From contig CAJIZG010000003.1 of the NCBI GenBank assembly GCA_905181865.1, positions 513,001 through 577,000 of the forward strand: DNA of 64,000 nt. The letters are read 5' to 3'. The translations under genes were made by a program, and so were the position numbers. Positions 1 through 64,000 of the stretch are shown here, piece after piece. Position 1 is the first letter of the stretch. The number at the start of each line of letters is the position of its first letter. The stretch is from Urechidicola croceus. Lineage in GTDB: Bacteria > Bacteroidota > Bacteroidia > Flavobacteriales > Flavobacteriaceae. The notes under the pieces were generated by a model. That model did no database searches. It saw only the letters and a program-made list of their open reading frames with translations, and was not told the origin of the DNA.

Positions 1-494
1 TCCCAACTATTCGTCAAGTTGGGACCCGAGCGATACGGCCGCATGAAGAAGAGGTCCCAGAATGTCCCTAATGCATTTACCTCGAACTCTCCGTAATGTG
101 GTGTGGGCTCTGAAGGTTTAATAAACATCTCGAAATCATTCTCTAAATATATCGTAGCATCTCTAATTGTTTGTTCTCCCACTACATTGGGTTCTTCCAT
201 TTCGGCATATACATACAGAAACTTATCATCCCATAGCATCTTCATTCTTGTTTTAAAACGTGGCTTGGGGTTTTTATCTCCCTCTATATCAATAAAATAA
301 TCGCTCCAGGGTGCATTATCCCACGCTTTGTCAGGCTTTCCATCTATTACCAGAGGCTGCTCCGCCTTAAAGGCAACATATCCTTTTGGTGGCAGATAAT
401 CCCAAAGGTGTTGTGCAGTTGCTATATTGCATGTGAACATTAACATGAAACCTATAAGAATCATGATTGCTTTTTCTCTTGTCTGTTCTCTCAT
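1..494 (-). CDS. CBM9-like carbohydrate-binding secreted protein, 3' end outside window
   Basis: Reading from the ATG at 492-494 the frame is open to the window edge (164 codons), so the C-terminus is missing. Residues 1-28 form a signal peptide ending near ATAQ. The mature part has the layout of CBM9/DOMON-like proteins of Bacteroidota: a 'PLVIDGKPDKAWDNAPWSDYF' type opening (shortened here to key residues D-G-x-x-D-x-x-W), a region on measuring and display (KMLWDDKFLYVYAEMEE) and EFEVNALGTFWDLFF. Such domains bind glycans and often sit beside glycosidases; no catalytic residue is expected. The gene is the last in the minus-strand series and has the shared regulon-type element upstream (505-540). 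Family assignment is from pattern recognition; the exact ligand is unknown. Confidence 0.75.
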   Translation of the reverse strand, partial: MREQTREKAIMILIGFMLMFTCNIATAQHLWDYLPPKGYVAFKAEQPLVIDGKPDKAWDNAPWSDYFIDIEGDKNPKPRFKTRMKMLWDDKFLYVYAEMEEPNVVGEQTIRDATIYLENDFEMFIKPSEPTPHYGEFEVNALGTFWDLFFMRPYRSGPNLTNSW

Positions 495-504
495 AATTTA
501 TTAT

Positions 505-540
505 GTATTTAGTTTGGTCATAGTGCAAGCACTATTTACC
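505..540 (-). promoter_or_regulatory. Regulon element copy e (half-conserved), upstream of CBM9 gene
   Basis: On the minus strand this reads CTTGCACTATGACC followed by AAACTAAAT, matching the conserved CTTGCACT-ATGACC half of the element at 9381, 11125, 12731 and 14275, but the second arm of the palindrome (GTTCGG) is not kept. It lies 11 nt before the CBM9 start codon. It is the weakest of five copies. Confidence 0.45.
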
Positions 541-621
541 TGCCTGCCGTATCCTATGATAAAAGCAAGCAATTTTTAATATTTATTTCATTTTTCGGAA
601 ACCGTTTTTGCAACAAAAGGC

Positions 622-1107
622 TTAATTCAGGCTACTACCAAAACTATAACTTCCCGATTCCACTCTGTACACACTGGCACCATCTTCATTTTTAATAAAA
701 GTAATTCCAACCGCATCTTCAATAGGTAAACCACTTTCTGTAATGTTATTTCCCTGAATATATACAGTTGCCGTACTGTTTACCGGAATGCTTACTTCCC
801 AGTTCAATTGATTCGCCTCAGTTTTCCAGTTGCTGACAATGTTACCGTAATGCGATTTGTAGTTGCAGTTCACCCAATTGACACTTTTAACCGGTGCCGG
901 GTGGAGGATGATATTTTTGAAACCAGGATAAGCAGTATCCCATTGGATTCCACCTAAACCACGGTAAAACCAGCCACCAATATACAGAAAGCAGGAGTGT
1001 ATCTGCGAAGCATGTCCGTTCCATTGTTCCCAACAAGTTGTTGCTCCGTTTTCTACCATATACCCCCAACCCGGGAAGGTTTTTTTGTTCACCACAGAGC
1101 CTTTCAT
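622..1107 (-). pseudogene. Duplicated C-terminal fragment of GH78 alpha-L-rhamnosidase
   Basis: The 161-residue frame matches the last ~155 residues of the GH78 enzyme at 3867-6638 with about nine differences, starting at VNKKTFPGWGYM and running to the stop codon. It therefore carries only the end of the (alpha/alpha)6 barrel, including the TCWEQW general-base Glu, and the C-terminal beta domain; the general acid and N-terminal domains are absent, so it cannot be a working rhamnosidase alone. Its ATG overlaps the stop of the upstream DUF5703 gene (ATGA at 1104-1107), so it could still be translated by coupling. The first four residues (MKGS) are not part of the homology and mark the joint near 1090. 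Most likely a recent partial duplication that replaced the original downstream gene. Confidence 0.85.
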
Positions 1108-3425
1108 CTGGTTATATTTTTCATTATAACTACATCTTTACTTCGTGACTTAGGAGTAACCTTAAGACCTTCGATTTTCCCATTTTTGAAATGCCCTTCG
1201 ACAACCGTATTTTTAGAAGCATGAAATTTAAAATCGACATCCCACTCTTTTGGCCATGCAGGACAAAGCAATATTTTATCGCCTGCCTCCTGAATAATCA
1301 TATTCTGAAGAGCCCTAACATTTACTGAACCATGGCACTGATCAGGTATCCAATCGTAATTAGGTCCCCAAATAGCAGGGAACCGGCTTCCTTTGTGCTT
1401 ACTCTTAAAACCATTGACAACCATTTTTTTCGCCTCTTCTGTTTTTCCCACCAATGCTGCCTGGATGGCATCTTGCTGCCAGCCAAAGGCTTCTTTAAAT
1501 TTCCGGCTATCATACGTTTTTTGCGCCATTTCAAGGTTCTCTTTTCCTAAACCATAAAGAGGGTATGGAAAAATTGCATATAGTTCTGGATTTTCGAAAT
1601 TGGATGTTCCAGGGTTATATTCCTGAGCAGGCGAAATTAATTCGTTTCCATTTTCATCAGTCCTTAACGGTATTTCTGGCAGGGCTGAGTTTATTTTTTT
1701 AGAAAGGTCAAAAAGCTGATTATCGCTTAACTTTATTTTGTCATTCAAAAAACGATTCGTTATTATTTTTAACCCAGCAATTTCGGGCAAGGGATTGAGG
1801 ACATCACTAAAAAAGGTTTCAAGAGAATGAGCAGGTGAAAAAACAATTTCACCACTGTTGTTTTTTTGATAATGCTCATCATAAAAGGTCAGAATTTCTT
1901 TTGCAAAAACAGTTAAATATTCTTCCAGAAATTTTTCATCATTTGTAAACAAATAATATTCCTGCATCATTGAAACCAGTTCCAAACCGCTTTGCCAATA
2001 GTATCTGATGTAGTAGTTATTGGGAATACCCTTCGCCATATCCTTTCTTTTCCAACCATAGTCGGTGACGCCATAGGTACCCCAGAAATACATTGTTTCA
2101 GGAAAATGCGCACCGTCATGGTTGAAATATTCCCGTGTAGCCAGTTTCGATAAATCGAGTGCCTCCATGTACATTTTAAAGAGAGGCAACATCATTTCAA
2201 AATCGCCGGCGTGTAACATACCCCAATATGGTAAACGTGTATTTTGCCACCAAAAGTTGCCTCCCCAGTTTCGGTAATCTGCATTTAATCCTTTTAGATT
2301 TTTACCACCAAAACTCAAATCTCCCGCAACATCTACATTAAATATTGAACCGTTGTACTTTATTGGCATATTTCCGCGTCCGGAACATGCATACATGTAA
2401 CGTTGCAAAATATAGCCACTGTTGACAGTAAAAGCATTTTCTTTATCTTTTTCTGAATCGATATAAATGTAATGATTGTTCCAAAATTGATTCCACCAAT
2501 TTATATGTTCCGAAAAGCGTTTCTTAAAAGATTTCTTATTAATAACTGTTCGTTGATTTTCAACTTGTTTTTTCCATGAAGAAATATCAGAATCAGTTTG
2601 TGTAACTACCAATGTATTCAGCTGAAATGTTTTGGAAGGGCTCTTTGAAACTAATATTTCTGGGTTATTATTTACCAGATTATCGCCAAAAATGTATGCT
2701 CCAAATGTTCTGTTTAATAAAGGGTCTTTGGTTTTACTAATCACTTCTTTTAAATCGACTCCATTCAAAACGGTATTATAAACCGATCTTTTATTTTGAT
2801 GGCACCAAAGAATGCCATTTTTCGTATTCAAAACAGTATCGGGTTCAACTACCGCATTATTATTCGACCCTCCCATTAATGCTCTTGCTGAATGCATTTC
2901 TAAATCAGATAACTCACGGCGTTTATTTCGCCAGCCATCGTAGTTCACTTCAATTTTTACCGGCGTTTTACTTTCACCTGTCACAACTATTATAGGATTA
3001 TTGGCATCTACATAAAACCGGAGATTAACCTGGTCGGTTGAAATTTTTATTATCCCTGATTCTAAATCAAGTTCCTGTTTAAAGTTTTCACCGGCAAGAA
3101 CATTAGGCGTAAACCGGACTGATGCTTTTCCAACTTTTAACAACCTCCCGTTTTCACTAAATGCATCTGTTTTGCTAATGTAATAATGAAGTACCCCATC
3201 AGGAGTTACCCACACATTGGAGCCAATATCGCCGTTTCCGATTGGCATTGATCCCCATGAACTTTCACTGGGAGAATTCCAAACTATATTATACTTTTTT
3301 AAGGTTGTTTCCTGAGCGAAACTAAAAGTTAATTGACTTAAAAAAAATAAAATAAACGCTATACTTCTCATCTTGTTGCTTTTTCTAATACTTCTCATCT
3401 TGTTGCTTTTTCTAATATTTATCAT
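1104..3425 (-). CDS. DUF5703-containing six-hairpin glycoside hydrolase (GH95-like)
   Basis: This 773-residue secreted protein begins with a signal peptide ending near SFAQ. Residues ~38-310 have the DUF5703 pattern (YNIVWNSPSESSWGSMPIGN, GDIG, YISKTDAFSENGRLLK), followed by a long helical region typical of (alpha/alpha)6 glycosidases and a C-terminal beta domain with ILLCPAWPKEWDVDF, as in GH95-type fucosidase/galactosidase relatives. The substrate linkage cannot be read from the sequence. It is followed with a 4-nt overlap by the GH78 tail fragment. The N-terminus is odd: a 27-bp tandem duplication (3361-3414) repeats the residues RSIRKSNKM, giving three candidate start Mets; the innermost (MRSIAFILFF) would give a normal signal peptide. 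Family placement is good, function moderate. Confidence 0.82.
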   Translation of the reverse strand: MINIRKSNKMRSIRKSNKMRSIAFILFFLSQLTFSFAQETTLKKYNIVWNSPSESSWGSMPIGNGDIGSNVWVTPDGVLHYYISKTDAFSENGRLLKVGKASVRFTPNVLAGENFKQELDLESGIIKISTDQVNLRFYVDANNPIIVVTGESKTPVKIEVNYDGWRNKRRELSDLEMHSARALMGGSNNNAVVEPDTVLNTKNGILWCHQNKRSVYNTVLNGVDLKEVISKTKDPLLNRTFGAYIFGDNLVNNNPEILVSKSPSKTFQLNTLVVTQTDSDISSWKKQVENQRTVINKKSFKKRFSEHINWWNQFWNNHYIYIDSEKDKENAFTVNSGYILQRYMYACSGRGNMPIKYNGSIFNVDVAGDLSFGGKNLKGLNADYRNWGGNFWWQNTRLPYWGMLHAGDFEMMLPLFKMYMEALDLSKLATREYFNHDGAHFPETMYFWGTYGVTDYGWKRKDMAKGIPNNYYIRYYWQSGLELVSMMQEYYLFTNDEKFLEEYLTVFAKEILTFYDEHYQKNNSGEIVFSPAHSLETFFSDVLNPLPEIAGLKIITNRFLNDKIKLSDNQLFDLSKKINSALPEIPLRTDENGNELISPAQEYNPGTSNFENPELYAIFPYPLYGLGKENLEMAQKTYDSRKFKEAFGWQQDAIQAALVGKTEEAKKMVVNGFKSKHKGSRFPAIWGPNYDWIPDQCHGSVNVRALQNMIIQEAGDKILLCPAWPKEWDVDFKFHASKNTVVEGHFKNGKIEGLKVTPKSRSKDVVIMKNITR
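3361..3414. repeat. 27-bp perfect tandem duplication in leader of DUF5703 gene
   Basis: Positions 3361-3387 and 3388-3414 are identical 27-mers (nine codons), so the reading frame is kept and the N-terminal extension before the signal peptide becomes longer. The true start may lie inside or after the repeat. Confidence 0.95.
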
Positions 3426-3481
3426 GCTCTATTATTTAGTGATTATTGATTCATGTATTCTCGTAAATCCCTACTTAGCAT

Positions 3482-3614
3482 CTGTCTATAAAGTCCAACT
3501 TCTACGTTACGCTTGCTTTCAAAATGGTCGTTTACACCAGTAAACTCACATTTTTAGAGCTACGCAAGCCTTGAATTTGAACTTTCTAGCTCAAACTCTC
3601 GACTTTATGGACAG
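3482..3614. repeat. Imperfect inverted-repeat (MITE/REP-like) intergenic element
   Basis: Within the 441-bp gap between the DUF5703 gene and GH78-1, the outer arms CTGTCTATAAAGTC (3482-3495) and GACTTTATGGACAG (3601-3614) are inverted with one mismatch. Inside are further complementary pieces: GCTTGC against GCAAGC and a central hairpin GTTTAC-acca-GTAAAC (3530-3545). This looks like a short palindromic mobile or structured element. No second copy is seen in the window. The rest of the gap (3615-3717) shows nothing recognisable. Confidence 0.5.
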
Positions 3615-3717
3615 GCACTACTTAGTCAAAAAAAACAAACAAAGGCAAAGAAAATTACGCTTGGCTTAAGGTTGATTTTCTGGACCATTAATTTACCTCT
3701 TTTTAAATGTTATTGTT

Positions 3718-3858
3718 TTAGATTCTCCCGCTTATAAGCTCAGTTAGAATTCTTTTTACATCATTATCGAAAAATAGTTTTTTAAGTCCGGGTTTTTCTT
3801 CCAGAGACCAGGATATTCCAACCAATAATATTATTCCAATCACATTTTTAGACATCAT
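3718..3858 (-). CDS. Possible 46-residue hydrophobic-start peptide
   Basis: A short ORF starts 8 nt after the stop of GH78-1 (ATGATG at 3853-3858, preceded by an A/G-rich AAAAAGAG stretch). It encodes a hydrophobic N-terminus (VIGIILLVGISW) followed by a charged tail with EEKPGLKKLFF and a TELISGRI end. It may be the relic of a deleted secreted-protein gene, with signal peptide and tail joined, or a small membrane peptide. I do not recognise a family. Confidence 0.25.
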   Translation of the reverse strand: MMSKNVIGIILLVGISWSLEEKPGLKKLFFDNDVKRILTELISGRI

Positions 3859-3866
3859 CTCTTTTT

Positions 3867-6638
3867 TTAATTCAAAGTACTTTCAAAACTATAATTTCCC
3901 GATTCCACTCTGTACACACTGGCACCATCTTCATTTTTAATAAAAGTAATTCCAACCGCATCTTCAATAGGTAAACCACTTTCAGTAATGTTATTTCCCT
4001 GAATATATACAGTTGCCGTACTATTTACCGGAATGCTTACTTCCCAGTTCAATTGATTCGCCTCAGTTTTCCAGTTGCTGACAATGTTACCGTAGGACGA
4101 TTTATAGTTGCAGTTCACCCAATTGACACTTTTAACCAGTGCCGGACGGAGGATGATATTTTTGAAACCAGGATTTTCAGTATCCCATTGTATTCCTCCC
4201 AATCCACGATAAAACCAACCACCAATATAAGGGAAACAGGAGTGTATCTGCGAAGCATGTCCGTTCCATTGTTCCCAACAAGTTGTTGCTCCGTTTTCTA
4301 CCATATACCCCCAACCCGGGAAGGTTTTTTTGTTCACCATAATATCTATCAGGTCATTATGGTTATTTTCAAGCAGGTAATCAAATGTAATTTGTGTGCC
4401 AATCATTCCGGTGTTAAGGTGGCCTTTATCTTCCAACAACATTGTATGTACAAACTTTTCGAACACAGCATTTTTTAACTCATCTGGCGTAATTCCTGTT
4501 TGTAATGGGAAAATAAGATAGGGTTGTTCTCCGTTGGCATAAGTAGAGTCTTTCGGATTAAACCAAAGCTCGTGTATCGCTTTTTGCGCGATGTTAAGTT
4601 CTTGTTTAAACATTGCTACGTCTTCGTTTTTGCCAAGTCGAGTTCCTGTTTTTATCATAATCTGAAGCAAGTGAGTTCTAAAACAGTTGTTAAAAAAACG
4701 ACGGGAGTTATCATCTACCCATTCGGTTTTATCCATTCCTTTGCCTGGCGGTACCCAATCACCCAGGTTTTTCCATTGATTTCCTGGAAATAGATCCTCA
4801 AGCACTCCATCTGTACTATATGCACCAAGGTATTCAATGTATTTCTTCATATAAGGATACCCTGTTTCGATCAGCCTAGTATCGTTGTAGAAGAGGTAGG
4901 TTTTCCATGGAACCATAATACACATTGCCCCCCAAGCTGGTCCTCCGCCAGGCGAAGTTATAGCAGGTGCTATATAAGGAACAAAACCATCGTCTTTCTG
5001 CTCATCCCACCAGTTTTCTGACCATTTGGTGTACAAAGTAGAAGCATCGAAATTATAGCAACCAACATCCATAATTGTTTGTCCATCGCCATAGCCAAAT
5101 CTTTCACGATGCGGACAATCTACAGTTTGCCCACCTAAGTTTAAAGCTCGGTATGTCCATCGAACCATTTTATGTATGCGGTTGTAAAGGTCATTCGAAC
5201 AACTGAATGAACCGACTTCAGGAACCTCCGTTTCTACTGGAATTGCAACCAGGTCTTCTTTTGCAGGTAAATATGCTAAACCCTCAATAATTGCGTAACG
5301 AAAACCATGATAGTTAAACACATTATTAAACTGTTCTTCTTTCTTTCCAGCAGAGATAAATACATCACGTTGATTAATTGTTTGAAAATTATTTATACGC
5401 CGTGCTTCATTTGGTTTCTGCCCATTATCTTTATCTGCATAGTGAATTGTGATTTTCTGACCTGGCTCAAGATTATGTAATTTCATCTTCAACATACCAG
5501 TAAGGTTTGTACCAAAATCAACCACTACGATTGTATCATTCAGTTGCTCAATTAATACTGGAGCAATTTCATCAAGCTGGATGTTATTACGACATTTTTG
5601 GGCTGTGCATGGCACATCAGCTGTTTCAACAATTACAGCAGGCTGCCAACCATTTGTTGATCTTTTAGTATCCCACCATTGCCTATCTATCAAACGTGCA
5701 TCAACCAATTCTCCTCCATAATTTGCCCATTGCCATCCTCCAATATGGGATCTTGCACTCGCTTTGGTTTCCCAGGATGAGTCTGTTATAATCCGTAGTT
5801 CTTTTTTGTTAGGAATTTCCAGTTGCGCGCGTACCACAGGGCTGTGGTGTTTAACTCCGGGTAATGGCTTGGCCCACTCAGTGCCAATATAATACCATCC
5901 TACTCCCATCCAGATTCCAATACTGTTGTCTCCTTTTTTTAGGTAGCTGGCTACATCGTAGGTTTTATAGTAGGTGCGTTTGCTAAAATTGGAAACTGCT
6001 GGTGCAAGCACTTCTTTGCCCACTTTTTGGCCGTTTATGTAAAGCTCGTAGTAACCCAACGATGCTAGGTATAATGGCGCACGCTCAGGAACTTCATCAA
6101 GGATAAAAGATTGCCTGTAATAGGGTGCGGTAACCTTGTCAGGTGCTCCAATCCATTGAGCAGTCCAGTCTTCTTTTTCGAGCAATCCCATGGTCCATAA
6201 AGCAGGTTCGCTCCACTCTGACGGCTTTCCGTCCTTGTCCCCTTCGACTCCGCTCAGGGCAGGCCAAACCATTACTTTCCAAAAGCATTCGGTACGCGAT
6301 AGTAGTGCTTGCCCATTGTATTCTACATTCCTGGATTGGTCGGATTCTGTTTTACCTGAATCCCATAGGTCGCCGTCATCTTTCGCCAGCTTTTCCTGTG
6401 AACTTGCAACAAGTATGTGATATGCGTTTTGCTTCTGCCCACGTTGGTCTGATTGTAGTTGCCAACTCAGTTGCGGATTCTTGGCATCAATACCACTGGG
6501 ATTGGTAAGATACTCGCAAGCTAAATTGGTAACATCGACTGTTGCCACTTCTTTGCATCCAATAAAGCTTGTTACTGTAAAGAATGCAAAGGTTGCTAGT
6601 CTAATTAGCATCCTAAAGTTAGTTCGTGATCGTTTCAT
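3867..6638 (-). CDS. GH78 alpha-L-rhamnosidase 1, lipoprotein
   Basis: This 923-residue enzyme should hydrolyse terminal alpha-L-rhamnose. A lipobox ends at Cys28 (SFIGC), placing it on the outer or periplasmic membrane surface. Domain order is as in the family: fibronectin-like Bac_rhamnosid_N region (~40-150), beta domains (~160-470), (alpha/alpha)6 catalytic barrel (~480-830) and C-terminal beta domain. The general acid is Glu512 in DCPHRERFGYGDG and the general base Glu789 in TCWEQW. An extra eight residues, PALSGVEG (126-133, nt 6240-6263), interrupt an otherwise normal FWKVMVW-DKDGKPSEWS stretch; the DNA is a palindromic REP-like sequence inserted in frame. The last ~155 codons are duplicated at 622-1107. 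Next gene upstream, GH78-2, is 66 bp away, so co-transcription is likely. Confidence 0.93.
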   Translation of the reverse strand: MKRSRTNFRMLIRLATFAFFTVTSFIGCKEVATVDVTNLACEYLTNPSGIDAKNPQLSWQLQSDQRGQKQNAYHILVASSQEKLAKDDGDLWDSGKTESDQSRNVEYNGQALLSRTECFWKVMVWPALSGVEGDKDGKPSEWSEPALWTMGLLEKEDWTAQWIGAPDKVTAPYYRQSFILDEVPERAPLYLASLGYYELYINGQKVGKEVLAPAVSNFSKRTYYKTYDVASYLKKGDNSIGIWMGVGWYYIGTEWAKPLPGVKHHSPVVRAQLEIPNKKELRIITDSSWETKASARSHIGGWQWANYGGELVDARLIDRQWWDTKRSTNGWQPAVIVETADVPCTAQKCRNNIQLDEIAPVLIEQLNDTIVVVDFGTNLTGMLKMKLHNLEPGQKITIHYADKDNGQKPNEARRINNFQTINQRDVFISAGKKEEQFNNVFNYHGFRYAIIEGLAYLPAKEDLVAIPVETEVPEVGSFSCSNDLYNRIHKMVRWTYRALNLGGQTVDCPHRERFGYGDGQTIMDVGCYNFDASTLYTKWSENWWDEQKDDGFVPYIAPAITSPGGGPAWGAMCIMVPWKTYLFYNDTRLIETGYPYMKKYIEYLGAYSTDGVLEDLFPGNQWKNLGDWVPPGKGMDKTEWVDDNSRRFFNNCFRTHLLQIMIKTGTRLGKNEDVAMFKQELNIAQKAIHELWFNPKDSTYANGEQPYLIFPLQTGITPDELKNAVFEKFVHTMLLEDKGHLNTGMIGTQITFDYLLENNHNDLIDIMVNKKTFPGWGYMVENGATTCWEQWNGHASQIHSCFPYIGGWFYRGLGGIQWDTENPGFKNIILRPALVKSVNWVNCNYKSSYGNIVSNWKTEANQLNWEVSIPVNSTATVYIQGNNITESGLPIEDAVGITFIKNEDGASVYRVESGNYSFESTLN
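6240..6263. repeat. 24-bp REP-like palindromic insertion inside GH78-1 coding sequence
   Basis: The + strand reads CCCTTCGACTCCGCTCAGGG plus four bases. It is GC-rich in an AT-rich gene, is 24 nt long (eight codons, PALSGVEG) and splits a motif that is continuous in family members. A related core, CTTCGACCTCGCTCAGCAC, is in the intergenic element at 27713-27909. The CTTCGACTCCGCTCAGG theme is, to my knowledge, a common intergenic palindrome in Bacteroidota genomes. Confidence 0.7.
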
Positions 6639-6704
6639 TTTTCCTTTATTTTAATTTAGAGACTGTTTAAAAATTATTCAAACAGTCTCTTACATTTTTA
6701 AGTA

Positions 6705-9371
6705 CTATTTTATCGATATTTCATAACTACCTGACACAAGATTTAGAGTATAGATTCCACTTTCCGGCTCCTTATCATATTCAATGTCAATACCAGAAAT
6801 CTTTTTTGCCCTAAGTTTTAGTGTTGCGGTACTATTTGCAGGTATTGTGACACGGTACAAAACCTTGCCTTTAGATCTCTTCCACGAGCTTACAATTTCA
6901 CCGTAAGGACTATTGTATTTTGCTTCAAAGTGTTCTAGTCCGTCAACAAAATGAGGTTCTAAAAGGATGTTTTTAAAACCGGGCTTCGATGGATCCGGTT
7001 TTATTCCTCCCAACGCTTTATAATACCATGCACTTATCTCGCCAAACATTATATGGTTCATAGAAACTCTTTTTGCTGCTTCTAACGACCAACTTTCATA
7101 GAAAGTAGTCGCACCGTTGACAATCCACGCACCCCAAGATGGGAAAGTTTCTTGTGAGGCTACTTCCCATGCTAAATTTGAGTAGCCATTCTCACTCAAG
7201 GCGTTTAAGATAGTCTTGCTTCCTAGCAGGCCTACATCAATGTGCTTTTTGTCTGCTTCTACTCTTTTAGCAAGGTTTTCGGCTATTTTTCCTCTAAGAT
7301 TATCGGGAGCCAATCCCCAAAATAGTGCCACACTCTGCTCGGTTTGAAATCCGGAGCCATAAATACCAGTTTCATAGTTGAGATATTTTTCATTCACTGC
7401 TTTTTTTATTTTTCCAGCCAGTGCTTCATATTTTTCAAAATCGGCTTGTTTCCCCAAAACTTTTGCGGTTTTTGAAAGGATAATTGCGTCTGCGTAAAAG
7501 TAAGCGGTGGAGGTAAACTCTTTGGGTGTTTTCGATTTCACCGGAACCCAGTCGCCCAGTCCCCAGTCAGTAATTCCTGACGGATAGTTTTCATCGAGGT
7601 AATCCACGAACAACTTAATGTTGTCGTAATTCTCTTTTAAAATTTTTGTATCGCCGTAAAACAGATAAATGTTCCACGGAACAATGGCAATGCTACTAGT
7701 CCAGTCGGGGCCGTTTCCCCAATCGTAGCCCCCTCCTCTACTAGGGATAACGTTTGGCAACACACCATTGGGTTGCTGTTCGTCTCGGTGATCGTCTAAC
7801 CATTTCTCATAAACTGTAATTCCATCGAAATTAAATAACCCAGTTTCAATAGCAATGTGGCCATCACCTGTCCATCCGTTTTTTTCTCTTTGTGGGCAAT
7901 CAGTAGGATAACCAAATAAATTCGAAAGATAAGAAGCATTTCCAGCCTGCCATATTTTGTTTAAGGTGGTATTAGAGGAATTAATATTCCCCACTAAAGG
8001 TACATCACTGTGCATAAAGTAAGCAGTTAGACTTTCCTTAGTAATGTCTAAGGCCTTACTTGATGAAACTTCAACATATTGAAACCCTTTGTAATTAAAT
8101 CGAGCCATAAATTCATTCTCTCCTTTTCCGTTTAGAATAAAAATATCAGTTTGAAACGGGTCAGATTCGTCAGGACGATACTGTTCATTAATATTTGAAA
8201 GGTCAACTCGTCCGTCTTCACTAAGCCGTTCACCATGTTTTAATCGAATTGTAGTTCCTTCCGGTCCGGAAATTTTCATTCGCGTAACTCCGGCTATGTT
8301 CCTGCCAAAATCAAAGAGCCAAGTGTTTTCATCCTGTTTTTCCATTTTTACAGCCGAAATTTCCGTTACGTTACGAATGGGATGCAACATCTGAGAGGTG
8401 ATGTTTTGCGAAGGCGCAGCAGTGGGCTGAATCCCTTTCCATCCGTCTGAATTGAAATTGGGGGTGTCCCAGCCAGGTTGTTCCAAACGAGCATCATAAT
8501 GTTCAGCAGTGTATATACTATTAAAAATAACTGGACTCAATGCAGTTCGCCATTCTTCGTCTGTACGGATTGTTTCAACGGTGCCGTCACTATACGTAAC
8601 ACGTAAATCCATACAAAATGTTGGGCGGCCGCGCGGCAAATTACGTCTTGATTTTTCGTTAAACCATCCATTTCCTAATAAAACACCGATAGCATTTTTT
8701 CCCTGTTTAAGGTTTTCTGTTACATCATAAGTGACGTATAAATTTCGACGGTCGAAACGGGTATAAGTTGGATCCAAACGATGATTCCCGATTCGATTGC
8801 CATTGATGGAAAGTTCGTATAAACCTGCCACTGCAATATATGCTCTGGCAGATTCAATTTTCTTGTTAATGTTAAGCTCTTTTCGAAAATAAGGAGCTGG
8901 TTTGCGATTGATATCCCAAGTATCAGAAATCCATTTTCCCTTCCAGTTTTTCTGATCCATTAGACCCGTCTCAAAGAAAGATGTCGGCGAGTTGTCTGAC
9001 CAGACTCCATCTTGATCTTGTACACGTACGCTCCAGTAATAACGGGTAAAAGGTTGTAACTTTACTCCCTGATAAACTACTGGGACGGTAGAAGTATTTA
9101 TTGGCCCAGACTCCCATATATCTCCTTTAACGGCAACTACATCCGATTTTGTTGTTCCCACTACTAATTGATATGCTTTCTGGTAGCTTCCAGGGTTATT
9201 CGATTTCATTTGCCAGCTCAATCGTGGATTTTTCGCATCGATACCAATAGGATTTTTAAGATGTTCACATTTTAAATTTATTGCTTCAGTTTGTGAGAAG
9301 CTATTTAAACATGTCAACAATAATAAAGCGATGGTTGATAAAAGAAATATTTTATTCATAATTGTTTTCAT
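6705..9371 (-). CDS. GH78 alpha-L-rhamnosidase 2
   Basis: This 888-residue secreted enzyme (signal peptide ending near SFSQ) has complete GH78 architecture: Bac_rhamnosid_N at ~30-135, beta domains with YFRKELNI and YELSINGNRIG at ~160-330, catalytic barrel ~470-800 and a C-terminal beta sandwich. The general acid Glu496 lies in DCPQREKNGWTGDG and the general base Glu759 in GATTFYESWS, both textbook motifs, so it is very likely active on alpha-L-rhamnosides. It is only distantly similar to its neighbours GH78-1 and GH78-3, which suggests different linkages rather than recent duplicates. The palindromic regulon element (copy a) starts 10 nt upstream of its start codon, after the long intergenic repeat. 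Confidence 0.95.
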   Translation of the reverse strand: MKTIMNKIFLLSTIALLLLTCLNSFSQTEAINLKCEHLKNPIGIDAKNPRLSWQMKSNNPGSYQKAYQLVVGTTKSDVVAVKGDIWESGPINTSTVPVVYQGVKLQPFTRYYWSVRVQDQDGVWSDNSPTSFFETGLMDQKNWKGKWISDTWDINRKPAPYFRKELNINKKIESARAYIAVAGLYELSINGNRIGNHRLDPTYTRFDRRNLYVTYDVTENLKQGKNAIGVLLGNGWFNEKSRRNLPRGRPTFCMDLRVTYSDGTVETIRTDEEWRTALSPVIFNSIYTAEHYDARLEQPGWDTPNFNSDGWKGIQPTAAPSQNITSQMLHPIRNVTEISAVKMEKQDENTWLFDFGRNIAGVTRMKISGPEGTTIRLKHGERLSEDGRVDLSNINEQYRPDESDPFQTDIFILNGKGENEFMARFNYKGFQYVEVSSSKALDITKESLTAYFMHSDVPLVGNINSSNTTLNKIWQAGNASYLSNLFGYPTDCPQREKNGWTGDGHIAIETGLFNFDGITVYEKWLDDHRDEQQPNGVLPNVIPSRGGGYDWGNGPDWTSSIAIVPWNIYLFYGDTKILKENYDNIKLFVDYLDENYPSGITDWGLGDWVPVKSKTPKEFTSTAYFYADAIILSKTAKVLGKQADFEKYEALAGKIKKAVNEKYLNYETGIYGSGFQTEQSVALFWGLAPDNLRGKIAENLAKRVEADKKHIDVGLLGSKTILNALSENGYSNLAWEVASQETFPSWGAWIVNGATTFYESWSLEAAKRVSMNHIMFGEISAWYYKALGGIKPDPSKPGFKNILLEPHFVDGLEHFEAKYNSPYGEIVSSWKRSKGKVLYRVTIPANSTATLKLRAKKISGIDIEYDKEPESGIYTLNLVSGSYEISIK

Positions 9372-9380
9372 TTTAGTTTA

Positions 9381-9584
9381 TACTTGAATATCTCATTTAA
9401 AAAATTTATACCGAATATAGTTCGGTCAGAGTGCAAGTACTATTCATCCGCCATTAGTCGGACAGGGTTCCGGTCAAATTAGTATAACCCCGGTTATAAA
9501 TACTGAGCCCGAATAATTAGCTTCGCAGAACTTCGTTTCACGAATTATCACTAAGTGAACGTAGCTCTTCCGTACATCTTATTC
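9381..9584. repeat. ~205-bp intergenic repeat, copy A, with regulon element a
   Basis: This segment is nearly identical to 11125-11329. Its left end is the regulon element: CCGAATATAGTTCGG at 9411-9425 next to GTGCAAG (9431-9437). The remaining ~140 bp contain several small palindromes (ATAACC-cc-GGTTAT, TTCGT-ttc-ACGAA, TCACTaAGTGA). On the minus strand it lies between the stop of GH32-1 and the start of GH78-2, so it combines a 3' region and a promoter region. Confidence 0.9.
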
Positions 9585-9596
9585 CTTTTATTGATT

Positions 9597-11084
9597 TTAC
9601 CACGATGATTTCAATTCATTTATGCTTATAGAATTGATTTTCAAGTCACCATCTGATGAGATAGATACACTATCATTATTGTCTTCAGGTACCGCATAAC
9701 AAGTAGCAACAACTGCTCCTTCGTTAGCAAAAAGTTCGATAGAAGCGCGGTCGAGCAATATCCTAAGTTTTACTTTTCCGTCTACTGCAGGTACTTTCAA
9801 AGTGCTTTTTCCATAAACAATTTCTTCGCTGTTCTTTTTGTAGCTCACCATAAGACCCCGAATGTTTACATCGAATGAAGAACTTGGTTCAAACTCAATT
9901 GACATATCAATTAACTCAGCTTTTACTCTGGCCAGTTTTTTCGCTGCTTTTTTTATTGTCAAATTTTTAAACTTATGTGATTTGACATAAAGGTTTTCAA
10001 TCTCGTCAACAGGCCAGCGATAAAGCCGAATTCCTTCAGGAGTAGTCTTCAGTTCCATAGTGGTTGGAAACGACATCTGCTGATTAAAAGGCATCTTTGC
10101 TTTCAGAAAAGGATTCCCATCACCCCAGAAACTCATCCAGCCAATCATAACGGTTCTGTCGTCGGGACTGTTATTAAAAGATTGTGCAGCGTATAAATTT
10201 GTGCCTGCATCACCTTTATAAACTTTTTTGTCGGTAGTAAATGTTTTGCCATCGAAATCCCCAATTTCATAATCAAAACTGGCATCGTACAACAACCACT
10301 TTTTGTTATTCTTATCGCCATCGACCGGCAGTTCTACAAAATCCATACATTCGTATACCCACTCGCGATTAAAGTCGCTTGCCACTTCCCAATCCACCAT
10401 ATTGTCGGAAGTAAAGAACCGAACCTTTCCCAGTTTTTCTTCCGGCGTACCTTCTTCTTTGCCCTTTAATACCCAAAGAATCATCACCCATTTTTGGCTT
10501 GCTTCGTGCCAGAATACTTTGGGATCACGCTCGCTCATATCAAATCCTTGATATGGGACTACAGGACCACCGCCATTTACCAAAGTATAAGTACGCCCTT
10601 TGTCGGTGCTGTAGGCTGCTGCCTGATAAAATGGATTTTTTGCAAAACTAAAAAATGCAACCAGCGTTTTGGTGTCACCAATTTGTTCCCCAAGGCTATT
10701 ATTGTGGTCAACAACAGCAGTCCCTGAAAAAATGGCACCACCACCATAGGGTAAAATAGCGTGTGGTAATTGTTTCCAATGCAACATGTCGGTGCTTACC
10801 GCATGTCCCCAGGTCATGTTGCCCCATTTTACATCTTTAGGATTATGCTGAAAATAAAGGTGATACTCGCCATCGTACCAAACCATCCCGTTGGGATCGT
10901 TGAGCCAGCCTTTTAAAGACGAAAAATGAAATTGGGGGCGAAGAACCTGGTCGTATCCAACATCTTTATAGGAGTCAAATGTTTGCATTTCCTGGTTTTG
11001 TACATTTACCTTATCATTTTGTGCCATCAGTGCTGTGGACAACATAAATAGGATAAGGACTAAGAATACATTTTTTCTTTTCAT
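9597..11084 (-). CDS. GH32 exo-levanase/fructan beta-fructosidase (GH32-1)
   Basis: This 495-residue secreted enzyme (signal peptide to LMAQ) has all three GH32 carboxylates: nucleophile Asp63 in WLNDPNG, transition-state stabiliser Asp187 in RDPKVF, and acid/base Glu245 in ECMDF. A five-bladed propeller is followed by the C-terminal beta sandwich with LLDRASIELFANEG. The sequence resembles exo-acting levanases/inulinases, releasing fructose from fructans or sucrose; levan versus inulin preference cannot be told. The gene is exactly bracketed by the two ~205-bp intergenic repeats and carries its own copy of the regulon element (11125-11189) 40 nt upstream. Confidence 0.95.
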   Translation of the reverse strand: MKRKNVFLVLILFMLSTALMAQNDKVNVQNQEMQTFDSYKDVGYDQVLRPQFHFSSLKGWLNDPNGMVWYDGEYHLYFQHNPKDVKWGNMTWGHAVSTDMLHWKQLPHAILPYGGGAIFSGTAVVDHNNSLGEQIGDTKTLVAFFSFAKNPFYQAAAYSTDKGRTYTLVNGGGPVVPYQGFDMSERDPKVFWHEASQKWVMILWVLKGKEEGTPEEKLGKVRFFTSDNMVDWEVASDFNREWVYECMDFVELPVDGDKNNKKWLLYDASFDYEIGDFDGKTFTTDKKVYKGDAGTNLYAAQSFNNSPDDRTVMIGWMSFWGDGNPFLKAKMPFNQQMSFPTTMELKTTPEGIRLYRWPVDEIENLYVKSHKFKNLTIKKAAKKLARVKAELIDMSIEFEPSSSFDVNIRGLMVSYKKNSEEIVYGKSTLKVPAVDGKVKLRILLDRASIELFANEGAVVATCYAVPEDNNDSVSISSDGDLKINSISINELKSSW

Positions 11085-11124
11085 TTTGAACTGGTTTTAT
11101 TCATTTTTAATTGATTTGTTTTAC

Positions 11125-11329
11125 TACTTAAATATCTAATTTGAAAAATCTATGACCGAACATAGTTCGGGCATAGTGCAAGAACCCTTCATCCGCCATT
11201 AGTCGGACAGGATTCCGGTCAAATTAGTATAACCCCGGTTATAAATACTTAGCCCGAATAATTAGCTTCGCAGAACTTCGTTTCACGAATTATCACTAAG
11301 TGAACGTAGCTCTTCCGTACATCTTATTC
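11125..11329. repeat. ~205-bp intergenic repeat, copy B, with regulon element b
   Basis: Second copy of the segment at 9381-9584, same orientation, with few mismatches over the ~140 bp beyond the regulon element. The element itself has the perfect palindrome CCGAAC-ata-GTTCGG at 11156-11170 and GTGCAAG at 11175-11181. It lies between the Gfo/Idh stop and the GH32-1 start. Confidence 0.9.
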
Positions 11330-11358
11330 ATTTTATTCATCTCATTATTATTTCTATT

Positions 11359-12708
11359 CTACCAAAGGTTTTCGCCATATGCCCAACCTTTTCGAGCAGG
11401 TTCTTTTATGCACTTATCCAATTCCGGGCGACCGGTAGCCTTCATGTTTTTAGCATCGTATTTAACTGTTCCGCCAAAGCGTTGAGCTAAAACACCTACC
11501 TGGAAAGCTTCCATCATCGGGGCAGAAGTACCAAAGTGAGATACTGGAAGCGTATCATTTTTAATTGCTGCAACCCATTCCTGTACAGGTTTTTCTTCCT
11601 CAACTCTTGGAATTGTTTGAGCAGGCATATTTTTCTGGAATTCTACCCATTCTTCTTCTGGAACTAGTAATCTGGCATCGTTTGGACGACCACCAGTAAT
11701 CAATGTTTTTTTGTCACCAATCATAATCATACCATAACCAGGAAGTTCATCAACTCCCCATTCCGGACGTACTTCCGGTTTCTCAAAACCTTCATACCAT
11801 TTCATTGTTACAGGTGCTTTATTGCCTCTAGCTGCAAATTCCCAGGTAACAACGGATTCAGGAGCCACAAAACTATGATCAGGAATCATTCCTTTTATTT
11901 CAGCTGATACTGTATGAGGCAATCCTAGATCTAATGCCCAGTGAGGTGCATTCAATGTGTGACAACACCAGTCGCCTAACTTACCATTTCCATAATCGTA
12001 AAATCCTCTCCATGTTGCTGGAGCATATAAATTATTGAAAGGTTTTTCTGCTGCTGGGCCTTGCCATAAATCCCAATCTAAACCTTCCGGAACTTCATGA
12101 ACCTGAGGAGGGAAAGTTTTTGGTTTTCTGAAGTAACCATCTCTTTCATGATCTATTTTCCTCTGCCATGCAATTACTTCTTTAACTTCACCAAGAACTC
12201 CTGCTTCGTACCATTCTTTTACATTACGAATTCCATTGGTCGTTTGTCCTTGATTAGCCATTTGAGAAACAACACCATAGTGTTTAGCGGCTGCCTTTAA
12301 AGTACGACATTGCCAGATATTGTGTGCCAATGGTTTTTCAACCAATACGTGCATTCCCAATTCCATGGCAGCCATTGCTGCAGGAAAGTGAGTGTGATCA
12401 GGAGTAGCAATGATTACAGCATCTATTTCTTTGTGCATCTCATCAAACATCTTCCTGAAATCTTTGTATTTTTTTGCATTCGGGCGTGCAGCAAAACCAT
12501 TTGCTGCAAGTCTTTCGTCAACATCGCACATGGCAACAATACTCTCTGGTGGAACTTGACTCCAGCTCGCAACGCCACGACCTCCTACACCAATAACAGC
12601 AAATCTTAACTTGCTACTTGGTGCAGCACTTAAATAATTTGGAATAAATAATGCCCCTAAACCAGCAGCTGATGCTGATTTTAAAAATGTTCTTCTTGTT
12701 GTATTCAT
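11359..12708 (-). CDS. Tat-exported Gfo/Idh/MocA-family oxidoreductase
   Basis: This 449-residue protein has a twin-arginine leader (TRRTFLK, Arg5-Arg6) then a hydrophobic stretch, so it is folded with cofactor before export to the periplasm. The Rossmann nucleotide loop is GVGGRG (40-45), and the family EKP motif is VLVEKPLAH with Lys125. The C-terminal half has the 'Bacteroidota secreted' pattern (DWDLWQGPA, WRGFYDYGNGKLGDWCCHT). Relatives oxidise or epimerise sugars using NAD(P); a glycoside 3-oxidation role is plausible but not shown. It sits between the sugar porter and GH32-1 and has regulon element c 22 nt upstream. Product and substrate are inferred from family only. Confidence 0.85.
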   Translation of the reverse strand: MNTTRRTFLKSASAAGLGALFIPNYLSAAPSSKLRFAVIGVGGRGVASWSQVPPESIVAMCDVDERLAANGFAARPNAKKYKDFRKMFDEMHKEIDAVIIATPDHTHFPAAMAAMELGMHVLVEKPLAHNIWQCRTLKAAAKHYGVVSQMANQGQTTNGIRNVKEWYEAGVLGEVKEVIAWQRKIDHERDGYFRKPKTFPPQVHEVPEGLDWDLWQGPAAEKPFNNLYAPATWRGFYDYGNGKLGDWCCHTLNAPHWALDLGLPHTVSAEIKGMIPDHSFVAPESVVTWEFAARGNKAPVTMKWYEGFEKPEVRPEWGVDELPGYGMIMIGDKKTLITGGRPNDARLLVPEEEWVEFQKNMPAQTIPRVEEEKPVQEWVAAIKNDTLPVSHFGTSAPMMEAFQVGVLAQRFGGTVKYDAKNMKATGRPELDKCIKEPARKGWAYGENLW

Positions 12709-12730
12709 TGTATTTTATATTACTGATTAT

Positions 12731-12797
12731 AACTTAAATATCTTTTTTTTAAAATTTAAACCGAACATAGTTCGATCATAGTGCAAGAACCATTCAA
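12731..12797 (-). promoter_or_regulatory. Regulon element copy c, upstream of Gfo/Idh gene
   Basis: The + strand reads CCGAACATAGTTCGA (12761-12775) followed by TCATAGTGCAAGAACC. It matches copies a, b and d including the AT-rich flank with AAATATCT. The long ~140-bp extension of copies A and B is absent. In minus orientation the order is CTTGCACTATGA, palindrome, A/T tract, then gene start. Confidence 0.7.
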
Positions 12798-12805
12798 TCC
12801 TGGTC

Positions 12806-14131
12806 TTAAATCATTTCTTCGCCTAACTCTTCAAGAGTTTTTCCCTTCGTTTCTGGGAAATATTTCCAAACCACAAATACCTGGACAACCATCATTATTG
12901 CGAAAATAGCAAAAGAATGACCGCCTCCTAATTCACTATTTTCGGCTATAACAGGAAATAAAAATGTTATTATAGCGGCAAAAAACCAATGTGTAAAACT
13001 ACCAAAGGACTGACCTTGGGCACGAACGCTATTTGGAAACACCTCTGCTATTAATACCCAGATTACTGCCCCGGTAGAAAAAGCAAAAAACATGATATAA
13101 AACATAAGGTAGATCAACAGTTCGTAACCGGCAAAATCCTGGAAATAGAAACTTTTGGATACAAGCCCTAAGCAGACTGACATACCAATAGAGCCTACAA
13201 TAAGTAGTTTTTTGCGTCCTACTCTATCTATTAACAAAAGACCCAAAACGGTAAACAGTGCATTTACTATTCCTATTATTATGGGCTGAAACATCGCATC
13301 TGCGGAAGACATTCCTGTAAGCTCAAACATACGGGGAGCATAATACAGGATGGCGTTTATACCGGAAAACTGGTTAAACATTGCCACAAGAAATGCAATA
13401 GTTATCGGTTTAGAAAATCTACCAGAAAAGAGCTTTACGGTCTTGTCGCCAGGTTTATCCAAGCTCGATTTTATATCAGCTATCTCAGCCTCAATATCGC
13501 CAGATTCAATTTTATGTAACACACTTCTGGCTTCAGCAATTTTTCCAATCTTTATTAAATATCGTGGACTTCTGGGAACTAAAAAGAGTAAGAAAAAGTA
13601 GGCTACTGCGGGTATCCCTTCAACTCCAAGCATCCATCTCCAAGGTTCTTCACCCATATTTCGCAACAAATAGTTGGAAATAAATGCCATCATTATTCCA
13701 AAAATAACATTGAATTGAAAAAGGGCAGTCATCTTTCCCCTAATTTTTGCCGGAGATATTTCAGCGATATACGTTGGTGCTACTACTGACGAGGCGCCAA
13801 CACCAATACCACCGATAAAACGGTATAAAATAAACGATGTAACACCATCTGCCAATGCGCTTCCTATTGCAGAAAATGCGAAAAGAAAAGCAACGATAAA
13901 AAGAATAGGTTTTCGTCCATATTTATCGGCAGGTTTTCCTGCTACCAATGCCCCAATTACCGTACCAATTAAAGCAGATGAGATCGTAAATCCATGCCAA
14001 AATGAATCGAGTTCAAAAAGTTCCTGAATATGCTTCTCTGCTCCCGAAATAACTGCCGTATCAAAGCCAAAAAGGAAACCTCCTAATGCAACAATTAACG
14101 ACCATCCAAAAATTCGTGTTGTATTTTTCAT
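12806..14131 (-). CDS. Sugar-porter family MFS transporter
   Basis: This 441-residue protein has 12 predicted membrane segments and the sugar-porter signatures: GFLFGFDTAVISG in the first segment, DKYGRKP in loop 2-3, RFIGGIGVG, PRSPRYL after segment 6 (family PESPR), QFSGINAILYYAP in segment 7, DRVGRKKL in loop 8-9 and PETKGKTLEEL at the C-terminus. It should import a monosaccharide (fructose, rhamnose or another hexose) by proton symport across the inner membrane; the exact sugar is not visible. It is placed between GH32-2 and the Gfo/Idh gene in the same direction, with regulon element d about 140 nt upstream, and so probably takes up the released monosaccharides. Confidence 0.93.
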   Translation of the reverse strand: MKNTTRIFGWSLIVALGGFLFGFDTAVISGAEKHIQELFELDSFWHGFTISSALIGTVIGALVAGKPADKYGRKPILFIVAFLFAFSAIGSALADGVTSFILYRFIGGIGVGASSVVAPTYIAEISPAKIRGKMTALFQFNVIFGIMMAFISNYLLRNMGEEPWRWMLGVEGIPAVAYFFLLFLVPRSPRYLIKIGKIAEARSVLHKIESGDIEAEIADIKSSLDKPGDKTVKLFSGRFSKPITIAFLVAMFNQFSGINAILYYAPRMFELTGMSSADAMFQPIIIGIVNALFTVLGLLLIDRVGRKKLLIVGSIGMSVCLGLVSKSFYFQDFAGYELLIYLMFYIMFFAFSTGAVIWVLIAEVFPNSVRAQGQSFGSFTHWFFAAIITFLFPVIAENSELGGGHSFAIFAIMMVVQVFVVWKYFPETKGKTLEELGEEMI

Positions 14132-14274
14132 ATTATATATTTATTGATTTTTATTTGTTACATGGTTCATCCATATTAGTGATTAACTCACCTTGCTTAT
14201 TGTTTTTAAAGGAGGCGTTGAATCTTCGATTTCCTTTAGGTGTATACCCCTTTATACATGGATGTTTTATAGTA

Positions 14275-14340
14275 TACTTGAATATCTAATTAAAAAAAAA
14301 TTATACCCAATATCGTTCGGTCAGAGTGCAAGAACCATTC
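14275..14340 (-). promoter_or_regulatory. Regulon element copy d, upstream of MFS transporter
   Basis: CCCAATATCGTTCGG (14306-14320) with TCAGAGTGCAAGAACC after it and ACTTGAATATCT before it on the + strand. It differs from the perfect palindrome of copy b at a few positions, but the flanks are conserved. It also abuts the stop codon of GH32-2. Confidence 0.7.
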
Positions 14341-15922
14341 ATCGTCCTTCCTGTGATTTTAGCTCTGGCCAGATGCTTCTCATCTGATAGGCATCCAGGG
14401 AAACGAGCTTTGCATCGCTCCCGCGTGTGAAGACCGATACGCCGGTGCTGTTTTTTAGCGAGGGGTAGGCCCGCAGCGTGAGGCACAGCTGACCGTTGGC
14501 GAAGACCTCGACGATGCTGCGGTCTATGAAGATTCGCAGGTGCAGCAGATCGCCGTCTCTGAGGTAACTCATCCTGGCGGTTTCCGGCGTGCGTCCGGCG
14601 GCAGCGGGGTTCAGCGAGGACTGGGACACGTCGAGCATGAGTGTCCTCCAGGCCCAGTTGTGGCCGTGGTTAGACAAGCTGATGGTCGTCTGCTCCCGTC
14701 CGTCGGGGCTGCTCAATACTCGAATCCCGACCTGGCTGGCTTTGCGAGGGTCGATCACCGCTTCGATTTCCATCGCCCGACCCTGCACGCCGGGCAGTAT
14801 CTTCTCACTGTTGGCGGGAATATCCATGTTTGTGATCTTGACCGGATTGAATCGTAGCTTCTTCAGTTCCTCAATCGGCTCGATGCCAAGCGGGTTAATC
14901 TCTATATTATTGTTAACCTGGCGCTCTTTCTCGGGGAGAAACATCCGGTACGGCAGGGATATCACGCCTTTATCTTGCCCGCCGAACCTGTCGTCAAGCA
15001 TGGATTCCATAATATTCCACATACCAATGCAGCGCCCCTTGGGGTCTACAAATCCGGATGGACTGTGCAGGCAGCCGCGCATCACGGGCCCGGTAATCAT
15101 CTTCTGGTACTTTTCGATCGTGAAACGATGCGTTTTCAAGTCGGACGTACCGATGTAGTATTGTGGGCCCGCGTTGTGAGAAAAGAAAAGCACCAGGTGC
15201 TTGCCCTTTCCGATCGGCAGGACGTTGTTGCACGAGAAGTCGGAGTACGGAGCGGTGAATTGACCATCTTCCAGGTAGTTGCCCATATGCTCCCATTCTT
15301 TTGTAATATCCTTGGTCCGCAAGATTTCCCCCGCTGTTTTATCGCGGCCGTGATCTCCATTACTTCTGGTCATGTAATAGTATTCGCCCTCGCGCCAGAT
15401 ATAGTTGTCGTGGACGCTCTTGACCGGCTGCTCGGTCCACTTCAACAACATCGGGTCTGACGCCGTAGCCGCCATGTCGCCGGCAACCCCGAGGATCACT
15501 CGATCCTTGTCGGCCCAGACCTGCCCCGTGCCTCCGCTGATGCTCTTTGGCAGCATGGGCAGGTCCCGCCAATGCACCATGTCGTCGCTGACAGCATGCC
15601 CTCTGCCCCACTGCACGCCGGGAACGGAGAAGAGGTAGAAAAAGTGGTATTTCCCCTTCCAATAGCACAACCCCGCCGGATCGTGAAGTCCAAATCCGGG
15701 CGGAGAAAAGTGATACAACGGGCGGAAAGGATCGTCAGCCAGGGCCTGGCGGTTGGCGACCAAATCCTCCACAGTGTCCCACTTGGGCGGTGTTTTTTGC
15801 TGATCGTTATTCATGTACGGGCTTCTTTTCTCATCGGCTTGCTGTGCCAGCACTGGTAACATAAAGCCGCTTAGTCCTGCCAAGCCTGCGGTTTTAATAA
15901 AATCTCTTCTGTCGTTTTTCAT
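14339..15922 (-). CDS. GC-rich GH32-clan enzyme (GH32-2), likely horizontally acquired
   Basis: This 527-residue protein has a Tat-like leader (RRDFIKTAG) and GH32 layout: five-bladed propeller with nucleophile Asp81 (LHDPAGLCYW), then a beta sandwich with IFIDRSIVEVFANGQ. The stabiliser RDP motif is not evident, and where relatives have Glu before the Cys-Pro-Asp motif this protein reads SDFSCNN, with no Glu nearby, so the usual acid/base seems lost. Its base composition is unlike the neighbours: in the 60 bases 15421-15480 I count 38 G/C, and long antisense frames are open as in high-GC genes. The first ~80 nt (leader) look like local DNA. I infer transfer from a high-GC bacterium with a locally supplied leader. 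It may be active with altered chemistry or be a binding protein. Confidence 0.85.
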   Translation of the reverse strand: MKNDRRDFIKTAGLAGLSGFMLPVLAQQADEKRSPYMNNDQQKTPPKWDTVEDLVANRQALADDPFRPLYHFSPPGFGLHDPAGLCYWKGKYHFFYLFSVPGVQWGRGHAVSDDMVHWRDLPMLPKSISGGTGQVWADKDRVILGVAGDMAATASDPMLLKWTEQPVKSVHDNYIWREGEYYYMTRSNGDHGRDKTAGEILRTKDITKEWEHMGNYLEDGQFTAPYSDFSCNNVLPIGKGKHLVLFFSHNAGPQYYIGTSDLKTHRFTIEKYQKMITGPVMRGCLHSPSGFVDPKGRCIGMWNIMESMLDDRFGGQDKGVISLPYRMFLPEKERQVNNNIEINPLGIEPIEELKKLRFNPVKITNMDIPANSEKILPGVQGRAMEIEAVIDPRKASQVGIRVLSSPDGREQTTISLSNHGHNWAWRTLMLDVSQSSLNPAAAGRTPETARMSYLRDGDLLHLRIFIDRSIVEVFANGQLCLTLRAYPSLKNSTGVSVFTRGSDAKLVSLDAYQMRSIWPELKSQEGR

Positions 15923-15948
15923 TTTTTTCTATTTCTAGGTTATAGTTT

Positions 15949-17502
15949 TTAATAAGGATTCGTAGTTGCCATCTTCCAGACTTCCACGCTTTTTACTTTA
16001 ATCTTCTCGTCTCCACTAAAAATTTTCACTTCATTACTATTTTCCATTTCTGGATAAACAACTTGAGTAATACACTGTCTCCCGTTGGCAAATACTTCAA
16101 TAATAGCCTTATCAATAAAAATATTTAATTGCAGTGTTTCGCCCTTCTTTAACTCAAAAGGAACCCTCTGTTCTGACACCATTTCTCTAAATCCAAGTTG
16201 TGCGAGGTCGCTGGTCTGGCCCATTATGACAGCTCCCATTTTTACAGGTGCATTTTTCGATGAGTGGATAAAATCTATAACGATCTCCTTGTTGATGGGA
16301 TCATATTTGATAATAGTCTCTTCTTTTCCATCTGGAGAACAGAATACCTTAACCCCATATTCCGAATTTTGTCCACCTTTAAATTCTGCTTTAATCTCAA
16401 GTGCTTTACCCTTTATTGCTAATGTTTTTTCTTGATTAGAAGCTAAGGAGATATTTTTACTACTGATACCCTCCAATCGTAATTTTTCTACCTCAACAGG
16501 TGGAGCAATAAGCAGCTCTCCTTTTTTAGAAAGTGAAAGAACACGTGGCATACTCATAATACCAGACCATCCCTTATATTTAAGATGTTTGGGTGTACGA
16601 TGTATTACCCAACTCCACATAATATGTCGCCCTTTATCATCCTTCATCTCTTCAGGAGCAAAAAGAGTTCCTCCGGGCCAGTTCATCCGACCATGTTTTT
16701 CAACGGTAAACTTCTCGTTTTTAAAATCACCAAGATAGTATTGAGCCCCAAGAGCATGACTAATAAATAACAGCATATATTTATCACCTATTTTAAAGAA
16801 GTCGGGGCAGGCAAGATCTTCAAAATCATGACGCATCCGGTTGTCTTGATCAATAAAATCGCCAAGATAATCCCATTTAAGCATATCTTTTGATTTAAAT
16901 AATCCGGCAGGATCACCTGCTGATAGCTGATAGTAAGCATCTGCTTCTTTGTCGTACCAACCGTCAGGGTCAAAGGCTTTGTATTTTTTATACATGGGAT
17001 CTCCTTCTTCAGGTGTTTTAAGAATAGGATTCCCTTCAAATTTTTTCCAGGTTTTAAGATCCTTATCTGTAGAGTAAACCATTAGGTTTGATGAAGATCC
17101 CCATCCATGATACATAATATGAGGAACGCCCTCTTTATCTAAAAAAGCGCCACCACTAAATATACCAACTTCTACACCCTTTATCATGTCCGGATATAAA
17201 GTCCAGTGGAATAGATCCGTAGTAACTGCATGTCCCCAACAGTGCTGTCGTTTACCATTTTCCAGATTTTGATAAATATATCCCAAATGATATTTCCCAT
17301 TCCAAAATATTCCACCATTCGGGTCAAAAGGCATGGCTTCATTTTCAGGGGAAACAAAATGCCATGAAGGTCGATGGGGGTCAGAATGCATAAGAGCTCT
17401 AAGAGCTCTCGTATTATTAATCATTTCTGGTGTAACTTTTTCCTGAGCCAAAAGAGTAGTGGCGGAGAAGATCAAGCTTATAATAATTAGTCTTACTTTC
17501 AT
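15949..17502 (-). CDS. GH32-family glycosidase (GH32-3)
   Basis: This 517-residue secreted protein (signal peptide to LLAQ) is a paralogue in layout of GH32-2 but has native base composition. Nucleophile Asp60 is in FDPNGGIFW, the stabiliser Asp178 in AFDPDGW, and the acid/base region reads DFEDLACPDFF with Glu228 three residues earlier than in classical ECPD; this offset form is seen in a GH32 branch. The C-terminal sandwich has IFIDKAIIEVFANGRQC. It probably acts on fructosides, but the branch is little characterised. It is 26 nt upstream of the GH32-2 start and 39 nt after GH78-3, so the three likely form one transcript. Confidence 0.9.
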   Translation of the reverse strand: MKVRLIIISLIFSATTLLAQEKVTPEMINNTRALRALMHSDPHRPSWHFVSPENEAMPFDPNGGIFWNGKYHLGYIYQNLENGKRQHCWGHAVTTDLFHWTLYPDMIKGVEVGIFSGGAFLDKEGVPHIMYHGWGSSSNLMVYSTDKDLKTWKKFEGNPILKTPEEGDPMYKKYKAFDPDGWYDKEADAYYQLSAGDPAGLFKSKDMLKWDYLGDFIDQDNRMRHDFEDLACPDFFKIGDKYMLLFISHALGAQYYLGDFKNEKFTVEKHGRMNWPGGTLFAPEEMKDDKGRHIMWSWVIHRTPKHLKYKGWSGIMSMPRVLSLSKKGELLIAPPVEVEKLRLEGISSKNISLASNQEKTLAIKGKALEIKAEFKGGQNSEYGVKVFCSPDGKEETIIKYDPINKEIVIDFIHSSKNAPVKMGAVIMGQTSDLAQLGFREMVSEQRVPFELKKGETLQLNIFIDKAIIEVFANGRQCITQVVYPEMENSNEVKIFSGDEKIKVKSVEVWKMATTNPY

Positions 17503-17541
17503 ATCAATTTATTTTTAATATATTGTAACCTACTGGTTTCT

Positions 17542-20268
17542 TTATCTTTCAAAGGTGTGTATTCCTGAACCGATATTATCTAAATAGATATAATTTCCTT
17601 CTTCGATTCCGTTGATTTTTTTATTGTCAAAGCTTAACAATGTTCCATCTTTATCGCATTTGGGTATATATACTTTGGCGGTAATATTATCCGGAATGTT
17701 TACTACAAGGGAGTAGCTATTTTTATTTTTATTCCACTCGACAACTATTGCTCCTTTATCGGTAGCATAAGATCCCTTTGCAAAATCGAGTTTGTCACCA
17801 AAATACAAGGGCTTTATTTGCATCTTTTCATTTTGTGGAGCTAATGATTTTATTCCTAAGATATAGTTTTGGATAGCCAGTAATCCAACAGCACCCCATG
17901 GATGTGACAAGCTTTGGTTTACATCAATGGCATTCCACGACTCCCAAGTTACTGTTGCTCCTTGTGTAATGTTTTTTGCCCAACCGTCCCAAGTGGTGTT
18001 GGTATATAAATCAATAAGATGTTCGCCTTCATTAGCTTTACCTAGCGCCTCGGGTAACCAACGTAAACAAACCATACCCACATTCATTTTACGATTTTTG
18101 ATTTCAGAAACGATCGCTACTTCATTTTCTTCGGGGCTAATATTCAATGCAAAAGGTAGTATGTTTGCTTGTTGTGAAGTATGAGTACTTGGTGATTGAT
18201 CTTTATAAATCCCATCAATATAAACTCCTTTTTCGTTTAATAAACGTGCATTCATGGCTTCCTTAATTTGGTTCGCTTTAGCCAAGTATAAATCACTATC
18301 GGAAGTGTTTCCTAGTACCTTTGCAATATTTGAAATAATTTCAAAATCGGCATAGGCATAAGCATCAACAACTGTTCTCGATTCAACTTTCATATCGTAA
18401 CCATAGCGCATATCTGGTGGCCAATCGATAATACCAAATTCATAAGCACCGTTTCCACCTTTCAAATTATGGATTAAACCAGTGGATTCATTTATGTAAG
18501 TATCGACATAGTCTGCTACTTTTTTTAATTTTGAAAAGTTGGATCTAAGAAATTCAACATTTCCTGTTTGCATGTAATAATCCCAAACCCATACCAGATA
18601 TGATTGCGTGTAGTCAGGAATATCTCTTCCTCCATCTACATTTGGATAAACTGCATTTAACCGACCATCGGGCCAATATTGATCTTGCGAATCAAGAAAT
18701 TCGTTTAACACACGAGCGTTCATTGTCCTGTCGTACATAACACTCATACATGGCACTGCTTGCGACCAACTATCTCCCAAAAATGGACCTTTTTCTCTTG
18801 TTGGTGTATCAACAAAACCCTCCTGAGCACCAACTAACAGAGAGTGAACCATTAGTTGCCAAACCTTATTGAGCATCTCATTTGAAGATTCGAATGATGA
18901 AAAGGAAGGATCAAGCTCATAATGTCGGAATATGAAACTTACATTGTTTGTATCTAAAACATTGTGACAGTTCTCAACTTGAAGATACCTCATACCTATA
19001 TATAACGGATTATTAAAAACAGCGGCTTCTCCATTAAGAATAAATTCGTAGGATAAATTTGTTTGTTGATTGATTTTAGCCGATACAGTACCGTTGGTAT
19101 TTAATACAAAACCTCCAAACATTTGTATTGTATCACCCGAATTTCCACCTTCGAATGGTATTTTAAAGCTACCTGTATATATTTTCCCCAAGTCAATAAC
19201 ATATTTTCCATCATCTAACCTGGTAACGGAAACAGGCTTGATTTCTTCCTCGATAACTCGGGTTAAATCTGGTCTTAAAATTCCAGTCCAAGGGGTTGTT
19301 GGATGAGAACCAATTTCTGATGCATTTATCCAATCCGTGTCATTAAATTCAAGTGAATTCCAGTTTTTAATAAATTTACGGCTGTCAATTTTTTCTACAT
19401 ATCCAATTCCTTCGCCATTACGGTGATGTTGACCTGTAATGAATTGTTCTGCCTGATGTTGTTTCCATGTATTATCTGTACCAATAATTGTTTTTGTCCC
19501 ATCGGAATATTCAACAACTGTTTTCATCAATAGTCCTCGTGCACCTGTTGCTCTACCTTGCCCACCACCATACCAATGGGTTAAACATGCAAATAAATTC
19601 TCTGAGCTTGCAGCTATAAAAGAGGTAACATCCCAAGCTTGATAATAGCTGTACTGTGGGTAATGATGATTAAATCCTTTTCCTATAAATTTGCCATTTA
19701 AGTACAGTTTATAATCATGACTGGCTGTTATATATACCACGGCTCTTTTAACCGTTTTGTTTGGAAGAGTTGCTTTCTTTCGATAATAAGTATAGTCATC
19801 TTTGACTTGAGTATCTCGTTTTATCCACTTGGCTCCCGACCAATCACTGTTTGAAAACAATCCGGTTGAAAAGGTTGAAGTAGCAGAATATGGACTCACA
19901 TTTCCATCTTTGTCCCATGTTCTTACTTTCCAGTAATATTGAGTAGCAGCGTTTAGTTCCTTTCCTTCAAAGTAGACATAGTTCTGCATACTGGATGTAA
20001 CTTTTTTACTATCCCAAATGATGTTACCATTTGCTTCTTCAAGTTCAGTAGCACTTGAAGAAACAATAATCTGATAAGCCGACTGAATTTCGTTATCGTC
20101 AGGATCATTAATAAACCAAGCAAAATAGGGTTTGTCTGAGATTCCTATTGCATTTGACTTGTCACAACTCCTTAAATTATAAGGAGCATTTGGTTCAGCC
20201 ACATTTGGTTTAGCCGCATTTAATTGCAGAAAAACAAAAAACAGAAAAAAAAGAGATCGTGTTTTCAT
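17542..20268 (-). CDS. GH78-family enzyme 3
   Basis: This 908-residue secreted protein (signal peptide ending near QLNAAK) has the GH78 domain order: Fn3-like region (~28-135), beta domains with YYRKKATL and DYKLYLNGKFIGKGF, catalytic barrel ~460-800 and a C-terminal beta domain. The general acid is Glu492 in DTPTREKGPFLGDS and the general base Glu776 in GATVTWESWN. The acid motif differs from the classic DCPxRE by Thr for Cys, which marks a distinct subgroup. It is the first gene of a GH78-3/GH32-3/GH32-2 run. The upstream gap (20269-20423) holds no recognisable copy of the regulon element. Confidence 0.9.
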   Translation of the reverse strand: MKTRSLFFLFFVFLQLNAAKPNVAEPNAPYNLRSCDKSNAIGISDKPYFAWFINDPDDNEIQSAYQIIVSSSATELEEANGNIIWDSKKVTSSMQNYVYFEGKELNAATQYYWKVRTWDKDGNVSPYSATSTFSTGLFSNSDWSGAKWIKRDTQVKDDYTYYRKKATLPNKTVKRAVVYITASHDYKLYLNGKFIGKGFNHHYPQYSYYQAWDVTSFIAASSENLFACLTHWYGGGQGRATGARGLLMKTVVEYSDGTKTIIGTDNTWKQHQAEQFITGQHHRNGEGIGYVEKIDSRKFIKNWNSLEFNDTDWINASEIGSHPTTPWTGILRPDLTRVIEEEIKPVSVTRLDDGKYVIDLGKIYTGSFKIPFEGGNSGDTIQMFGGFVLNTNGTVSAKINQQTNLSYEFILNGEAAVFNNPLYIGMRYLQVENCHNVLDTNNVSFIFRHYELDPSFSSFESSNEMLNKVWQLMVHSLLVGAQEGFVDTPTREKGPFLGDSWSQAVPCMSVMYDRTMNARVLNEFLDSQDQYWPDGRLNAVYPNVDGGRDIPDYTQSYLVWVWDYYMQTGNVEFLRSNFSKLKKVADYVDTYINESTGLIHNLKGGNGAYEFGIIDWPPDMRYGYDMKVESRTVVDAYAYADFEIISNIAKVLGNTSDSDLYLAKANQIKEAMNARLLNEKGVYIDGIYKDQSPSTHTSQQANILPFALNISPEENEVAIVSEIKNRKMNVGMVCLRWLPEALGKANEGEHLIDLYTNTTWDGWAKNITQGATVTWESWNAIDVNQSLSHPWGAVGLLAIQNYILGIKSLAPQNEKMQIKPLYFGDKLDFAKGSYATDKGAIVVEWNKNKNSYSLVVNIPDNITAKVYIPKCDKDGTLLSFDNKKINGIEEGNYIYLDNIGSGIHTFER

Positions 20269-20423
20269 CGTAGTATATTTTATATTTCGTTATTTCTATT
20301 TGTATATCCGTTGAAAGTCCGCTACCTGTAATACTTGCTATGACCAGTCTATCGAATATTTTTTCTCCGAAGCACCTTCTATTAAGTTTGTAATACAAAG
20401 GAAGGGGAGGGCAAGTATCACCA

Positions 20424-20762
20424 TTAAAATTTATAAGATCTCATTTTTAAATACACTTTCATTGTACTAGTTCCAAAATTTCTATAATTCATCAACTTAT
20501 TACTTTTAACATCTTCAATATAAAAATCACCTGTTAATTTCTCATACCTCTCCAATGTATTTTTTACTCTAGTGATACTTTTTTTTAGAGTCATTCTATC
20601 TAAAGTAGGAAATGTATTTATGAAAGTTTCATAATCAAATTCATTTAGCCAATCCCGAATGGTTTTCTTTGAAGTATAATTAATCATACCTAAATTTAAT
20701 TTGCAATGATATTCCTCAACTATTTTTAACGCTTCAATATATTTTTCTAACATTACATTCAT
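20424..20762 (-). CDS. Hypothetical 112-residue protein
   Basis: A small, very AT-rich ORF with mixed alpha-helical composition (LEKYIEALKIVEEYHCKLN, KTIRDWLNEF, LKKSITRVKNTLERYEKL) and no signal peptide or membrane segment. The double start MNVM gives two possible initiation codons. It stands alone between GH78-3 and GH20, with composition unlike either; it could be a recently acquired gene. I do not recognise a family. Confidence 0.5.
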   Translation of the reverse strand: MNVMLEKYIEALKIVEEYHCKLNLGMINYTSKKTIRDWLNEFDYETFINTFPTLDRMTLKKSITRVKNTLERYEKLTGDFYIEDVKSNKLMNYRNFGTSTMKVYLKMRSYKF

Positions 20763-20983
20763 ATAATTCTTTTAATTAAATTTTTGTTTATTTAGTTATT
20801 CGCAAAAAGTAATTTATATAATTTTCATTAGCCTAGGGTTTTCCTTCCATGAGTTTTACATCCATTTATAAGTATCGTCATTAGATTCATATTTCGCTAT
20901 TTTTATTTGTTCGTTTTTCTAATTGCCTAACAAGCACTTCAAAAGCTTCCTTAATAATACCCGTCTTTATATTCCGTTATGGA

Positions 20984-23293
20984 TTAGTGTGCCAGATGCT
21001 CTCCAGAAATCTCGCTAAACTGGCCAAAATGGTCCAGCATGGTCAAGTACAATACACCACCGCCACCAGCTTCAATGTATTTCAATTCAATCTTATGCCA
21101 GCCTTTTCTTAGTGCAACCTGAGCGGTTTTCTTAATAGGGCCGTGCTTACCATCGTTGTCCACAACCACTTTATCAGCTATCTTTAAAACACCTGCATCG
21201 TCACATAACAGCGAGAAGGTATAGATATCATCCTTTTTAACATGAATGTAGCCATTGTATACTAAGGCAAAACTGGCATAACGTTTCACAGCTATCTCAG
21301 GTAATTCGAAACTGTTGGTTTCAAAACTTCCTTTCCATATATCGCTCTTGCCAATATCGACCACACCTCTCCTCCAACTTTTACCCTCATAATATTCACA
21401 TTTTAATCCTCTTTTAACATTCTCAAACTCTATTGCGTTAGCATAAGTTCCTTCCACAAATCTGGCTTCCAACATATCGCCTCTGGCACTCCCCTTCCCG
21501 AACTGACGGGCTTTTAGGGTACTATTCTTAGTTATCTCAAATGGGCCTGTATAAAGCTTTGACTCTTTGTCTGGTACAGTACCATCCGTAGTGTAATAAA
21601 TCTCAGGATTACTTAATGGAGATGTAAACGCTACATCTGCTTTGGTCACAAAAACATTGTCTTCAAACAGGCCACCCATATCAGGAAGTCTATAATTTAC
21701 CTTCTTTACATCCAATCGGTCAAAGTGCACACCAATCCGTTTAACGAAGGTTTTCCAATCCTTTTGTTTCTTCGGTGACCACAGCGTCTCAGCCAAGGCA
21801 ATCATACGAGGCACAGCCATGTAGTCAACACGAGCCTCTGAAGGGATATACTCCGTCCAGATACAACCCTGACCTCCTAATATGTGTTTTGCCTCTTCTG
21901 CAGTCAATCCTTCAGGTACTGGCTCAAAACCATACACACGCATCAGTGACCCACCGTCTTGTTCTTCATGAAAATAAAAATGCGTGCTTGGTGCCATTAT
22001 CACATCGTTACCCTGTTTAACCGCTTTAACCGGAGCATCAGGCTCCCAGCCACGCCAGTACATCATGGTTGCTGTTTTACTCATACCGCCGTCCAAAATT
22101 TCATCCCAGCCAATCATCTTTTTACCTTTACTAATAAGGAAATCTTCGATTCGATGTACGAAATAGCTTTGCAACTCATGCTCGTTAGCCAGCTTTTCCT
22201 TTTTTATCTTAGTTTGGCACTTTGGACATTTTTCCCAGTTGATTTTTTCTACCTCATCGGCACCAATATGCACATAAGAAGAAGGGAATAAATCCACAAT
22301 TTCAGCTAAAATATTTTCTACCATTTCATAAGTTTTCTCGTTACCAGCGCACAAAGGTGTCGAGAATTTCTGGCCCCAATCTGCTTTACCAAAACAAGAA
22401 ACTTCAGGATAGTTTTCTATAGCAGACATAAAGTGTCCCGGCATGTCAATCTCAGGAATTATTGTGATATTACGAACCTTAGCATATTCTATAATTTCTT
22501 TTATTTCCTCCTGTGTATAGAATCCGCCATACACCTTTTCTCCATCAACTACTTTAAAAAGCTCAGGAGTAATGACCATATCAGGATTCTCTTTTGCCAG
22601 GCGGTCACATTCCTTATCTTGACTATTTTTAGTACGGAAGGCTCCTTTTTGAGTCAGTTTAGGATATTTTTTTATTTCAATACGCCATCCCTGATCATCG
22701 GTCAAGTGCATATGAAAAGTATTCATCTTATAAAGCGCCATATAATCCAAATATCGCTTAATGTAGTCGGTCGAAAAGAAATGACGTGCCACATCTAACA
22801 TCATTCCTCTATACTTAAACCGAGGCTTATCATCTATAGTCACACAAGGAATTATCCACTTTATATTTTCTACAACCTTACCGCTTTCAATCTCAGGGGG
22901 AAGAAGCTGTCGGAGCGTTTGCACTCCGTAGAAAAGGCCAGAATTTGCAGAGGCCTTTATTGACACTATATCTTTCTCTACTACAACACTATAACCTTCA
23001 CTATTTAGATTTTCACCATCCAAAGATAGAGCTATGGAGTTTTCACTCTTATTTGCAACAATATCAAGGTTGAATCCGGTAGCATTTTTAAGAAATTGCT
23101 GCAAATAAGTTGCTGTATTAACCGCCTCGCCTGACGCAACAATCACCGTTTTAGAGTTCATCTCAAAAGAGCCTCCTCCAACAGATAATTCAGAAGGTAA
23201 GGGAATCAGTGCTACCTTTTCGAGTGTTACAGAATCGCTACATGAAATGAGTGTACCGATCAGCATAAAAAGGATTAATAATTTTTTCAACAT
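20984..23293 (-). CDS. GH20 beta-N-acetylhexosaminidase, lipoprotein with C-terminal PA14-like domain
   Basis: This 769-residue protein removes terminal beta-linked N-acetylhexosamine. A lipobox ends at Cys18 (LISC). The GH20b domain is ~25-155, and the TIM barrel ~158-510 carries MMLDVARHFF, HLTDDQGWRIE and the catalytic pair Asp346-Glu347 in HIGADEV (substrate-assisted mechanism). After it come a chitobiase C-like domain (PEIYYTTDGTVPDKES, ~540-610) and a PA14-type domain (~630-765, DDAGVLKIADKVVVDNDGKHG) that likely binds glycan. It is transcribed in the same direction as the GH78/GH32 genes but separated by 221 bp. Confidence 0.95.
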   Translation of the reverse strand: MLKKLLILFMLIGTLISCSDSVTLEKVALIPLPSELSVGGGSFEMNSKTVIVASGEAVNTATYLQQFLKNATGFNLDIVANKSENSIALSLDGENLNSEGYSVVVEKDIVSIKASANSGLFYGVQTLRQLLPPEIESGKVVENIKWIIPCVTIDDKPRFKYRGMMLDVARHFFSTDYIKRYLDYMALYKMNTFHMHLTDDQGWRIEIKKYPKLTQKGAFRTKNSQDKECDRLAKENPDMVITPELFKVVDGEKVYGGFYTQEEIKEIIEYAKVRNITIIPEIDMPGHFMSAIENYPEVSCFGKADWGQKFSTPLCAGNEKTYEMVENILAEIVDLFPSSYVHIGADEVEKINWEKCPKCQTKIKKEKLANEHELQSYFVHRIEDFLISKGKKMIGWDEILDGGMSKTATMMYWRGWEPDAPVKAVKQGNDVIMAPSTHFYFHEEQDGGSLMRVYGFEPVPEGLTAEEAKHILGGQGCIWTEYIPSEARVDYMAVPRMIALAETLWSPKKQKDWKTFVKRIGVHFDRLDVKKVNYRLPDMGGLFEDNVFVTKADVAFTSPLSNPEIYYTTDGTVPDKESKLYTGPFEITKNSTLKARQFGKGSARGDMLEARFVEGTYANAIEFENVKRGLKCEYYEGKSWRRGVVDIGKSDIWKGSFETNSFELPEIAVKRYASFALVYNGYIHVKKDDIYTFSLLCDDAGVLKIADKVVVDNDGKHGPIKKTAQVALRKGWHKIELKYIEAGGGGVLYLTMLDHFGQFSEISGEHLAH

Positions 23294-23341
23294 ACTATTA
23301 GATGTAAGATGGGTTCTAAAAATTAGTTTTTTATTTAGGAT

Positions 23342-23485
23342 TTATGAGAAGAGGAAGACCCATTTGCCAATTTCGTATTCGCACATTCTATTGATTAAAT
23401 CTGCTTCAATATTTACACCTGTATTATTAAAATGTACGCCATACTGGTTTTTACCATTGAACAGTGTCTCTAATCCTTCCGCCTT
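23342..23485 (-). pseudogene. Possible C-terminal gene fragment
   Basis: Between GH20 and the HEAT/DUF1080 gene a stop-bounded frame of about 47 codons reads like real protein (LFNGKNQYGVHFNNTGVNIE, then LINRMCEYEIGKW) and ends with a stop at 23342-23344. It has no start codon or signal of its own. I cannot assign a family; it may be the tail of a deleted enzyme. Confidence 0.25.
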
Positions 23486-23506
23486 TTATTTTTTAGTGAA
23501 TCTAAT

Positions 23507-26299
23507 TTATTTGGTATTGATTTCGCGAACGTAAATATTACGGAATGCCAGCCCGTTTCCGTGTGCCTGCAATTCTATGGCTCCGGTTTCGAATATTGGA
23601 ATTTCACGTTTCCAGTAATTGTCTAATCTTACATTATCAACAACTAACTCGCCATTCAAGTAAATAGTTACGTAAGCGCCAATCATGGTAATACGGAAAG
23701 TATTCCACTCATTAACAGGGTTGTCGGCTACTTTTAAAGGCGTTTTAATGTTGCCCTTACTATTGTTATATAAACCACCCGAACCAACTTGTGCACCTAC
23801 ATCAACACGCGAAATATCCCAAATTTGTACTTGTGGCGTTCCTCGCAAGTAGATTCCACTGTCGCCTTTTTCGGTAATAAGCCAGTCAACAATCATTTCA
23901 AAATCGGCATAATCTTTAGCCGAACAAAGATTGGAACCATGTCCGCTAAAAACAATTTTGTCATCTTTTACGCCCCAGCTTTCAAGCATTTTTATGTCGG
24001 CTTTGGCTTGTTGTTTTGCCAGTTCTTTTTCGCTCATATTTGCACGCGAAATTGGGTTGCCAACCAAACCTTTCCATCCGTCCAGGTTTTTGCCGTTAAA
24101 CATAGATACGAATCCTTCTTCATCAGGCATGTTCTCTAAGAACTCTCGTACATTAATCTTTGTATATTGACTATCTGGTCCTGTTAAATTATTTACACTA
24201 TTCTTTACAATTTCTCTAACCAACTTTCCACTCAACCCGTTTTTATTTCCCGGTGTTGGCAATGCAATTCCTATTGCTGCATTTGATGCAGTCGCTGTTA
24301 ATCCTTCAACATCTAAATATTCTGAAATAAAGACTAACGCCGAAAATGTTTTAATTCCACTTACACTTCTTATAACGTTCTTTTGTTCGTCTATAGATGC
24401 ACTTAAAGGCATCATTTTTTTAATCAACAATAACTTTTGCGCATTAGGCAATTTTGATCTCCTCACTTGCGCTAAATAATAACTAAATGCTTTTGCTCTT
24501 ATTTCTTTATTTTTAGAAGATTCTACTGTTTCAAACAAAGGTATCAATGCATCGTCATTTCTCCATCTTGACAACGCTACCAAAGCAACCATTTGTTCGT
24601 TTTCATTTTCTGAATTTAATGAATTCACGACAAGATCCAGCGCCATTGACCCAAGTGCAGATAACACCGGTAAAACTTTCTCTTTTTGTTCTATATTTCT
24701 ATAAGCATCTACTATTAATTGTGAATTATCTTTCTTAGAACTATCAAGTACTCCAATAATTGCATTCTGTACCGATTTAATATTTTTCGAGTCGCTTGTC
24801 GTATCTAATAAATCAATAATTACAGATAAGTTAGAATCACTTGAAACTGAAGGAAGTGCCCCATAGGCAGCCGATTTCAATGCTATATCATCACTTTTTA
24901 CAAAAGCAACTATTTGTTCAAATTGATCTGTTGCCTTTCTAGCAGCCAACACATGTAATACCACTACCTTTCCATTATTACTCAATTTGGGCAAGTAATT
25001 CGCTAATGCTACAATATCATCAGCACTACAGATACGCAACAAGCTTCCTTCAATAGCATTTAGTTCATCTTGATTCGTGGCTGATGCTAACATTTGAAAT
25101 GCTAAAGGCAAGGCAACACCTTTATCTGCATACACCAATGCTTTAACACCTGCAATTCTAACATCTACATCTTCATCTATAACTGAAGGAATAATCACAT
25201 TGTCAAAAACAATAGCTTCATCTCTAGATTGCAACATAGCAACAATTTGAGCTTTTGTAAATCCTTTTGCTTTTTTATACGCTTTTACCCAAGACGTTAC
25301 TTTTTTACTAGTTAGTCCATTTAAAGCTGCAGCTAATACTGCTCCTCTGTAATTTTTATTAGAATTTTTAATTTCTTTTAATAACGTTTTATTGAACGCT
25401 CCACCTAAATTAGATCGCAATAAATCAACTCCTGCCGCTCTAAAATGAAGTTGCTCTTCCTCTTTACAGTTTTTTAACAATAGTTTTCCAATACTTGTAC
25501 TCAATTTCAATTGCCCTTCTTCCTGCAATCGCTTTGCATAATGAATCAATGAAATAATCGCTTTACTAGCATCTAATTTGTAGGCTGCATTATCTGCTGC
25601 TCCAATTAAAACTTTTGAAGAAGTTGCAGATGAAATTTCAGCCAATGCTGCTAATGATTTTTCTTGTACAAGTACTGATTCAGAATTTGCCCATTGATGT
25701 AATGAACTCAATGCTGACTCATACTTTAAATTTCCTAAAGCAACTATTAAGGATGCCTTTATAGAATTATCCGCTCCTTTTGCAGCATTAATGATTGCAT
25801 CTGCGGCCTTCGTCGAACCAATAAATGATAAAGCAGTTAATGCTGGCTTATACATTTTTTCATCGCTTAAAAAACTACGTAAAATTTCAACACTTGCATC
25901 TGTTCCACAATACCTCAATCTTTCTATATAAAAAGTTTTAACCTCATTGTTTTTAGCACTTTTTATTGCTTGTATCAGGGCATTTTCAACAGTACTATTT
26001 TCTATAATACTTTTTAAACCTCCACTATAGATGGCAACACTTTCAATTGCATATCTTGCTTTTGTATCATTTCCAGTTCCTAAGGGAACTATTAAATCAC
26101 AAAATTTAAGAATACCTTCTGTTTTTAAATCGATAATCTGTTGCATCAACTTGTCTGAGTGACCCAAATTTTCTAAGGGTAACTGAGTTAATATATCAGC
26201 CACTTTTGTATCTAAGGTTTTATTAATCTGAGCACTTACACTTAATGATGTACAAATTAATAATAGAACTAATCCTAATTTTATATTTATTTTTCTCAT
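23507..26299 (-). CDS. Secreted HEAT-repeat protein with C-terminal DUF1080 (3-keto-disaccharide hydrolase) domain
   Basis: This 930-residue protein starts with a signal peptide ending near VSAQ. Residues ~30-700 are a long array of ~30-residue helical HEAT-like repeats (for example KSLAALAEISSATSSKVLI), a scaffold for binding. Residues ~727-930 are a DUF1080 concanavalin-like domain with FVSMFNGKNLDGWKG, DSGIYLRGTPQVQIWD and the GAIELQAHGNGLAFRNIYVRE end; Pfam now names this family 3-keto-disaccharide hydrolase. It lies 20 bp downstream of a Tat-exported Gfo/Idh enzyme, which fits a periplasmic oxidise-then-cleave pair. The DNA of the C-terminal domain looks less AT-rich than the repeat part, with the change near 24100, suggesting a mosaic gene. 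Confidence 0.85.
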   Translation of the reverse strand: MRKINIKLGLVLLLICTSLSVSAQINKTLDTKVADILTQLPLENLGHSDKLMQQIIDLKTEGILKFCDLIVPLGTGNDTKARYAIESVAIYSGGLKSIIENSTVENALIQAIKSAKNNEVKTFYIERLRYCGTDASVEILRSFLSDEKMYKPALTALSFIGSTKAADAIINAAKGADNSIKASLIVALGNLKYESALSSLHQWANSESVLVQEKSLAALAEISSATSSKVLIGAADNAAYKLDASKAIISLIHYAKRLQEEGQLKLSTSIGKLLLKNCKEEEQLHFRAAGVDLLRSNLGGAFNKTLLKEIKNSNKNYRGAVLAAALNGLTSKKVTSWVKAYKKAKGFTKAQIVAMLQSRDEAIVFDNVIIPSVIDEDVDVRIAGVKALVYADKGVALPLAFQMLASATNQDELNAIEGSLLRICSADDIVALANYLPKLSNNGKVVVLHVLAARKATDQFEQIVAFVKSDDIALKSAAYGALPSVSSDSNLSVIIDLLDTTSDSKNIKSVQNAIIGVLDSSKKDNSQLIVDAYRNIEQKEKVLPVLSALGSMALDLVVNSLNSENENEQMVALVALSRWRNDDALIPLFETVESSKNKEIRAKAFSYYLAQVRRSKLPNAQKLLLIKKMMPLSASIDEQKNVIRSVSGIKTFSALVFISEYLDVEGLTATASNAAIGIALPTPGNKNGLSGKLVREIVKNSVNNLTGPDSQYTKINVREFLENMPDEEGFVSMFNGKNLDGWKGLVGNPISRANMSEKELAKQQAKADIKMLESWGVKDDKIVFSGHGSNLCSAKDYADFEMIVDWLITEKGDSGIYLRGTPQVQIWDISRVDVGAQVGSGGLYNNSKGNIKTPLKVADNPVNEWNTFRITMIGAYVTIYLNGELVVDNVRLDNYWKREIPIFETGAIELQAHGNGLAFRNIYVREINTK

Positions 26300-26319
26300 T
26301 TAATATTCTCTTAAAATTA

Positions 26320-27591
26320 TTAGTAAGCCCAAGAAGTTCTTTCTGGCTGATTAACTAATCTATTTGCTTCTTCGTCATTAATGAACTCTTGTTTTACAGG
26401 GTCAAACTCTAAAGTTCTCCCCAATCGCAAAGCAACAATCCCCATATTTACAATAGTAGCAGAACGATGACCATTCTCTTCATTCAATGCAAACTTTTGA
26501 CGTGTTCTTACAGATTCAGAAAAAACAGAAATTTGTTCTTCTGGATCAGGAAGACTATCAGCAAATCTTTCTAAATTTGGAATTGTTGATTTAAATCCTT
26601 TATAGATTTTACCATTTGGCCCCTCTATAAAAGCAGCATTCTTATCCTTATTTTCTCCATCCAAAATGATTTGAGAACCATCTGCATAGGTGTACGTAAT
26701 TCTTCTCCAAGTTCCGATAGCATCATAATGTTGTTGCGGTGTATCCACTTCAACTTTAACCGGACTGTCATTATCTTTTCCAAGAATATACTGAACTGGA
26801 TCTATATAGTGCTGACCCATATCTCCTAATCCACCACCATCATAATCCCAATACCCTCTAAAAGTTTGATGCACCCTATGTGCGTTATACGGTTTTTCTG
26901 GTGCTGGACCCAACCACATGTTGTAATCCAACTGTTCTGGAACTGCTTGCGGTGCTAAATTTTCTTTACCTACCCAATAGAATTTCCAATTAAATCCAGT
27001 TACTCCACTTAAAGTTACTTTTAATGGCCCTCCTAACGCTCCACTATCCACAACTTTTTTCAATTTTTGAACATGATTTTGCATTCCGTAAAAACCACCC
27101 TTGAATCTAAACCAAGTATTTAAACGAAACATTCTACCATGAACTTTCATTGCCTCAACAACACGTTTTCCTTCTCCAATGGTTCTTGTCATTGGTTTTT
27201 CACACCAAACATCTTTACCTGCCTCAGCAGCCATAACCGACATAATTCCATGCCAATGAGGTGGCGTTGCAATATGTACGATATCTATATCTGGTCTTTG
27301 TAAAACTTCTCTAAAGTCTCTATATCCTTTAACATCATTTCCTACCTTACTAAGTGTATCCGATAAATGTTTTCCATCTGCATCGCAAATAGCTACTAAT
27401 TTTGTTCCTTCATAGCCTAAATGACCTTGCCCCATACTTCCAACACCAATAACAGCTTTGGTAAGTTGATCACTTGGCGCAATAAAGCCATTTCCTCCTA
27501 ACACATGGCGGGGAACAATCATGATCCCAGCTCCCGTTGCAAGGGTACCTTTTAAAAATTTTCTTCTTGTCGATTTATTTTTTGATTCCAT
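26320..27591 (-). CDS. Tat-exported Gfo/Idh/MocA-family glycoside oxidoreductase
   Basis: A 423-residue protein with twin-arginine leader (STRRKFLKG, Arg9-Arg10), nucleotide-binding GVGSMG (49-54) and the EKP motif with Lys132 (WCEKPMTRT). The C-terminal part has GGGLGDMGQHYIDP and WDYDGGG, typical of the secreted Bacteroidota/Planctomycetota branch. With the DUF1080 protein immediately downstream it is a candidate 3-dehydrogenase that makes 3-keto glycosides for cleavage. Cofactor is expected to be NAD(H) carried in by Tat export. It shares only family-level similarity with the Gfo/Idh gene at 11359-12708. It is the promoter-proximal gene of the pair; its upstream gap carries repeats. Confidence 0.87.
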   Translation of the reverse strand: MESKNKSTRRKFLKGTLATGAGIMIVPRHVLGGNGFIAPSDQLTKAVIGVGSMGQGHLGYEGTKLVAICDADGKHLSDTLSKVGNDVKGYRDFREVLQRPDIDIVHIATPPHWHGIMSVMAAEAGKDVWCEKPMTRTIGEGKRVVEAMKVHGRMFRLNTWFRFKGGFYGMQNHVQKLKKVVDSGALGGPLKVTLSGVTGFNWKFYWVGKENLAPQAVPEQLDYNMWLGPAPEKPYNAHRVHQTFRGYWDYDGGGLGDMGQHYIDPVQYILGKDNDSPVKVEVDTPQQHYDAIGTWRRITYTYADGSQIILDGENKDKNAAFIEGPNGKIYKGFKSTIPNLERFADSLPDPEEQISVFSESVRTRQKFALNEENGHRSATIVNMGIVALRLGRTLEFDPVKQEFINDEEANRLVNQPERTSWAY

Positions 27592-27712
27592 AATATTGGT
27601 TATCTGTATTGAAAATCCATAGATTTAAATGAGCGATAAAACATTTTCTCACTTCATAATTCATAATTTTCTGATTTGAACACATCTGCTTTATAATGAG
27701 CGTTGTACATAG

Positions 27713-27909
27713 TTATACCAATTTAAATACCTAATGTCGCATAAAACACCCTTTTTCCTTTCTACTACAATAGAAAAAGAAACCGTAACTATACTTCGAC
27801 CTCGCTCAGCACAAATGGCTATGCTTTATTTTTATATTGTAGTAGAAAGAAAAAAATTATCATTTTCTTTTACGGTCATTTCAAACAAGTAATGGTATTA
27901 AATTGACAA
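27713..27909. repeat. MITE-like nested inverted repeat in 559-bp intergenic region
   Basis: In the gap 27592-28150 an element of ~195 bp has imperfect outer arms (CAATTTAAATACC at the left, GGTATTAAATTG at the right) and perfect 15-bp inner arms CTTTCTACTACAATA (27758-27772) / TATTGTAGTAGAAAG (27835-27849). The centre contains CTTCGACCTCGCTCAGCAC, related to the palindrome inserted in GH78-1. A second hairpin follows at 27943-27989, and a terminator at 28071-28106. No gene is seen in the gap. Confidence 0.55.
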
Positions 27910-27942
27910 ACTGCGAGCAACATCATGCTTTCATTGGACTTT

Positions 27943-27989
27943 AGCTAATTTTTCCTGCGCAACTATGGCTATGCAAGAAAAATGGAGCT
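27943..27989. repeat. Hairpin element
   Basis: AGCTAATTTTTCCTGCGCA at the left and TATGCAAGAAAAATGGAGCT at the right are imperfect inverted arms around ACTATGGC. The centre shares the ATGGCTATGC string with the neighbouring MITE-like element, so the two are probably related palindromes. Confidence 0.45.
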
Positions 27990-28070
27990 TCGCCACTAAA
28001 ACCAATATATCCCTCTCGAAATTCCCCTCTAACTTTAAACAGTTTCAAATTGAACTCAGGTTGTTAAAAA

Positions 28071-28106
28071 AAGTCCCCGAATCTATTTATATAGATTCAG
28101 GGACTT
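28071..28106 (-). terminator. Rho-independent terminator of the SusC/SusD operon
   Basis: On the minus strand AAGTCCCTGAATCTA pairs with TAGATTCGGGGACTT around a 6-nt loop (one mismatch) and is followed directly by a run of T. It lies 44 nt after the SusD stop codon, so it ends the FecR-SusC-SusD transcript. Confidence 0.9.
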
Positions 28107-28150
28107 AACCAAACTAATTTACTCAATTAAACTATTTTCAAATTCACTAT

Positions 28151-29998
28151 TTAATCTGTAATTCTAGGATTAAAAGTTCCTGTATCCCATCCTAAAGTTT
28201 GTTCTTGAGCAGGTGACTTATTAATCCAGTTCTGCATATACGGTGCGAAAACATAATAATCTGGCGTTGTGATCTTATTGGTAGGGTGCACAAACCTTAT
28301 GTCATTAATCGTTATCGATTTAACTAGTGCATCTCTCTCAGCTTGAGTTGATAAACTATTCATTTTCTTAGTTAAAGCATTAATTATCCGTGACCATTCA
28401 CCACTAGTAGTAGAAGCACTTGAAGTAACAGCACCATCGTCATCTACTAAACCTAACGCATTAAAAACAGGTATATTCAATACGGGCTCATTCAGCTCAA
28501 ACTGTCCCCAGTCTCTCCATTTCTTTAAATTATTTCTGTTTATTAAGTCCCAGTAATTATGACTCTCCATAAATAATTCTATGCCGCGTTCTATATAAAT
28601 GGCATCTAATGTTTCCTGATAATCGCTTCCTACACCGGCTGCCAAGCCATATCGACCTGTACCGGCTGGTATGCCTGCCCTATCTCTAAGTAGTACAATG
28701 TTGTCAAAAGCCACTGACGCGTTACCTAGCTCAAGGGCACATTCAGCCTCCCACAATAGCAGCTCCGTATAACGTACATAAGCTTGGTCAAAAGCTCTAT
28801 CAGCCCGAGATGTAGCTAAGTCCCAATTTTGATTAGAAAACTTACGTGAGGTAACTCCATGATTATTAGCGTCACGTCCGCCACCAGCGGCACCTTGAAA
28901 CATCCATGTCCTATTGCCCGGAAAATCTGGGAAATCCCAAAGTTGACCATTAAAAGTAATGTTAACATATAAACGGGGGTCTCTATTAGCCGACCATATA
29001 CCTTCATCGTACTCCGATGCAGGGTCATTTATACTCAAACCGTTCGCCATTGGATATTCCTTAATAGCCTGCCATGCCAACTTAAACCAACCACTATTTC
29101 CACCTGCTGATGATGGTCTCTGCATTAAATTAAGCCTGCCAGGGGATGTAAATTCCTCATACATAAGTAATTCTGTATCTCTCATCATTTGTTGATCATA
29201 CCACATATCTACCAAATCTGTAGCAAGGCCAAAACCTGCAGCATCAGCTTCTGTTTTTAACGTATTTACAGCATCCATAGCATCTTGCCAGTATGCATCA
29301 ACTTTAGTGTTACAAAATCGGGGCAGAGCCTTCAGTCTCAAAATCTTCGCTTTCGCTGCCAATGCCGCAATTTTATCAATACGACCATAGACATAACCAT
29401 CATTTCCACGTATAGGAAGATTGGCAATCGCTAAATCCATTTGCTGTTCCATAAACTCGAAACACTCTAACGATGTATTTCTTGGAACATCTAATAAAGC
29501 TAGATCACCCGTAACATCCTGAACCTCAGTAAGAAGAGGCACTCCACCAAAATTCTCTACCAGTTTGTAATAATTCCATGCAAGAAAAAAGTGAGCTTGT
29601 CCTTTTAACTGCGCTCTCTGCGTAGCCGGCATATCAGCCGGAGCATCATCAATGTTCGCTAAAAAATCATTTATTGTCCGGATTTCCGACCAACGAGGCT
29701 CAAAATACAACTCCTGTGGCCAACCCCACCGACTAGCACCGGTAACTCCACCCGTGGCCCAACCACTACCACCAGTAGCAGAATTCTCTGCACCATAGTA
29801 AAAATCGGCCCGAGTTGGATTAGCATCCTGTATATACGCGTACCAAGCATTGGTAATCAATTCAATCTGTACGGCATCTTTCCATACATCTACATCGGAA
29901 ATTGCTCCCCAATTTGCTGTATCATCAACATATTTCTCACAAGAACTAACTCCGATAAGAAGGAGCATGCTCATCATTATTATTTTATTTTTCATCAT
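28151..29998 (-). CDS. susD-like: SusD/RagB-family outer-membrane glycan-binding lipoprotein
   Basis: A 615-residue lipoprotein (lipobox ending Cys20, GVSSC) of the SusD fold. The N-terminal TPR-like part has QAHFFLAWNYYKLVENFGGVPLL, the family hallmark, and the C-terminal RagB/SusD domain includes RYTELLLWEAECALELGN and YIERGIELFMESHNYWDLIN. It caps the partner SusC channel and binds an oligosaccharide at the cell surface. It is 31 bp downstream of SusC and ends before a strong terminator. Ligand is unknown; the nearby GH78/GH32/GH20 enzymes hint at rhamnose- or fructose-containing glycans, but no hydrolase lies inside this transcript. Confidence 0.96.
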   Translation of the reverse strand: MMKNKIIMMSMLLLIGVSSCEKYVDDTANWGAISDVDVWKDAVQIELITNAWYAYIQDANPTRADFYYGAENSATGGSGWATGGVTGASRWGWPQELYFEPRWSEIRTINDFLANIDDAPADMPATQRAQLKGQAHFFLAWNYYKLVENFGGVPLLTEVQDVTGDLALLDVPRNTSLECFEFMEQQMDLAIANLPIRGNDGYVYGRIDKIAALAAKAKILRLKALPRFCNTKVDAYWQDAMDAVNTLKTEADAAGFGLATDLVDMWYDQQMMRDTELLMYEEFTSPGRLNLMQRPSSAGGNSGWFKLAWQAIKEYPMANGLSINDPASEYDEGIWSANRDPRLYVNITFNGQLWDFPDFPGNRTWMFQGAAGGGRDANNHGVTSRKFSNQNWDLATSRADRAFDQAYVRYTELLLWEAECALELGNASVAFDNIVLLRDRAGIPAGTGRYGLAAGVGSDYQETLDAIYIERGIELFMESHNYWDLINRNNLKKWRDWGQFELNEPVLNIPVFNALGLVDDDGAVTSSASTTSGEWSRIINALTKKMNSLSTQAERDALVKSITINDIRFVHPTNKITTPDYYVFAPYMQNWINKSPAQEQTLGWDTGTFNPRITD

Positions 29999-30029
29999 AT
30001 TGTAATTTTATAATTAAAAGTTTTTATAA

Positions 30030-33000
30030 TTAAAAGGTTAGATTAAGACCCGCAGAAAATGTTCTCATAATAGGATAATTCATATATCCGCCGCCACCGC
30101 CTAATTCCGGATCAATTGATAAATCACTAACCGCATTATAGATGTAAAAAGGATTTTCTACACCCCCAAAAATTCTGATTCCTTTAAGCACTTTAGTAGC
30201 CTTCGTTATTTTCTCAGGAACTCTATAACTTAATGTTATGGATTTCATCCTAAGATAAGACATGTCACGTAGCCAATAGGTAGAATTTTCACGATTGTTA
30301 TTCAGAACATTTGTACTTTGCCCAAGTCCAAAACCAATAATACCTGTCTGCGTATTAGGGATTGGTCCACCATTCACAGGATCCTCAAGATACATAGTTT
30401 TACCCCATAACTTACTATTTCCCGCGGTAGCACCGTTCATCGCAAAGTCCTCATAGTTATAAACTCCTTGCATTATAGCGTTAAGTGTAAAACCTTTATA
30501 ACCAAAACTAAAATTAAAACCATACGTATTTCCTGGTCTCTTTTTAAAGTTAATTATTTCTCTGTCATCATTGGTAATTTGTCCATCGGGCTCATCTGGA
30601 TTATCAGCATTAACACGTCCTCTTATATCCTTAAACATGAGGTCTCCCAATTGAGGGTCTCGGCCGAGAATTTTGAAATCGGCTCCATTATCCAAATAAA
30701 TTCTATCTATATCTGCCTGCGTTCGAATGACTCCTTCACTAATATAACCCAAATTTGTTCCAAACATAGGTTGTCCAATTTGATTAAGGTAATCTCTAAC
30801 ATTAGGCGTCTGGTCTTTTAATACATATTCACTATCACGCGAACTCCAGACCATATTTAATGAATAACTCAATTCTCCAACTTGGTTATTATAGCCTGCG
30901 CTAACATCCACGCCCCATGCTTTACCCTCAGCGTAATTAACTGCAGGTAATCTTGCACCTACACTAACAGGAATTACAGCTATACGCGTATCTAAAATAT
31001 CTTCTGTTCTCCTGTTCCAGGCATCGACAGATACATTCAGTTTATTATCGAACAAACCGGCATCCACAGCAATGTTTGAACTATAGTTCTTTTCCCAAGT
31101 AATAGCGGGATTACCTACCACACCGGGTAAAAGTTTTTGAGGTATTAAAGTTTCAAACTGTCTATTTCCATTTCGCAATAAATAGGTGTTCTGATATTGA
31201 AACGCCCCTGTATTATCGGAACCTGTTACACCATACGAACCACGTAATTTAAGTGTGTTAAGCGTACCGGAAGTATTAAAAAACGACTCTTTATGGATAT
31301 TCCAACCAGCCGAAGCAGCCGGGAAAACACCAATTTGGTTATCTTTAGGAAATTTATAAGATCTATCGGCTCTTAAAGTAAAGCCAAATATATATTTCTG
31401 AGCAAAATTATAATCAACTCTAGTTATGAATGAAGACACTGCAGTATTGGCTATAACCTCACCTCCTATAGCTCGCTTATCGGGATCTGAATACCCAACA
31501 GAAGCTAAATTATAATCCTGAGTTGAATCCACAAAACCATCAGTCTGAGTCCACAAATTACGTCCATCATTAGCTGACTCTTCCAGTCCTACGAATGCCG
31601 CGACATTATGATTTCCAAACGTATTTGCATAATTTAAGGATATGTTACTTTGGTGTGACGCTAAGCCCTGAGTCTCCTCATACAGCCTTCTATCCTCTCC
31701 ATTGAAACCTCCTCCGTTTTGTTCTGTAGGTCCTCCGACACGATTAACATCTAAGGCATCGAAAATATGGCCATTTCCTCCTTTAGTTAACCAATAAGAC
31801 TTGTATTGAACTCCTCTCCACATTCTATTATAATTGTGCCTGTTCTGATGTACATATGATCCTTTAAGAGACAAACCATCTACCCCAGGAATCTTGTATT
31901 CAAGTTCACCTTTAACAAGAATATCCTTAGCTGTTTGTGTATTAGTACTATAATCTGGATTCAACCATCCATCAGTTGCAGGAGTAGTAGCAATTCCATC
32001 TATTACGCCAGGATCTCTTGGATCAGCACCTTGTAAATCTCTAGCCAGAGCATAGCCAGTATTACCTCTAGATGAATTACCATCCCCATTACTTATACTC
32101 TCGCTTTCATTTCCGTTCATAGTCAAAGTAAAGCTCAAGTCGTTTGTAATTTTACCATCCAATCTAGCTAAAAAAGTGTGCTTATTGAAAGAATTATTAA
32201 AAGCGCCTTCATTATTCATCAACGACCCTGATATATAGTATTTTGTATCGGCGTTACCTCCACTTATAGCGAGGTCATGCTTCTTGACTGTAGGATTTTC
32301 CCAAAACCGGTCCCATAGATTGTACGAGTTGTTCTTATAAAATTCTAATTCATCTGAAGTATACCTTCCTATATAATCAGCAGGCTGTCCTAGGTGATCA
32401 AAAGTAAGGTTATCTCTGATAGATTGATCGTAGGCATTGAAATATTCAAGATCTATAGTCGGAGCTGAAGTACTGTATGACGTCGTGTAATTAATGCTGG
32501 CTTGCCCTGATTTTCCTCGTTTTGTTGTTACCAATACAACACCATCACCACCTCTCATACCATAAATAGCAGTAGAAGCAGCATCTTTTAACACTGTAAG
32601 ACTGGCAATGTCAGTCGGGTTCAAATTAGAGAAGTCTTCAGAAGTTCTAATTGTCCCATCAATAACGAATAGAGGCACACCTGCAACAGGTCGGTCATTA
32701 GCGTAATTTCTTAGAACAAGATTACCAGCACCCGCTCTTTCAGTAACAGCAGGATTCTGATACGTCGAACTCTCACGAATTTGAATGATCGCACTAGACC
32801 CTGGCATACCTGTATTAGATGTAACAGTAACCCCAGATGCTAAACCATACAATAAATTTGCAGGCGAATCAACGATACGGTCTTCTAATAAATCCGTATT
32901 GACAACAGCAACTGCGCTGGTCAAGTTTTCTTTCTTTTGGGTTCCGTATCCAACTACAACAATTTCGTCCAAATTGGACTTATCTTCTAGCAATACAATT

Positions 33001-33704
33001 GTTAATTTCTCTTGACCTGCTACAATTTCCTGAGATAAAAACCCAACAAATGAAACAACCAAGGTGGCGTTGGCATTAGGGACCTTTAGAGAGAAATTCC
33101 CATTAAAGTCTGTGGACGTACCGTTACTAGTCCCTTTTTCAAGAATAGTTGCACCAGGTAATGGATCTCCATCACCGTCATTAACGACACCTGTAATTTC
33201 TATTTCTTGAATTTCAGAAGTAGCTTCTTCAACCAGAATAGGTTTAGATGTTTTAAGTTCGCGAACAGAAGTATTTAATTTTAAAATTATTTGCTTGTCT
33301 AGAACGTTATAAGTAACGTCTGTACCTTCAAATAACTCATTTAAAACTCCATAAATTCTCTTTTTTTTCACATGTAAACTAACAATGCGATTATCACTAA
33401 TCACATTTTCGTTTCCTAAGAATTTAAATTCTGACAATGCCTCTATTGTTTCGAGCACCTCCATTACACTAACGGATTCTAGTTTTAAAGAAATTTTCTT
33501 GTTTTGTGAATAGGTAGACTCAGCTTGAGTTAAAAAAATAGAAGTAAATACGAGTATGGTAGTTAATTTCATTTTTAAACTTATTTTTCGAAGATTAGGA
33601 AATTCTAACCTTTTAACCATGATTTTTTTCATACTTTTGTTTTGAATAATTAATAGTAGTTTAAATGCAACTATTTTTTTGTAGATCGGGAAATGTTTGC
33701 GCAT
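30030..33704 (-). CDS. susC-like: SusC/RagA TonB-dependent transporter with N-terminal signalling (STN) domain
   Basis: The frame is 1224 residues. The likely start is Met25 (ATG at 33630-33632, MKKIMVKRLEF), which gives the usual cytosolic preface before MKLTTILVFTSI, the signal peptide. Order: STN/secretin-type domain (~68-120, KISLKLESVSVMEVLETIEA), carboxypeptidase-like beta domain (~168-245, GVVNDGDGDPLPGATI), plug (~250-390, VVGYGTQKKENLTSAV) and 22-strand barrel ending in GLNLTF. It imports oligosaccharides with TonB energy. The STN domain contacts the anti-sigma factor encoded just upstream (FecR, 64 bp), so this is a sensing transporter. Identity is firm, ligand unknown. Confidence 0.96.
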   Translation of the reverse strand: MRKHFPIYKKIVAFKLLLIIQNKSMKKIMVKRLEFPNLRKISLKMKLTTILVFTSIFLTQAESTYSQNKKISLKLESVSVMEVLETIEALSEFKFLGNENVISDNRIVSLHVKKKRIYGVLNELFEGTDVTYNVLDKQIILKLNTSVRELKTSKPILVEEATSEIQEIEITGVVNDGDGDPLPGATILEKGTSNGTSTDFNGNFSLKVPNANATLVVSFVGFLSQEIVAGQEKLTIVLLEDKSNLDEIVVVGYGTQKKENLTSAVAVVNTDLLEDRIVDSPANLLYGLASGVTVTSNTGMPGSSAIIQIRESSTYQNPAVTERAGAGNLVLRNYANDRPVAGVPLFVIDGTIRTSEDFSNLNPTDIASLTVLKDAASTAIYGMRGGDGVVLVTTKRGKSGQASINYTTSYSTSAPTIDLEYFNAYDQSIRDNLTFDHLGQPADYIGRYTSDELEFYKNNSYNLWDRFWENPTVKKHDLAISGGNADTKYYISGSLMNNEGAFNNSFNKHTFLARLDGKITNDLSFTLTMNGNESESISNGDGNSSRGNTGYALARDLQGADPRDPGVIDGIATTPATDGWLNPDYSTNTQTAKDILVKGELEYKIPGVDGLSLKGSYVHQNRHNYNRMWRGVQYKSYWLTKGGNGHIFDALDVNRVGGPTEQNGGGFNGEDRRLYEETQGLASHQSNISLNYANTFGNHNVAAFVGLEESANDGRNLWTQTDGFVDSTQDYNLASVGYSDPDKRAIGGEVIANTAVSSFITRVDYNFAQKYIFGFTLRADRSYKFPKDNQIGVFPAASAGWNIHKESFFNTSGTLNTLKLRGSYGVTGSDNTGAFQYQNTYLLRNGNRQFETLIPQKLLPGVVGNPAITWEKNYSSNIAVDAGLFDNKLNVSVDAWNRRTEDILDTRIAVIPVSVGARLPAVNYAEGKAWGVDVSAGYNNQVGELSYSLNMVWSSRDSEYVLKDQTPNVRDYLNQIGQPMFGTNLGYISEGVIRTQADIDRIYLDNGADFKILGRDPQLGDLMFKDIRGRVNADNPDEPDGQITNDDREIINFKKRPGNTYGFNFSFGYKGFTLNAIMQGVYNYEDFAMNGATAGNSKLWGKTMYLEDPVNGGPIPNTQTGIIGFGLGQSTNVLNNNRENSTYWLRDMSYLRMKSITLSYRVPEKITKATKVLKGIRIFGGVENPFYIYNAVSDLSIDPELGGGGGYMNYPIMRTFSAGLNLTF

Positions 33705-33768
33705 TTCTCGATTTTTTATAGTTGGCTTTTTTTGGAATATTATTTTTCGTTGTTTTACCTCATAGGCA

Positions 33769-34917
33769 TTATTCGTTTAAAGGTTTTGTAATACTTATTT
33801 TATTTCCTTCCTTCTTAAAAACAAAGGGTTCGCTATTCTGGAATGATTTTAAAACTTGATCTATTGTTTCTATATCAAATTTGGCGAAAAATCGTTTATT
33901 ATTTAATTCTATATAATTATTAGTAATAGCCACATCATAGTGACGTTCTAATACTTTTATAATTTCAGAAAAAGTTCTTACTTTAAAAATTAAATATCCT
34001 TTTGTCCAAGCGGTATATTCGTTGACATCTACGGCGTTTACACGCATTCTCTTTTCTTTCTTATTCCAAGAAGCAATATATTCTGGTGTTAACATAACAA
34101 TATTTTCAGTGCGTTTTTTATTTTGACCATAAATACCCACAGAACCTTCTACTAGAACAGTCTTGATCTCTTGATCTTCTTTATATGCATTTACATTAAA
34201 TTTTGTTCCGTACACTTGAATATTTACTTCTGAAGTATTTACTAAAAATAAATTTTTCGTGTCTTTTGCTACCTCAAAAAATGCTTCTCCATTCAAAAAA
34301 ACCTGTCTTTTCATTCCTGGTAAGAATTTTACGGGGTATTTTAACGTAGAACCGGCGTTTAAATGAACTAGAGTTCCATCAGACAAAGTTATCTGTAGTT
34401 TTTTACCATAAGGAATTGCCAGTTCATTAAAAACAAGTTTTTCTTCCACATTTTTGTCTTTACTGTCAGCGCTCGCATAATTTAGACGACCCCTTTTCTG
34501 CGTAACAACCACTTGTCCTTTTTTTGTGATTATCTCTCCTGTGCCATCTTCGGAGATCACTTTAATATCTCCATTATCCAATGTTAGAATAATTGAATTC
34601 TCGTCTATTTCATTTTGGCTGTTATAGGTTGTATAGAAATAACCCAAACCTACTAAACCAACAAAGACCGCTGCCCATTGATACCAATTGGTTGTTTTTA
34701 ATTTACGAGGTTTCTCTAGACTCTTTATTTTCTGTTCTATTTTCAAATATTCAGCTTCCACATCTACATGTCGCATAGCAAAATTCAAGTCGTGGTCTAA
34801 TCTTGTATATTCTTCAAAATACTTTCTATTTTTTGACTTTTTCAATAAATTAGATAACGCTATTAATTCTAACGAAGTAATACTGTTTGTAAAATATTTT
34901 TTAACTAACTTTTTCAT
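33769..34917 (-). CDS. fecR-like: FecR-family anti-sigma factor
   Basis: A 382-residue single-span inner-membrane protein: cytoplasmic N-terminus (1-78) that binds the sigma factor, a membrane helix ~79-98 (YQWAAVFVGLVGLGYFY), a periplasmic FecR domain (~165-260, ITLSDGTLVHLNAGSTLKYP, NGEAFFEVAKD, VEGSVGIYG) and a C-terminal DUF4974/STN-like domain (~300-378, YDVAITNNYIELN). It should receive the signal from the STN domain of the SusC encoded next. The start ATG lies 38 nt from the CATACG block of the proposed ECF promoter P1, so it is probably in the regulon it controls. Confidence 0.95.
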   Translation of the reverse strand: MKKLVKKYFTNSITSLELIALSNLLKKSKNRKYFEEYTRLDHDLNFAMRHVDVEAEYLKIEQKIKSLEKPRKLKTTNWYQWAAVFVGLVGLGYFYTTYNSQNEIDENSIILTLDNGDIKVISEDGTGEIITKKGQVVVTQKRGRLNYASADSKDKNVEEKLVFNELAIPYGKKLQITLSDGTLVHLNAGSTLKYPVKFLPGMKRQVFLNGEAFFEVAKDTKNLFLVNTSEVNIQVYGTKFNVNAYKEDQEIKTVLVEGSVGIYGQNKKRTENIVMLTPEYIASWNKKEKRMRVNAVDVNEYTAWTKGYLIFKVRTFSEIIKVLERHYDVAITNNYIELNNKRFFAKFDIETIDQVLKSFQNSEPFVFKKEGNKISITKPLNE

Positions 34918-34955
34918 ATTATTCTAATGTAGCGTAGTTTTATCTATATGTTAAA

Positions 34956-34978
34956 CGTATGAATTAAAAAAAACCCTT
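34956..34978 (-). promoter_or_regulatory. Proposed ECF-sigma promoter P1 (FecR-SusC-SusD)
   Basis: On the minus strand the block AAGGG (34974-34978) is followed after exactly 12 T/A-rich nt by CATACG (34956-34961). The same pair with the same spacing occurs at P2 (39741-39763) and P3 (60894-60916). A weaker version of the downstream block shared by P2 and P3 (here CTACATTAGAAT) follows about 20 nt later. Confidence 0.75.
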
Positions 34979-35107
34979 AAAAAAATAAAAAAAATATATT
35001 TATAGGGGACTTCCAAAGAGGACTTCCGAAAATTAACTCATTATTAATCAGTTAATTATACGCATATAAAATTACAATAAAAAATATATAAAATACGAGA
35101 GAATAAA

Positions 35108-35960
35108 GGTTTATTTGATGAAGAGTTTACCAAAGAGCTTTTCTCATCAATAGGCAACCCATCTAGAATCAATGAGTAAAGTGATTGATTTTGATGTATT
35201 CAGAGAGTCCTTAAAAAGTAAATTACTCAACACCAATAAAAAAAATAATGCAGGAGCCAAGCCTTATAATGTTGTGATATTATTCAAGATATTAATACTC
35301 CATCGTTATTATGGTCTTGGAGATAGCCAGGTGGAATATCAAATATTAGATCGAACTAGTTTTAAAACATTTTTAGGATTAGAAACAGGAGATAAAGTTC
35401 CAGATGAAAAAACAGTATGGAGCTTTAAAGAACGCATAACAAAAACAGGGTTAGTAGAAGAGTTATTTGAGCATTTTGTAGTCTTTTTAGAAGAAAAAGA
35501 GTTGATTTTTAATGAAGGTCAAATGGTAGATACAAGTTTTACGGTAGCTCTACGTCAACGCAATACAAGAGAAGAAAACAAGAAAATTAAAAAAGGAGAA
35601 GGTGATAATTTATGGAACGACAAACCTAACAAAAAAAAATACAAAGACATTGATGCACGTTGGACAAAGAAAAATGGAGAAACTTTCTACGGTTATAAAA
35701 ATCAAGCAAAAGTAGATACCAAAAGCAAGTTGATTAACACCTACACCGTAAAAGAGGCATCAGTTCATGACTCACAAACTTTAGATGTCTTGCTTACCGC
35801 AAAGATAAAGACCAAGTCCTACACGCAGATAATACTTAAACAGAGGACGAACAATATAAGATTATTGAAAAATATGAAATAAAGAATAAAGTACACGAAA
35901 AAGGATATCGCAACAGACAATTGCTGCTATTTGGAATTCTAATTGTCCCTAGTGAAAATT
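35108..35960 (+). pseudogene. Decayed IS5-family transposase remnant
   Basis: The open part 35172-35882 encodes IS5-type DDE transposase sequence (KVIDFDVFRESL, YYGLGDSQVEYQILDR, MVDTSFTVALRQRN with the first catalytic Asp). The homology continues beyond it in other frames: upstream in GLFDEEFTKELFSSIGNPSR (35108-35175), and downstream as DKDQVLHADNT and TEDEQYKIIEKYEIKN, KVHEKGYRN (to ~35930). So at least three frameshifts interrupt it and the C-terminus with the last catalytic Glu is lost. No clear terminal inverted repeats were found. It lies between the anti-sigma gene and the LuxR and sigma genes and probably took part in rearranging this locus. Confidence 0.85.
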
Positions 35961-36151
35961 AAAGGCTGGGTTGATTTATATCAGAAGACAGGACAGCACA
36001 GAATAGTTGTATGGAATTTTGTTTTTGTTTGTGTTTTGGTACACAATATATTAAATTTTATTTTGGGTAATTTAAATGTGTAACTTATCCCTAATAATAA
36101 TATTTGATCAATTTTTATTCATATATTACAAAGTAATAATCTAGAAGCATA

Positions 36152-36940
36152 ATGGAAGTATATAATGGCCCTCATTTAATCATAAAATATGAACAAGAGA
36201 ATTCAAGGCTAATTAATACTTGGAAATCTAGCCCGACTAATGATGCAGCGTACAGAGAAGAGTTGATAGAACATCTACACATAATTCAGAAAATAAAACC
36301 TTCTCAAGTAATGTGGCTTCTAAAGAACCTTACTTTTAAAGTAGGTGATGTCACAAAAATATGGGTTGACGAAAACATTTCGAAGCCAATATTTAAAGCT
36401 GGATTTATAGCTAAAAACCAAACTGGTTTTGATCAAGTCGTATTTGTTGTAGGGCACGATGTATTATCTTACATTGAAGTAATAAGCATATTTAAAGAGA
36501 GTTATCTTAATGGCTTTAAACCAAAGTATTTTGTAACTGAAATAGAAGCCAGAAATTGGTTGAGTGAAGAATTCAACACTAAAGGTTATAAGGACAAAGA
36601 TCCTAAGTTAGCCATCACTTTTAAAGGAATAGATGACAATGGAAAAGTAGTTTTTGAGTTTCGAGAACAGGCGTCTAAATTTGATAGTACTATTAATTCA
36701 TTTAAAACTCTTGTTGAACAAAATCATTTTATGAGGAGTAATGTTGAAAAATATTCTTTCTTAACTCCAAGAGAAAAAGAAACGCTCAAATTCGTTGTCA
36801 AAGGATATACTAATAAGCAGATATCTGAGAAAATGTATGTTTCTCACCACACCATCCGAACTCATAGAAATCGAATTTGGAAGAAACTTGAAATTAAACA
36901 TTTCAGTGATTGCTTAAAATATGATTGCTTTTTTGATTAA
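36152..36940 (+). CDS. LuxR-type (HTH) transcriptional regulator
   Basis: A 262-residue cytoplasmic protein. The C-terminal LuxR/GerE helix-turn-helix is clear at ~205-260: SFLTPREKETLKFVVKGYTN then KQISEKMYVSHHTIRTHRN. The N-terminal ~190 residues hold an alpha/beta sensor-like domain (DQVVFVVGHDVLSYIEVI) resembling STAS/SpoIIAA-like folds of Bacteroidota regulators, but no receiver Asp pattern is evident. Target genes are unknown; it is single and flanked by IS debris, with a strong hairpin just after the stop. Confidence 0.85.
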   Translation: MEVYNGPHLIIKYEQENSRLINTWKSSPTNDAAYREELIEHLHIIQKIKPSQVMWLLKNLTFKVGDVTKIWVDENISKPIFKAGFIAKNQTGFDQVVFVVGHDVLSYIEVISIFKESYLNGFKPKYFVTEIEARNWLSEEFNTKGYKDKDPKLAITFKGIDDNGKVVFEFREQASKFDSTINSFKTLVEQNHFMRSNVEKYSFLTPREKETLKFVVKGYTNKQISEKMYVSHHTIRTHRNRIWKKLEIKHFSDCLKYDCFFD

Positions 36941-36949
36941 CCCCACCTT

Positions 36950-36973
36950 ACAATACGCTCTATAGCGTATTGT
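36950..36973 (+). terminator. Perfect 10-bp hairpin after LuxR gene
   Basis: ACAATACGCT-ctat-AGCGTATTGT forms a perfect stem 10 nt downstream of the LuxR stop codon. There is no long T-run, so it may be a weak terminator or bidirectional 3' end. The rest of 36974-37256 shows no gene or repeat that I can recognise. Confidence 0.6.
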
Positions 36974-37256
36974 AGCATCTATAGCAACACTCTATCTTGC
37001 AAAGATTATAATATAATTGAATGACGTCAGCAAATAGTGAACTTTTAAAGGGTTAAATCTAATAGATAGAATTTGAATATTTAGTATTGAAATCAACAAG
37101 TTGTTGCAACATTTAAGCAAAAAACAAGACAATACAGGAGACTAAAGGATACCAGAGATAAAAAAAATTAATATTGCTGCATGATCAACAAAATTAGTTT
37201 TTGAAGAAAAAAGATAAAAAAGAGTGCTTGTCTTTATAAGAAAAAAAAAAAATAAT

Positions 37257-37264
37257 TATATTTG
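37257..37264 (+). promoter_or_regulatory. Bacteroidota-type -7 box of the sigma gene
   Basis: TATATTTG matches the TAnnTTTG housekeeping promoter box and lies 43 nt before the ATG at 37308. It falls inside the longest reading frame, which argues for the internal start. A clear -33 TTG box at the right distance is not seen. Confidence 0.55.
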
Positions 37265-37307
37265 CGAAAATAAAAATTCAAAAATCTGCAATTATTTACT
37301 TCAATAT

Positions 37308-37892
37308 ATGAACGACAATCAATTGGTTTTAATGCTTAAAAATGATGATAGAAAAGTCTTTAATACTATTTTCAAACAACACTACAGATCATTATTAGCC
37401 TATGTTGTCACTTTTACAGGAAATAAAAATAAAGCCAAGGATATCGTGCAAGATAGTTTTATTGTTTTGTGGGATAAAAGAAAAAATTTGTCGGAGGATT
37501 CTTCTTTAAAAAGTTATTTATTTACCGTTGCTCATAATTTATATATCACGCAATACAGAAAAAAAGCAACTGAAATAAAGTTTTTTGATGAATTAAAATT
37601 CAACGCTCTAAATGACCGAATTTTTGAAGATGATACCTTTACAAAAGAAAGAGTTAAAAAGTTATTAGATCTAATAGATGAGTTACCACCTAAATGCAAA
37701 GAAGTTTTACTTCTTAATAAAAAAGAAGGTCTTAAATACGCAGAAATTTCTAAAAAGCTGAATATTTCTATAAAAACTGTCGAATCTCAAATGCGAATAG
37801 CATTCAAAAAAATAAGACTTGGTTTTAAAAAAGATGAATTGTATTTATTTATGGCATTCAAAGATTCCTTGCATAATTTGTTTCGAATTTAG
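37308..37892 (+). CDS. ECF-type RNA polymerase sigma factor (FecI-like)
   Basis: The frame is open from 37224 (222 codons), but I choose Met29 (ATG at 37308, MNDNQLVLMLKNDD), because this is where Bacteroidota FecI-type sigmas begin and a TATATTTG promoter box lies upstream inside the longer frame. The 194-residue product has sigma region 2 (FKQHYRSLLAYVVTFTGN, KAKDIVQDSFIVLWDKR) and region 4 (LPPKCKEVLLLNKKEGLKY, AEISKKLNISIKTVESQM). It should pair with the FecR at 33769-34917 and recognise the AAGGG-N12-CATACG promoters. Unlike the usual sigma-fecR-susC order on one strand, it is on the opposite strand and 2.4 kb away, with an IS remnant and a LuxR gene between. Confidence 0.93.
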   Translation: MNDNQLVLMLKNDDRKVFNTIFKQHYRSLLAYVVTFTGNKNKAKDIVQDSFIVLWDKRKNLSEDSSLKSYLFTVAHNLYITQYRKKATEIKFFDELKFNALNDRIFEDDTFTKERVKKLLDLIDELPPKCKEVLLLNKKEGLKYAEISKKLNISIKTVESQMRIAFKKIRLGFKKDELYLFMAFKDSLHNLFRI

Positions 37893-37915
37893 CACAACTC
37901 TAAAACCTTTAGGGC

Positions 37916-38060
37916 ATCTCCTTTGTCTTTAAGGGTATTGTAAATATTTAAAATAGATCTTTTTAATTTTCCTTTGTGAATTTCTTTCCCTTGGTATTTG
38001 ATTATTATACCAATTATCACTCAAAATAACCCACTGGCTGCCAAATGTTTTATACGACTT
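37916..38060. repeat. ~145-bp dispersed repeat, copy 1
   Basis: Nearly identical to 48549-48692, same orientation, 10.6 kb apart. On the minus strand part of it reads like protein (KYQGKEIHKGKLKRSILNIY, then NTLKDKGDALKVLELC and a stop), so it may be the conserved tail of an unidentified gene rather than pure non-coding DNA. It starts 24 nt after the sigma stop codon. Confidence 0.85.
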
Positions 38061-38268
38061 AAGTTTACAAACTATTACATTTAAGTATTAATCAGAAAGA
38101 ACAAAAGAGAGAATTAAGGTTATGTTATACGGTGAAGCATTGACTTCGACAACATTGATAATCCTCTCTCTTTTACTACTTAGATTTCGTTCAGTTCTGT
38201 GAGTATTGTAAACTCGTTTTCAAGTTGTTGAAACGCCAGTAGCTAGTTCTTTCCTAAACTATTTTCTC

Positions 38269-38406
38269 ATGAATAAAGATAAAGAAATTTTCGGTATTGA
38301 CATTAGTAAAGTTGTTTTTGATGTTTTCAGTATTTCACAGGGACATTGTCAATTTAAGAATGATGCAACAGGCTTTAAATTATTTTTAAAACCAGTAAGA
38401 ATCTAA
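38269..38406 (+). pseudogene. IS110-family transposase, 5' remnant
   Basis: 45 codons beginning MNKDKEIFGIDISK match the N-terminus of IS110 transposases; Asp of the RuvC-like DEDD set is in GIDISK. The homology ends near KLFLK (38393) where a different sequence begins. The ~200 bp upstream (38061-38268), with no ORF, would be the left end of the element, where IS110 elements carry their bridge/seek RNA; a relic of that RNA may be present. Confidence 0.75.
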
Positions 38407-38857
38407 GAAATACTAATACCGAAAAAAGCAGAGCTGAAAAATTAATATAGAACAAAACATCATCTGATATAGGGTGAAGTAAACGAGCAATATAAATTAC
38501 TAAAAAAAGAAACAATAAAAGTTTAACGCAATTTTTTAAAAACTTAATAGTAACAGAATAAAAATTTGAATTATAGAATAAATCATTATTATTTTCTTGT
38601 TTCTCAGTATGTATTGTGTTCTTAAATGTAACAGTAATTGTAAGTATAAAACCTGCAATTGCTATCACGACTGTACCAATTTCAGATGATACTTCACCTA
38701 ACTTATTATCAGTTGTATCTATCTCAATATTAAAACATTTACTAAAATAGCACCAAGCTATTATAGAAATACCAACAATTAAAAAATCACAAACAACAGG
38801 TATTCTTAAATAAAAATCAAAACATTTTTCTTTTAGAGTTTTCTTTATACCTGCCAT
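38375..38857 (-). CDS. Unknown membrane protein, 3' end cut by IS110 remnant
   Basis: A 160-residue frame with about four hydrophobic segments (VVCDFLIVGISIIAWCYF, IGTVVIAIAGFILTITVTF, LLLFLFLVIYIARLL, NFSALLFSVLVFLRFLLVL). The last residues are encoded by the antisense of the IS110 fragment, so the natural C-terminus is lost. Its ATG overlaps the end of the upstream ORF by 13 nt, indicating an old two-gene operon. No family recognised. Confidence 0.5.
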   Translation of the reverse strand: MAGIKKTLKEKCFDFYLRIPVVCDFLIVGISIIAWCYFSKCFNIEIDTTDNKLGEVSSEIGTVVIAIAGFILTITVTFKNTIHTEKQENNNDLFYNSNFYSVTIKFLKNCVKLLLFLFLVIYIARLLHPISDDVLFYINFSALLFSVLVFLRFLLVLKII

Positions 38858-39074
38858 GACCTGAATATTTTCATTTCTTCAATCATATCATCATAAATTT
38901 CATCAATAACTTCGAAATCTAAGGACTTTTCAATACAAAATTTTCGAAAACCATGTACATTTATTTTTGGATATGGATACACAGATTTATCTGGATATAC
39001 CAATACCAATTTCTTGTATTTAACTATTTTTTTGTAGCCTTCAATTAAACACCCTAATAAACTTGTAGGAAACA
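38845..39074 (-). pseudogene. Unknown protein, 5' end cut at sulfatase junction
   Basis: About 76 codons (GCLIEGYKKIVKYKK, PYPKINVHGFRKFCIEKS, IYDDMIEEMKIFRSWQV) with no proper start: the only candidate is a GTG at 39073-39075, exactly where sulfatase homology begins on the other strand. It overlaps the membrane-protein gene by 13 nt. It looks like the C-terminal piece of a soluble partner protein. No family recognised. Confidence 0.45.
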
Positions 39075-39664
39075 CTACTTGGCATAAATCGGGCGAATTT
39101 ATGAGTTACAATCGTTAGGGAAAGGATCCCAATAGGGATGCGATTTTTACTGATGATGTGCGTTGCCACTATGCCGCCTGCGTAAGTTATGCAGATGCTC
39201 AAGTAGGAAAGATTCTGGCAGAGTTGAAACGGACAGGAGCTGATAAAAATACGATTGTCATATTGCGGGGAGACCATGGCTGGCATTTGGGAGAGCATGT
39301 TATTTGGGGTAAACACATTCTATTTGAGGAGTCTTTACATTCACCATTAATAATTCGATATCCAAATATGAAAACTAAAAACGCTACAACAAATACCATT
39401 GTAGAGACACTTGATGTTTTTCCCATACTTTGTGATTTGACAGGAATTGATACTCCTAATTTTACCCAAGGAACCCCATTGGTGAACTTATTAGAAAACT
39501 CGGAAAAGAAAGGGCATTCAGCGGTTGCTTATACCAAAAATTATAAAAAATCGACCATACGAACTTCTACCCATAGAATGATATTTCATGAAAATGATTT
39601 CATAGAGTTATATCATCATACCAGTGAAGAAAAAGAAACCAATTGGCTGTCGTTCAAGATTTAG
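39074..39664 (+). pseudogene. Sulfatase C-terminal fragment with internal stop
   Basis: The C-terminal ~190 residues of a formylglycine-type (iduronate-2-sulfatase-like) sulfatase: HYAACVSYADAQVGKILAEL, GDHGWHLGEH, KHILFEESLHSPLIIRYP and the FIELYHHTSEEKETNWLS end. The N-terminal CxPSR site needed for formylglycine is missing. In frame upstream, WHKSGEFMSYNR is followed by TAG at 39116-39118, then GKDPNRDAIFTDD. So it is both truncated and interrupted and cannot be active. The open part starts only at 39158 (GTG). It is a relic of an earlier sulfated-glycan locus. Confidence 0.9.
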
Positions 39665-39740
39665 TGTAAATAATTATAGAATTCTGGGTTGTTATTTTTT
39701 ACAATTGTAATTTTCTTAATCTTTTTTTAAGGGGTTTTTT

Positions 39741-39799
39741 AAGGGTTTTTTTAAAATCATACGTTTATAATATTAGTTACAACACCTAGAGGTTAGATT
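39741..39799 (+). promoter_or_regulatory. Proposed ECF-sigma promoter P2 (DUF1549/DUF1501 operon)
   Basis: AAGGG (39741-39745), 12 nt of T then A, CATACG (39758-39763), then exactly 20 nt later ACCTAGAGGTTAGATT (39784-39799). All three parts recur with identical spacing at P3. A second AAGGGG lies just upstream (39729-39734). The block is ~140 nt before the start codon at 39938. Confidence 0.8.
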
Positions 39800-39937
39800 A
39801 AACAGTTTTCCAATTTTAAAGAGGAAAAAGATATTGTACATATTAGATATAATTAAGAGAATGCCGTAAGATTTATTTTAATATTTGAATCCTACTTCAA
39901 TTTTCATATTCAAATTCATAATAATTAAAGTGTAAAC

Positions 39938-42900
39938 ATGATGATAAGAGCCTTGCATAATATTATTAAACGAGAAGCACTAGGAGTTATTTTAGTGTTT
40001 GTTGTCGGGATGTTTTTGGCAACTGGTTGTAAACCGAAATTACCTGAATATGTGGCTGTAGAATATGAGGCACTTCCAGAAACTATTCAGTTCAGCATAC
40101 ATGTAAAACCTATTTTATCTGACAAGTGTTATACATGCCATGGGCCCGATGAAAATGCACGAAAAAGTGATTTACGTTTTGATACTGCAGATGGCTTATA
40201 TAAAAAGTCCATTAATGGAAATCGGGCATTTGTAGGAGGTAACTTAAAAAAGAGTGAATCTATTCAACGAATTTTAAGTGAAGACCCTGCTGATATAATG
40301 CCTCCAGAAGATGCGCATCTTGCCCTCAGTACTAGAGAAAAGGCTATTCTTATTAAATGGGTAGAACAAGGAGCCAAATGGAAAAAACATTGGGCTTTTA
40401 TTGCACCTCAAAAATCGGAACTTCCAACTGTAAATGAATCATGGAAAACTAATAATGAAATTGATACTTTTATTTATGAAAAACTTGCTCAGAATGATTT
40501 AAAGCCTTCAGAAAAGGCAAACAAAGAACAATTATTAAGAAGATTGAGTATCGATTTAACCGGATTACCACCAACTCTATCTGAAATTAATGATTTTTTA
40601 AATGACTCTAGTGAAAAAGCATATGAAATTCTAGTCGATCGTTTAATAAATTCTGAGGCCTATGCAGAGCGAATGACGTTGGAATGGCTAGACCTAGCAA
40701 GATATAGCGATTCTCATGGATATCATGCCGATGGATTAAGGATTATGTGGCCATGGAGAGATTGGGTTATCGATGCATTTAAAAATAATAAACCGTATAA
40801 CGAATTTGTCATAGAACAAGTCGCTGGTGACTTAATTGAAAATGCGACTAAAGAACAAATTCTTGCTACAGGATTTAATAGAAATCACCCTATGACAGCT
40901 GAAGGTGGTGCCATTGATGAAGAATATAGAATTGATTATGTAACCAACAGAACGAACACCTTTGGTACCGCATTTTTAGGTCTTACTATGGAATGCGCCA
41001 AATGTCATGATCATAAATTTGATCCTATTTCTCAAGAAAATTACTTTGAATTATTTGCATTTTTCAATAATAACCGAGAATTGGGAGTGACCTCTGAAGA
41101 TGGAAATTTTGGTCCCTTACTGTTGTTGTCTAAAGACGCAGAAGATATTGAAATTGCAAAAATCACTCGGAAAATTGATTCTATAGAAAAACTGCAATTG
41201 GCTGAAAAAGAAGTTTTACTAGCAGTACCTAATTATTCAGAAAGTGATTTGTTTAAAAAGGCAGAACCCTATCTTCATCATGATTTTGAAAAGGTGACTG
41301 AAACTAAAAATTTCCATTATTTAGACGATACGAAAACTACCAAAATTGGAAAAAAAGTAGCACTCAAAGATGGCTTTATAGGGCAGGCCCCAAATTTTAA
41401 TAATCAGTTTGATGTAATTGAACTAACAGGTAAAGATAATTTTCAACTTTCTGATGCATTTTCAGTATCTGTTTGGGTATCTCCAACAAAACGTGCTAAT
41501 GAAGGAGCTACTTCCACTATTATTGGAAATTCATCCACCAAAGGTGAATTGTATAAAGGGTGGGATTTACATTTAGATAACACAGGAATACTATCTGCTC
41601 GCTTAATTAGTGTTTTACCCAACAACTATTTACATATTAAAAGTGAAGAGGCTATTCCTTTAAATGAATGGACACATATTTTAATGACCTACGATGGCTC
41701 TACACATGCGGCTGGTTTAAAATATTATATCAATGGAAAAGAAACTCGATTTAATATAGAATATGATCGTCTTTATAAAAACATCAATCCTAAATATCCT
41801 CATAAGAAGGTGATGATTGGTAAATCTCCTCGTGGATTTACTGGCGATAACGGGATTTATATTGGACTTATTGATCAACTTTCTATGTTTGACTTGGAAG
41901 TCTTACCGAAAGAAGTGGCAAGTATTTACACCCAATCAAAAGAAGGCAAAAAACCTGTAGTTTGGACACCAATCGATGCCGATTTTCTCCGCTTAACTTC
42001 GGAATTAAGACAACTACAATTAGATCGAGTAAAAATCATAGAGCCTATTCAAGAAATGATGGTTATGGAAGAAATGGAGTCCCAACGTAAAACGTTTATC
42101 TTGGAGCGTGGTGAATACGACAAACCAACAACTGAAGTACATAGAGCAGCACCTGGTGATATCTTAGAATTTTCAGAAGACTATCCAAAAAACAGATTAG
42201 GACTGAGTCAATGGTTGTTTAACCGCGATAATCCACTTACCGCCAGAGTAGCGGTTAATAGATATTGGCAAATGATATTTGGAAGAGGGCTCGTTTCAAC
42301 GACTAATGACTTTGGTAATCAAGGGTCAATCCCTACACATCCTGAATTATTAGATTGGTTGGCTGTGGAATTTAGAGATTCTGGATGGGATACACGCGCC
42401 TTAATCCGTAAAATGGTGATGAGTAATACCTATACACAATCTTCTAAAACAAGTTTAGAACTCGCTGAATTTGATCCCGATAATGAATTATTAGCAAGAG
42501 CTCCAAGTTATCGTTTACAGGCTGAATTTATTAGAAACAATGCTTTAGCCTCTAGTGGCCTTATCAATAGAAAAGTAGGAGGTGAAAGTGTAAAACCTTA
42601 TCAACCTGAAGGACTTTGGATTGCCGGAAACTTTTCTCAGGCGCTAGCAAAGTATGTGCAGGATCATGATAAAAAACAATACCGCCGTACAATGTACACT
42701 TTCATTAAACGAACAGCACCTCCTCCGTATATGACAATTTTTGATATGCCGACTAGAGATATTTGTATGGTTTCTAGAGAGTCCACAAATACGCCTTTAC
42801 AAGCCTTATCGCTTTTAAATGACCCTCAGTTTGTTCAAGCAGCGAAAGCGATGGCTGTTCGCATGAAAAAAGAAGGTGGTGAGCAAATTAATGAACAACT

Positions 42901-43138
42901 GGAAATTGGTTTTCAAATGGCCGTTAGCCGAAAACCAAATAAAAAAGAATTACAGATTTTAAACGATTTATATAAACAAGAATTTAGCAAGTTTGAAGCA
43001 TCTAAAGAAAATGCGCTCGCATATTTAGCTGTTGGGGATTATAAAGTTCCTAATGAGTATCAACCATCGGAAATGGCAACGTTAACCTTGGTGGCAAATA
43101 CCTTGTTAAATATGGATGAAATGTATACTAAAAGATAA
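39938..43138 (+). CDS. Planctomycete-type cytochrome protein: PSCyt1-DUF1549-LamG-DUF1553
   Basis: A 1066-residue lipoprotein (lipobox Cys31, LATGC). Order: PSCyt1 haem c domain with CYTCHGPDENARKSDLRFDT (Cys64, Cys67, His68); PSCyt2/DUF1549 (~165-370) with DLTGLPPT, RYSDSHGYHADG and a second CxxCH (ECAKCHDHKFDP); a LamG/concanavalin domain (~500-665, PTKRANEGATSTIIGNS); and PSD1/DUF1553 (~755-1010, NPLTARVAVNRYWQMIFGRG, ESTNTPLQALSLLNDP). Such proteins are abundant in Planctomycetota and Verrucomicrobiota and are thought to take part in periplasmic oxidative carbohydrate turnover, but the reaction is not established. First gene of a three-gene operon under P2. Confidence 0.92.
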   Translation: MMIRALHNIIKREALGVILVFVVGMFLATGCKPKLPEYVAVEYEALPETIQFSIHVKPILSDKCYTCHGPDENARKSDLRFDTADGLYKKSINGNRAFVGGNLKKSESIQRILSEDPADIMPPEDAHLALSTREKAILIKWVEQGAKWKKHWAFIAPQKSELPTVNESWKTNNEIDTFIYEKLAQNDLKPSEKANKEQLLRRLSIDLTGLPPTLSEINDFLNDSSEKAYEILVDRLINSEAYAERMTLEWLDLARYSDSHGYHADGLRIMWPWRDWVIDAFKNNKPYNEFVIEQVAGDLIENATKEQILATGFNRNHPMTAEGGAIDEEYRIDYVTNRTNTFGTAFLGLTMECAKCHDHKFDPISQENYFELFAFFNNNRELGVTSEDGNFGPLLLLSKDAEDIEIAKITRKIDSIEKLQLAEKEVLLAVPNYSESDLFKKAEPYLHHDFEKVTETKNFHYLDDTKTTKIGKKVALKDGFIGQAPNFNNQFDVIELTGKDNFQLSDAFSVSVWVSPTKRANEGATSTIIGNSSTKGELYKGWDLHLDNTGILSARLISVLPNNYLHIKSEEAIPLNEWTHILMTYDGSTHAAGLKYYINGKETRFNIEYDRLYKNINPKYPHKKVMIGKSPRGFTGDNGIYIGLIDQLSMFDLEVLPKEVASIYTQSKEGKKPVVWTPIDADFLRLTSELRQLQLDRVKIIEPIQEMMVMEEMESQRKTFILERGEYDKPTTEVHRAAPGDILEFSEDYPKNRLGLSQWLFNRDNPLTARVAVNRYWQMIFGRGLVSTTNDFGNQGSIPTHPELLDWLAVEFRDSGWDTRALIRKMVMSNTYTQSSKTSLELAEFDPDNELLARAPSYRLQAEFIRNNALASSGLINRKVGGESVKPYQPEGLWIAGNFSQALAKYVQDHDKKQYRRTMYTFIKRTAPPPYMTIFDMPTRDICMVSRESTNTPLQALSLLNDPQFVQAAKAMAVRMKKEGGEQINEQLEIGFQMAVSRKPNKKELQILNDLYKQEFSKFEASKENALAYLAVGDYKVPNEYQPSEMATLTLVANTLLNMDEMYTKR

Positions 43139-43149
43139 AAAGAAAAATC

Positions 43150-44598
43150 ATGTGTGATCATCATAATAAAAGTTTAACCCGAAGAGACTTCCTTACGAAG
43201 ACATCTTTAGGTCTAGGAGCCGTTGCAATGAGTTCTTTAATGAATCCATTGTCAATGGGAGCATCTACGCTACTAGGCCCTAACGGGGATCCAATTTTAG
43301 GTAAACCACATTTTACGCCAAAAGTAAAAAGAGTGATTTATTTATTACAGAGTGGCGCACCATCACAATTGGATCTATTCGATTACAAACCATTGCTTAA
43401 CAAATTGAACGGGCAAGAATTACCAGAAAGCGTTCGTAAAGGACAAAGATTGACAGGAATGACCGCTGGCCAAACATCCTTTCCTTTGGCAGGCTCTATC
43501 TTTAATTTTAAGCAGCACGGACAAAGTGGTGCATGGATGAGCGATTTAATGCCGCATACAGCAGGAATTGCAGATGAATTGTGCTTTATAAAATCAATGC
43601 ATACAGACGCCATCAATCATGACCCTGCCGTAACTTTTTTACAGACAGGTTCTCAATTTTCTGGTAGGCCATCTATTGGTTCATGGGTTAGTTATGGATT
43701 AGGTTCCGACAATAAAAATTTACCCAATTTTGTAGTATTGGTTACCAAAGACAAAAAAGGGCAACCATTGTACTCTAGATTATGGGGGAACGGATTTTTA
43801 CCTTCAGAACATCAAGGTACGCAGTTTAGAGCAGGAAAAGATCCTGTTTTGTTTTTACAAAACCCTCCAGGAGTTACATCGGAAAGTCGTAGAAACCAAC
43901 TTGATCATTTAGAACAATTACAACAATTACAATATGATGCATTGGAAGACCCTGAAATTAGAGCGCGTATGTCTCAATATGAAATGGCTTTTAGAATGCA
44001 GACCTCTGTCCCTGAAATCATGAATACGGATGGAGAACCTGAACATATTTATGACATGTATGGTTCTGATAGTAGGATCCCTGGCACTTTTGCTGCAAAT
44101 TGTTTATTAGCAAGACGATTGGTAGAAAAAGACGTGAAATTTATTCAATTATACCATCAAGGATGGGATCATCATGGTGGATTGCCAGCAGGGATAAAGA
44201 AACAATGTAAAGAAACAGATCAACCAACTGCTGCATTGATAAAAGATTTAAAACAACGTGGATTACTCGAAGACACCTTAGTAATTTGGGGTGGTGAATT
44301 TGGAAGAACCAACTATTCTCAAGGTGCCTTAACTGCTACTAATTATGGTAGAGATCACCATCCAAAATGTTTCACTTTATTTATGGCTGGAGCTGGAGTA
44401 AAGAAAGGAATGACTTATGGCGCAACCGACGATTTCGGATATAACATTGTTGAAAATCCAGTTCATGTTCATGATTTTCAAGCGACACTTATGCATTTAA
44501 TGGGAGTTGATCATGAACGACTTATTTACAAGCATCAGGGTCGTAGATTCAGACTCACCGACGTAAGCGGACATGTTCTTAAAGATATTTTATCATAA
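43150..44598 (+). CDS. DUF1501 protein (Tat-exported, alkaline-phosphatase/sulfatase fold)
   Basis: A 482-residue protein with a twin-arginine leader (LTRRDFLTKTSLGLGAVAMS, Arg11-Arg12) and the DUF1501 hallmarks: VIYLLQSGAPSQLDLFDYKP, HTDAINHDPAVTFLQTG, LYHQGWDHHGG and VIWGGEFGRTNYSQG followed by GRDHHPKCFTLFMAGAGVKK. The metal-binding Asp/His pattern of the alkaline phosphatase superfamily is visible in DHHGG and GRDHHP. DUF1501 genes almost always follow DUF1549/DUF1553 genes, as here (11 bp gap); the pair presumably works together in the periplasm. Reaction unknown. Confidence 0.92.
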   Translation: MCDHHNKSLTRRDFLTKTSLGLGAVAMSSLMNPLSMGASTLLGPNGDPILGKPHFTPKVKRVIYLLQSGAPSQLDLFDYKPLLNKLNGQELPESVRKGQRLTGMTAGQTSFPLAGSIFNFKQHGQSGAWMSDLMPHTAGIADELCFIKSMHTDAINHDPAVTFLQTGSQFSGRPSIGSWVSYGLGSDNKNLPNFVVLVTKDKKGQPLYSRLWGNGFLPSEHQGTQFRAGKDPVLFLQNPPGVTSESRRNQLDHLEQLQQLQYDALEDPEIRARMSQYEMAFRMQTSVPEIMNTDGEPEHIYDMYGSDSRIPGTFAANCLLARRLVEKDVKFIQLYHQGWDHHGGLPAGIKKQCKETDQPTAALIKDLKQRGLLEDTLVIWGGEFGRTNYSQGALTATNYGRDHHPKCFTLFMAGAGVKKGMTYGATDDFGYNIVENPVHVHDFQATLMHLMGVDHERLIYKHQGRRFRLTDVSGHVLKDILS

Positions 44599-44611
44599 AT
44601 AATCAAAGTAA

Positions 44612-45985
44612 ATGGGAGATAATATAATTGTTTTTTTAGGGAGATTTCATCCTTTAGTTGTACACTTACCTATTGGTTTTCTACTTATGGCTGGTCTACT
44701 TCAACTTTTTGCAGCAAAAAAGAAAACCATAAATTTTAATCCTGCCATTGCATTTACATTATTCTGGGGCACGTTGGCCTCTATCGGTGCTGTTGCAATT
44801 GGTTGGTTACTTTCACTTCAAGGTGGCTATGATGCCGAAACCCTCTTTTGGCATAAATGGTTGGGGATTTTAGTAACCGTTTTATCCTTTTTGGGATGGG
44901 TTTTAAAAACAGAAAGAATAAAAGTTCACAAATCAGTTTTTACTTGGATCCTTGGGTCCATTATAGTACTCGTTTCTGTTTCTGGACATTTAGGAGGAAG
45001 CCTGACACATGGTGATACTTATTTAACGCTATACGCACCTAATTTTATTAAAGTTTTAGCCGGAGTCGACACTGACGGGAATAAATTTATCCTAAAAAAG
45101 ATACATCAAGATTCAATAAAAGTATTTCCCCATATCATTCAACCAATCCTAGAATCAAAATGTACGAGTTGTCATAATCCAAATAAAAAAAAAGGCGGAT
45201 TATTATTAACGAGTTACAAAGAATTTATAAAAGGAGGTGATAATGGGTCAATTACAGATACAAAATCCCCTCTTAAAAGTGAGTTTTTAAATAGGGTTAC
45301 TTTACCTAAAGCACATAAAAAGTTTATGCCACCTAGAGGTGCTGCTCTTAATTTTGGTGAAATTCAAATTATTGAATGGTGGATGAAAAATGGCGCTGAC
45401 AGTATTTCTGAATTTTCGAATATAAATGACTTGGATAAGAACCTAGTCAACACCCTAATTCGTGATTATAATTTAGATTACAATCCAAAACCATATTATG
45501 AAAAAGTCAAAGTCGATGCATTGTCTCCTGAAACAATAAATGAATTAGAAAAAAATAATTATTCGATAAACTTTATGGGCGAAAATAGCAACATGATTTC
45601 TGTTACTTTTAAAGGAAAAACGATTTCTGATGAACAAATAACTAAATTGTTACTTGCCAAAGAACAAATAACTTGGCTCAAGTTAAGCGATTGTAATTTA
45701 AAAGATTCTCATTTAAAAATAATATCAGAATTTATTCATCTCACGAGATTAAACATCCATTCGAACGCTATTACTAATGATGGACTTCAAGAATTAAAAG
45801 TTTTACAAAATATTAATTCGATAAACTTATACAATAACAAGATTTCGAATTCTGGATTAACAGACATTGCAATATTACAATCTTTAAGAAAGTTATATGT
45901 TTGGAAAACTGATATTACTTCTTTAGAAATAAGTGACATTTTACAAAAAACTAAGAACCTAGAAATTATTGGGCAGTTAAATTAA
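44612..45985 (+). CDS. DUF2231 membrane protein with PSCyt1 haem domain and leucine-rich repeats
   Basis: A 457-residue protein with three parts: four membrane segments of DUF2231 type (1-150, RFHPLVVHLPIGFLL), a periplasmic haem c domain with CTSCHNP (Cys184, Cys187, His188) and FMPPRGAALN, then LRRs (~345-455, HLTRLNIHSNAITNDGLQEL). It should anchor electron transfer from the two upstream proteins in the inner membrane, with the LRRs as a docking surface. 13 bp after the DUF1501 gene: one operon. This trio is planctomycete/verrucomicrobial in style and probably acquired by Bacteroidota, although base use here is AT-rich and native-looking. Confidence 0.9.
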   Translation: MGDNIIVFLGRFHPLVVHLPIGFLLMAGLLQLFAAKKKTINFNPAIAFTLFWGTLASIGAVAIGWLLSLQGGYDAETLFWHKWLGILVTVLSFLGWVLKTERIKVHKSVFTWILGSIIVLVSVSGHLGGSLTHGDTYLTLYAPNFIKVLAGVDTDGNKFILKKIHQDSIKVFPHIIQPILESKCTSCHNPNKKKGGLLLTSYKEFIKGGDNGSITDTKSPLKSEFLNRVTLPKAHKKFMPPRGAALNFGEIQIIEWWMKNGADSISEFSNINDLDKNLVNTLIRDYNLDYNPKPYYEKVKVDALSPETINELEKNNYSINFMGENSNMISVTFKGKTISDEQITKLLLAKEQITWLKLSDCNLKDSHLKIISEFIHLTRLNIHSNAITNDGLQELKVLQNINSINLYNNKISNSGLTDIAILQSLRKLYVWKTDITSLEISDILQKTKNLEIIGQLN

Positions 45986-46001
45986 AAGTTTAAAAATTAC
46001 T

Positions 46002-46160
46002 AGAACGAATCTATTTTTAGATGAAGAAGAACGAAAGAAATACTACCTTAATCATCACCGCTTTGGAGATTTAATAGCTGTTGCAAAACAAGAATTTTGG
46101 TTTACCTATTACTACTGGCTTGACGCCTTGGGTGCTGCGATTAGGTTATTAAAGGATTAA
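46002..46160 (+). pseudogene. Alkaline-phosphatase-family (nucleotide pyrophosphatase) fragment
   Basis: About 52 codons encode FLDEEERKKYYLNHHRFGDL then IAVAKQEFWFTYYYWLD, the conserved C-terminal motif of predicted type I phosphodiesterase/pyrophosphatases (usual form HxRSGDLIAV..AWFTYYYWLDD). After YYWLD the match stops and an unrelated 10-codon tail ends at TAA. The N-terminal metal sites are missing. A remnant only. Confidence 0.8.
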
Positions 46161-46200
46161 CTTATCCCATTGAAATAAGCCCCAGCCCATAACACAAAAA

Positions 46201-46223
46201 AAACGCCATTAATACAGGCGTTT
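46201..46223 (-). terminator. Rho-independent terminator (minus strand)
   Basis: AAACGCC / GGCGTTT form a 7-bp stem with a 9-nt loop. Read on the minus strand, the stem ends in a run of eight T, so it terminates leftward transcripts. Before the IS1182 insertion it could have served the minus-strand AraC gene now at 48001. Confidence 0.7.
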
Positions 46224-46239
46224 CTTCAAACCGTCAGAC

Positions 46240-47895
46240 TGCGCAAAAACTTCTTCAAAAAAGCGTTACTAACTCCTATTAAATTCGTATCTTAAAGTGC
46301 TGTTAATCAATACTAATTGTTATGGATTTTATAAATGGATTTGATAGGAATCAATTGTTAATGATGGATTTTGAATCGACCGTTAGTCAAGATTCTTGGG
46401 CACGGGTTGTAGATTTATTTGTAGAGATGCTACCCCTAAAAGAATTAGGGTTTGAAGATATACTAAGACAAGAAGGAAGACCTCCTTATCGTTCTGCTGA
46501 TTTGCTAAAACTGTACATCTACGGGTATAAAAATCAATTAAGGTCATCACGCAAATTAGAACAAGCCTATATAGTAAATATTGAAGTTCTTTGGCTTCTA
46601 AAAGGTTTGAATCCCTCGGCCAGAAAAATAGCCTATTTCCGCAAGAAAAATGCCAAAGCTTTTAAACAAGCCTTTCGGTACTTTGTATGTTTATTGAAAG
46701 ATTGGGAACTTATAGAAGGAAGTACTATTGCCATTGACTCCTTTAAAATTAGAGCCCAAAATGCTTTGAAAAATAATTTTAATCAAAAGAAAATAGACAG
46801 GCATATTGAATATATTGATAACAAAATTGAGGAATATCAAAAGGCATTAGACCAACAAGACGATGAAAAACGAATAAAACAAGTAGTTCAAAAAATAAAC
46901 TATCAACAATCTAAAAAAGAAAAGTACAAAAACATAGAAAAACAATTGAATGAATCTGGTCAAACTCAAGTAAGCCTCACTGACCCTGATGCTCGTTCAG
47001 TGGTTTTACACAGAAACATTATTAACGTTGGATATTGTGTACAGGCTGGATGTGATGACAAACACAAACTCTTTGTAAACAATGATACAGGAAGTGTTAA
47101 TGACACCAATGCCCTATCTTCTATGGCTATTGATGCCAAAGAACTTCTGGGTGTAGAAACCATGAACACCTTAACAGACAAAGGATACACTACGGCTAAG
47201 CAATTGGATGAATGCACAAAAAATGATATTACTCCTTACTCATCTCCAAAGGAGCACTCTTCACAACACAACGGATTGTACCCAATGAAAGATTTTATCT
47301 ACAATAAACAGCAAGATACTTATAGATGTCCCGCTGGAGAAACTCTTTCAACAAATGGAACCGTTTATAATAAGGCTAATCATAAAGTCAAGCATTTTAA
47401 AAATAGACGGGCTTGTAATAGTTGTAAAGTTAGAAACCAATGCACACAAAACAAAAACGGACGCTTTATTGAGCGCTCTATTTACCAAGAAGCTTTGGAG
47501 GAAAACAAAAAAAGAGTAGATTCAAATCCAGATTATTATCGTCTAAGGCAACAAATAACAGAACATCAATTTGGAACCTTAAAAAGACAATGGGGATTTA
47601 CATTCACATTAATGAAAGGAAAAGAGAATGTACTGTCTGAAGTCAATTTAATGATGATTTGTTACAACCTTACTAGACTTACAAATATACTTTCTCCAAA
47701 AGAACTTAAAGAGAGACTAATACTCACTTATTCCAGATTTTTATGTTCTATAAGGTTGATTTTAGAAATTTTACAGGACTTAATTTATCCTAAATATCTA
47801 AACATAAATAGTATTTCATAAGCAAACAAGCGGTGAAACCCAATCAATAGACTTTTTAAGTCTATATTTATATTTTAAAAATGAGTTTGTGCGCA
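46240..47895 (+). mobile_element. IS1182-family insertion sequence, ~1656 bp
   Basis: Bounded by imperfect terminal inverted repeats: TGCGCAAAAACTT at 46240-46252 and, inverted, TGCGCACAAACTC at 47883-47895 (two mismatches in 13). It contains one complete transposase gene. Length is usual for IS1182. I see no certain target-site duplication. The boundaries are set by the repeats and could shift by a few bases. Confidence 0.75.
46322..47821 (+). CDS. IS1182-family DDE transposase
   Basis: A 499-residue, apparently intact transposase: N-terminal DUF772 region (GFEDILRQEGRPPYRSADLL, QLRSSRKLEQAY), central GSTIAIDSFKIRAQN with the first catalytic Asp, a coiled-coil insert (~155-230), CDDKHKLFVNNDTGSVND then TLTDKGYTTAKQL with the second Asp, a Cys-rich patch (ACNSCKVRNQCTQN) and EHQFGTLKRQWGFTF with the final Glu. 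No frameshift or internal stop, so it may still be mobile. Confidence 0.93.
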   Translation: MDFINGFDRNQLLMMDFESTVSQDSWARVVDLFVEMLPLKELGFEDILRQEGRPPYRSADLLKLYIYGYKNQLRSSRKLEQAYIVNIEVLWLLKGLNPSARKIAYFRKKNAKAFKQAFRYFVCLLKDWELIEGSTIAIDSFKIRAQNALKNNFNQKKIDRHIEYIDNKIEEYQKALDQQDDEKRIKQVVQKINYQQSKKEKYKNIEKQLNESGQTQVSLTDPDARSVVLHRNIINVGYCVQAGCDDKHKLFVNNDTGSVNDTNALSSMAIDAKELLGVETMNTLTDKGYTTAKQLDECTKNDITPYSSPKEHSSQHNGLYPMKDFIYNKQQDTYRCPAGETLSTNGTVYNKANHKVKHFKNRRACNSCKVRNQCTQNKNGRFIERSIYQEALEENKKRVDSNPDYYRLRQQITEHQFGTLKRQWGFTFTLMKGKENVLSEVNLMMICYNLTRLTNILSPKELKERLILTYSRFLCSIRLILEILQDLIYPKYLNINSIS

Positions 47896-48000
47896 AACTC
47901 CCGTTGTAAAACATTAAAAATAAATTGAATAAAATAAAGTTTTAGAAAATACCCTGAAATAATTAAAAGGAAAAACAAAAAATAAATCCTATTAAGAAAA

Positions 48001-48324
48001 TCAAGAATTCAATCGTAGGTACATTTTTTTGAAAACAAGAGGAGAGCAACTCATTAATTTTTGAAATTGGCGATAAAAAAACGGTAAACTTTCATAACCA
48101 CATTCATAGGCTATTTGGCTTACCTGCTTGTTGGTTTCTATGAGTTCTTTACAGGAAAGGTTTATTCGGTACTCATTAACAAAAGTGAAAAAAGACTTAT
48201 TTAGTGATTTTTTAAAGAAACGACAAAAGGTTTCATCTCTCATTGAAACTAGTTATGAAACCTCATTTAACCGAATCTTTTTGTTATAATTTTCTCGGAC
48301 GTAATCATATATCTTGTCCTGAAA
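48001..48324 (-). pseudogene. AraC-type HTH domain fragment with in-frame stop
   Basis: The frame has the two helix-turn-helix units of AraC regulators (FCRFFKKSLNKSFFTFVNEY, QVSQIAYECGYESLPFFYRQ, FQKLMSCSPLVFKK). Only 80 codons are open (48001-48243); the same frame continues upstream with DKIYDYVRENYNKKIRLNEV but is broken by TAA at 48253-48255, where a Gln codon (CAA) would fit. The sensor domain is missing. A dead regulator remnant next to the IS1182 element. Confidence 0.85.
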
Positions 48325-48373
48325 TACGACTACAGTTTAAAATGAATTTACGCTGTTAATTTATATACCATAT

Positions 48374-48490
48374 TTAGTTATTTCTTAAGTTTTGTTCCCA
48401 TTGCCATGAAGAACTTATCATCTCGTTTAATTTTCTTTTTGCGCTCCACCCTAGCTTTTCATTAGCTAGATCTGTAGATGCGTATAACTT
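48374..48490 (-). pseudogene. galE-like: UDP-glucose 4-epimerase (GalE) C-terminal fragment
   Basis: 38 codons read KLYASTDLANEKLGWSAKRK then LNEMISSSWQWEQN and a stop, matching the conserved end of GalE proteins. Nothing of the Rossmann domain or the YxxxK site is left. It lies directly upstream of the AraC remnant on the same strand. Confidence 0.75.
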
Positions 48491-48548
48491 TATCTTTTAT
48501 ACTTTAATTGTTTACAACGGCTATTACGGTTGGAAAAGCACGATATAT

Positions 48549-48692
48549 ATCTCCTTTGTCTTTAAGAGTATTGTAAATATTTAAAATAGATCTTTTTAAT
48601 TTCCTTTGTAAATTTCTTTCCCTTGGTATTTAATTATTATACCAATTATCACTCAAAATAACCCACTGGCTACCAAATTTTTTATACGACTT
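48549..48692. repeat. ~145-bp dispersed repeat, copy 2
   Basis: Direct repeat of 37916-38060 with only scattered mismatches. The flanks differ on both sides (before it the GalE relic, after it the alpha/beta hydrolase gene). On the minus strand the frame continues KDKGDIYRAFPTVIAVVNN and a stop, unlike copy 1. Confidence 0.85.
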
Positions 48693-48707
48693 GTTGGCGG
48701 TATGTTG

Positions 48708-49736
48708 CTAATCTACAAGCAGTTGGTTTAACGCAAACTCTGTTAACATTTCGTGATTACCTTTAAATATTATTAAACTTAAATTTCCAAATTCCTTTTT
48801 TAAATAAATTTCTCTATCAGCAATATTCCCAAATTCTTCTAATGGTTCTCGTTTTTCAAGTAACTTTAATTTCTCGGAAGTCGATACATATTTTAAAGTA
48901 TCAGATACTGACATATCGGTTAATAGCTTATTGTAAAAATTTATTGAATGTGTAATCGGAACACTTCCTTGTATTCCATCATATATACCAGCATAGATAG
49001 TCAGTTTTGAATTTTCTAATTTTTCTATTGGCGTATTCCAATAAATTGGTGATTTCTGTTTTGCGTTTTCAATGTTTAGTCCATTTTCAGAACCCGTACA
49101 ATCAAGGATATTTTCAGCGTAATTACTGTTTCTTATTTTACTTTCATTATACCAGGCAATTAAGTCTGAAATTGATGCCCAAGCTGAAAACTTTTTAATG
49201 TTATGTTTTGATTTCATAAAAGTGCTTAGTGTCGCATAGCCACCGCCACTAACACCAATAACATATATTTTATTTGTATCAACATTTGAGTTTTTAATTG
49301 CATAAGTTATTGCATCGTCAATGTCTGATAATGCAAGTTCACTGCAACAAGCATTTGCCGTTTTATTTGCTCCACGAAAATCAGGATGAATGTAATTCAA
49401 ATCTCTTTGTTTGCAAATGTCAGCTAAATCGTCATTTTGGGTGTAATAGCCGCTCCAAGTATGCAAACTAACTATCAAAGGTTGGGGTTCATCTGATTTT
49501 GATTTATAGAAATAGGATTTCTGCAAACTATTGCCCTTACTCGATTTAATTTCAACTATTTCAAATTCTTTGCTCCATCCAGTTTGTCGTGTATCGTCAA
49601 ACTTTATATAAGACTCAACAAATGGTTTATTAATCAAAGTCCAAGTCGTCTTATTTTGTCTAAGAAAAATTCCTACTGCTATCCCGAATATTAAAATCAG
49701 GATAAATGTTGTCAATTTTAAAAGTCTGTTTTTCAT
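48708..49736 (-). CDS. Alpha/beta hydrolase (prolyl-oligopeptidase/esterase-like)
   Basis: A 342-residue protein with an N-terminal membrane anchor or signal (LLKLTTFILILIFGIAVG). The hydrolase core has PLIVSLHTWSGYY (oxyanion region), HPDFRGANKTANACCSE, the nucleophile elbow GVSGGG with Ser163, a likely Asp in YAGIYDGIQGSVPITHS, and the His in FKGNHEML. This resembles acetyl-xylan-esterase/S9-like periplasmic hydrolases. The substrate is unknown; a role in removing ester groups from glycans is possible. Separated by 70 bp from the propeller protein upstream. Confidence 0.8.
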   Translation of the reverse strand: MKNRLLKLTTFILILIFGIAVGIFLRQNKTTWTLINKPFVESYIKFDDTRQTGWSKEFEIVEIKSSKGNSLQKSYFYKSKSDEPQPLIVSLHTWSGYYTQNDDLADICKQRDLNYIHPDFRGANKTANACCSELALSDIDDAITYAIKNSNVDTNKIYVIGVSGGGYATLSTFMKSKHNIKKFSAWASISDLIAWYNESKIRNSNYAENILDCTGSENGLNIENAKQKSPIYWNTPIEKLENSKLTIYAGIYDGIQGSVPITHSINFYNKLLTDMSVSDTLKYVSTSEKLKLLEKREPLEEFGNIADREIYLKKEFGNLSLIIFKGNHEMLTEFALNQLLVD

Positions 49737-49806
49737 TGTACTTTGTCGTTTTTACAATTACCGTAAACGTTCGTTTTACTTATTTATTATTTAGTAAAAA
49801 CAACTA

Positions 49807-52719
49807 CTATTTCACTGGCTTTTTCGTCATGGTATACCATGTCTCCGTAGACCACAACTTTTGGTTGCTTTCGCTTACAAATGGTTTTTTAATATGGATA
49901 TAAACTACCTTTCTATCCTTAATTCCGTTGGTTACTAAAAATATTTTCTTACGATCTTCAGATAATGTAACAGCAGTTATTTTCAGCGTTTCCACGCCTT
50001 TCTTTGGCCCTCCATAATTTTCTGTTGCTTCGTAGTAATATTGCTTCATTTCGAAATTTTTAATTCCTACTTTTTCATTTTTTGCAATTGGCTCCGTCAA
50101 TTCAATTTCCATCCCTCCTACTTTTGCCTTCACTTCTAGCATTTCAAAAGTGGTATGTGCATTAAAATCCAAACGATGTAAGGCATACCAATCTCTACCT
50201 TCATGTCTCCAGTTTCCACCAGAACCTATTCCACCAGCATACAAGCTTCCGTCTGGTCCCCAAACCATTCTATTGATACCTGCGTCCAATCCTTGAATAA
50301 ATCGGAAAGCAGCTCCTTGTTTTATGCCATCAACTTCGTCTATAAAAACTCGTTTAATTCCTCCATGTGTCACATCCCCATAAATCATTTGATCTTTATA
50401 AGGACCTATATTTAAAATTGCTTGTTGACTCGGAGAGTTACTTATTTCAGCATGTGGTAACCATACCAAAGGGGGTTGCTCTTCATAGTCCTTTACACGG
50501 TCCCAATCAGCATGTCTAAATCCATACCACTTCCCTTTTTCAACACGTACAATCTTACTCGTTGGAATCCAATTTCCTTGATTATCCGAAACGTATAAGG
50601 CACCATCTGGTCCTTCCGAAATACCATTCGGAGTTCTAAATCCTTCTGCTATAATTTCTAATTCACTACCGTCTTTACTGATACGAATCACTTTACCTCT
50701 ATCTGGAACATTCTTATATTGCGACCCCAAATCTGTAGCCAACGTTGCATAAAAACTTCCTTCTTTATATACCAATCCAAAAGCAAACTCGTGGTAATGT
50801 GGTGTCACGTGCCAAGAGTCACGTACTTTTTGATACTCATCTGTAATTCCATCGCCGTCATTGTCTATCAATTTTGTTAACTCTTGTTTTTGCAACACAT
50901 AAATCTCTCCATCAACTATTTTTATACCCAATGGTTCTGCCAGTCCTTCGGCTATTTTTTTCACTTCTATTTTTGAAGGATCATCGGTGTTATAATTTTT
51001 TAGAATATAAACACCTCCTGTTTCATCCCAGGTACAAATAATCATTTGATCGTTATCTATAAAATCAATGCCACCTATTCTAGGATTAAAGTCTGCTGGT
51101 TTTGCTTGAAACATATCAAAAGATGGATGTATCCCATCTAATGGCATTTTATTTCCAGGAGAACTATTCTTTGTTCTTGAAACATACGGCAATAACTTTT
51201 TAAATGATTTTGCATCGTGATAAAATGCAGCTGCTGGCACCACTTCAAACTTTTTACCATCGTCAGACCATTGTAATGAAAGTGCCGATCCACTACCGCC
51301 TTGATGAAATTGTAATTTAAAAGAGTTAAAACCTTTTTTCAACGTTCTTGTTCCAACAACAGCAATTGGACCATGGTCTCCTCTATTGTCAATAATCTCT
51401 TTGCCATTTAGTTTTAAAACAGATCCATCATCACTAACCAAACGAAATGATTTTTCTACAGCAGTATCGGATTTTATATACCCTTTAAATTCAGCATAAA
51501 AATTTTCTATAACTTCACTTAAAATAACTGCATTTGGCATATGAATTGCAGCCGCGACTCCATTAAATATAGGCGAAGTACTTTTTGCTAACTTATCATA
51601 CAAATCGCCACTGTCATTGGTCAAATAAAAATTCACAGCAACTCCGGGCGTTTTTATTGCTGTAGTTCCTGTAGTTCTATCAACTGCATCCAATTCCACT
51701 TGAATGGCTGCTGTATTTGCAAATAAATCTATTTTCTTTTTTCCAGGTGCTGGTTCTTCATCCAACGACAATAAATAATACACCATCTCTTGTGCATCCT
51801 CTTTTGAAATATCAGGATGCGCTGTCATAGGCGTATTTCCCCAAACACCTGTACCGCCTGATACTACTTTGGATGCCAACAAATCAATACTACCCCAGTC
51901 AAACGCATAACGTTTTGCGATAGAATCATAAGCGGGTCCTACCAAATTTTCGTTTCTAAGGTGACAAGCAGAGCAATCATTTTGAGAAACTAATTTCTTA
52001 CCTCTGGCAATTTTACCTGTTAAATCCAATGTAGGTGCTTTCCAGCCTTCAGGTACTGGGTTAAAATACGTCTTTACAACACTGTTTTTATTAATCTCTA
52101 CTTGATTAGTTCCTCTATTTACTTCTGAACCATTTATAATTTCTTTAGAAACGACAGCATCGTTCAATACATAGTTAATCATGGGAATCAAACCATTTTC
52201 GGCTCCTTTAAGAATAGTGAATGTTCTCACAAGTCCGGTGTTACCAACTTTTATATCAAATTCTGGAATCTCACGAACCGTAATAGATTTACCTGATTTG
52301 GCTATTAATTCAAAATCAATAGCAACTTGCCCTCCAATCATCGAATATCCCACATAATTTATTTCTGGAGTTTCAGTACCATCAACTGTTTTTATAGTCC
52401 ATTGTGTTTCCTTAGAACCATCTTCGGCATAGATATATCCAAAACTAGTTGGCTGAATTCCATGAGCCGTTGTATAAACCGCTCCATCATAGTTTACGCC
52501 ACCTTTCCAAACTTTGTACAAATTTCCGTATTGTAAATTATAACAGGCATATAAGTCTTTATTCAATGCCACCGTTAACATTCTGGGTTGTTTATCGATC
52601 ACCGATCTAAAAACCCATGTTTCTTTAGGTCGTTCATAAGATGTAGGAGATTGACAAGAGAAGTTAATAACGAGTATTAATAATGCAATCGTAAATTGCT
52701 GAAAGTTTGGTTTTTTCAT
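49807..52719 (-). CDS. Beta-propeller dehydrogenase-like lipoprotein with haem c and PA14 domains
   Basis: The frame runs from 52800, but I choose Met28 (ATG at 52717-52719, MKKPNFQQF), which gives a lipobox (LVINFSC). Order in the ~970-residue product: an unnamed beta domain (~25-210, RMLTVALNKDLYACYNLQYG, LYKVWKGG), a cytochrome c with CSACH and GTGVWGNTPMTAHP, a PA14-like domain (DDGSVLKLNGKEIIDNRGDHG), then a six-bladed PQQ-type propeller (IDNDGDGITDEYQKV, FAFGLVYKEGSFYATLATDL, EGPDGALYVSDNQGNW). Such proteins oxidise sugars and pass electrons to haem. It is downstream of the azurin-fused propeller and the DUF1080 gene in the same direction. Confidence 0.85.
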   Translation of the reverse strand: MKKPNFQQFTIALLILVINFSCQSPTSYERPKETWVFRSVIDKQPRMLTVALNKDLYACYNLQYGNLYKVWKGGVNYDGAVYTTAHGIQPTSFGYIYAEDGSKETQWTIKTVDGTETPEINYVGYSMIGGQVAIDFELIAKSGKSITVREIPEFDIKVGNTGLVRTFTILKGAENGLIPMINYVLNDAVVSKEIINGSEVNRGTNQVEINKNSVVKTYFNPVPEGWKAPTLDLTGKIARGKKLVSQNDCSACHLRNENLVGPAYDSIAKRYAFDWGSIDLLASKVVSGGTGVWGNTPMTAHPDISKEDAQEMVYYLLSLDEEPAPGKKKIDLFANTAAIQVELDAVDRTTGTTAIKTPGVAVNFYLTNDSGDLYDKLAKSTSPIFNGVAAAIHMPNAVILSEVIENFYAEFKGYIKSDTAVEKSFRLVSDDGSVLKLNGKEIIDNRGDHGPIAVVGTRTLKKGFNSFKLQFHQGGSGSALSLQWSDDGKKFEVVPAAAFYHDAKSFKKLLPYVSRTKNSSPGNKMPLDGIHPSFDMFQAKPADFNPRIGGIDFIDNDQMIICTWDETGGVYILKNYNTDDPSKIEVKKIAEGLAEPLGIKIVDGEIYVLQKQELTKLIDNDGDGITDEYQKVRDSWHVTPHYHEFAFGLVYKEGSFYATLATDLGSQYKNVPDRGKVIRISKDGSELEIIAEGFRTPNGISEGPDGALYVSDNQGNWIPTSKIVRVEKGKWYGFRHADWDRVKDYEEQPPLVWLPHAEISNSPSQQAILNIGPYKDQMIYGDVTHGGIKRVFIDEVDGIKQGAAFRFIQGLDAGINRMVWGPDGSLYAGGIGSGGNWRHEGRDWYALHRLDFNAHTTFEMLEVKAKVGGMEIELTEPIAKNEKVGIKNFEMKQYYYEATENYGGPKKGVETLKITAVTLSEDRKKIFLVTNGIKDRKVVYIHIKKPFVSESNQKLWSTETWYTMTKKPVK

Positions 52720-53033
52720 CTTTAATAATTCAAAAGTATTTATAAATATTGATATTATGTATAATCTGTATATATTACATTTTTCAAGTATTCGAAACAA
52801 TTTCCTTTAGTATAAAAAGTTGTTTTTTTATACTTTCGTTGTTTAGGTCAGAGGACTTATTAGCGATTTTTTCATTTTCATGAACCTATAAGAAAGAGAT
52901 AAAATATAAATTTTATATTAAAATTTTAATTGGATTTTGCGCTACTTGCTGCCAACCAGTTATATTAGAACAAATACCCGTTTCCTCTAGTTTCCTATTC
53001 CCAACAAACATTCCTGTTTTTTTATTAATTTCG

Positions 53034-55004
53034 TTACTCCACAGTTAATTTCGCTCTCATAGTATAAGAATGTCCTGGAAACGTACACAATACCCAATAT
53101 TCTCCCGCAATTCTTGGTGCCTTAAAATAGATCGTTTCAGAAGTTCCTGGTTGCACAATACCTGTATGGAAAAGCACTAAATCAGAATCTGGAACAAAAT
53201 TCAAATCTGGTCCATCAAGACCTAATTCCAATGCTTTTTGTCCAATGATGTCTGCGTTTTCTGCACCCGGTTTCAGAATCACGAAATTATGCAACATATC
53301 ATCATTATTATTCAAAGTCATTTGAATTCTTTGATCGCGTTTTACCGTAATTTCTTTAAAATCAAATTTTAATCCTGGAACTGTTCCAATATCAATTTTT
53401 AACTCTGGCCCATTCGGCCAAAGTAAAGGCATTTCAGTCGTTCTTTTTGGTTGATAAACCATGTTACCAGACTTCGCCATTTTATGCATTTGAGGAGATT
53501 TTAATTCTCCTCCTGGTACTTCATTCAAGGTGTAATAACCGGTATTATGTAAAAGAACTTCACCATCTGCTGCCATAATTCCTGCTGCTTTTAATTGATG
53601 GATAAATCCTAATTTCATTCCATGAATATTTAATTTCACAGACATTCCATCATCCGAAACTACAGCATCATGAATCATCGTTCCTTCTTGATCTACAATA
53701 TCACTTCCATAAATGTCATGATACTCGTAATTAAACGTTGACACCTTGTAAGAACTTGTATTTACTGCCAATTCTTTATTGATAGGCTTGGTAAATTCAA
53801 CTGTAAATCCGTCATTCTCTGCTTTAATTGTTTTTATTTCAAAAGGCATTTTACCCGTCCATACCAAACGTTGTAAACCATATTCTGCTTTTCCAGTAGA
53901 AGACCAACCACGACTTGTCATTCCGATAAACATATTGGAATCACTTCCCCAAATCATTCTTAAAATTCCTGATGAAAATCCTTCTATAAATGGAAACGTA
54001 GCTCCTTGATATACGCCGTTTACTTTTTCCATTGCCACACGCATAATCTTACTATGCCCTTGATCTCCTACGAACCATTGTCCTTCAAAAGGTCCAAACT
54101 CACCTGCAGTATTGTCAATTAAAATATCGGAGGTAGAAATTCCTAAAATGGTATGAGGGAACCAGATGGCTGGTGCCTTTAAATTGGGTAATACTTTTGC
54201 ATATTCATACAAGCTCAATCCCGATTTCTTTTGAATATCTTCTGGTTTTAATTTCAAGGGTGATTTAGGATCATCTGTCCAACGTAAACCTGCTGGATTC
54301 CCTGCAAAATCGCCTAGTGCTAAATGAGTCATTCTCCCAGAACCTACCCAATCTCCTTGATTTTCCGTATAAAAAGCGTCGCCTTCATCATTGATTACAA
54401 ATCCTGATGGAGATCTTAATCCAGTTGCAATTGGTGTCATTTCACCTTCTGGTGTGATTTTTAACATCCATCCACGCCATTTTACCAAACTCACTCCTTT
54501 TCCTTCCCAACCCAAATTCAAGGTCACCAACATATCTCCATTCTCCGTAAATTTTGGACCATACGAGTAGTCGTGATAATTACCCGATAATGGCCAAGAA
54601 TAAACCGTCTTATAGACATCTGCTTTACCATCATTGTTCTTATCTTCCAATCGCGTTAACTCTCCTCTTTGTGCTAAATAAAACCCACTGTCTTTATAGG
54701 CTAAGCCTAAAGATTCATGTAATCCATGTGCGTATCTATTGTACGTTGGATTTAAACTCATTGGTTTATCGATTAACCAAACTTCTCCTCTTCGGGTAGA
54801 AACTCCTAATTGATCTTTATCCGTCATTGATAATCCGCCTACTTCAAGAATTACCTCTGAAGGAATAGGGACATCTACAATTTTATAATATTCTGATTCC
54901 TTTTCTATAATCTCCGCTTTTGACTGTGCATGCGCATTACTAAGTCCACCAAAAAGGATTACAACTGATAAAAATTTTATGTTAAATATTGTTCTGCGTT
55001 TCAT
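53034..55004 (-). CDS. Beta-propeller protein fused to an azurin-type copper domain
   Basis: A 656-residue secreted protein (signal peptide to AHAQ). Residues ~40-400 form a PQQ-type beta propeller (RRGEVWLIDKPMSLNPTYNR, DKNNDGKADVYKTVYSWPLS, WVGSGRMTHLALGDFAGNPA). Residues ~545-656 are a type 1 copper domain: His in DMLHNFVI, then Cys640, His645 and Met649 in VLCTFPGHSYTM, which has the exact azurin spacing. The fusion suggests a dehydrogenase or sensor that hands electrons to copper. No haem motif. Gap to the next gene 234 bp, with a weak hairpin at 52811-52834. Confidence 0.9.
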   Translation of the reverse strand: MKRRTIFNIKFLSVVILFGGLSNAHAQSKAEIIEKESEYYKIVDVPIPSEVILEVGGLSMTDKDQLGVSTRRGEVWLIDKPMSLNPTYNRYAHGLHESLGLAYKDSGFYLAQRGELTRLEDKNNDGKADVYKTVYSWPLSGNYHDYSYGPKFTENGDMLVTLNLGWEGKGVSLVKWRGWMLKITPEGEMTPIATGLRSPSGFVINDEGDAFYTENQGDWVGSGRMTHLALGDFAGNPAGLRWTDDPKSPLKLKPEDIQKKSGLSLYEYAKVLPNLKAPAIWFPHTILGISTSDILIDNTAGEFGPFEGQWFVGDQGHSKIMRVAMEKVNGVYQGATFPFIEGFSSGILRMIWGSDSNMFIGMTSRGWSSTGKAEYGLQRLVWTGKMPFEIKTIKAENDGFTVEFTKPINKELAVNTSSYKVSTFNYEYHDIYGSDIVDQEGTMIHDAVVSDDGMSVKLNIHGMKLGFIHQLKAAGIMAADGEVLLHNTGYYTLNEVPGGELKSPQMHKMAKSGNMVYQPKRTTEMPLLWPNGPELKIDIGTVPGLKFDFKEITVKRDQRIQMTLNNNDDMLHNFVILKPGAENADIIGQKALELGLDGPDLNFVPDSDLVLFHTGIVQPGTSETIYFKAPRIAGEYWVLCTFPGHSYTMRAKLTVE

Positions 55005-55105
55005 GTGTATCTATTTATTGTTTTTTAAAGGTCACATGCTGTTCGCTATTAATCATTCCGTTGGGTGATATAACTTTTAGCATGCTCGTTTCATAATGCT
55101 ATTTT

Positions 55106-56551
55106 TTACCAAATGATTGTATAATTGATTTCCTTTTTCCCAACTGGTATTTTAACCAATAATTCTTTCTTCCCTTCGGATGTTCGTATCTCTGGTTTTT
55201 GTTGTTTCCCATCTGAGAACTCCACAAAATAATTTTTATCGTCAATCAGATAAGAATTATTCGATAACTTCTCTATAGTACTTCCCTCTCCTATTTTATG
55301 CCAAATAGCTTCTTTTGCTTCAACCGAAATAACGCTTGTTAAACCTCTGGAATCATCCAACGGAATAAAACTCGAACGAATCAATGATTCATTTAGTTCC
55401 ATCAAAAAAATTGGATTCCCATCACTGTCCAATTCATATCCTAATTGCTTATAATTGTCATTATTAGTTGCAGAATCTGGCCAAGCGGAATTTTCATTCT
55501 CCAAAATAGCAATAGCTGGATTTCCAGCTAATGAAACTTCGACTCCAATTGGAGCCCCCGTTTGGGACAAACCTTTTTTTTCTCCTCTTCCATACCACAT
55601 CATAGTTGCATCCAAAAATTTACCTCCCCAAACTTGTAATAGAGAGCCATTCGCTAAATCATATGAATAGTTCACTTCGCTTGTTGTTCCAACAGAAATA
55701 CAATGTGTTCTTTTTGCATCCTTATGCTTTAAGAATCCTCGTTGCATTACTGTTTCGTCTGAAACTTCTATTTCAATTAGTGTGGTCTTCTTCTTTTTTT
55801 TATTTTCGTCAGCACTTGAAGCCGGTATACCAAGTCTATATTTTATATTTCTAAAAGCAACCGCTCCATGATCTCCTTGAATCATGAGAGCACCTTTTGC
55901 CTGCTCATCTGAAAAAGCAGCGGATGTTGTAGGATCCGAGACTTCTTTATCCCTATGTAACAATGCCCCGTTCAGCCATACTTCTTTAAATAGGGCATTC
56001 TTCACTTTTGCTCCTGAACTATCAAATGTTGGTGCCTGAAATACAATTTTAAAATGTTGCCATAAACCTGGTGATTTAGCCGCATTAACACGTGGCGCCC
56101 CACCTCTTTGATATACACCTCCAATATCTGAATATTGCGGTTCTTCTGTACCCCAACTGTCCAACAATTGCACTTCATAACGTCCTTGAAAATACAAACC
56201 TGAATTGGAACCGACTGGCATCATTACATCCAATTCTAATTCTATATCGCCATGCTCAAAATTTGAAAAAAGATGCCCTCTGTTTTTCTTATCAGTTCTA
56301 TTTAATAAAATCCCAGTTCCTTTTTTGGAATTAAATTTTCCTTTTTTTGATGGATGCACATTTACATTTCCAACTATTTTCCAGTTTTTACTAACGGGTT
56401 TAAAGGCATCCAAATTGCTCAAGTCAATTTTTGTAAATGTTACTGTTGTTTGTCCATCTTCTTCTTGCGCTGTTGTTTCAATCTTAGAATTCTTAGCATT
56501 AATTCCCGTAGTGAGAAATAGTAAGATTAAACAACTCAGTGAATACTTCAT
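55106..56551 (-). CDS. DUF1080 (3-keto-disaccharide hydrolase-like) protein with extra C-terminal domain
   Basis: A 481-residue secreted protein (signal peptide near GINAK). Residues ~36-245 are a DUF1080 jelly roll (GDIELELDVMMPVGSNSGLY, FQGRYEVQLLDSW, GALMIQGDHGAVAFRNIKYR). A Lys-rich linker leads to a second domain (~262-481) with RTHCISVGTTSEVNYSYDLA, GSLLQVWGGKFLDATMMWYG; this resembles the N-terminal unnamed domain of the 49807-52719 protein. Its place upstream of two propeller proteins supports a joint oxidative glycoside pathway. No start problem: the ATG follows an A/T-rich leader. Confidence 0.85.
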   Translation of the reverse strand: MKYSLSCLILLFLTTGINAKNSKIETTAQEEDGQTTVTFTKIDLSNLDAFKPVSKNWKIVGNVNVHPSKKGKFNSKKGTGILLNRTDKKNRGHLFSNFEHGDIELELDVMMPVGSNSGLYFQGRYEVQLLDSWGTEEPQYSDIGGVYQRGGAPRVNAAKSPGLWQHFKIVFQAPTFDSSGAKVKNALFKEVWLNGALLHRDKEVSDPTTSAAFSDEQAKGALMIQGDHGAVAFRNIKYRLGIPASSADENKKKKKTTLIEIEVSDETVMQRGFLKHKDAKRTHCISVGTTSEVNYSYDLANGSLLQVWGGKFLDATMMWYGRGEKKGLSQTGAPIGVEVSLAGNPAIAILENENSAWPDSATNNDNYKQLGYELDSDGNPIFLMELNESLIRSSFIPLDDSRGLTSVISVEAKEAIWHKIGEGSTIEKLSNNSYLIDDKNYFVEFSDGKQQKPEIRTSEGKKELLVKIPVGKKEINYTIIW

Positions 56552-56579
56552 AAATTTATTTTTTTAATTAATAATTAAT

Positions 56580-56602
56580 AGCCTTCATAGCCTTCATAGC
56601 CT
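56580..56602. repeat. Short tandem repeat
   Basis: The nonamer CCTTCATAG occurs in tandem two to three times in the 242-bp gap upstream of the DUF1080 gene. Nothing else notable is seen in that gap. Confidence 0.6.
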
Positions 56603-56793
56603 AAATCTACTTTCTAATCAATTTGTCCGTTTATATTGCTATTTACAGTTTTTACTATATTGAAATCCCATACTGTTGTCTTAGAAACAGACCTTAATAA
56701 TAACTTTACCTCTTAGTTTACTGTTTTTTTAAAGCCCAAATATTCTAAAAAAGATAAAACAAAAAGTGCTCTTTTCTAGAAAACTTATTTAAA

Positions 56794-59700
56794 TTAATTA
56801 GATACAAGTATTACTGTAGAAAAATCATTAACCTTTAATACATATAAACCAACTAATGCGTTATTTGGAAATTTTAGTAAAGTAATCCTTGATAATGGAT
56901 TGTAGTTTGCCTCGTTAATTTCAATTTTTCTGCCTAACATATCAAATAAACTAAAACTATCTGACTCTTTTGTGTTCGTTATATTTATTTCTTTATTCAC
57001 TAAAGGACTTGGATAGAAAGTATGTTCTTCTTGCTCAAGGTCTTTAACTTTACCATAGAAATAAGGTATAGCAAAGTTGTATGTATCAATTCCTATTTCC
57101 TCCCCAATTAAACGTCCTGGTATATCATCAGCAGGAGGATGTATTCCTCCCCAAATACGGGACAAACTAGTTTGATCTGATGCATCTCTATAGGTTGCCC
57201 ATTGCAGTGTTACGTCTACCGATGGTCCTTTTTCAAAAACTAAAAATTCATCCTTTTTGGCTACAAATTCTCCCATTCCACCCGGGAAAAACTCATCTCC
57301 TGTAATTAGTGTCATCACTTCTGCTGCAGCTCTCGAAAACGTGGAGTGGCCAGAAATATAGCCCGCAAAAGGGGGTGTAACAAATGAAGGTCTTTGATAT
57401 GGCCACCAATTTTTTGCCATAATCCACCCTACTCCAGCCACATCAGTTTCTGAATTACTTATAAAATCATGTCCGTTCCAGGCATATAATTTTATTTCTC
57501 CTATATTTTCCTTTAAGTCTCCTTCTAAAGGATCTCCTTCTTCTATAATTTCTATAAAATCATCAACTAAAGGAATTCCGGCGACATTATAGTTTGCCAG
57601 ATTTTCATCAGTACTTTGCCCCAATTCACTCATATATCTAATTGCAGAAATAGGTCTTATATAATCTACCCAACCTTTAATACCCCATGCTGTTATAGCC
57701 GAATCATGCATTGCTCCTGCCAAAATAAAGTAAGATTTTATATCCCATTCCAACGGATTCATTTTTTCTCCTTGACCATTAAATTTCTTTTCAAATAAGG
57801 GGTGATCACTAACATAATTTAAAATGGTAAACCAATGCCCTGGCGGTGTTTCTGATTCTGGACCATCTGCCCAAAATTCTGCAAGAACTCTGGCATAATC
57901 AGCTCTCGGAACCATTTGAGTTTCATAAGGTTTTCCTGTTACTGGATTCGAACTATGCCCTATACTTATATCTCCACCTTCTGTATAATTATAAAATTCA
58001 TCATAATTTCCAAAAGAACTAGGAAATAAATTAATATCAATATTACCTATTGATTTCGGTGAAATATCCCACGAAACACCATCAGTAGCATCTAAATGAG
58101 AACTCCATAAAGAAACCAAAGAAAAATTCCATAAATACTGCTTGCTTGATTCCGTTTGAGAAGTAAGATCCAATTGCGGTGGAGTACTCGGAGCATGATA
58201 TGTTGTATACGTGTCACCCTCTCTTTGGTAAACAGATTTATCATCGTCACTAAGTGCAAATGGTAATACATTTCCCCATTCTGAACCTAAAAACTCAGGT
58301 GTGGAACCAATAATTTGATTTCCACTTTGATCAATAAATGTATCAAAAGTTAGGGGTTGCCATCTATTTGGATCCATAAATCCAGTGTTTTTTTCTGAAA
58401 CATTAAGTTCTAATGGTGGGTTTGTTGGTGCGTAATAGTTGTTCTCATAATCATTAATCTCATTTGAATTATCCGTTAAACCAAAATTTATAAGTATTTG
58501 ACCTATGTAATTACCTAAGTCTGCTGCATTTCCTGATTCGTAAACACTAGATGTATAACTTGCATCATATCCTAGTTGACTCATGATCAAATCAAAGCGT
58601 TCTAATGACGATTCTGCACGAGGTGAGTTTTGAAAGCGATGTGTTAATATACGATAGGCTGCATAACTGATTGCTTTATTTTGAGACTCCTCGACACTTT
58701 CAACAGGAGTAACATCTTTGAGTTCACTACTAAAATTATGAACCGTATTCCCAATTAAATAAGGTTTGGCATCTGTATCATAAATAGCCCAAGCGTCATA
58801 CATTGCGACAGAAGTATGAAATAGATTTCTAGCATGAACCGTTGGCCGTGCATAATCTCCTCTTATTGCTTCCAGCAATGCTTCATTCCAAATTCTTGCC
58901 ACTGAAATATTATCAGGTACTGAAGTAACACTTAAATTTACTTCTAGTCTATGAGAATCTCCTTGACAAAGGGTGTTTTTTTCTTTTACAGAGACCTTGC
59001 CCGTTTCACTTAACCCCCATTTAACCGTAATACTATTAGTACCTTCACCGCTTATAATTTCTCCATTTTCTACCTTCCAAAATTCAATAAATTCTGAATC
59101 CAAATCAAGGCTATACGTTTCAGTTTTACCAAAACCTGAAAAATTAGCTCCATGTATATCATTTAAAGTAATTACACATGAACCGTCATTAACAGTGGCT
59201 AATGGGTTAAAGGAGCACGAATTCGGGTCTGTACAGCCATAAATCTTCTCAGGATTATAAATTTCATATTCCTCCACGCCTTCCGTAACAATTACTGTTA
59301 CATTTACCTCCTCTAAATCGTTAATTGTCTGTATATACCCTGAAGGCCATTTAATTTGAAGTGTATTGACCTTAACAGATTCATTTAATCCAAAATGAAT
59401 AGGTAATAAACTTTGAGCTATAAACCCAACTCCTGAATAATGTCTGCTATAGACCCCTCCATCGGTTGTAATTGACACTTCTGCACCAAGGCCATCTCTG
59501 TTCGAATCGGTGCCAATTAAAGAAACCTTTAACCAATTCAAATTATCGTTTTGCTCTAAATCATTCGTTTTATTTTCATAAACAAAAAAAGATTGATCTA
59601 AATTAGTTAAAAAAATATCTAAATCTCCATCATTGTCAAAATCAAATGAAACCACTTCTCTACTATCTGTAATTTCAACTAAATTACTTTTAAATGTGTC

Positions 59701-60828
59701 GTCTTTAAAACCTCCTAATCCTTCCTTCAGTAAGTTTTTATAATAAAAGTTTTGACTCACTACCAGTCCTTCTGAATCTCCATTTGCAACGAAAAGATCT
59801 TCATCACCATCTAAATCAAAATCTGCAAATTCACAACCCCAAGCCCATTTTGTATCAAAAATACCCAAGTTAAAAGCATTTGAAAACAAATTATTTCCAT
59901 CATTTTCAAAAAATTTAGTTTCATTTATCCCTGTAATAAAAATATCAAAATCTTGATCATTATCAAAATCTCCAAAAGTCATCCCCATGTCATCCATTGT
60001 ACTGTCTAAACCATAATCAGCTGCTTTTTCTAAAAAGTCATTTCCAGTTCCACTTCCTACATGATTTTCATACAAATTATTTGGATCCGAAAAATCAATT
60101 GATACGTACAAATCAAGCAATCCGTCTTTATTAAAATCAAATGGTATCATAGAGAAACTGTGATCCGTTGGCCCGTCATCATTTATTCCACTCCCAATAA
60201 CAACTTTTCCAAAAGTTCCATTCCCATTATTTCTAAAAAGTGAACCTCCACCTCCATCACAACCTCCCCAGTCATTTATATAGATGTCTAAAAAACCGTC
60301 CTTATCGTAATCAAACCAGGTCGCCCCCATATTTCTACAAGTTTCATTAACCTCAATACCTGATGAATTTGTGGCGTTTTCAAAAGATCCATTCCCTGTA
60401 TTACGAAAAAGTTGTACTCCTGTTAAATAAGTAAGAAATAAATCTGGAAAACCATCATTGTCGTAATCACCCCAGGACGCACCAAACCTCTCACCTTCCA
60501 TCCCTAAAAATTCAATATTTTGAGGCGAATATAAACCTAGCAATCCAGATGACTCGGTCACATCCGTAAAAAACCCATTATCATTTCTAAATAATCTGCT
60601 AAAAGATTTTTCAAGATTGTTAATGTCACCACTTTTTGCTACAATAAAAACATCTAAATCAAAATCGCCATCATAATCTGCGACAGCAATAGAACTGTTT
60701 TCCTCTAAAATCTCAAGTCCAATCTCATTTTCAATTCTTCGGAATTGTTGTGCACTTGAATCTAAATAAATAAATGAACTACAAATTAAGGCTAATAAAT
60801 AATGACTATATATAGTATTCGTTTTCAT
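56794..60828 (-). CDS. FG-GAP/ASPIC - vanadium haloperoxidase-like fusion with T9SS tail
   Basis: A 1344-residue secreted protein (signal peptide to SSAQ). Residues ~28-420 are FG-GAP/VCBS repeats with Ca-binding DYDGDFDLDV-type loops; ~430-515 an ASPIC/UnbV domain (LGAEVSITTDGGVYSRHYSG, IKWPSGYIQTI); ~530-555 a Cys motif (GCTDPNSCSFNP, DGSC). Residues ~640-1250 form a vanadium-dependent haloperoxidase/PAP2 domain with all three phosphate/vanadate motifs: KNWWPYQRP (KX6RP), YISGHSTF (SGH) and SRIWGGIHPPAD (SRX5HX3D). The end (~1265-1344, SFSLFDMLGRKIEI, NNALVGLYVLKVND) is a type A T9SS sorting tail, so it is displayed or released at the surface. Promoter P3 lies 65 nt upstream. The active form could be a haloperoxidase or a phosphatase. 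Confidence 0.92.
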   Translation of the reverse strand: MKTNTIYSHYLLALICSSFIYLDSSAQQFRRIENEIGLEILEENSSIAVADYDGDFDLDVFIVAKSGDINNLEKSFSRLFRNDNGFFTDVTESSGLLGLYSPQNIEFLGMEGERFGASWGDYDNDGFPDLFLTYLTGVQLFRNTGNGSFENATNSSGIEVNETCRNMGATWFDYDKDGFLDIYINDWGGCDGGGGSLFRNNGNGTFGKVVIGSGINDDGPTDHSFSMIPFDFNKDGLLDLYVSIDFSDPNNLYENHVGSGTGNDFLEKAADYGLDSTMDDMGMTFGDFDNDQDFDIFITGINETKFFENDGNNLFSNAFNLGIFDTKWAWGCEFADFDLDGDEDLFVANGDSEGLVVSQNFYYKNLLKEGLGGFKDDTFKSNLVEITDSREVVSFDFDNDGDLDIFLTNLDQSFFVYENKTNDLEQNDNLNWLKVSLIGTDSNRDGLGAEVSITTDGGVYSRHYSGVGFIAQSLLPIHFGLNESVKVNTLQIKWPSGYIQTINDLEEVNVTVIVTEGVEEYEIYNPEKIYGCTDPNSCSFNPLATVNDGSCVITLNDIHGANFSGFGKTETYSLDLDSEFIEFWKVENGEIISGEGTNSITVKWGLSETGKVSVKEKNTLCQGDSHRLEVNLSVTSVPDNISVARIWNEALLEAIRGDYARPTVHARNLFHTSVAMYDAWAIYDTDAKPYLIGNTVHNFSSELKDVTPVESVEESQNKAISYAAYRILTHRFQNSPRAESSLERFDLIMSQLGYDASYTSSVYESGNAADLGNYIGQILINFGLTDNSNEINDYENNYYAPTNPPLELNVSEKNTGFMDPNRWQPLTFDTFIDQSGNQIIGSTPEFLGSEWGNVLPFALSDDDKSVYQREGDTYTTYHAPSTPPQLDLTSQTESSKQYLWNFSLVSLWSSHLDATDGVSWDISPKSIGNIDINLFPSSFGNYDEFYNYTEGGDISIGHSSNPVTGKPYETQMVPRADYARVLAEFWADGPESETPPGHWFTILNYVSDHPLFEKKFNGQGEKMNPLEWDIKSYFILAGAMHDSAITAWGIKGWVDYIRPISAIRYMSELGQSTDENLANYNVAGIPLVDDFIEIIEEGDPLEGDLKENIGEIKLYAWNGHDFISNSETDVAGVGWIMAKNWWPYQRPSFVTPPFAGYISGHSTFSRAAAEVMTLITGDEFFPGGMGEFVAKKDEFLVFEKGPSVDVTLQWATYRDASDQTSLSRIWGGIHPPADDIPGRLIGEEIGIDTYNFAIPYFYGKVKDLEQEEHTFYPSPLVNKEINITNTKESDSFSLFDMLGRKIEINEANYNPLSRITLLKFPNNALVGLYVLKVNDFSTVILVSN

Positions 60829-60857
60829 ATTAAAGATTTCCTAACTAATTTTTTATG

Positions 60858-60916
60858 AATCTAATCTCTAGGTATTATGCATATATCTTGTAACGTATGA
60901 TTTTAAAAAAACCCTT
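60858..60916 (-). promoter_or_regulatory. Proposed ECF-sigma promoter P3 (haloperoxidase fusion gene)
   Basis: Minus strand: AAGGG (60912-60916), 12 nt, CATACG (60894-60899), 20 nt, ACCTAGAGATTAGATT (60858-60873). It agrees with P2 in both blocks and both spacers, and in the T7-AAAAT run between them. The start codon of the fusion gene follows 29 nt later. Confidence 0.8.
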
Positions 60917-60939
60917 AAAAAAAAGATAAAAAAAATAGT

Positions 60940-61053
60940 CCCAAATTTATTAGGTAGTCCACTACGTTCAACAAATAAAATTCCTTTCCCAGGTAGTTCA
61001 TCTATTTCCATAGGTTCGTTAAGGTTAAAATCCATAACAGTACGCACAAACCT
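60940..61053 (-). pseudogene. N-terminal relic of a PQQ-dependent sugar dehydrogenase
   Basis: 38 codons without a start read RFVRTVMDFNLNEPMEID then ELPGKGILFVERSGLPNKFG, matching the first propeller strands of the secreted sugar dehydrogenase family to which the partial gene at 62630-64000 belongs. The frame runs into the T-rich stretch of promoter P3. It is probably left over from a duplication or deletion at this spot. Confidence 0.6.
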
Positions 61054-61087
61054 AATACTAAAAGTCTATTTTATAAACTTTCAGTCC

Positions 61088-62614
61088 TTAATTTTCAACA
61101 GGGACATCGTCTTTAATTTTTATGGTTTTTGTTTTTGTATTTGGAAGTGGTATTTCCAATAAATTTAATAGCCCAACGGTTTGAAGATAGGCTTTGTTTG
61201 CCTGTTCATTAGAATATTGAGTTATAAACTTAATAGCCTGATCTGGATTAGCTTTATACTTTTTTAACGCCTCTTTTTCAACTTTTTCTTGTGCTTTTAG
61301 GAGTACATTTTCCATTTTCCTTTTCTCGGTAAACGCAACAGGGTATTTTTGTACAAAGTCTTTGTTAACATTTGCAGAAAGCACCTCAAAATGCCAATAG
61401 GCAAGATTGTTACTCATTTCATGAATATCGGAAGGTGGTGTGTAATGGTATTGCATAGCATTGAGATAGCCTTTTTTCGCATAGTTTTCAGGAACTTCGG
61501 TAACTCCACAATACCATGGAATGAAGGGTTGTACATCAGATCGTCTTGGAGCTAACCACATAACTGTGCCTATTTCTATAGGCATCCACGGACGGGATTC
61601 GACTACGAAGCTGTAAATTGTTCCACCATTGCATATCATCCCTTCATTTAGTTCATAAGGGTTTCCAATGGTACAACTTTCTGTATTATCCATGCCTTGC
61701 ATCCCTTGGCTATGCCCTGCCAAAAGCGCCATCAGTTTTTGTTTGCTTACTTTCTTTTTTGGTTTGAAAGAGAAGGGGAAGTTGTCATTTCTATTATAAT
61801 CTTCTTCCAGAGAGCTGTATGCAGACCAAGCTCTTCCCGTATTTCCTTTGTTTTTTAGAGCACCATTGGATGCGTAGGCCTTCCGAAAATTGAATTTTTC
61901 ATTTTTACTAGAGTCATACCATCCTTTTTGTTGTGCATATGAAATAAGATCTTCAGACCCCATATAGTTAAAAGTATCCTGTAAATCCATTTCTGCTATG
62001 GGATAGTAGTTGGGGAGTATCATAACCTCATCATCAGGAACTCGCGCGGCAGCCCATCTTCTACCTTTAACTACCGATAAAACCCAAGCTTCTTCTCGAT
62101 CAGATATACAATAAGACCTTCCTGAGCCTCTATAACCAAACTCTTCGATGAGGTTTCCTGCTATTTGTATTGCTTCCCTTGCTGTCTTAGCGCGTTGTGC
62201 CATTATAAGACGCAGGTCATAAAGTATACCTCCATTGGTGATATCCATTTCCGTTTCTTTTGAACCACAGAAGTTAGATCCTATACAGACACCATATTCA
62301 TTCATGAAGCCGTCTGAAACTTCCATGCCAGGAACTTCCATCCAGAAAAACTTATTAGTAGTAGCAACTTGTGGGATGCTGCCACCATATTGCAATGTTT
62401 GTTTTGTTCCTTTTGGGTGATTTTTCCTTGGTATAACGTAATAGTTTACAAGTTGAAATCCATCGTCATCATTATGTCCATAGAGTAATGTTCCGTCAAT
62501 AGAAGCATTTTTACCAACGAGTACAGAAAAGCAATTGTATTCTGACGGTAATATTTCTTGACCTAGACAAGGTATTAAGGGCGTTATAAGGAATAAAATT
62601 AAGAACTTTTTCAT
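61088..62614 (-). CDS. Secreted C69-family dipeptidase
   Basis: A 508-residue protein with a signal peptide ending near PCLGQ. Peptidase C69 (N-terminal nucleophile hydrolase) features: the putative nucleophile Cys in EYNCFSVLVGKNAS, DGTLLYGHNDDD, NEYGVCIGSNFCG, AQRAKTAREAIQIAGNLIEE and CISDREEAWVLSVVKGRRWA. In the family the Cys becomes the new N-terminus after processing. It should cleave dipeptides in the periplasm or outside. The gene is 15 bp after the cytochrome/PKD gene, so it is co-transcribed with it although the functional link is not obvious. Confidence 0.92.
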   Translation of the reverse strand: MKKFLILFLITPLIPCLGQEILPSEYNCFSVLVGKNASIDGTLLYGHNDDDGFQLVNYYVIPRKNHPKGTKQTLQYGGSIPQVATTNKFFWMEVPGMEVSDGFMNEYGVCIGSNFCGSKETEMDITNGGILYDLRLIMAQRAKTAREAIQIAGNLIEEFGYRGSGRSYCISDREEAWVLSVVKGRRWAAARVPDDEVMILPNYYPIAEMDLQDTFNYMGSEDLISYAQQKGWYDSSKNEKFNFRKAYASNGALKNKGNTGRAWSAYSSLEEDYNRNDNFPFSFKPKKKVSKQKLMALLAGHSQGMQGMDNTESCTIGNPYELNEGMICNGGTIYSFVVESRPWMPIEIGTVMWLAPRRSDVQPFIPWYCGVTEVPENYAKKGYLNAMQYHYTPPSDIHEMSNNLAYWHFEVLSANVNKDFVQKYPVAFTEKRKMENVLLKAQEKVEKEALKKYKANPDQAIKFITQYSNEQANKAYLQTVGLLNLLEIPLPNTKTKTIKIKDDVPVEN

Positions 62615-62629
62615 TATTTACTTTTTTTA

Positions 62630-64000
62630 CTAATGTTTATAATTTAAAATGAGTGAATTAGCATTTGCGATATCTTGTCTTTTATCAGCGGAATTTTTAA
62701 ATACTAAAAATAAAGCACCTCTATCCAAAGTAGAATTAATGTTAACTTCATAAGATTTTAAAATACTCATGTTTTCATGGAAATAACCCAAAGATGCTTT
62801 CCCTAATATCTTACCATTTTTAGAACCTTCTCTAAATTCGACGATACCTTTATAAGCATAATCGGCCACATAAAAAGCTGAAAATTTTACACTTTTTAGC
62901 GAACTTAATTTTAAATTGTCAAATTTCAAATATGCGTTATGCCTAATTGATCCAACTAAATTATAACCACCATTTCTCCAATCACCGAGTCCAGCACTCT
63001 TTTTATCGGCATCTTGAGCTTCTACTTTCGGTGCTTTAAAAATCAATTGATCTCTAACAGGGATTGAAAACTCTGTATTTCCATTATATCCCTTGTCCAA
63101 ATAAGAAGCTATTAAAACATAGATCCCTTCGGTTTCAACGCCAATATGCTCAGTGAATTTAATAATACCTTCTGTTGGTAATACCTTTTCAGAGGAACTA
63201 TCATCCTCTTTTAAAGTTAGAATATAATTGATGCATTCATCAACATCTGCAATACTTAGCTGTGGGTGTGCAGACATCATAGTTTCTCCCCAAACACCTG
63301 ATCCTCCTTTGATGACTTTATTTACTAAATAGTTCTTGTCTTTTTTAGTATATTTTTTTGCAATGTCCATATAACTTGGCCCATTTACTTTTTCATTGAT
63401 GGCATGACAAGCCTTACAATCAGATCCATCAATGATTTTTTTACCTTCTGGAATCGTGTTTTGTTGATGTCCAATAGTTGCTTTTACCAAATCTTTTCCT
63501 TGTGGAATATAGCTAAGAGTAACCTTTACATCTTTAGGGTCAATAGTTCCATCGGCTGTACTACCATCTTGCTTATCTGTTACAATAACTTTATAATTTA
63601 CTTTTTTGTTATCCCAATATGTTGCAGTGTTTGGTTCAATCTCAAAAGTTAATTTTGGAGGGTCGTTTCCAACCATAATCTTTGAAGTAGCAATGGAAGT
63701 TTCACCTGCTTCATCGGTCACTTTTAGCTTTACAGTATAGGTTCCGGGATCATTAAAAGTAAAACTTGGTTCTATTTCATTAGATTGCGTTTCTTCATTT
63801 GTAAATGACCATTCATATATAAGTTTGTCATGATCATAATCTTTAGAACCCGCTCCTGAGAAATTAACAGCCAAAGGACTCGCTCCAACCAATTTGTCAG
63901 CGGTAATTGAGGCAATAGGTTTTCTATTTCCTTCAGAAAAAGTAATTTTATTTAAACGTGCATCCATGTTTTGAGCATTCCATTTTTGTCCATATTCCAA
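62630..64000 (-). CDS. Partial secreted sugar dehydrogenase-type protein: PKD, haem c, CBM6-like C-terminus
   Basis: The last 456 codons of a longer gene; the TTG at the window edge is not a believable start because the family has a ThuA and/or six-bladed propeller before LEYGQKWNAQNMDARLNKIT. Visible here: a PKD domain (~25-110, PLAVNFSGAGSKDYDHDKL, YEWSF), a linker, a cytochrome c with CKACH and GSGVWGETMMSAHP (Met ligand), and a C-terminal carbohydrate-binding beta domain (~290-456, GLGDWRNGGYNLVGSIRHNA). It resembles PQQ-dependent sugar dehydrogenases that send electrons to haem. The cytochrome part is clearly related to that in the protein at 49807-52719. Confidence 0.88.
   Translation of the reverse strand: MEYGQKWNAQNMDARLNKITFSEGNRKPIASITADKLVGASPLAVNFSGAGSKDYDHDKLIYEWSFTNEETQSNEIEPSFTFNDPGTYTVKLKVTDEAGETSIATSKIMVGNDPPKLTFEIEPNTATYWDNKKVNYKVIVTDKQDGSTADGTIDPKDVKVTLSYIPQGKDLVKATIGHQQNTIPEGKKIIDGSDCKACHAINEKVNGPSYMDIAKKYTKKDKNYLVNKVIKGGSGVWGETMMSAHPQLSIADVDECINYILTLKEDDSSSEKVLPTEGIIKFTEHIGVETEGIYVLIASYLDKGYNGNTEFSIPVRDQLIFKAPKVEAQDADKKSAGLGDWRNGGYNLVGSIRHNAYLKFDNLKLSSLKSVKFSAFYVADYAYKGIVEFREGSKNGKILGKASLGYFHENMSILKSYEVNINSTLDRGALFLVFKNSADKRQDIANANSLILNYKH

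What the first reader, a model, noticed from the sequence alone, without database searches (positions are those of the whole stretch)
34956..60916. Three-member ECF-sigma promoter family: AAGGG-N12-CATACG
The pair AAGGG and CATACG, separated by exactly 12 nt, occurs at 34956-34978 (FecR-SusC-SusD), 39741-39763 (DUF1549-DUF1501-cytochrome/LRR operon) and 60894-60916 (FG-GAP/haloperoxidase gene), each in the right orientation and within about 40-175 nt of a start codon. P2 and P3 add a second shared block, ACCTAGAG(G/A)TTAGATT, exactly 20 nt after CATACG; P1 has a degenerate form. A FecI-type sigma gene (37308-37892) and its FecR lie in the same window. I infer a sigma regulon that joins glycan uptake to planctomycete-like cytochromes and a haloperoxidase-like surface protein. 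I am not aware of this promoter being described.
Basis: partly seen in the sequence, partly recalled or inferred. Interest (0 to 1): 0.88.

Follow-up and report, generated by a model that had tools for sequence, protein, structure and literature searches.

The report
FecI promoter copied across glycan island
A short DNA switch that in related bacteria sits once, beside the genes of a sugar-sensing regulator, occurs about eleven times in one 150-kb stretch of this bacterium's chromosome, which would let one sensor turn on a whole set of sugar-digesting genes.

Summary
AAGGG-N12-CATACG is exact at the three window sites. The 3.42-Mb genome has 9 exact copies against 0 for the reversed pattern. 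With near matches there are 11 sites, all within C3:425,868-579,324. Most of the spacer is conserved too.

The core is -35 AAGGGT, -10 CGT. In relatives it lies between divergent fecI and fecR genes: 27 of 31 FecI loci are divergent and 18 of those 27 carry AAGGGT on the fecR strand, against 1.9 in shuffles. Of 60 further loci, 56 are divergent and 33 carry A[AG]GGGT, against 2.7. Two sister lineages have this promoter once each, between fecI and fecR; this genome has it ten times. A decayed fecR | site | fecI relic in the island shows the ancestral layout.

Best reading: a FecI/FecR/SusC sigma regulon expanded by copying the fecI-fecR intergenic promoter ahead of unrelated glycan-catabolism genes. 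Transcription is untested. FecIR signalling is known; I found no description of this promoter or its multiplication in the papers searched.

The parts
34956..34978 (-). P1: promoter of fecR-susC-susD (AAGGGTTTTTTTTAATTCATACG, then T completing CGT); genome C3:547956-547978
   Evidence: 38 nt before the fecR start; same layout between fecI and fecR in relatives
39741..39763 (+). P2: promoter before the PSCyt1/DUF1549/DUF1553 - DUF1501 - DUF2231/PSCyt1 genes; the only copy on the + strand
39784..39799 (+). Second block ACCTAGAGGTTAGATT of P2, 20 nt after CATACG
60894..60916 (-). P3: promoter before the FG-GAP/ASPIC/DUF6851/VCPO-like gene
60858..60873 (-). Second block ACCTAGAGATTAGATT of P3, 20 nt after CATACG
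37308..37892 (+). fecI: ECF sigma factor, 194 aa, proposed to recognise the family
   Evidence: Pfam Sigma70_r2 and Sigma70_r4_2; homologs at E<=1e-25 in 93 of 348 family genomes searched, own genome included
33769..34917 (-). fecR: membrane anti-sigma / sigma regulator, 382 aa
   Evidence: Pfam FecR and FecR_C; one of 4 FecR matches in the genome
30030..33704 (-). susC-like TonB-dependent receptor, 1224 aa, with an STN-like domain at residues 94-142
   Evidence: Pfam CarbopepD_reg_2, Plug; STN at 26.0 bits, under its cut-off of 28.4
28151..29998 (-). susD-like lipoprotein
   Evidence: Pfam SusD_RagB, SusD-like_3
35172..35882 (+). Transposase ORF (DUF772 / part of DDE_Tnp_1) now lying between fecR and fecI
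   Evidence: Pfam; other homologous pairs have a directly divergent spacer of roughly 100-340 bp
36152..36940 (+). LuxR/GerE-type regulator ORF, also between fecR and fecI
   Evidence: Pfam GerE
39938..45985 (+). Genes downstream of P2: PSCyt1-PSCyt2(DUF1549)-Laminin_G_3-PSD1(DUF1553); DUF1501; DUF2231-PSCyt1
   Evidence: Pfam
56794..60828 (-). Gene downstream of P3: FG-GAP_3 repeats, UnbV_ASPIC, DUF6851, PKD_6, weak VCPO_2nd (under cut-off)
   Evidence: Pfam

Best explanation
The motif is the promoter of a FecI-type ECF sigma factor (-35 AAGGGT, 16 nt from AAGGG to the -10 CGT). In the ancestor, as in relatives, it sat once, between divergent fecI and fecR, and drove fecR-susC-susD. In this genome pieces of that intergenic region were copied ahead of about ten other genes within a 153-kb glycan-catabolism island, so that one surface signal (substrate on the SusC/SusD pair, passed by SusC's STN-like domain to FecR and by FecR to FecI) should switch on transport, a rhamnose transporter, glycosidases, an oxidoreductase, and cytochrome- and haloperoxidase-like genes together. 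Shown here by sequence: the motif family, its excess over controls, its place between fecI and fecR in relatives, the relics, ragged copying of the promoter without its gene. Inferred: recognition by this FecI, the signalling steps, co-induction, which of the copies are active.
For: 9 exact copies against 0 for the reversed pattern; 11 sites in 153 kb of a 3.42-Mb genome. Same layout between divergent fecI and fecR: first set AAGGGT on the fecR strand in 18 of 27 (fecI strand 2, shuffle mean 1.9), hexamer plus CGT at N13-17 in 15 of 27 (fecI strand 0, shuffle mean 0.08) (the two extra hexamers were added after seeing the sequences); second set A[AG]GGGT in 33 of 56 (fecI strand 0, shuffle mean 2.7), with CGT 14 of 56 (shuffle mean 0.06). 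The nearest FecI homologs in the tree, L048 and L105 (support 99/85), have AAGGGTTTTTT-N8-11-CGTT exactly once per genome, at the fecI-fecR spacer; this genome has it 10 times, control 0. Relics: fecR pieces | site | fecI-like start at C3:579.0-579.6 kb, and an 18-residue fecI start beside the site at C3:470,678. Copies share only the promoter stretch with ragged ends, common core -7 to +24. CGT is the usual ECF -10 box (PMC8103513, passages).
Against: No transcript data. Three sites (446757, 477578, 494069) lie 320-762 bp before the next ORF of 100 aa or more, one drives a truncated SusC-like ORF, and the copy at 579302 has a relic first, so some copies may be dead fossils. Near-identical recent copies would look conserved without selection. 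23 of 56 loci of the second set lack the A[AG]GGGT hexamer. The proposed covariation of sigma region 4 residues with the -35 was not upheld for residue 156 in the second set. The STN match is under its cut-off. A second FecI in the genome (C2, 38% identical) has its own AAGGGT-type fecR promoter, so the regulon may be shared.
Confidence: 0.75

Rival explanations
1. The sites are passive fossils: several fecI-fecR-susCD loci were duplicated in the island and decayed, leaving promoter scraps, of which only the fecR promoter still works.
For: fecR and fecI relics at C3:579 kb and a fecI-start relic at C3:470.8 kb; truncated SusC-like ORF after the site at 444077; six of the ten non-fecR sites... 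see the Against line for those followed closely by an intact gene; further partial matches to the fecI leader at C3:429.1, 483.5 and 552.6 kb without or with a site.
Against: The -35, spacer and -10 are intact in all 11 copies (one with a one-base-shorter spacer), while flanks have diverged; the 16-nt block is 14-15/16 identical between diverged copies whose neighbouring 20 nt are 6-12/20 alike. Five intact genes start 38-174 nt after a site with no ORF between (425869, 470678, 475173, 552741, 573894), besides fecR.
Confidence: 0.2
2. The repeat is a small mobile element (MITE-like) that happens to carry a promoter-like stretch.
For: Copies of 70-218 nt at 76-95% identity are spread over the island without their genes.
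Against: Ends are ragged: left ends of pairwise matches range from -4 to -127 and right ends from +24 to +155, with no fixed boundary; 10 of 11 copies face the same way as most genes and the eleventh faces its own + strand gene; no copy outside the island except one weak hit. Terminal inverted repeats and target duplications were not searched for.
Confidence: 0.05
3. The promoters are read by another ECF sigma factor of the genome, or by several.
For: 13 FecI-like matches at E<=0.001 in the genome; the C2 FecI has a fecR promoter with AAGGGT too.
Against: The C2 promoter differs after the hexamer (AAGGGTATTTGAATTTGGCTCTGTATT, no CGT at the spacing); the copied sequence comes from the spacer of this fecI-fecR pair, as fecI leader matches show.
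Confidence: 0.15

Closest known systems
FecI/FecR/FecA cell-surface signalling of E. coli
   Same: FecI-type ECF sigma, FecR, TonB-dependent receptor with N-terminal signalling domain.
   Different: E. coli FecI is described as controlling a single promoter, before fecA (PMC9249621, passages); here about eleven promoter copies, fecI and fecR are divergent, and the promoter precedes fecR. The -35 differs in sequence from the E. coli fecA promoter (recalled, not compared in a call).
ECF sigma / anti-sigma controlled PULs of Bacteroides
   Same: Sigma, FecR-type regulator, SusC/SusD and glycosidases in one locus.
   Different: Bacteroides PULs typically carry their own pair (PMC12596196, passages); promoters are mostly undefined: PMC3878776 (passages) calls their prediction a challenging task. 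SigW-1 acting on a distant sulfatase-rich PUL subset (same passages) is the nearest case of a wider reach.
SM6 sigma-ECF motif of Flavobacterium psychrophilum
   Different: Linked to secretion (T9SS) genes, not glycan use; its logo was not available to me, so the -35 could not be compared.
Carrageenan regulon of Zobellia galactanivorans
   Same: One substrate, many loci including distal susCD and loner genes (PMC5698469, passages).
   Different: The regulator named there is AraC-type (CgrA); no shared sigma promoter is described in the passages I saw.

Membership tests
ECF sigma-dependent promoter | CGT-type -10 box | tested here: met
   All 11 island sites read ACGT at this place; hallmark taken from PMC8103513 (passages)
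ECF sigma-dependent promoter | Group-specific -35 at fixed spacing, shared with homologous sigma loci | tested here: met
   18 of 27 AAGGGT, 15 of 27 hexamer plus CGT at N13-17; second set 33 of 56 and 14 of 56
ECF sigma-dependent promoter | Transcription start 5-10 nt after the -10 and loss in a sigma mutant | not testable with these tools
   needs RNA data
FecI/FecR/TonB-receptor surface signalling | ECF sigma with regions 2 and 4 | tested here: met
FecI/FecR/TonB-receptor surface signalling | FecR-type sigma regulator next to it | tested here: met
   FecR and FecR_C; now 2.4 kb from fecI, with a transposase ORF and a LuxR-type ORF between
FecI/FecR/TonB-receptor surface signalling | Receptor with N-terminal STN signalling domain | tested here: inconclusive
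   STN 26.0 bits against a cut-off of 28.4
Polysaccharide utilization locus | susC/susD pair with carbohydrate-active enzymes | tested here: met
   SusC, SusD; GH20, GH32, GH78, GH92, GH95-like, GH106, sulfatases
MITE-like mobile element | Fixed ends | tested here: not met
   ragged ends of pairwise matches
MITE-like mobile element | Terminal inverted repeats and target duplications | not tested
   no call made for it

The most novel reading that the evidence does not exclude
A sigma regulon that grew by copy-and-paste: pieces of one divergent fecI-fecR spacer were recombined ahead of unrelated genes, rewiring a 153-kb catabolic island to one surface receptor, and the satellites share a second early-transcribed 16-nt element, absent from the regulator's own promoter, that adds a separate layer of control (operator or RNA target) to all effectors but not to the sensor.
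Probability: 0.4. Interest if true: 0.78.

Novelty: new variant of a known kind. Interest (0 to 1): 0.62.

Why it matters
Sigma-controlled PULs are common in Bacteroidota but their promoters have been hard to predict (PMC3878776, passages). A -35/-10 layout that recurs between divergent fecI and fecR across a family gives a rule to find such promoters from sequence. The island shows a way in which a one-promoter surface-signalling system can become a multi-operon regulon, and it ties cytochrome-like DUF1549/DUF1501 genes and a haloperoxidase-like protein, whose roles are unclear, to glycan use, which can be tested by one RNA-seq experiment.

Tried and rejected
Loose motif: with 2 mismatches the three-part pattern is at chance level in the window, so only near-exact copies were counted.

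Housekeeping promoter on the fecI side: TAnnTTTG on the fecI strand is not enriched in the 27 spacers (2 of 27, shuffle mean 4.4). It occurs once in the window's fecI leader (TATATTTG, about 37257-37264), which alone proves nothing.

Sigma residue to -35 covariation: in 27 loci with a hexamer plus the window, K156 and S/A/G160 went with A[AG]GGGT (22 of 22) and R156 with E/T160 with ACGGGA (5 of 5). The 60 further loci gave no new ACGGGA case, and of two R156 cases one (L147) had AAGGGT and one (L157) no hexamer. Four of the five ACGGGA loci are one clade and the fifth is unresolved. I treat it as suggestive only. K156 plus S160 did go with the hexamer in 15 of 16 of the second set against 18 of 40 for the rest, but identity is confounded with this.

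RNA structure in the shared leader: three leaders fold no better than shuffles (z 1.13, 1.94, 0.22).

Promoter multiplication in other relatives: AAGGGTTT-N10-14-ACGTW gives 0-4 hits in each of 44 other genomes, at the level of the reversed control, against 12 (control 4) in the own genome. The pattern ACGTW misses promoters with other bases before CGT, hence the narrower test. Spread of the exact motif in the family: apart from the own genome 2 of 396 genomes have one hit each with 2 mismatches, and the reversed control has 2. In the genus 2 of 13 others have one exact hit, both inside long ORFs; the reversed control has 4 hits in those 13. FecI homolog of a congener (L101, 35% identical) was not examined for its promoter.

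A search of genome contigs with FecI found one relative only (L032, 43% identical, fecI and fecR codirectional there).

Literature: nine searches of openly licensed papers gave no description of this promoter; none of the 15 papers listed (of 137 holding at least 3 of 5 terms) has the string AAGGGT. The ECF classification papers with predicted group motifs (ECF Hub; recalled) were not read, so a predicted motif for this group may exist.
Full report
Observation. The three sites are exact at the given places. The whole genome (3,420,398 bases, 6 contigs, window = C3:513001-577000) holds 9 exact AAGGG-N12-CATACG, 0 for the reversed control. Most of the spacer is conserved: AAGGGTTTTTTTAAANTCATACG with up to 3 mismatches gives 11 hits, 10 of them at C3:425,869-573,916, one weak on C5, control 0. 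A twelfth pattern search, AAGGGT-N12-16-ACGT in the fetched 195 kb, finds the same 10, an N11 copy at C3:579302-579324, and one unrelated match at 507859. So there are 11 sites in 153 kb. Ten lie on the - strand, one (P2) on the + strand, each facing the next gene.

What the sites drive (first ORF after each site): 425869 RhaT, L-rhamnose transporter (+50); 444077 a 222-aa SusC-like N-terminal fragment, domain matches under cut-off (+141); 446757 transglutaminase-like (+320); 470678 GH20 (+159); 475173 a 594-aa protein without Pfam match (+61); 477578 Gfo/Idh/MocA oxidoreductase (+762, with smaller ORFs before it); 494069 GH92 (+520, a 67-aa ORF before it); 547956 fecR-susC-susD (+38, P1); 552741 PSCyt1/DUF1549/DUF1553, DUF1501, DUF2231-PSCyt1 (+174, P2); 573894 FG-GAP/ASPIC/DUF6851/VCPO-like (+65, P3); 579302 a fecR relic, then a ThuA-GSDH-PKD-cytochrome c protein (about +311). 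Operon ends were not determined. The island also codes for GH78-type, GH106, GH95-like, GH32, GH92 and GH20 enzymes, sulfatases, SASA esterases, 3-keto-disaccharide hydrolases, sugar transporters and a ROK kinase (not every ORF of the island was scanned).

Link to FecI. Homologs of the window FecI at E<=1e-25 occur in 93 of 348 genomes of the family searched. Of 31 FecI loci looked at (29 best loci of other genomes, L032 and the C2 paralog L021), fecI and fecR are divergent in 27, codirectional in 2, and FecR was not found near 2. The 27 spacers carry AAGGGT on the fecR strand in 18, on the fecI strand in 2, shuffle mean 1.9, maximum 7. Allowing AGGGGT and ACGGGA, chosen after looking, gives 26 of 27 (shuffle mean 3.1). 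Hexamer plus CGT 13-17 nt later: 15 of 27, opposite strand 0, shuffle mean 0.08. A second set of 60 further loci from the list was then fetched: 56 divergent, 4 without FecR found; A[AG]GGGT on the fecR strand in 33 of 56, opposite strand 0, shuffle mean 2.7; with CGT 14 of 56 against 0.06. Frequency falls with distance from the window FecI: 5 of 6 at 45% identity or more, 15 of 24 at 40-45%, 13 of 26 below. Many of the remainder show another GGGT or GGGA run, so the -35 seems to be a GGG core with variable neighbours; this last remark is by eye.

Copy number. In a tree of 96 FecI sequences the window FecI joins L048 and L105 (support 99/85). Their genomes, G373 and G212, hold AAGGGTTTTTT-N8-11-CGTT once each, about 100 nt from the fecI match and so in the fecI-fecR spacer; the reversed control also has one hit in each. 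This genome holds it 10 times, control 0. Of the other 28 genomes of that call, 3 have one hit each and the control one hit in one.

Origin of the copies. At C3:579.0-579.6 kb pieces of fecR (67-70% identical over 45 and 46 residues, E 9e-26) lie on one side of the N11 site and a fecI-like start on the other, in divergent order (protein match 32% over 69 residues, E 0.001; DNA match of fecI leader and gene 78% over 143 nt, E 7e-24). The site at 470678 has an 18-residue fecI start (78%) on its far side, and the DNA of the fecI leader matches there over 129 nt (78%, E 2e-23); weaker leader matches lie at 425.9, 429.1, 483.5 and 552.6 kb. In the window the living pair is itself split: fecR at 34917 and fecI at 37308 are separated by a transposase ORF and a LuxR-type ORF. 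Pairwise matches around the sites cover a common core of about -7 to +24, with ends from -4 to -127 and from +24 to +155, and do not run on into the genes, apart from overlapping windows, a tandem pair near 444-447 kb, the fecR relic, and a 75-nt match away from the sites. This fits copying of promoter pieces by recombination better than an element with fixed ends.

Second block. ACCTAGAGRTTAGATT matches at 14/16 or better in 8 of 11 sites, 17-21 nt after CATACG (20 in six). It is broken at 475173 (9/16) and absent at the living and the relic fecR promoters. Between the diverged copies 573894 and 552741 it is 15/16 alike while 20 nt before and after are 8/20 and 6/20 alike; other diverged pairs are similar. 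Genome-wide with up to 2 mismatches it has 14 hits: these 8 and 6 others, all six with 2 mismatches; the reversed control has 5. Leaders do not fold better than shuffles. It would lie in the first 30 or so transcribed bases and may be an operator or an RNA target; sRNAs that bind near start codons of PUL mRNAs are known in Bacteroides (FopS, PMC11697453, passages). This is inference.

Mechanism proposed. Substrate at SusC/SusD; SusC's STN-like domain (26.0 bits, cut-off 28.4) meets FecR; FecR activates or frees FecI (in E. coli with cleavage by RseP, PMC8144685, title and start of abstract in the listing); FecI-RNA polymerase starts at AAGGGT-N15-CGT; fecR-susC-susD and about ten other units respond together. 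Steps from substrate to FecI are from knowledge of the FecIR family, not tested.

Known and new. CGT as ECF -10 box is established (PMC8103513, passages) and seen in a flavobacterium (PMC9723704, passages). FecI of E. coli serves one promoter (PMC9249621, passages). PULs typically hold their own sigma/anti-sigma pair; SigW-1 of B. thetaiotaomicron acting on a distant PUL subset was reported as unexpected (PMC12596196, passages). In PUL24 of B. thetaiotaomicron a 5' end without housekeeping promoter was ascribed tentatively to the PUL's sigma (PMC11501099, passages). Two ECF-controlled N-glycan PULs there are held to be independently regulated (PMC11180146, passages). Multi-locus glycan regulons exist under other regulators (PMC5698469, passages). 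I found no paper with this promoter or with such multiplication; limits of that search are in Tried and rejected. I file it as a new variant of a known kind.

Limits. Relatives were drawn samples. The uniform-scatter figure (4e-13) ignores that the copies arose by local duplication and should not be read as evidence of function. Which copies are active is open, most of all for the four without a close intact gene (444077, 446757, 477578, 494069).

Noticed in passing
window 34917-37308: The living fecR and fecI are pushed apart by a transposase ORF (DUF772/DDE_Tnp_1) and a LuxR-type ORF; whether fecI still has its old promoter is open.
   Followed up: partly
L014:7972-9138 and 9182-10372: A GH95-type enzyme is split over two neighbouring ORFs (N-terminal and C-terminal parts), either a pseudogene or a sequencing error.
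   Followed up: no
window 39158-39664: C-terminal fragment of a sulfatase directly before P2; its 3' end runs into the stretch that matches the fecI leader.
   Followed up: partly
window 14339-15922 and L014:16664-18247: Two 527-aa GH32-type ORFs with only the first part of the GH32 N-domain recognised, in both halves of the island; look like paralogs.
   Followed up: no
window 23507-26299, 55106-56551, 26320-27591, 11359-12708: 3-keto-disaccharide hydrolase domains and Gfo/Idh/MocA oxidoreductases in the island suggest an oxidative (3-keto) route of glycoside cleavage beside the hydrolases.
   Followed up: no
window 39938-43138: Pfam also gives Toxin_R_bind_N (24.3 bits, cut-off 23.8) over the Laminin_G_3 lectin-like stretch; read as a shared concanavalin-type fold, not as a toxin.
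   Followed up: no
L013:9482-10141 and 12018-12677: Tandem Fib_succ_major genes, part of a local duplication around the sites at 444077 and 446757 (604 nt at 89%).
   Followed up: partly
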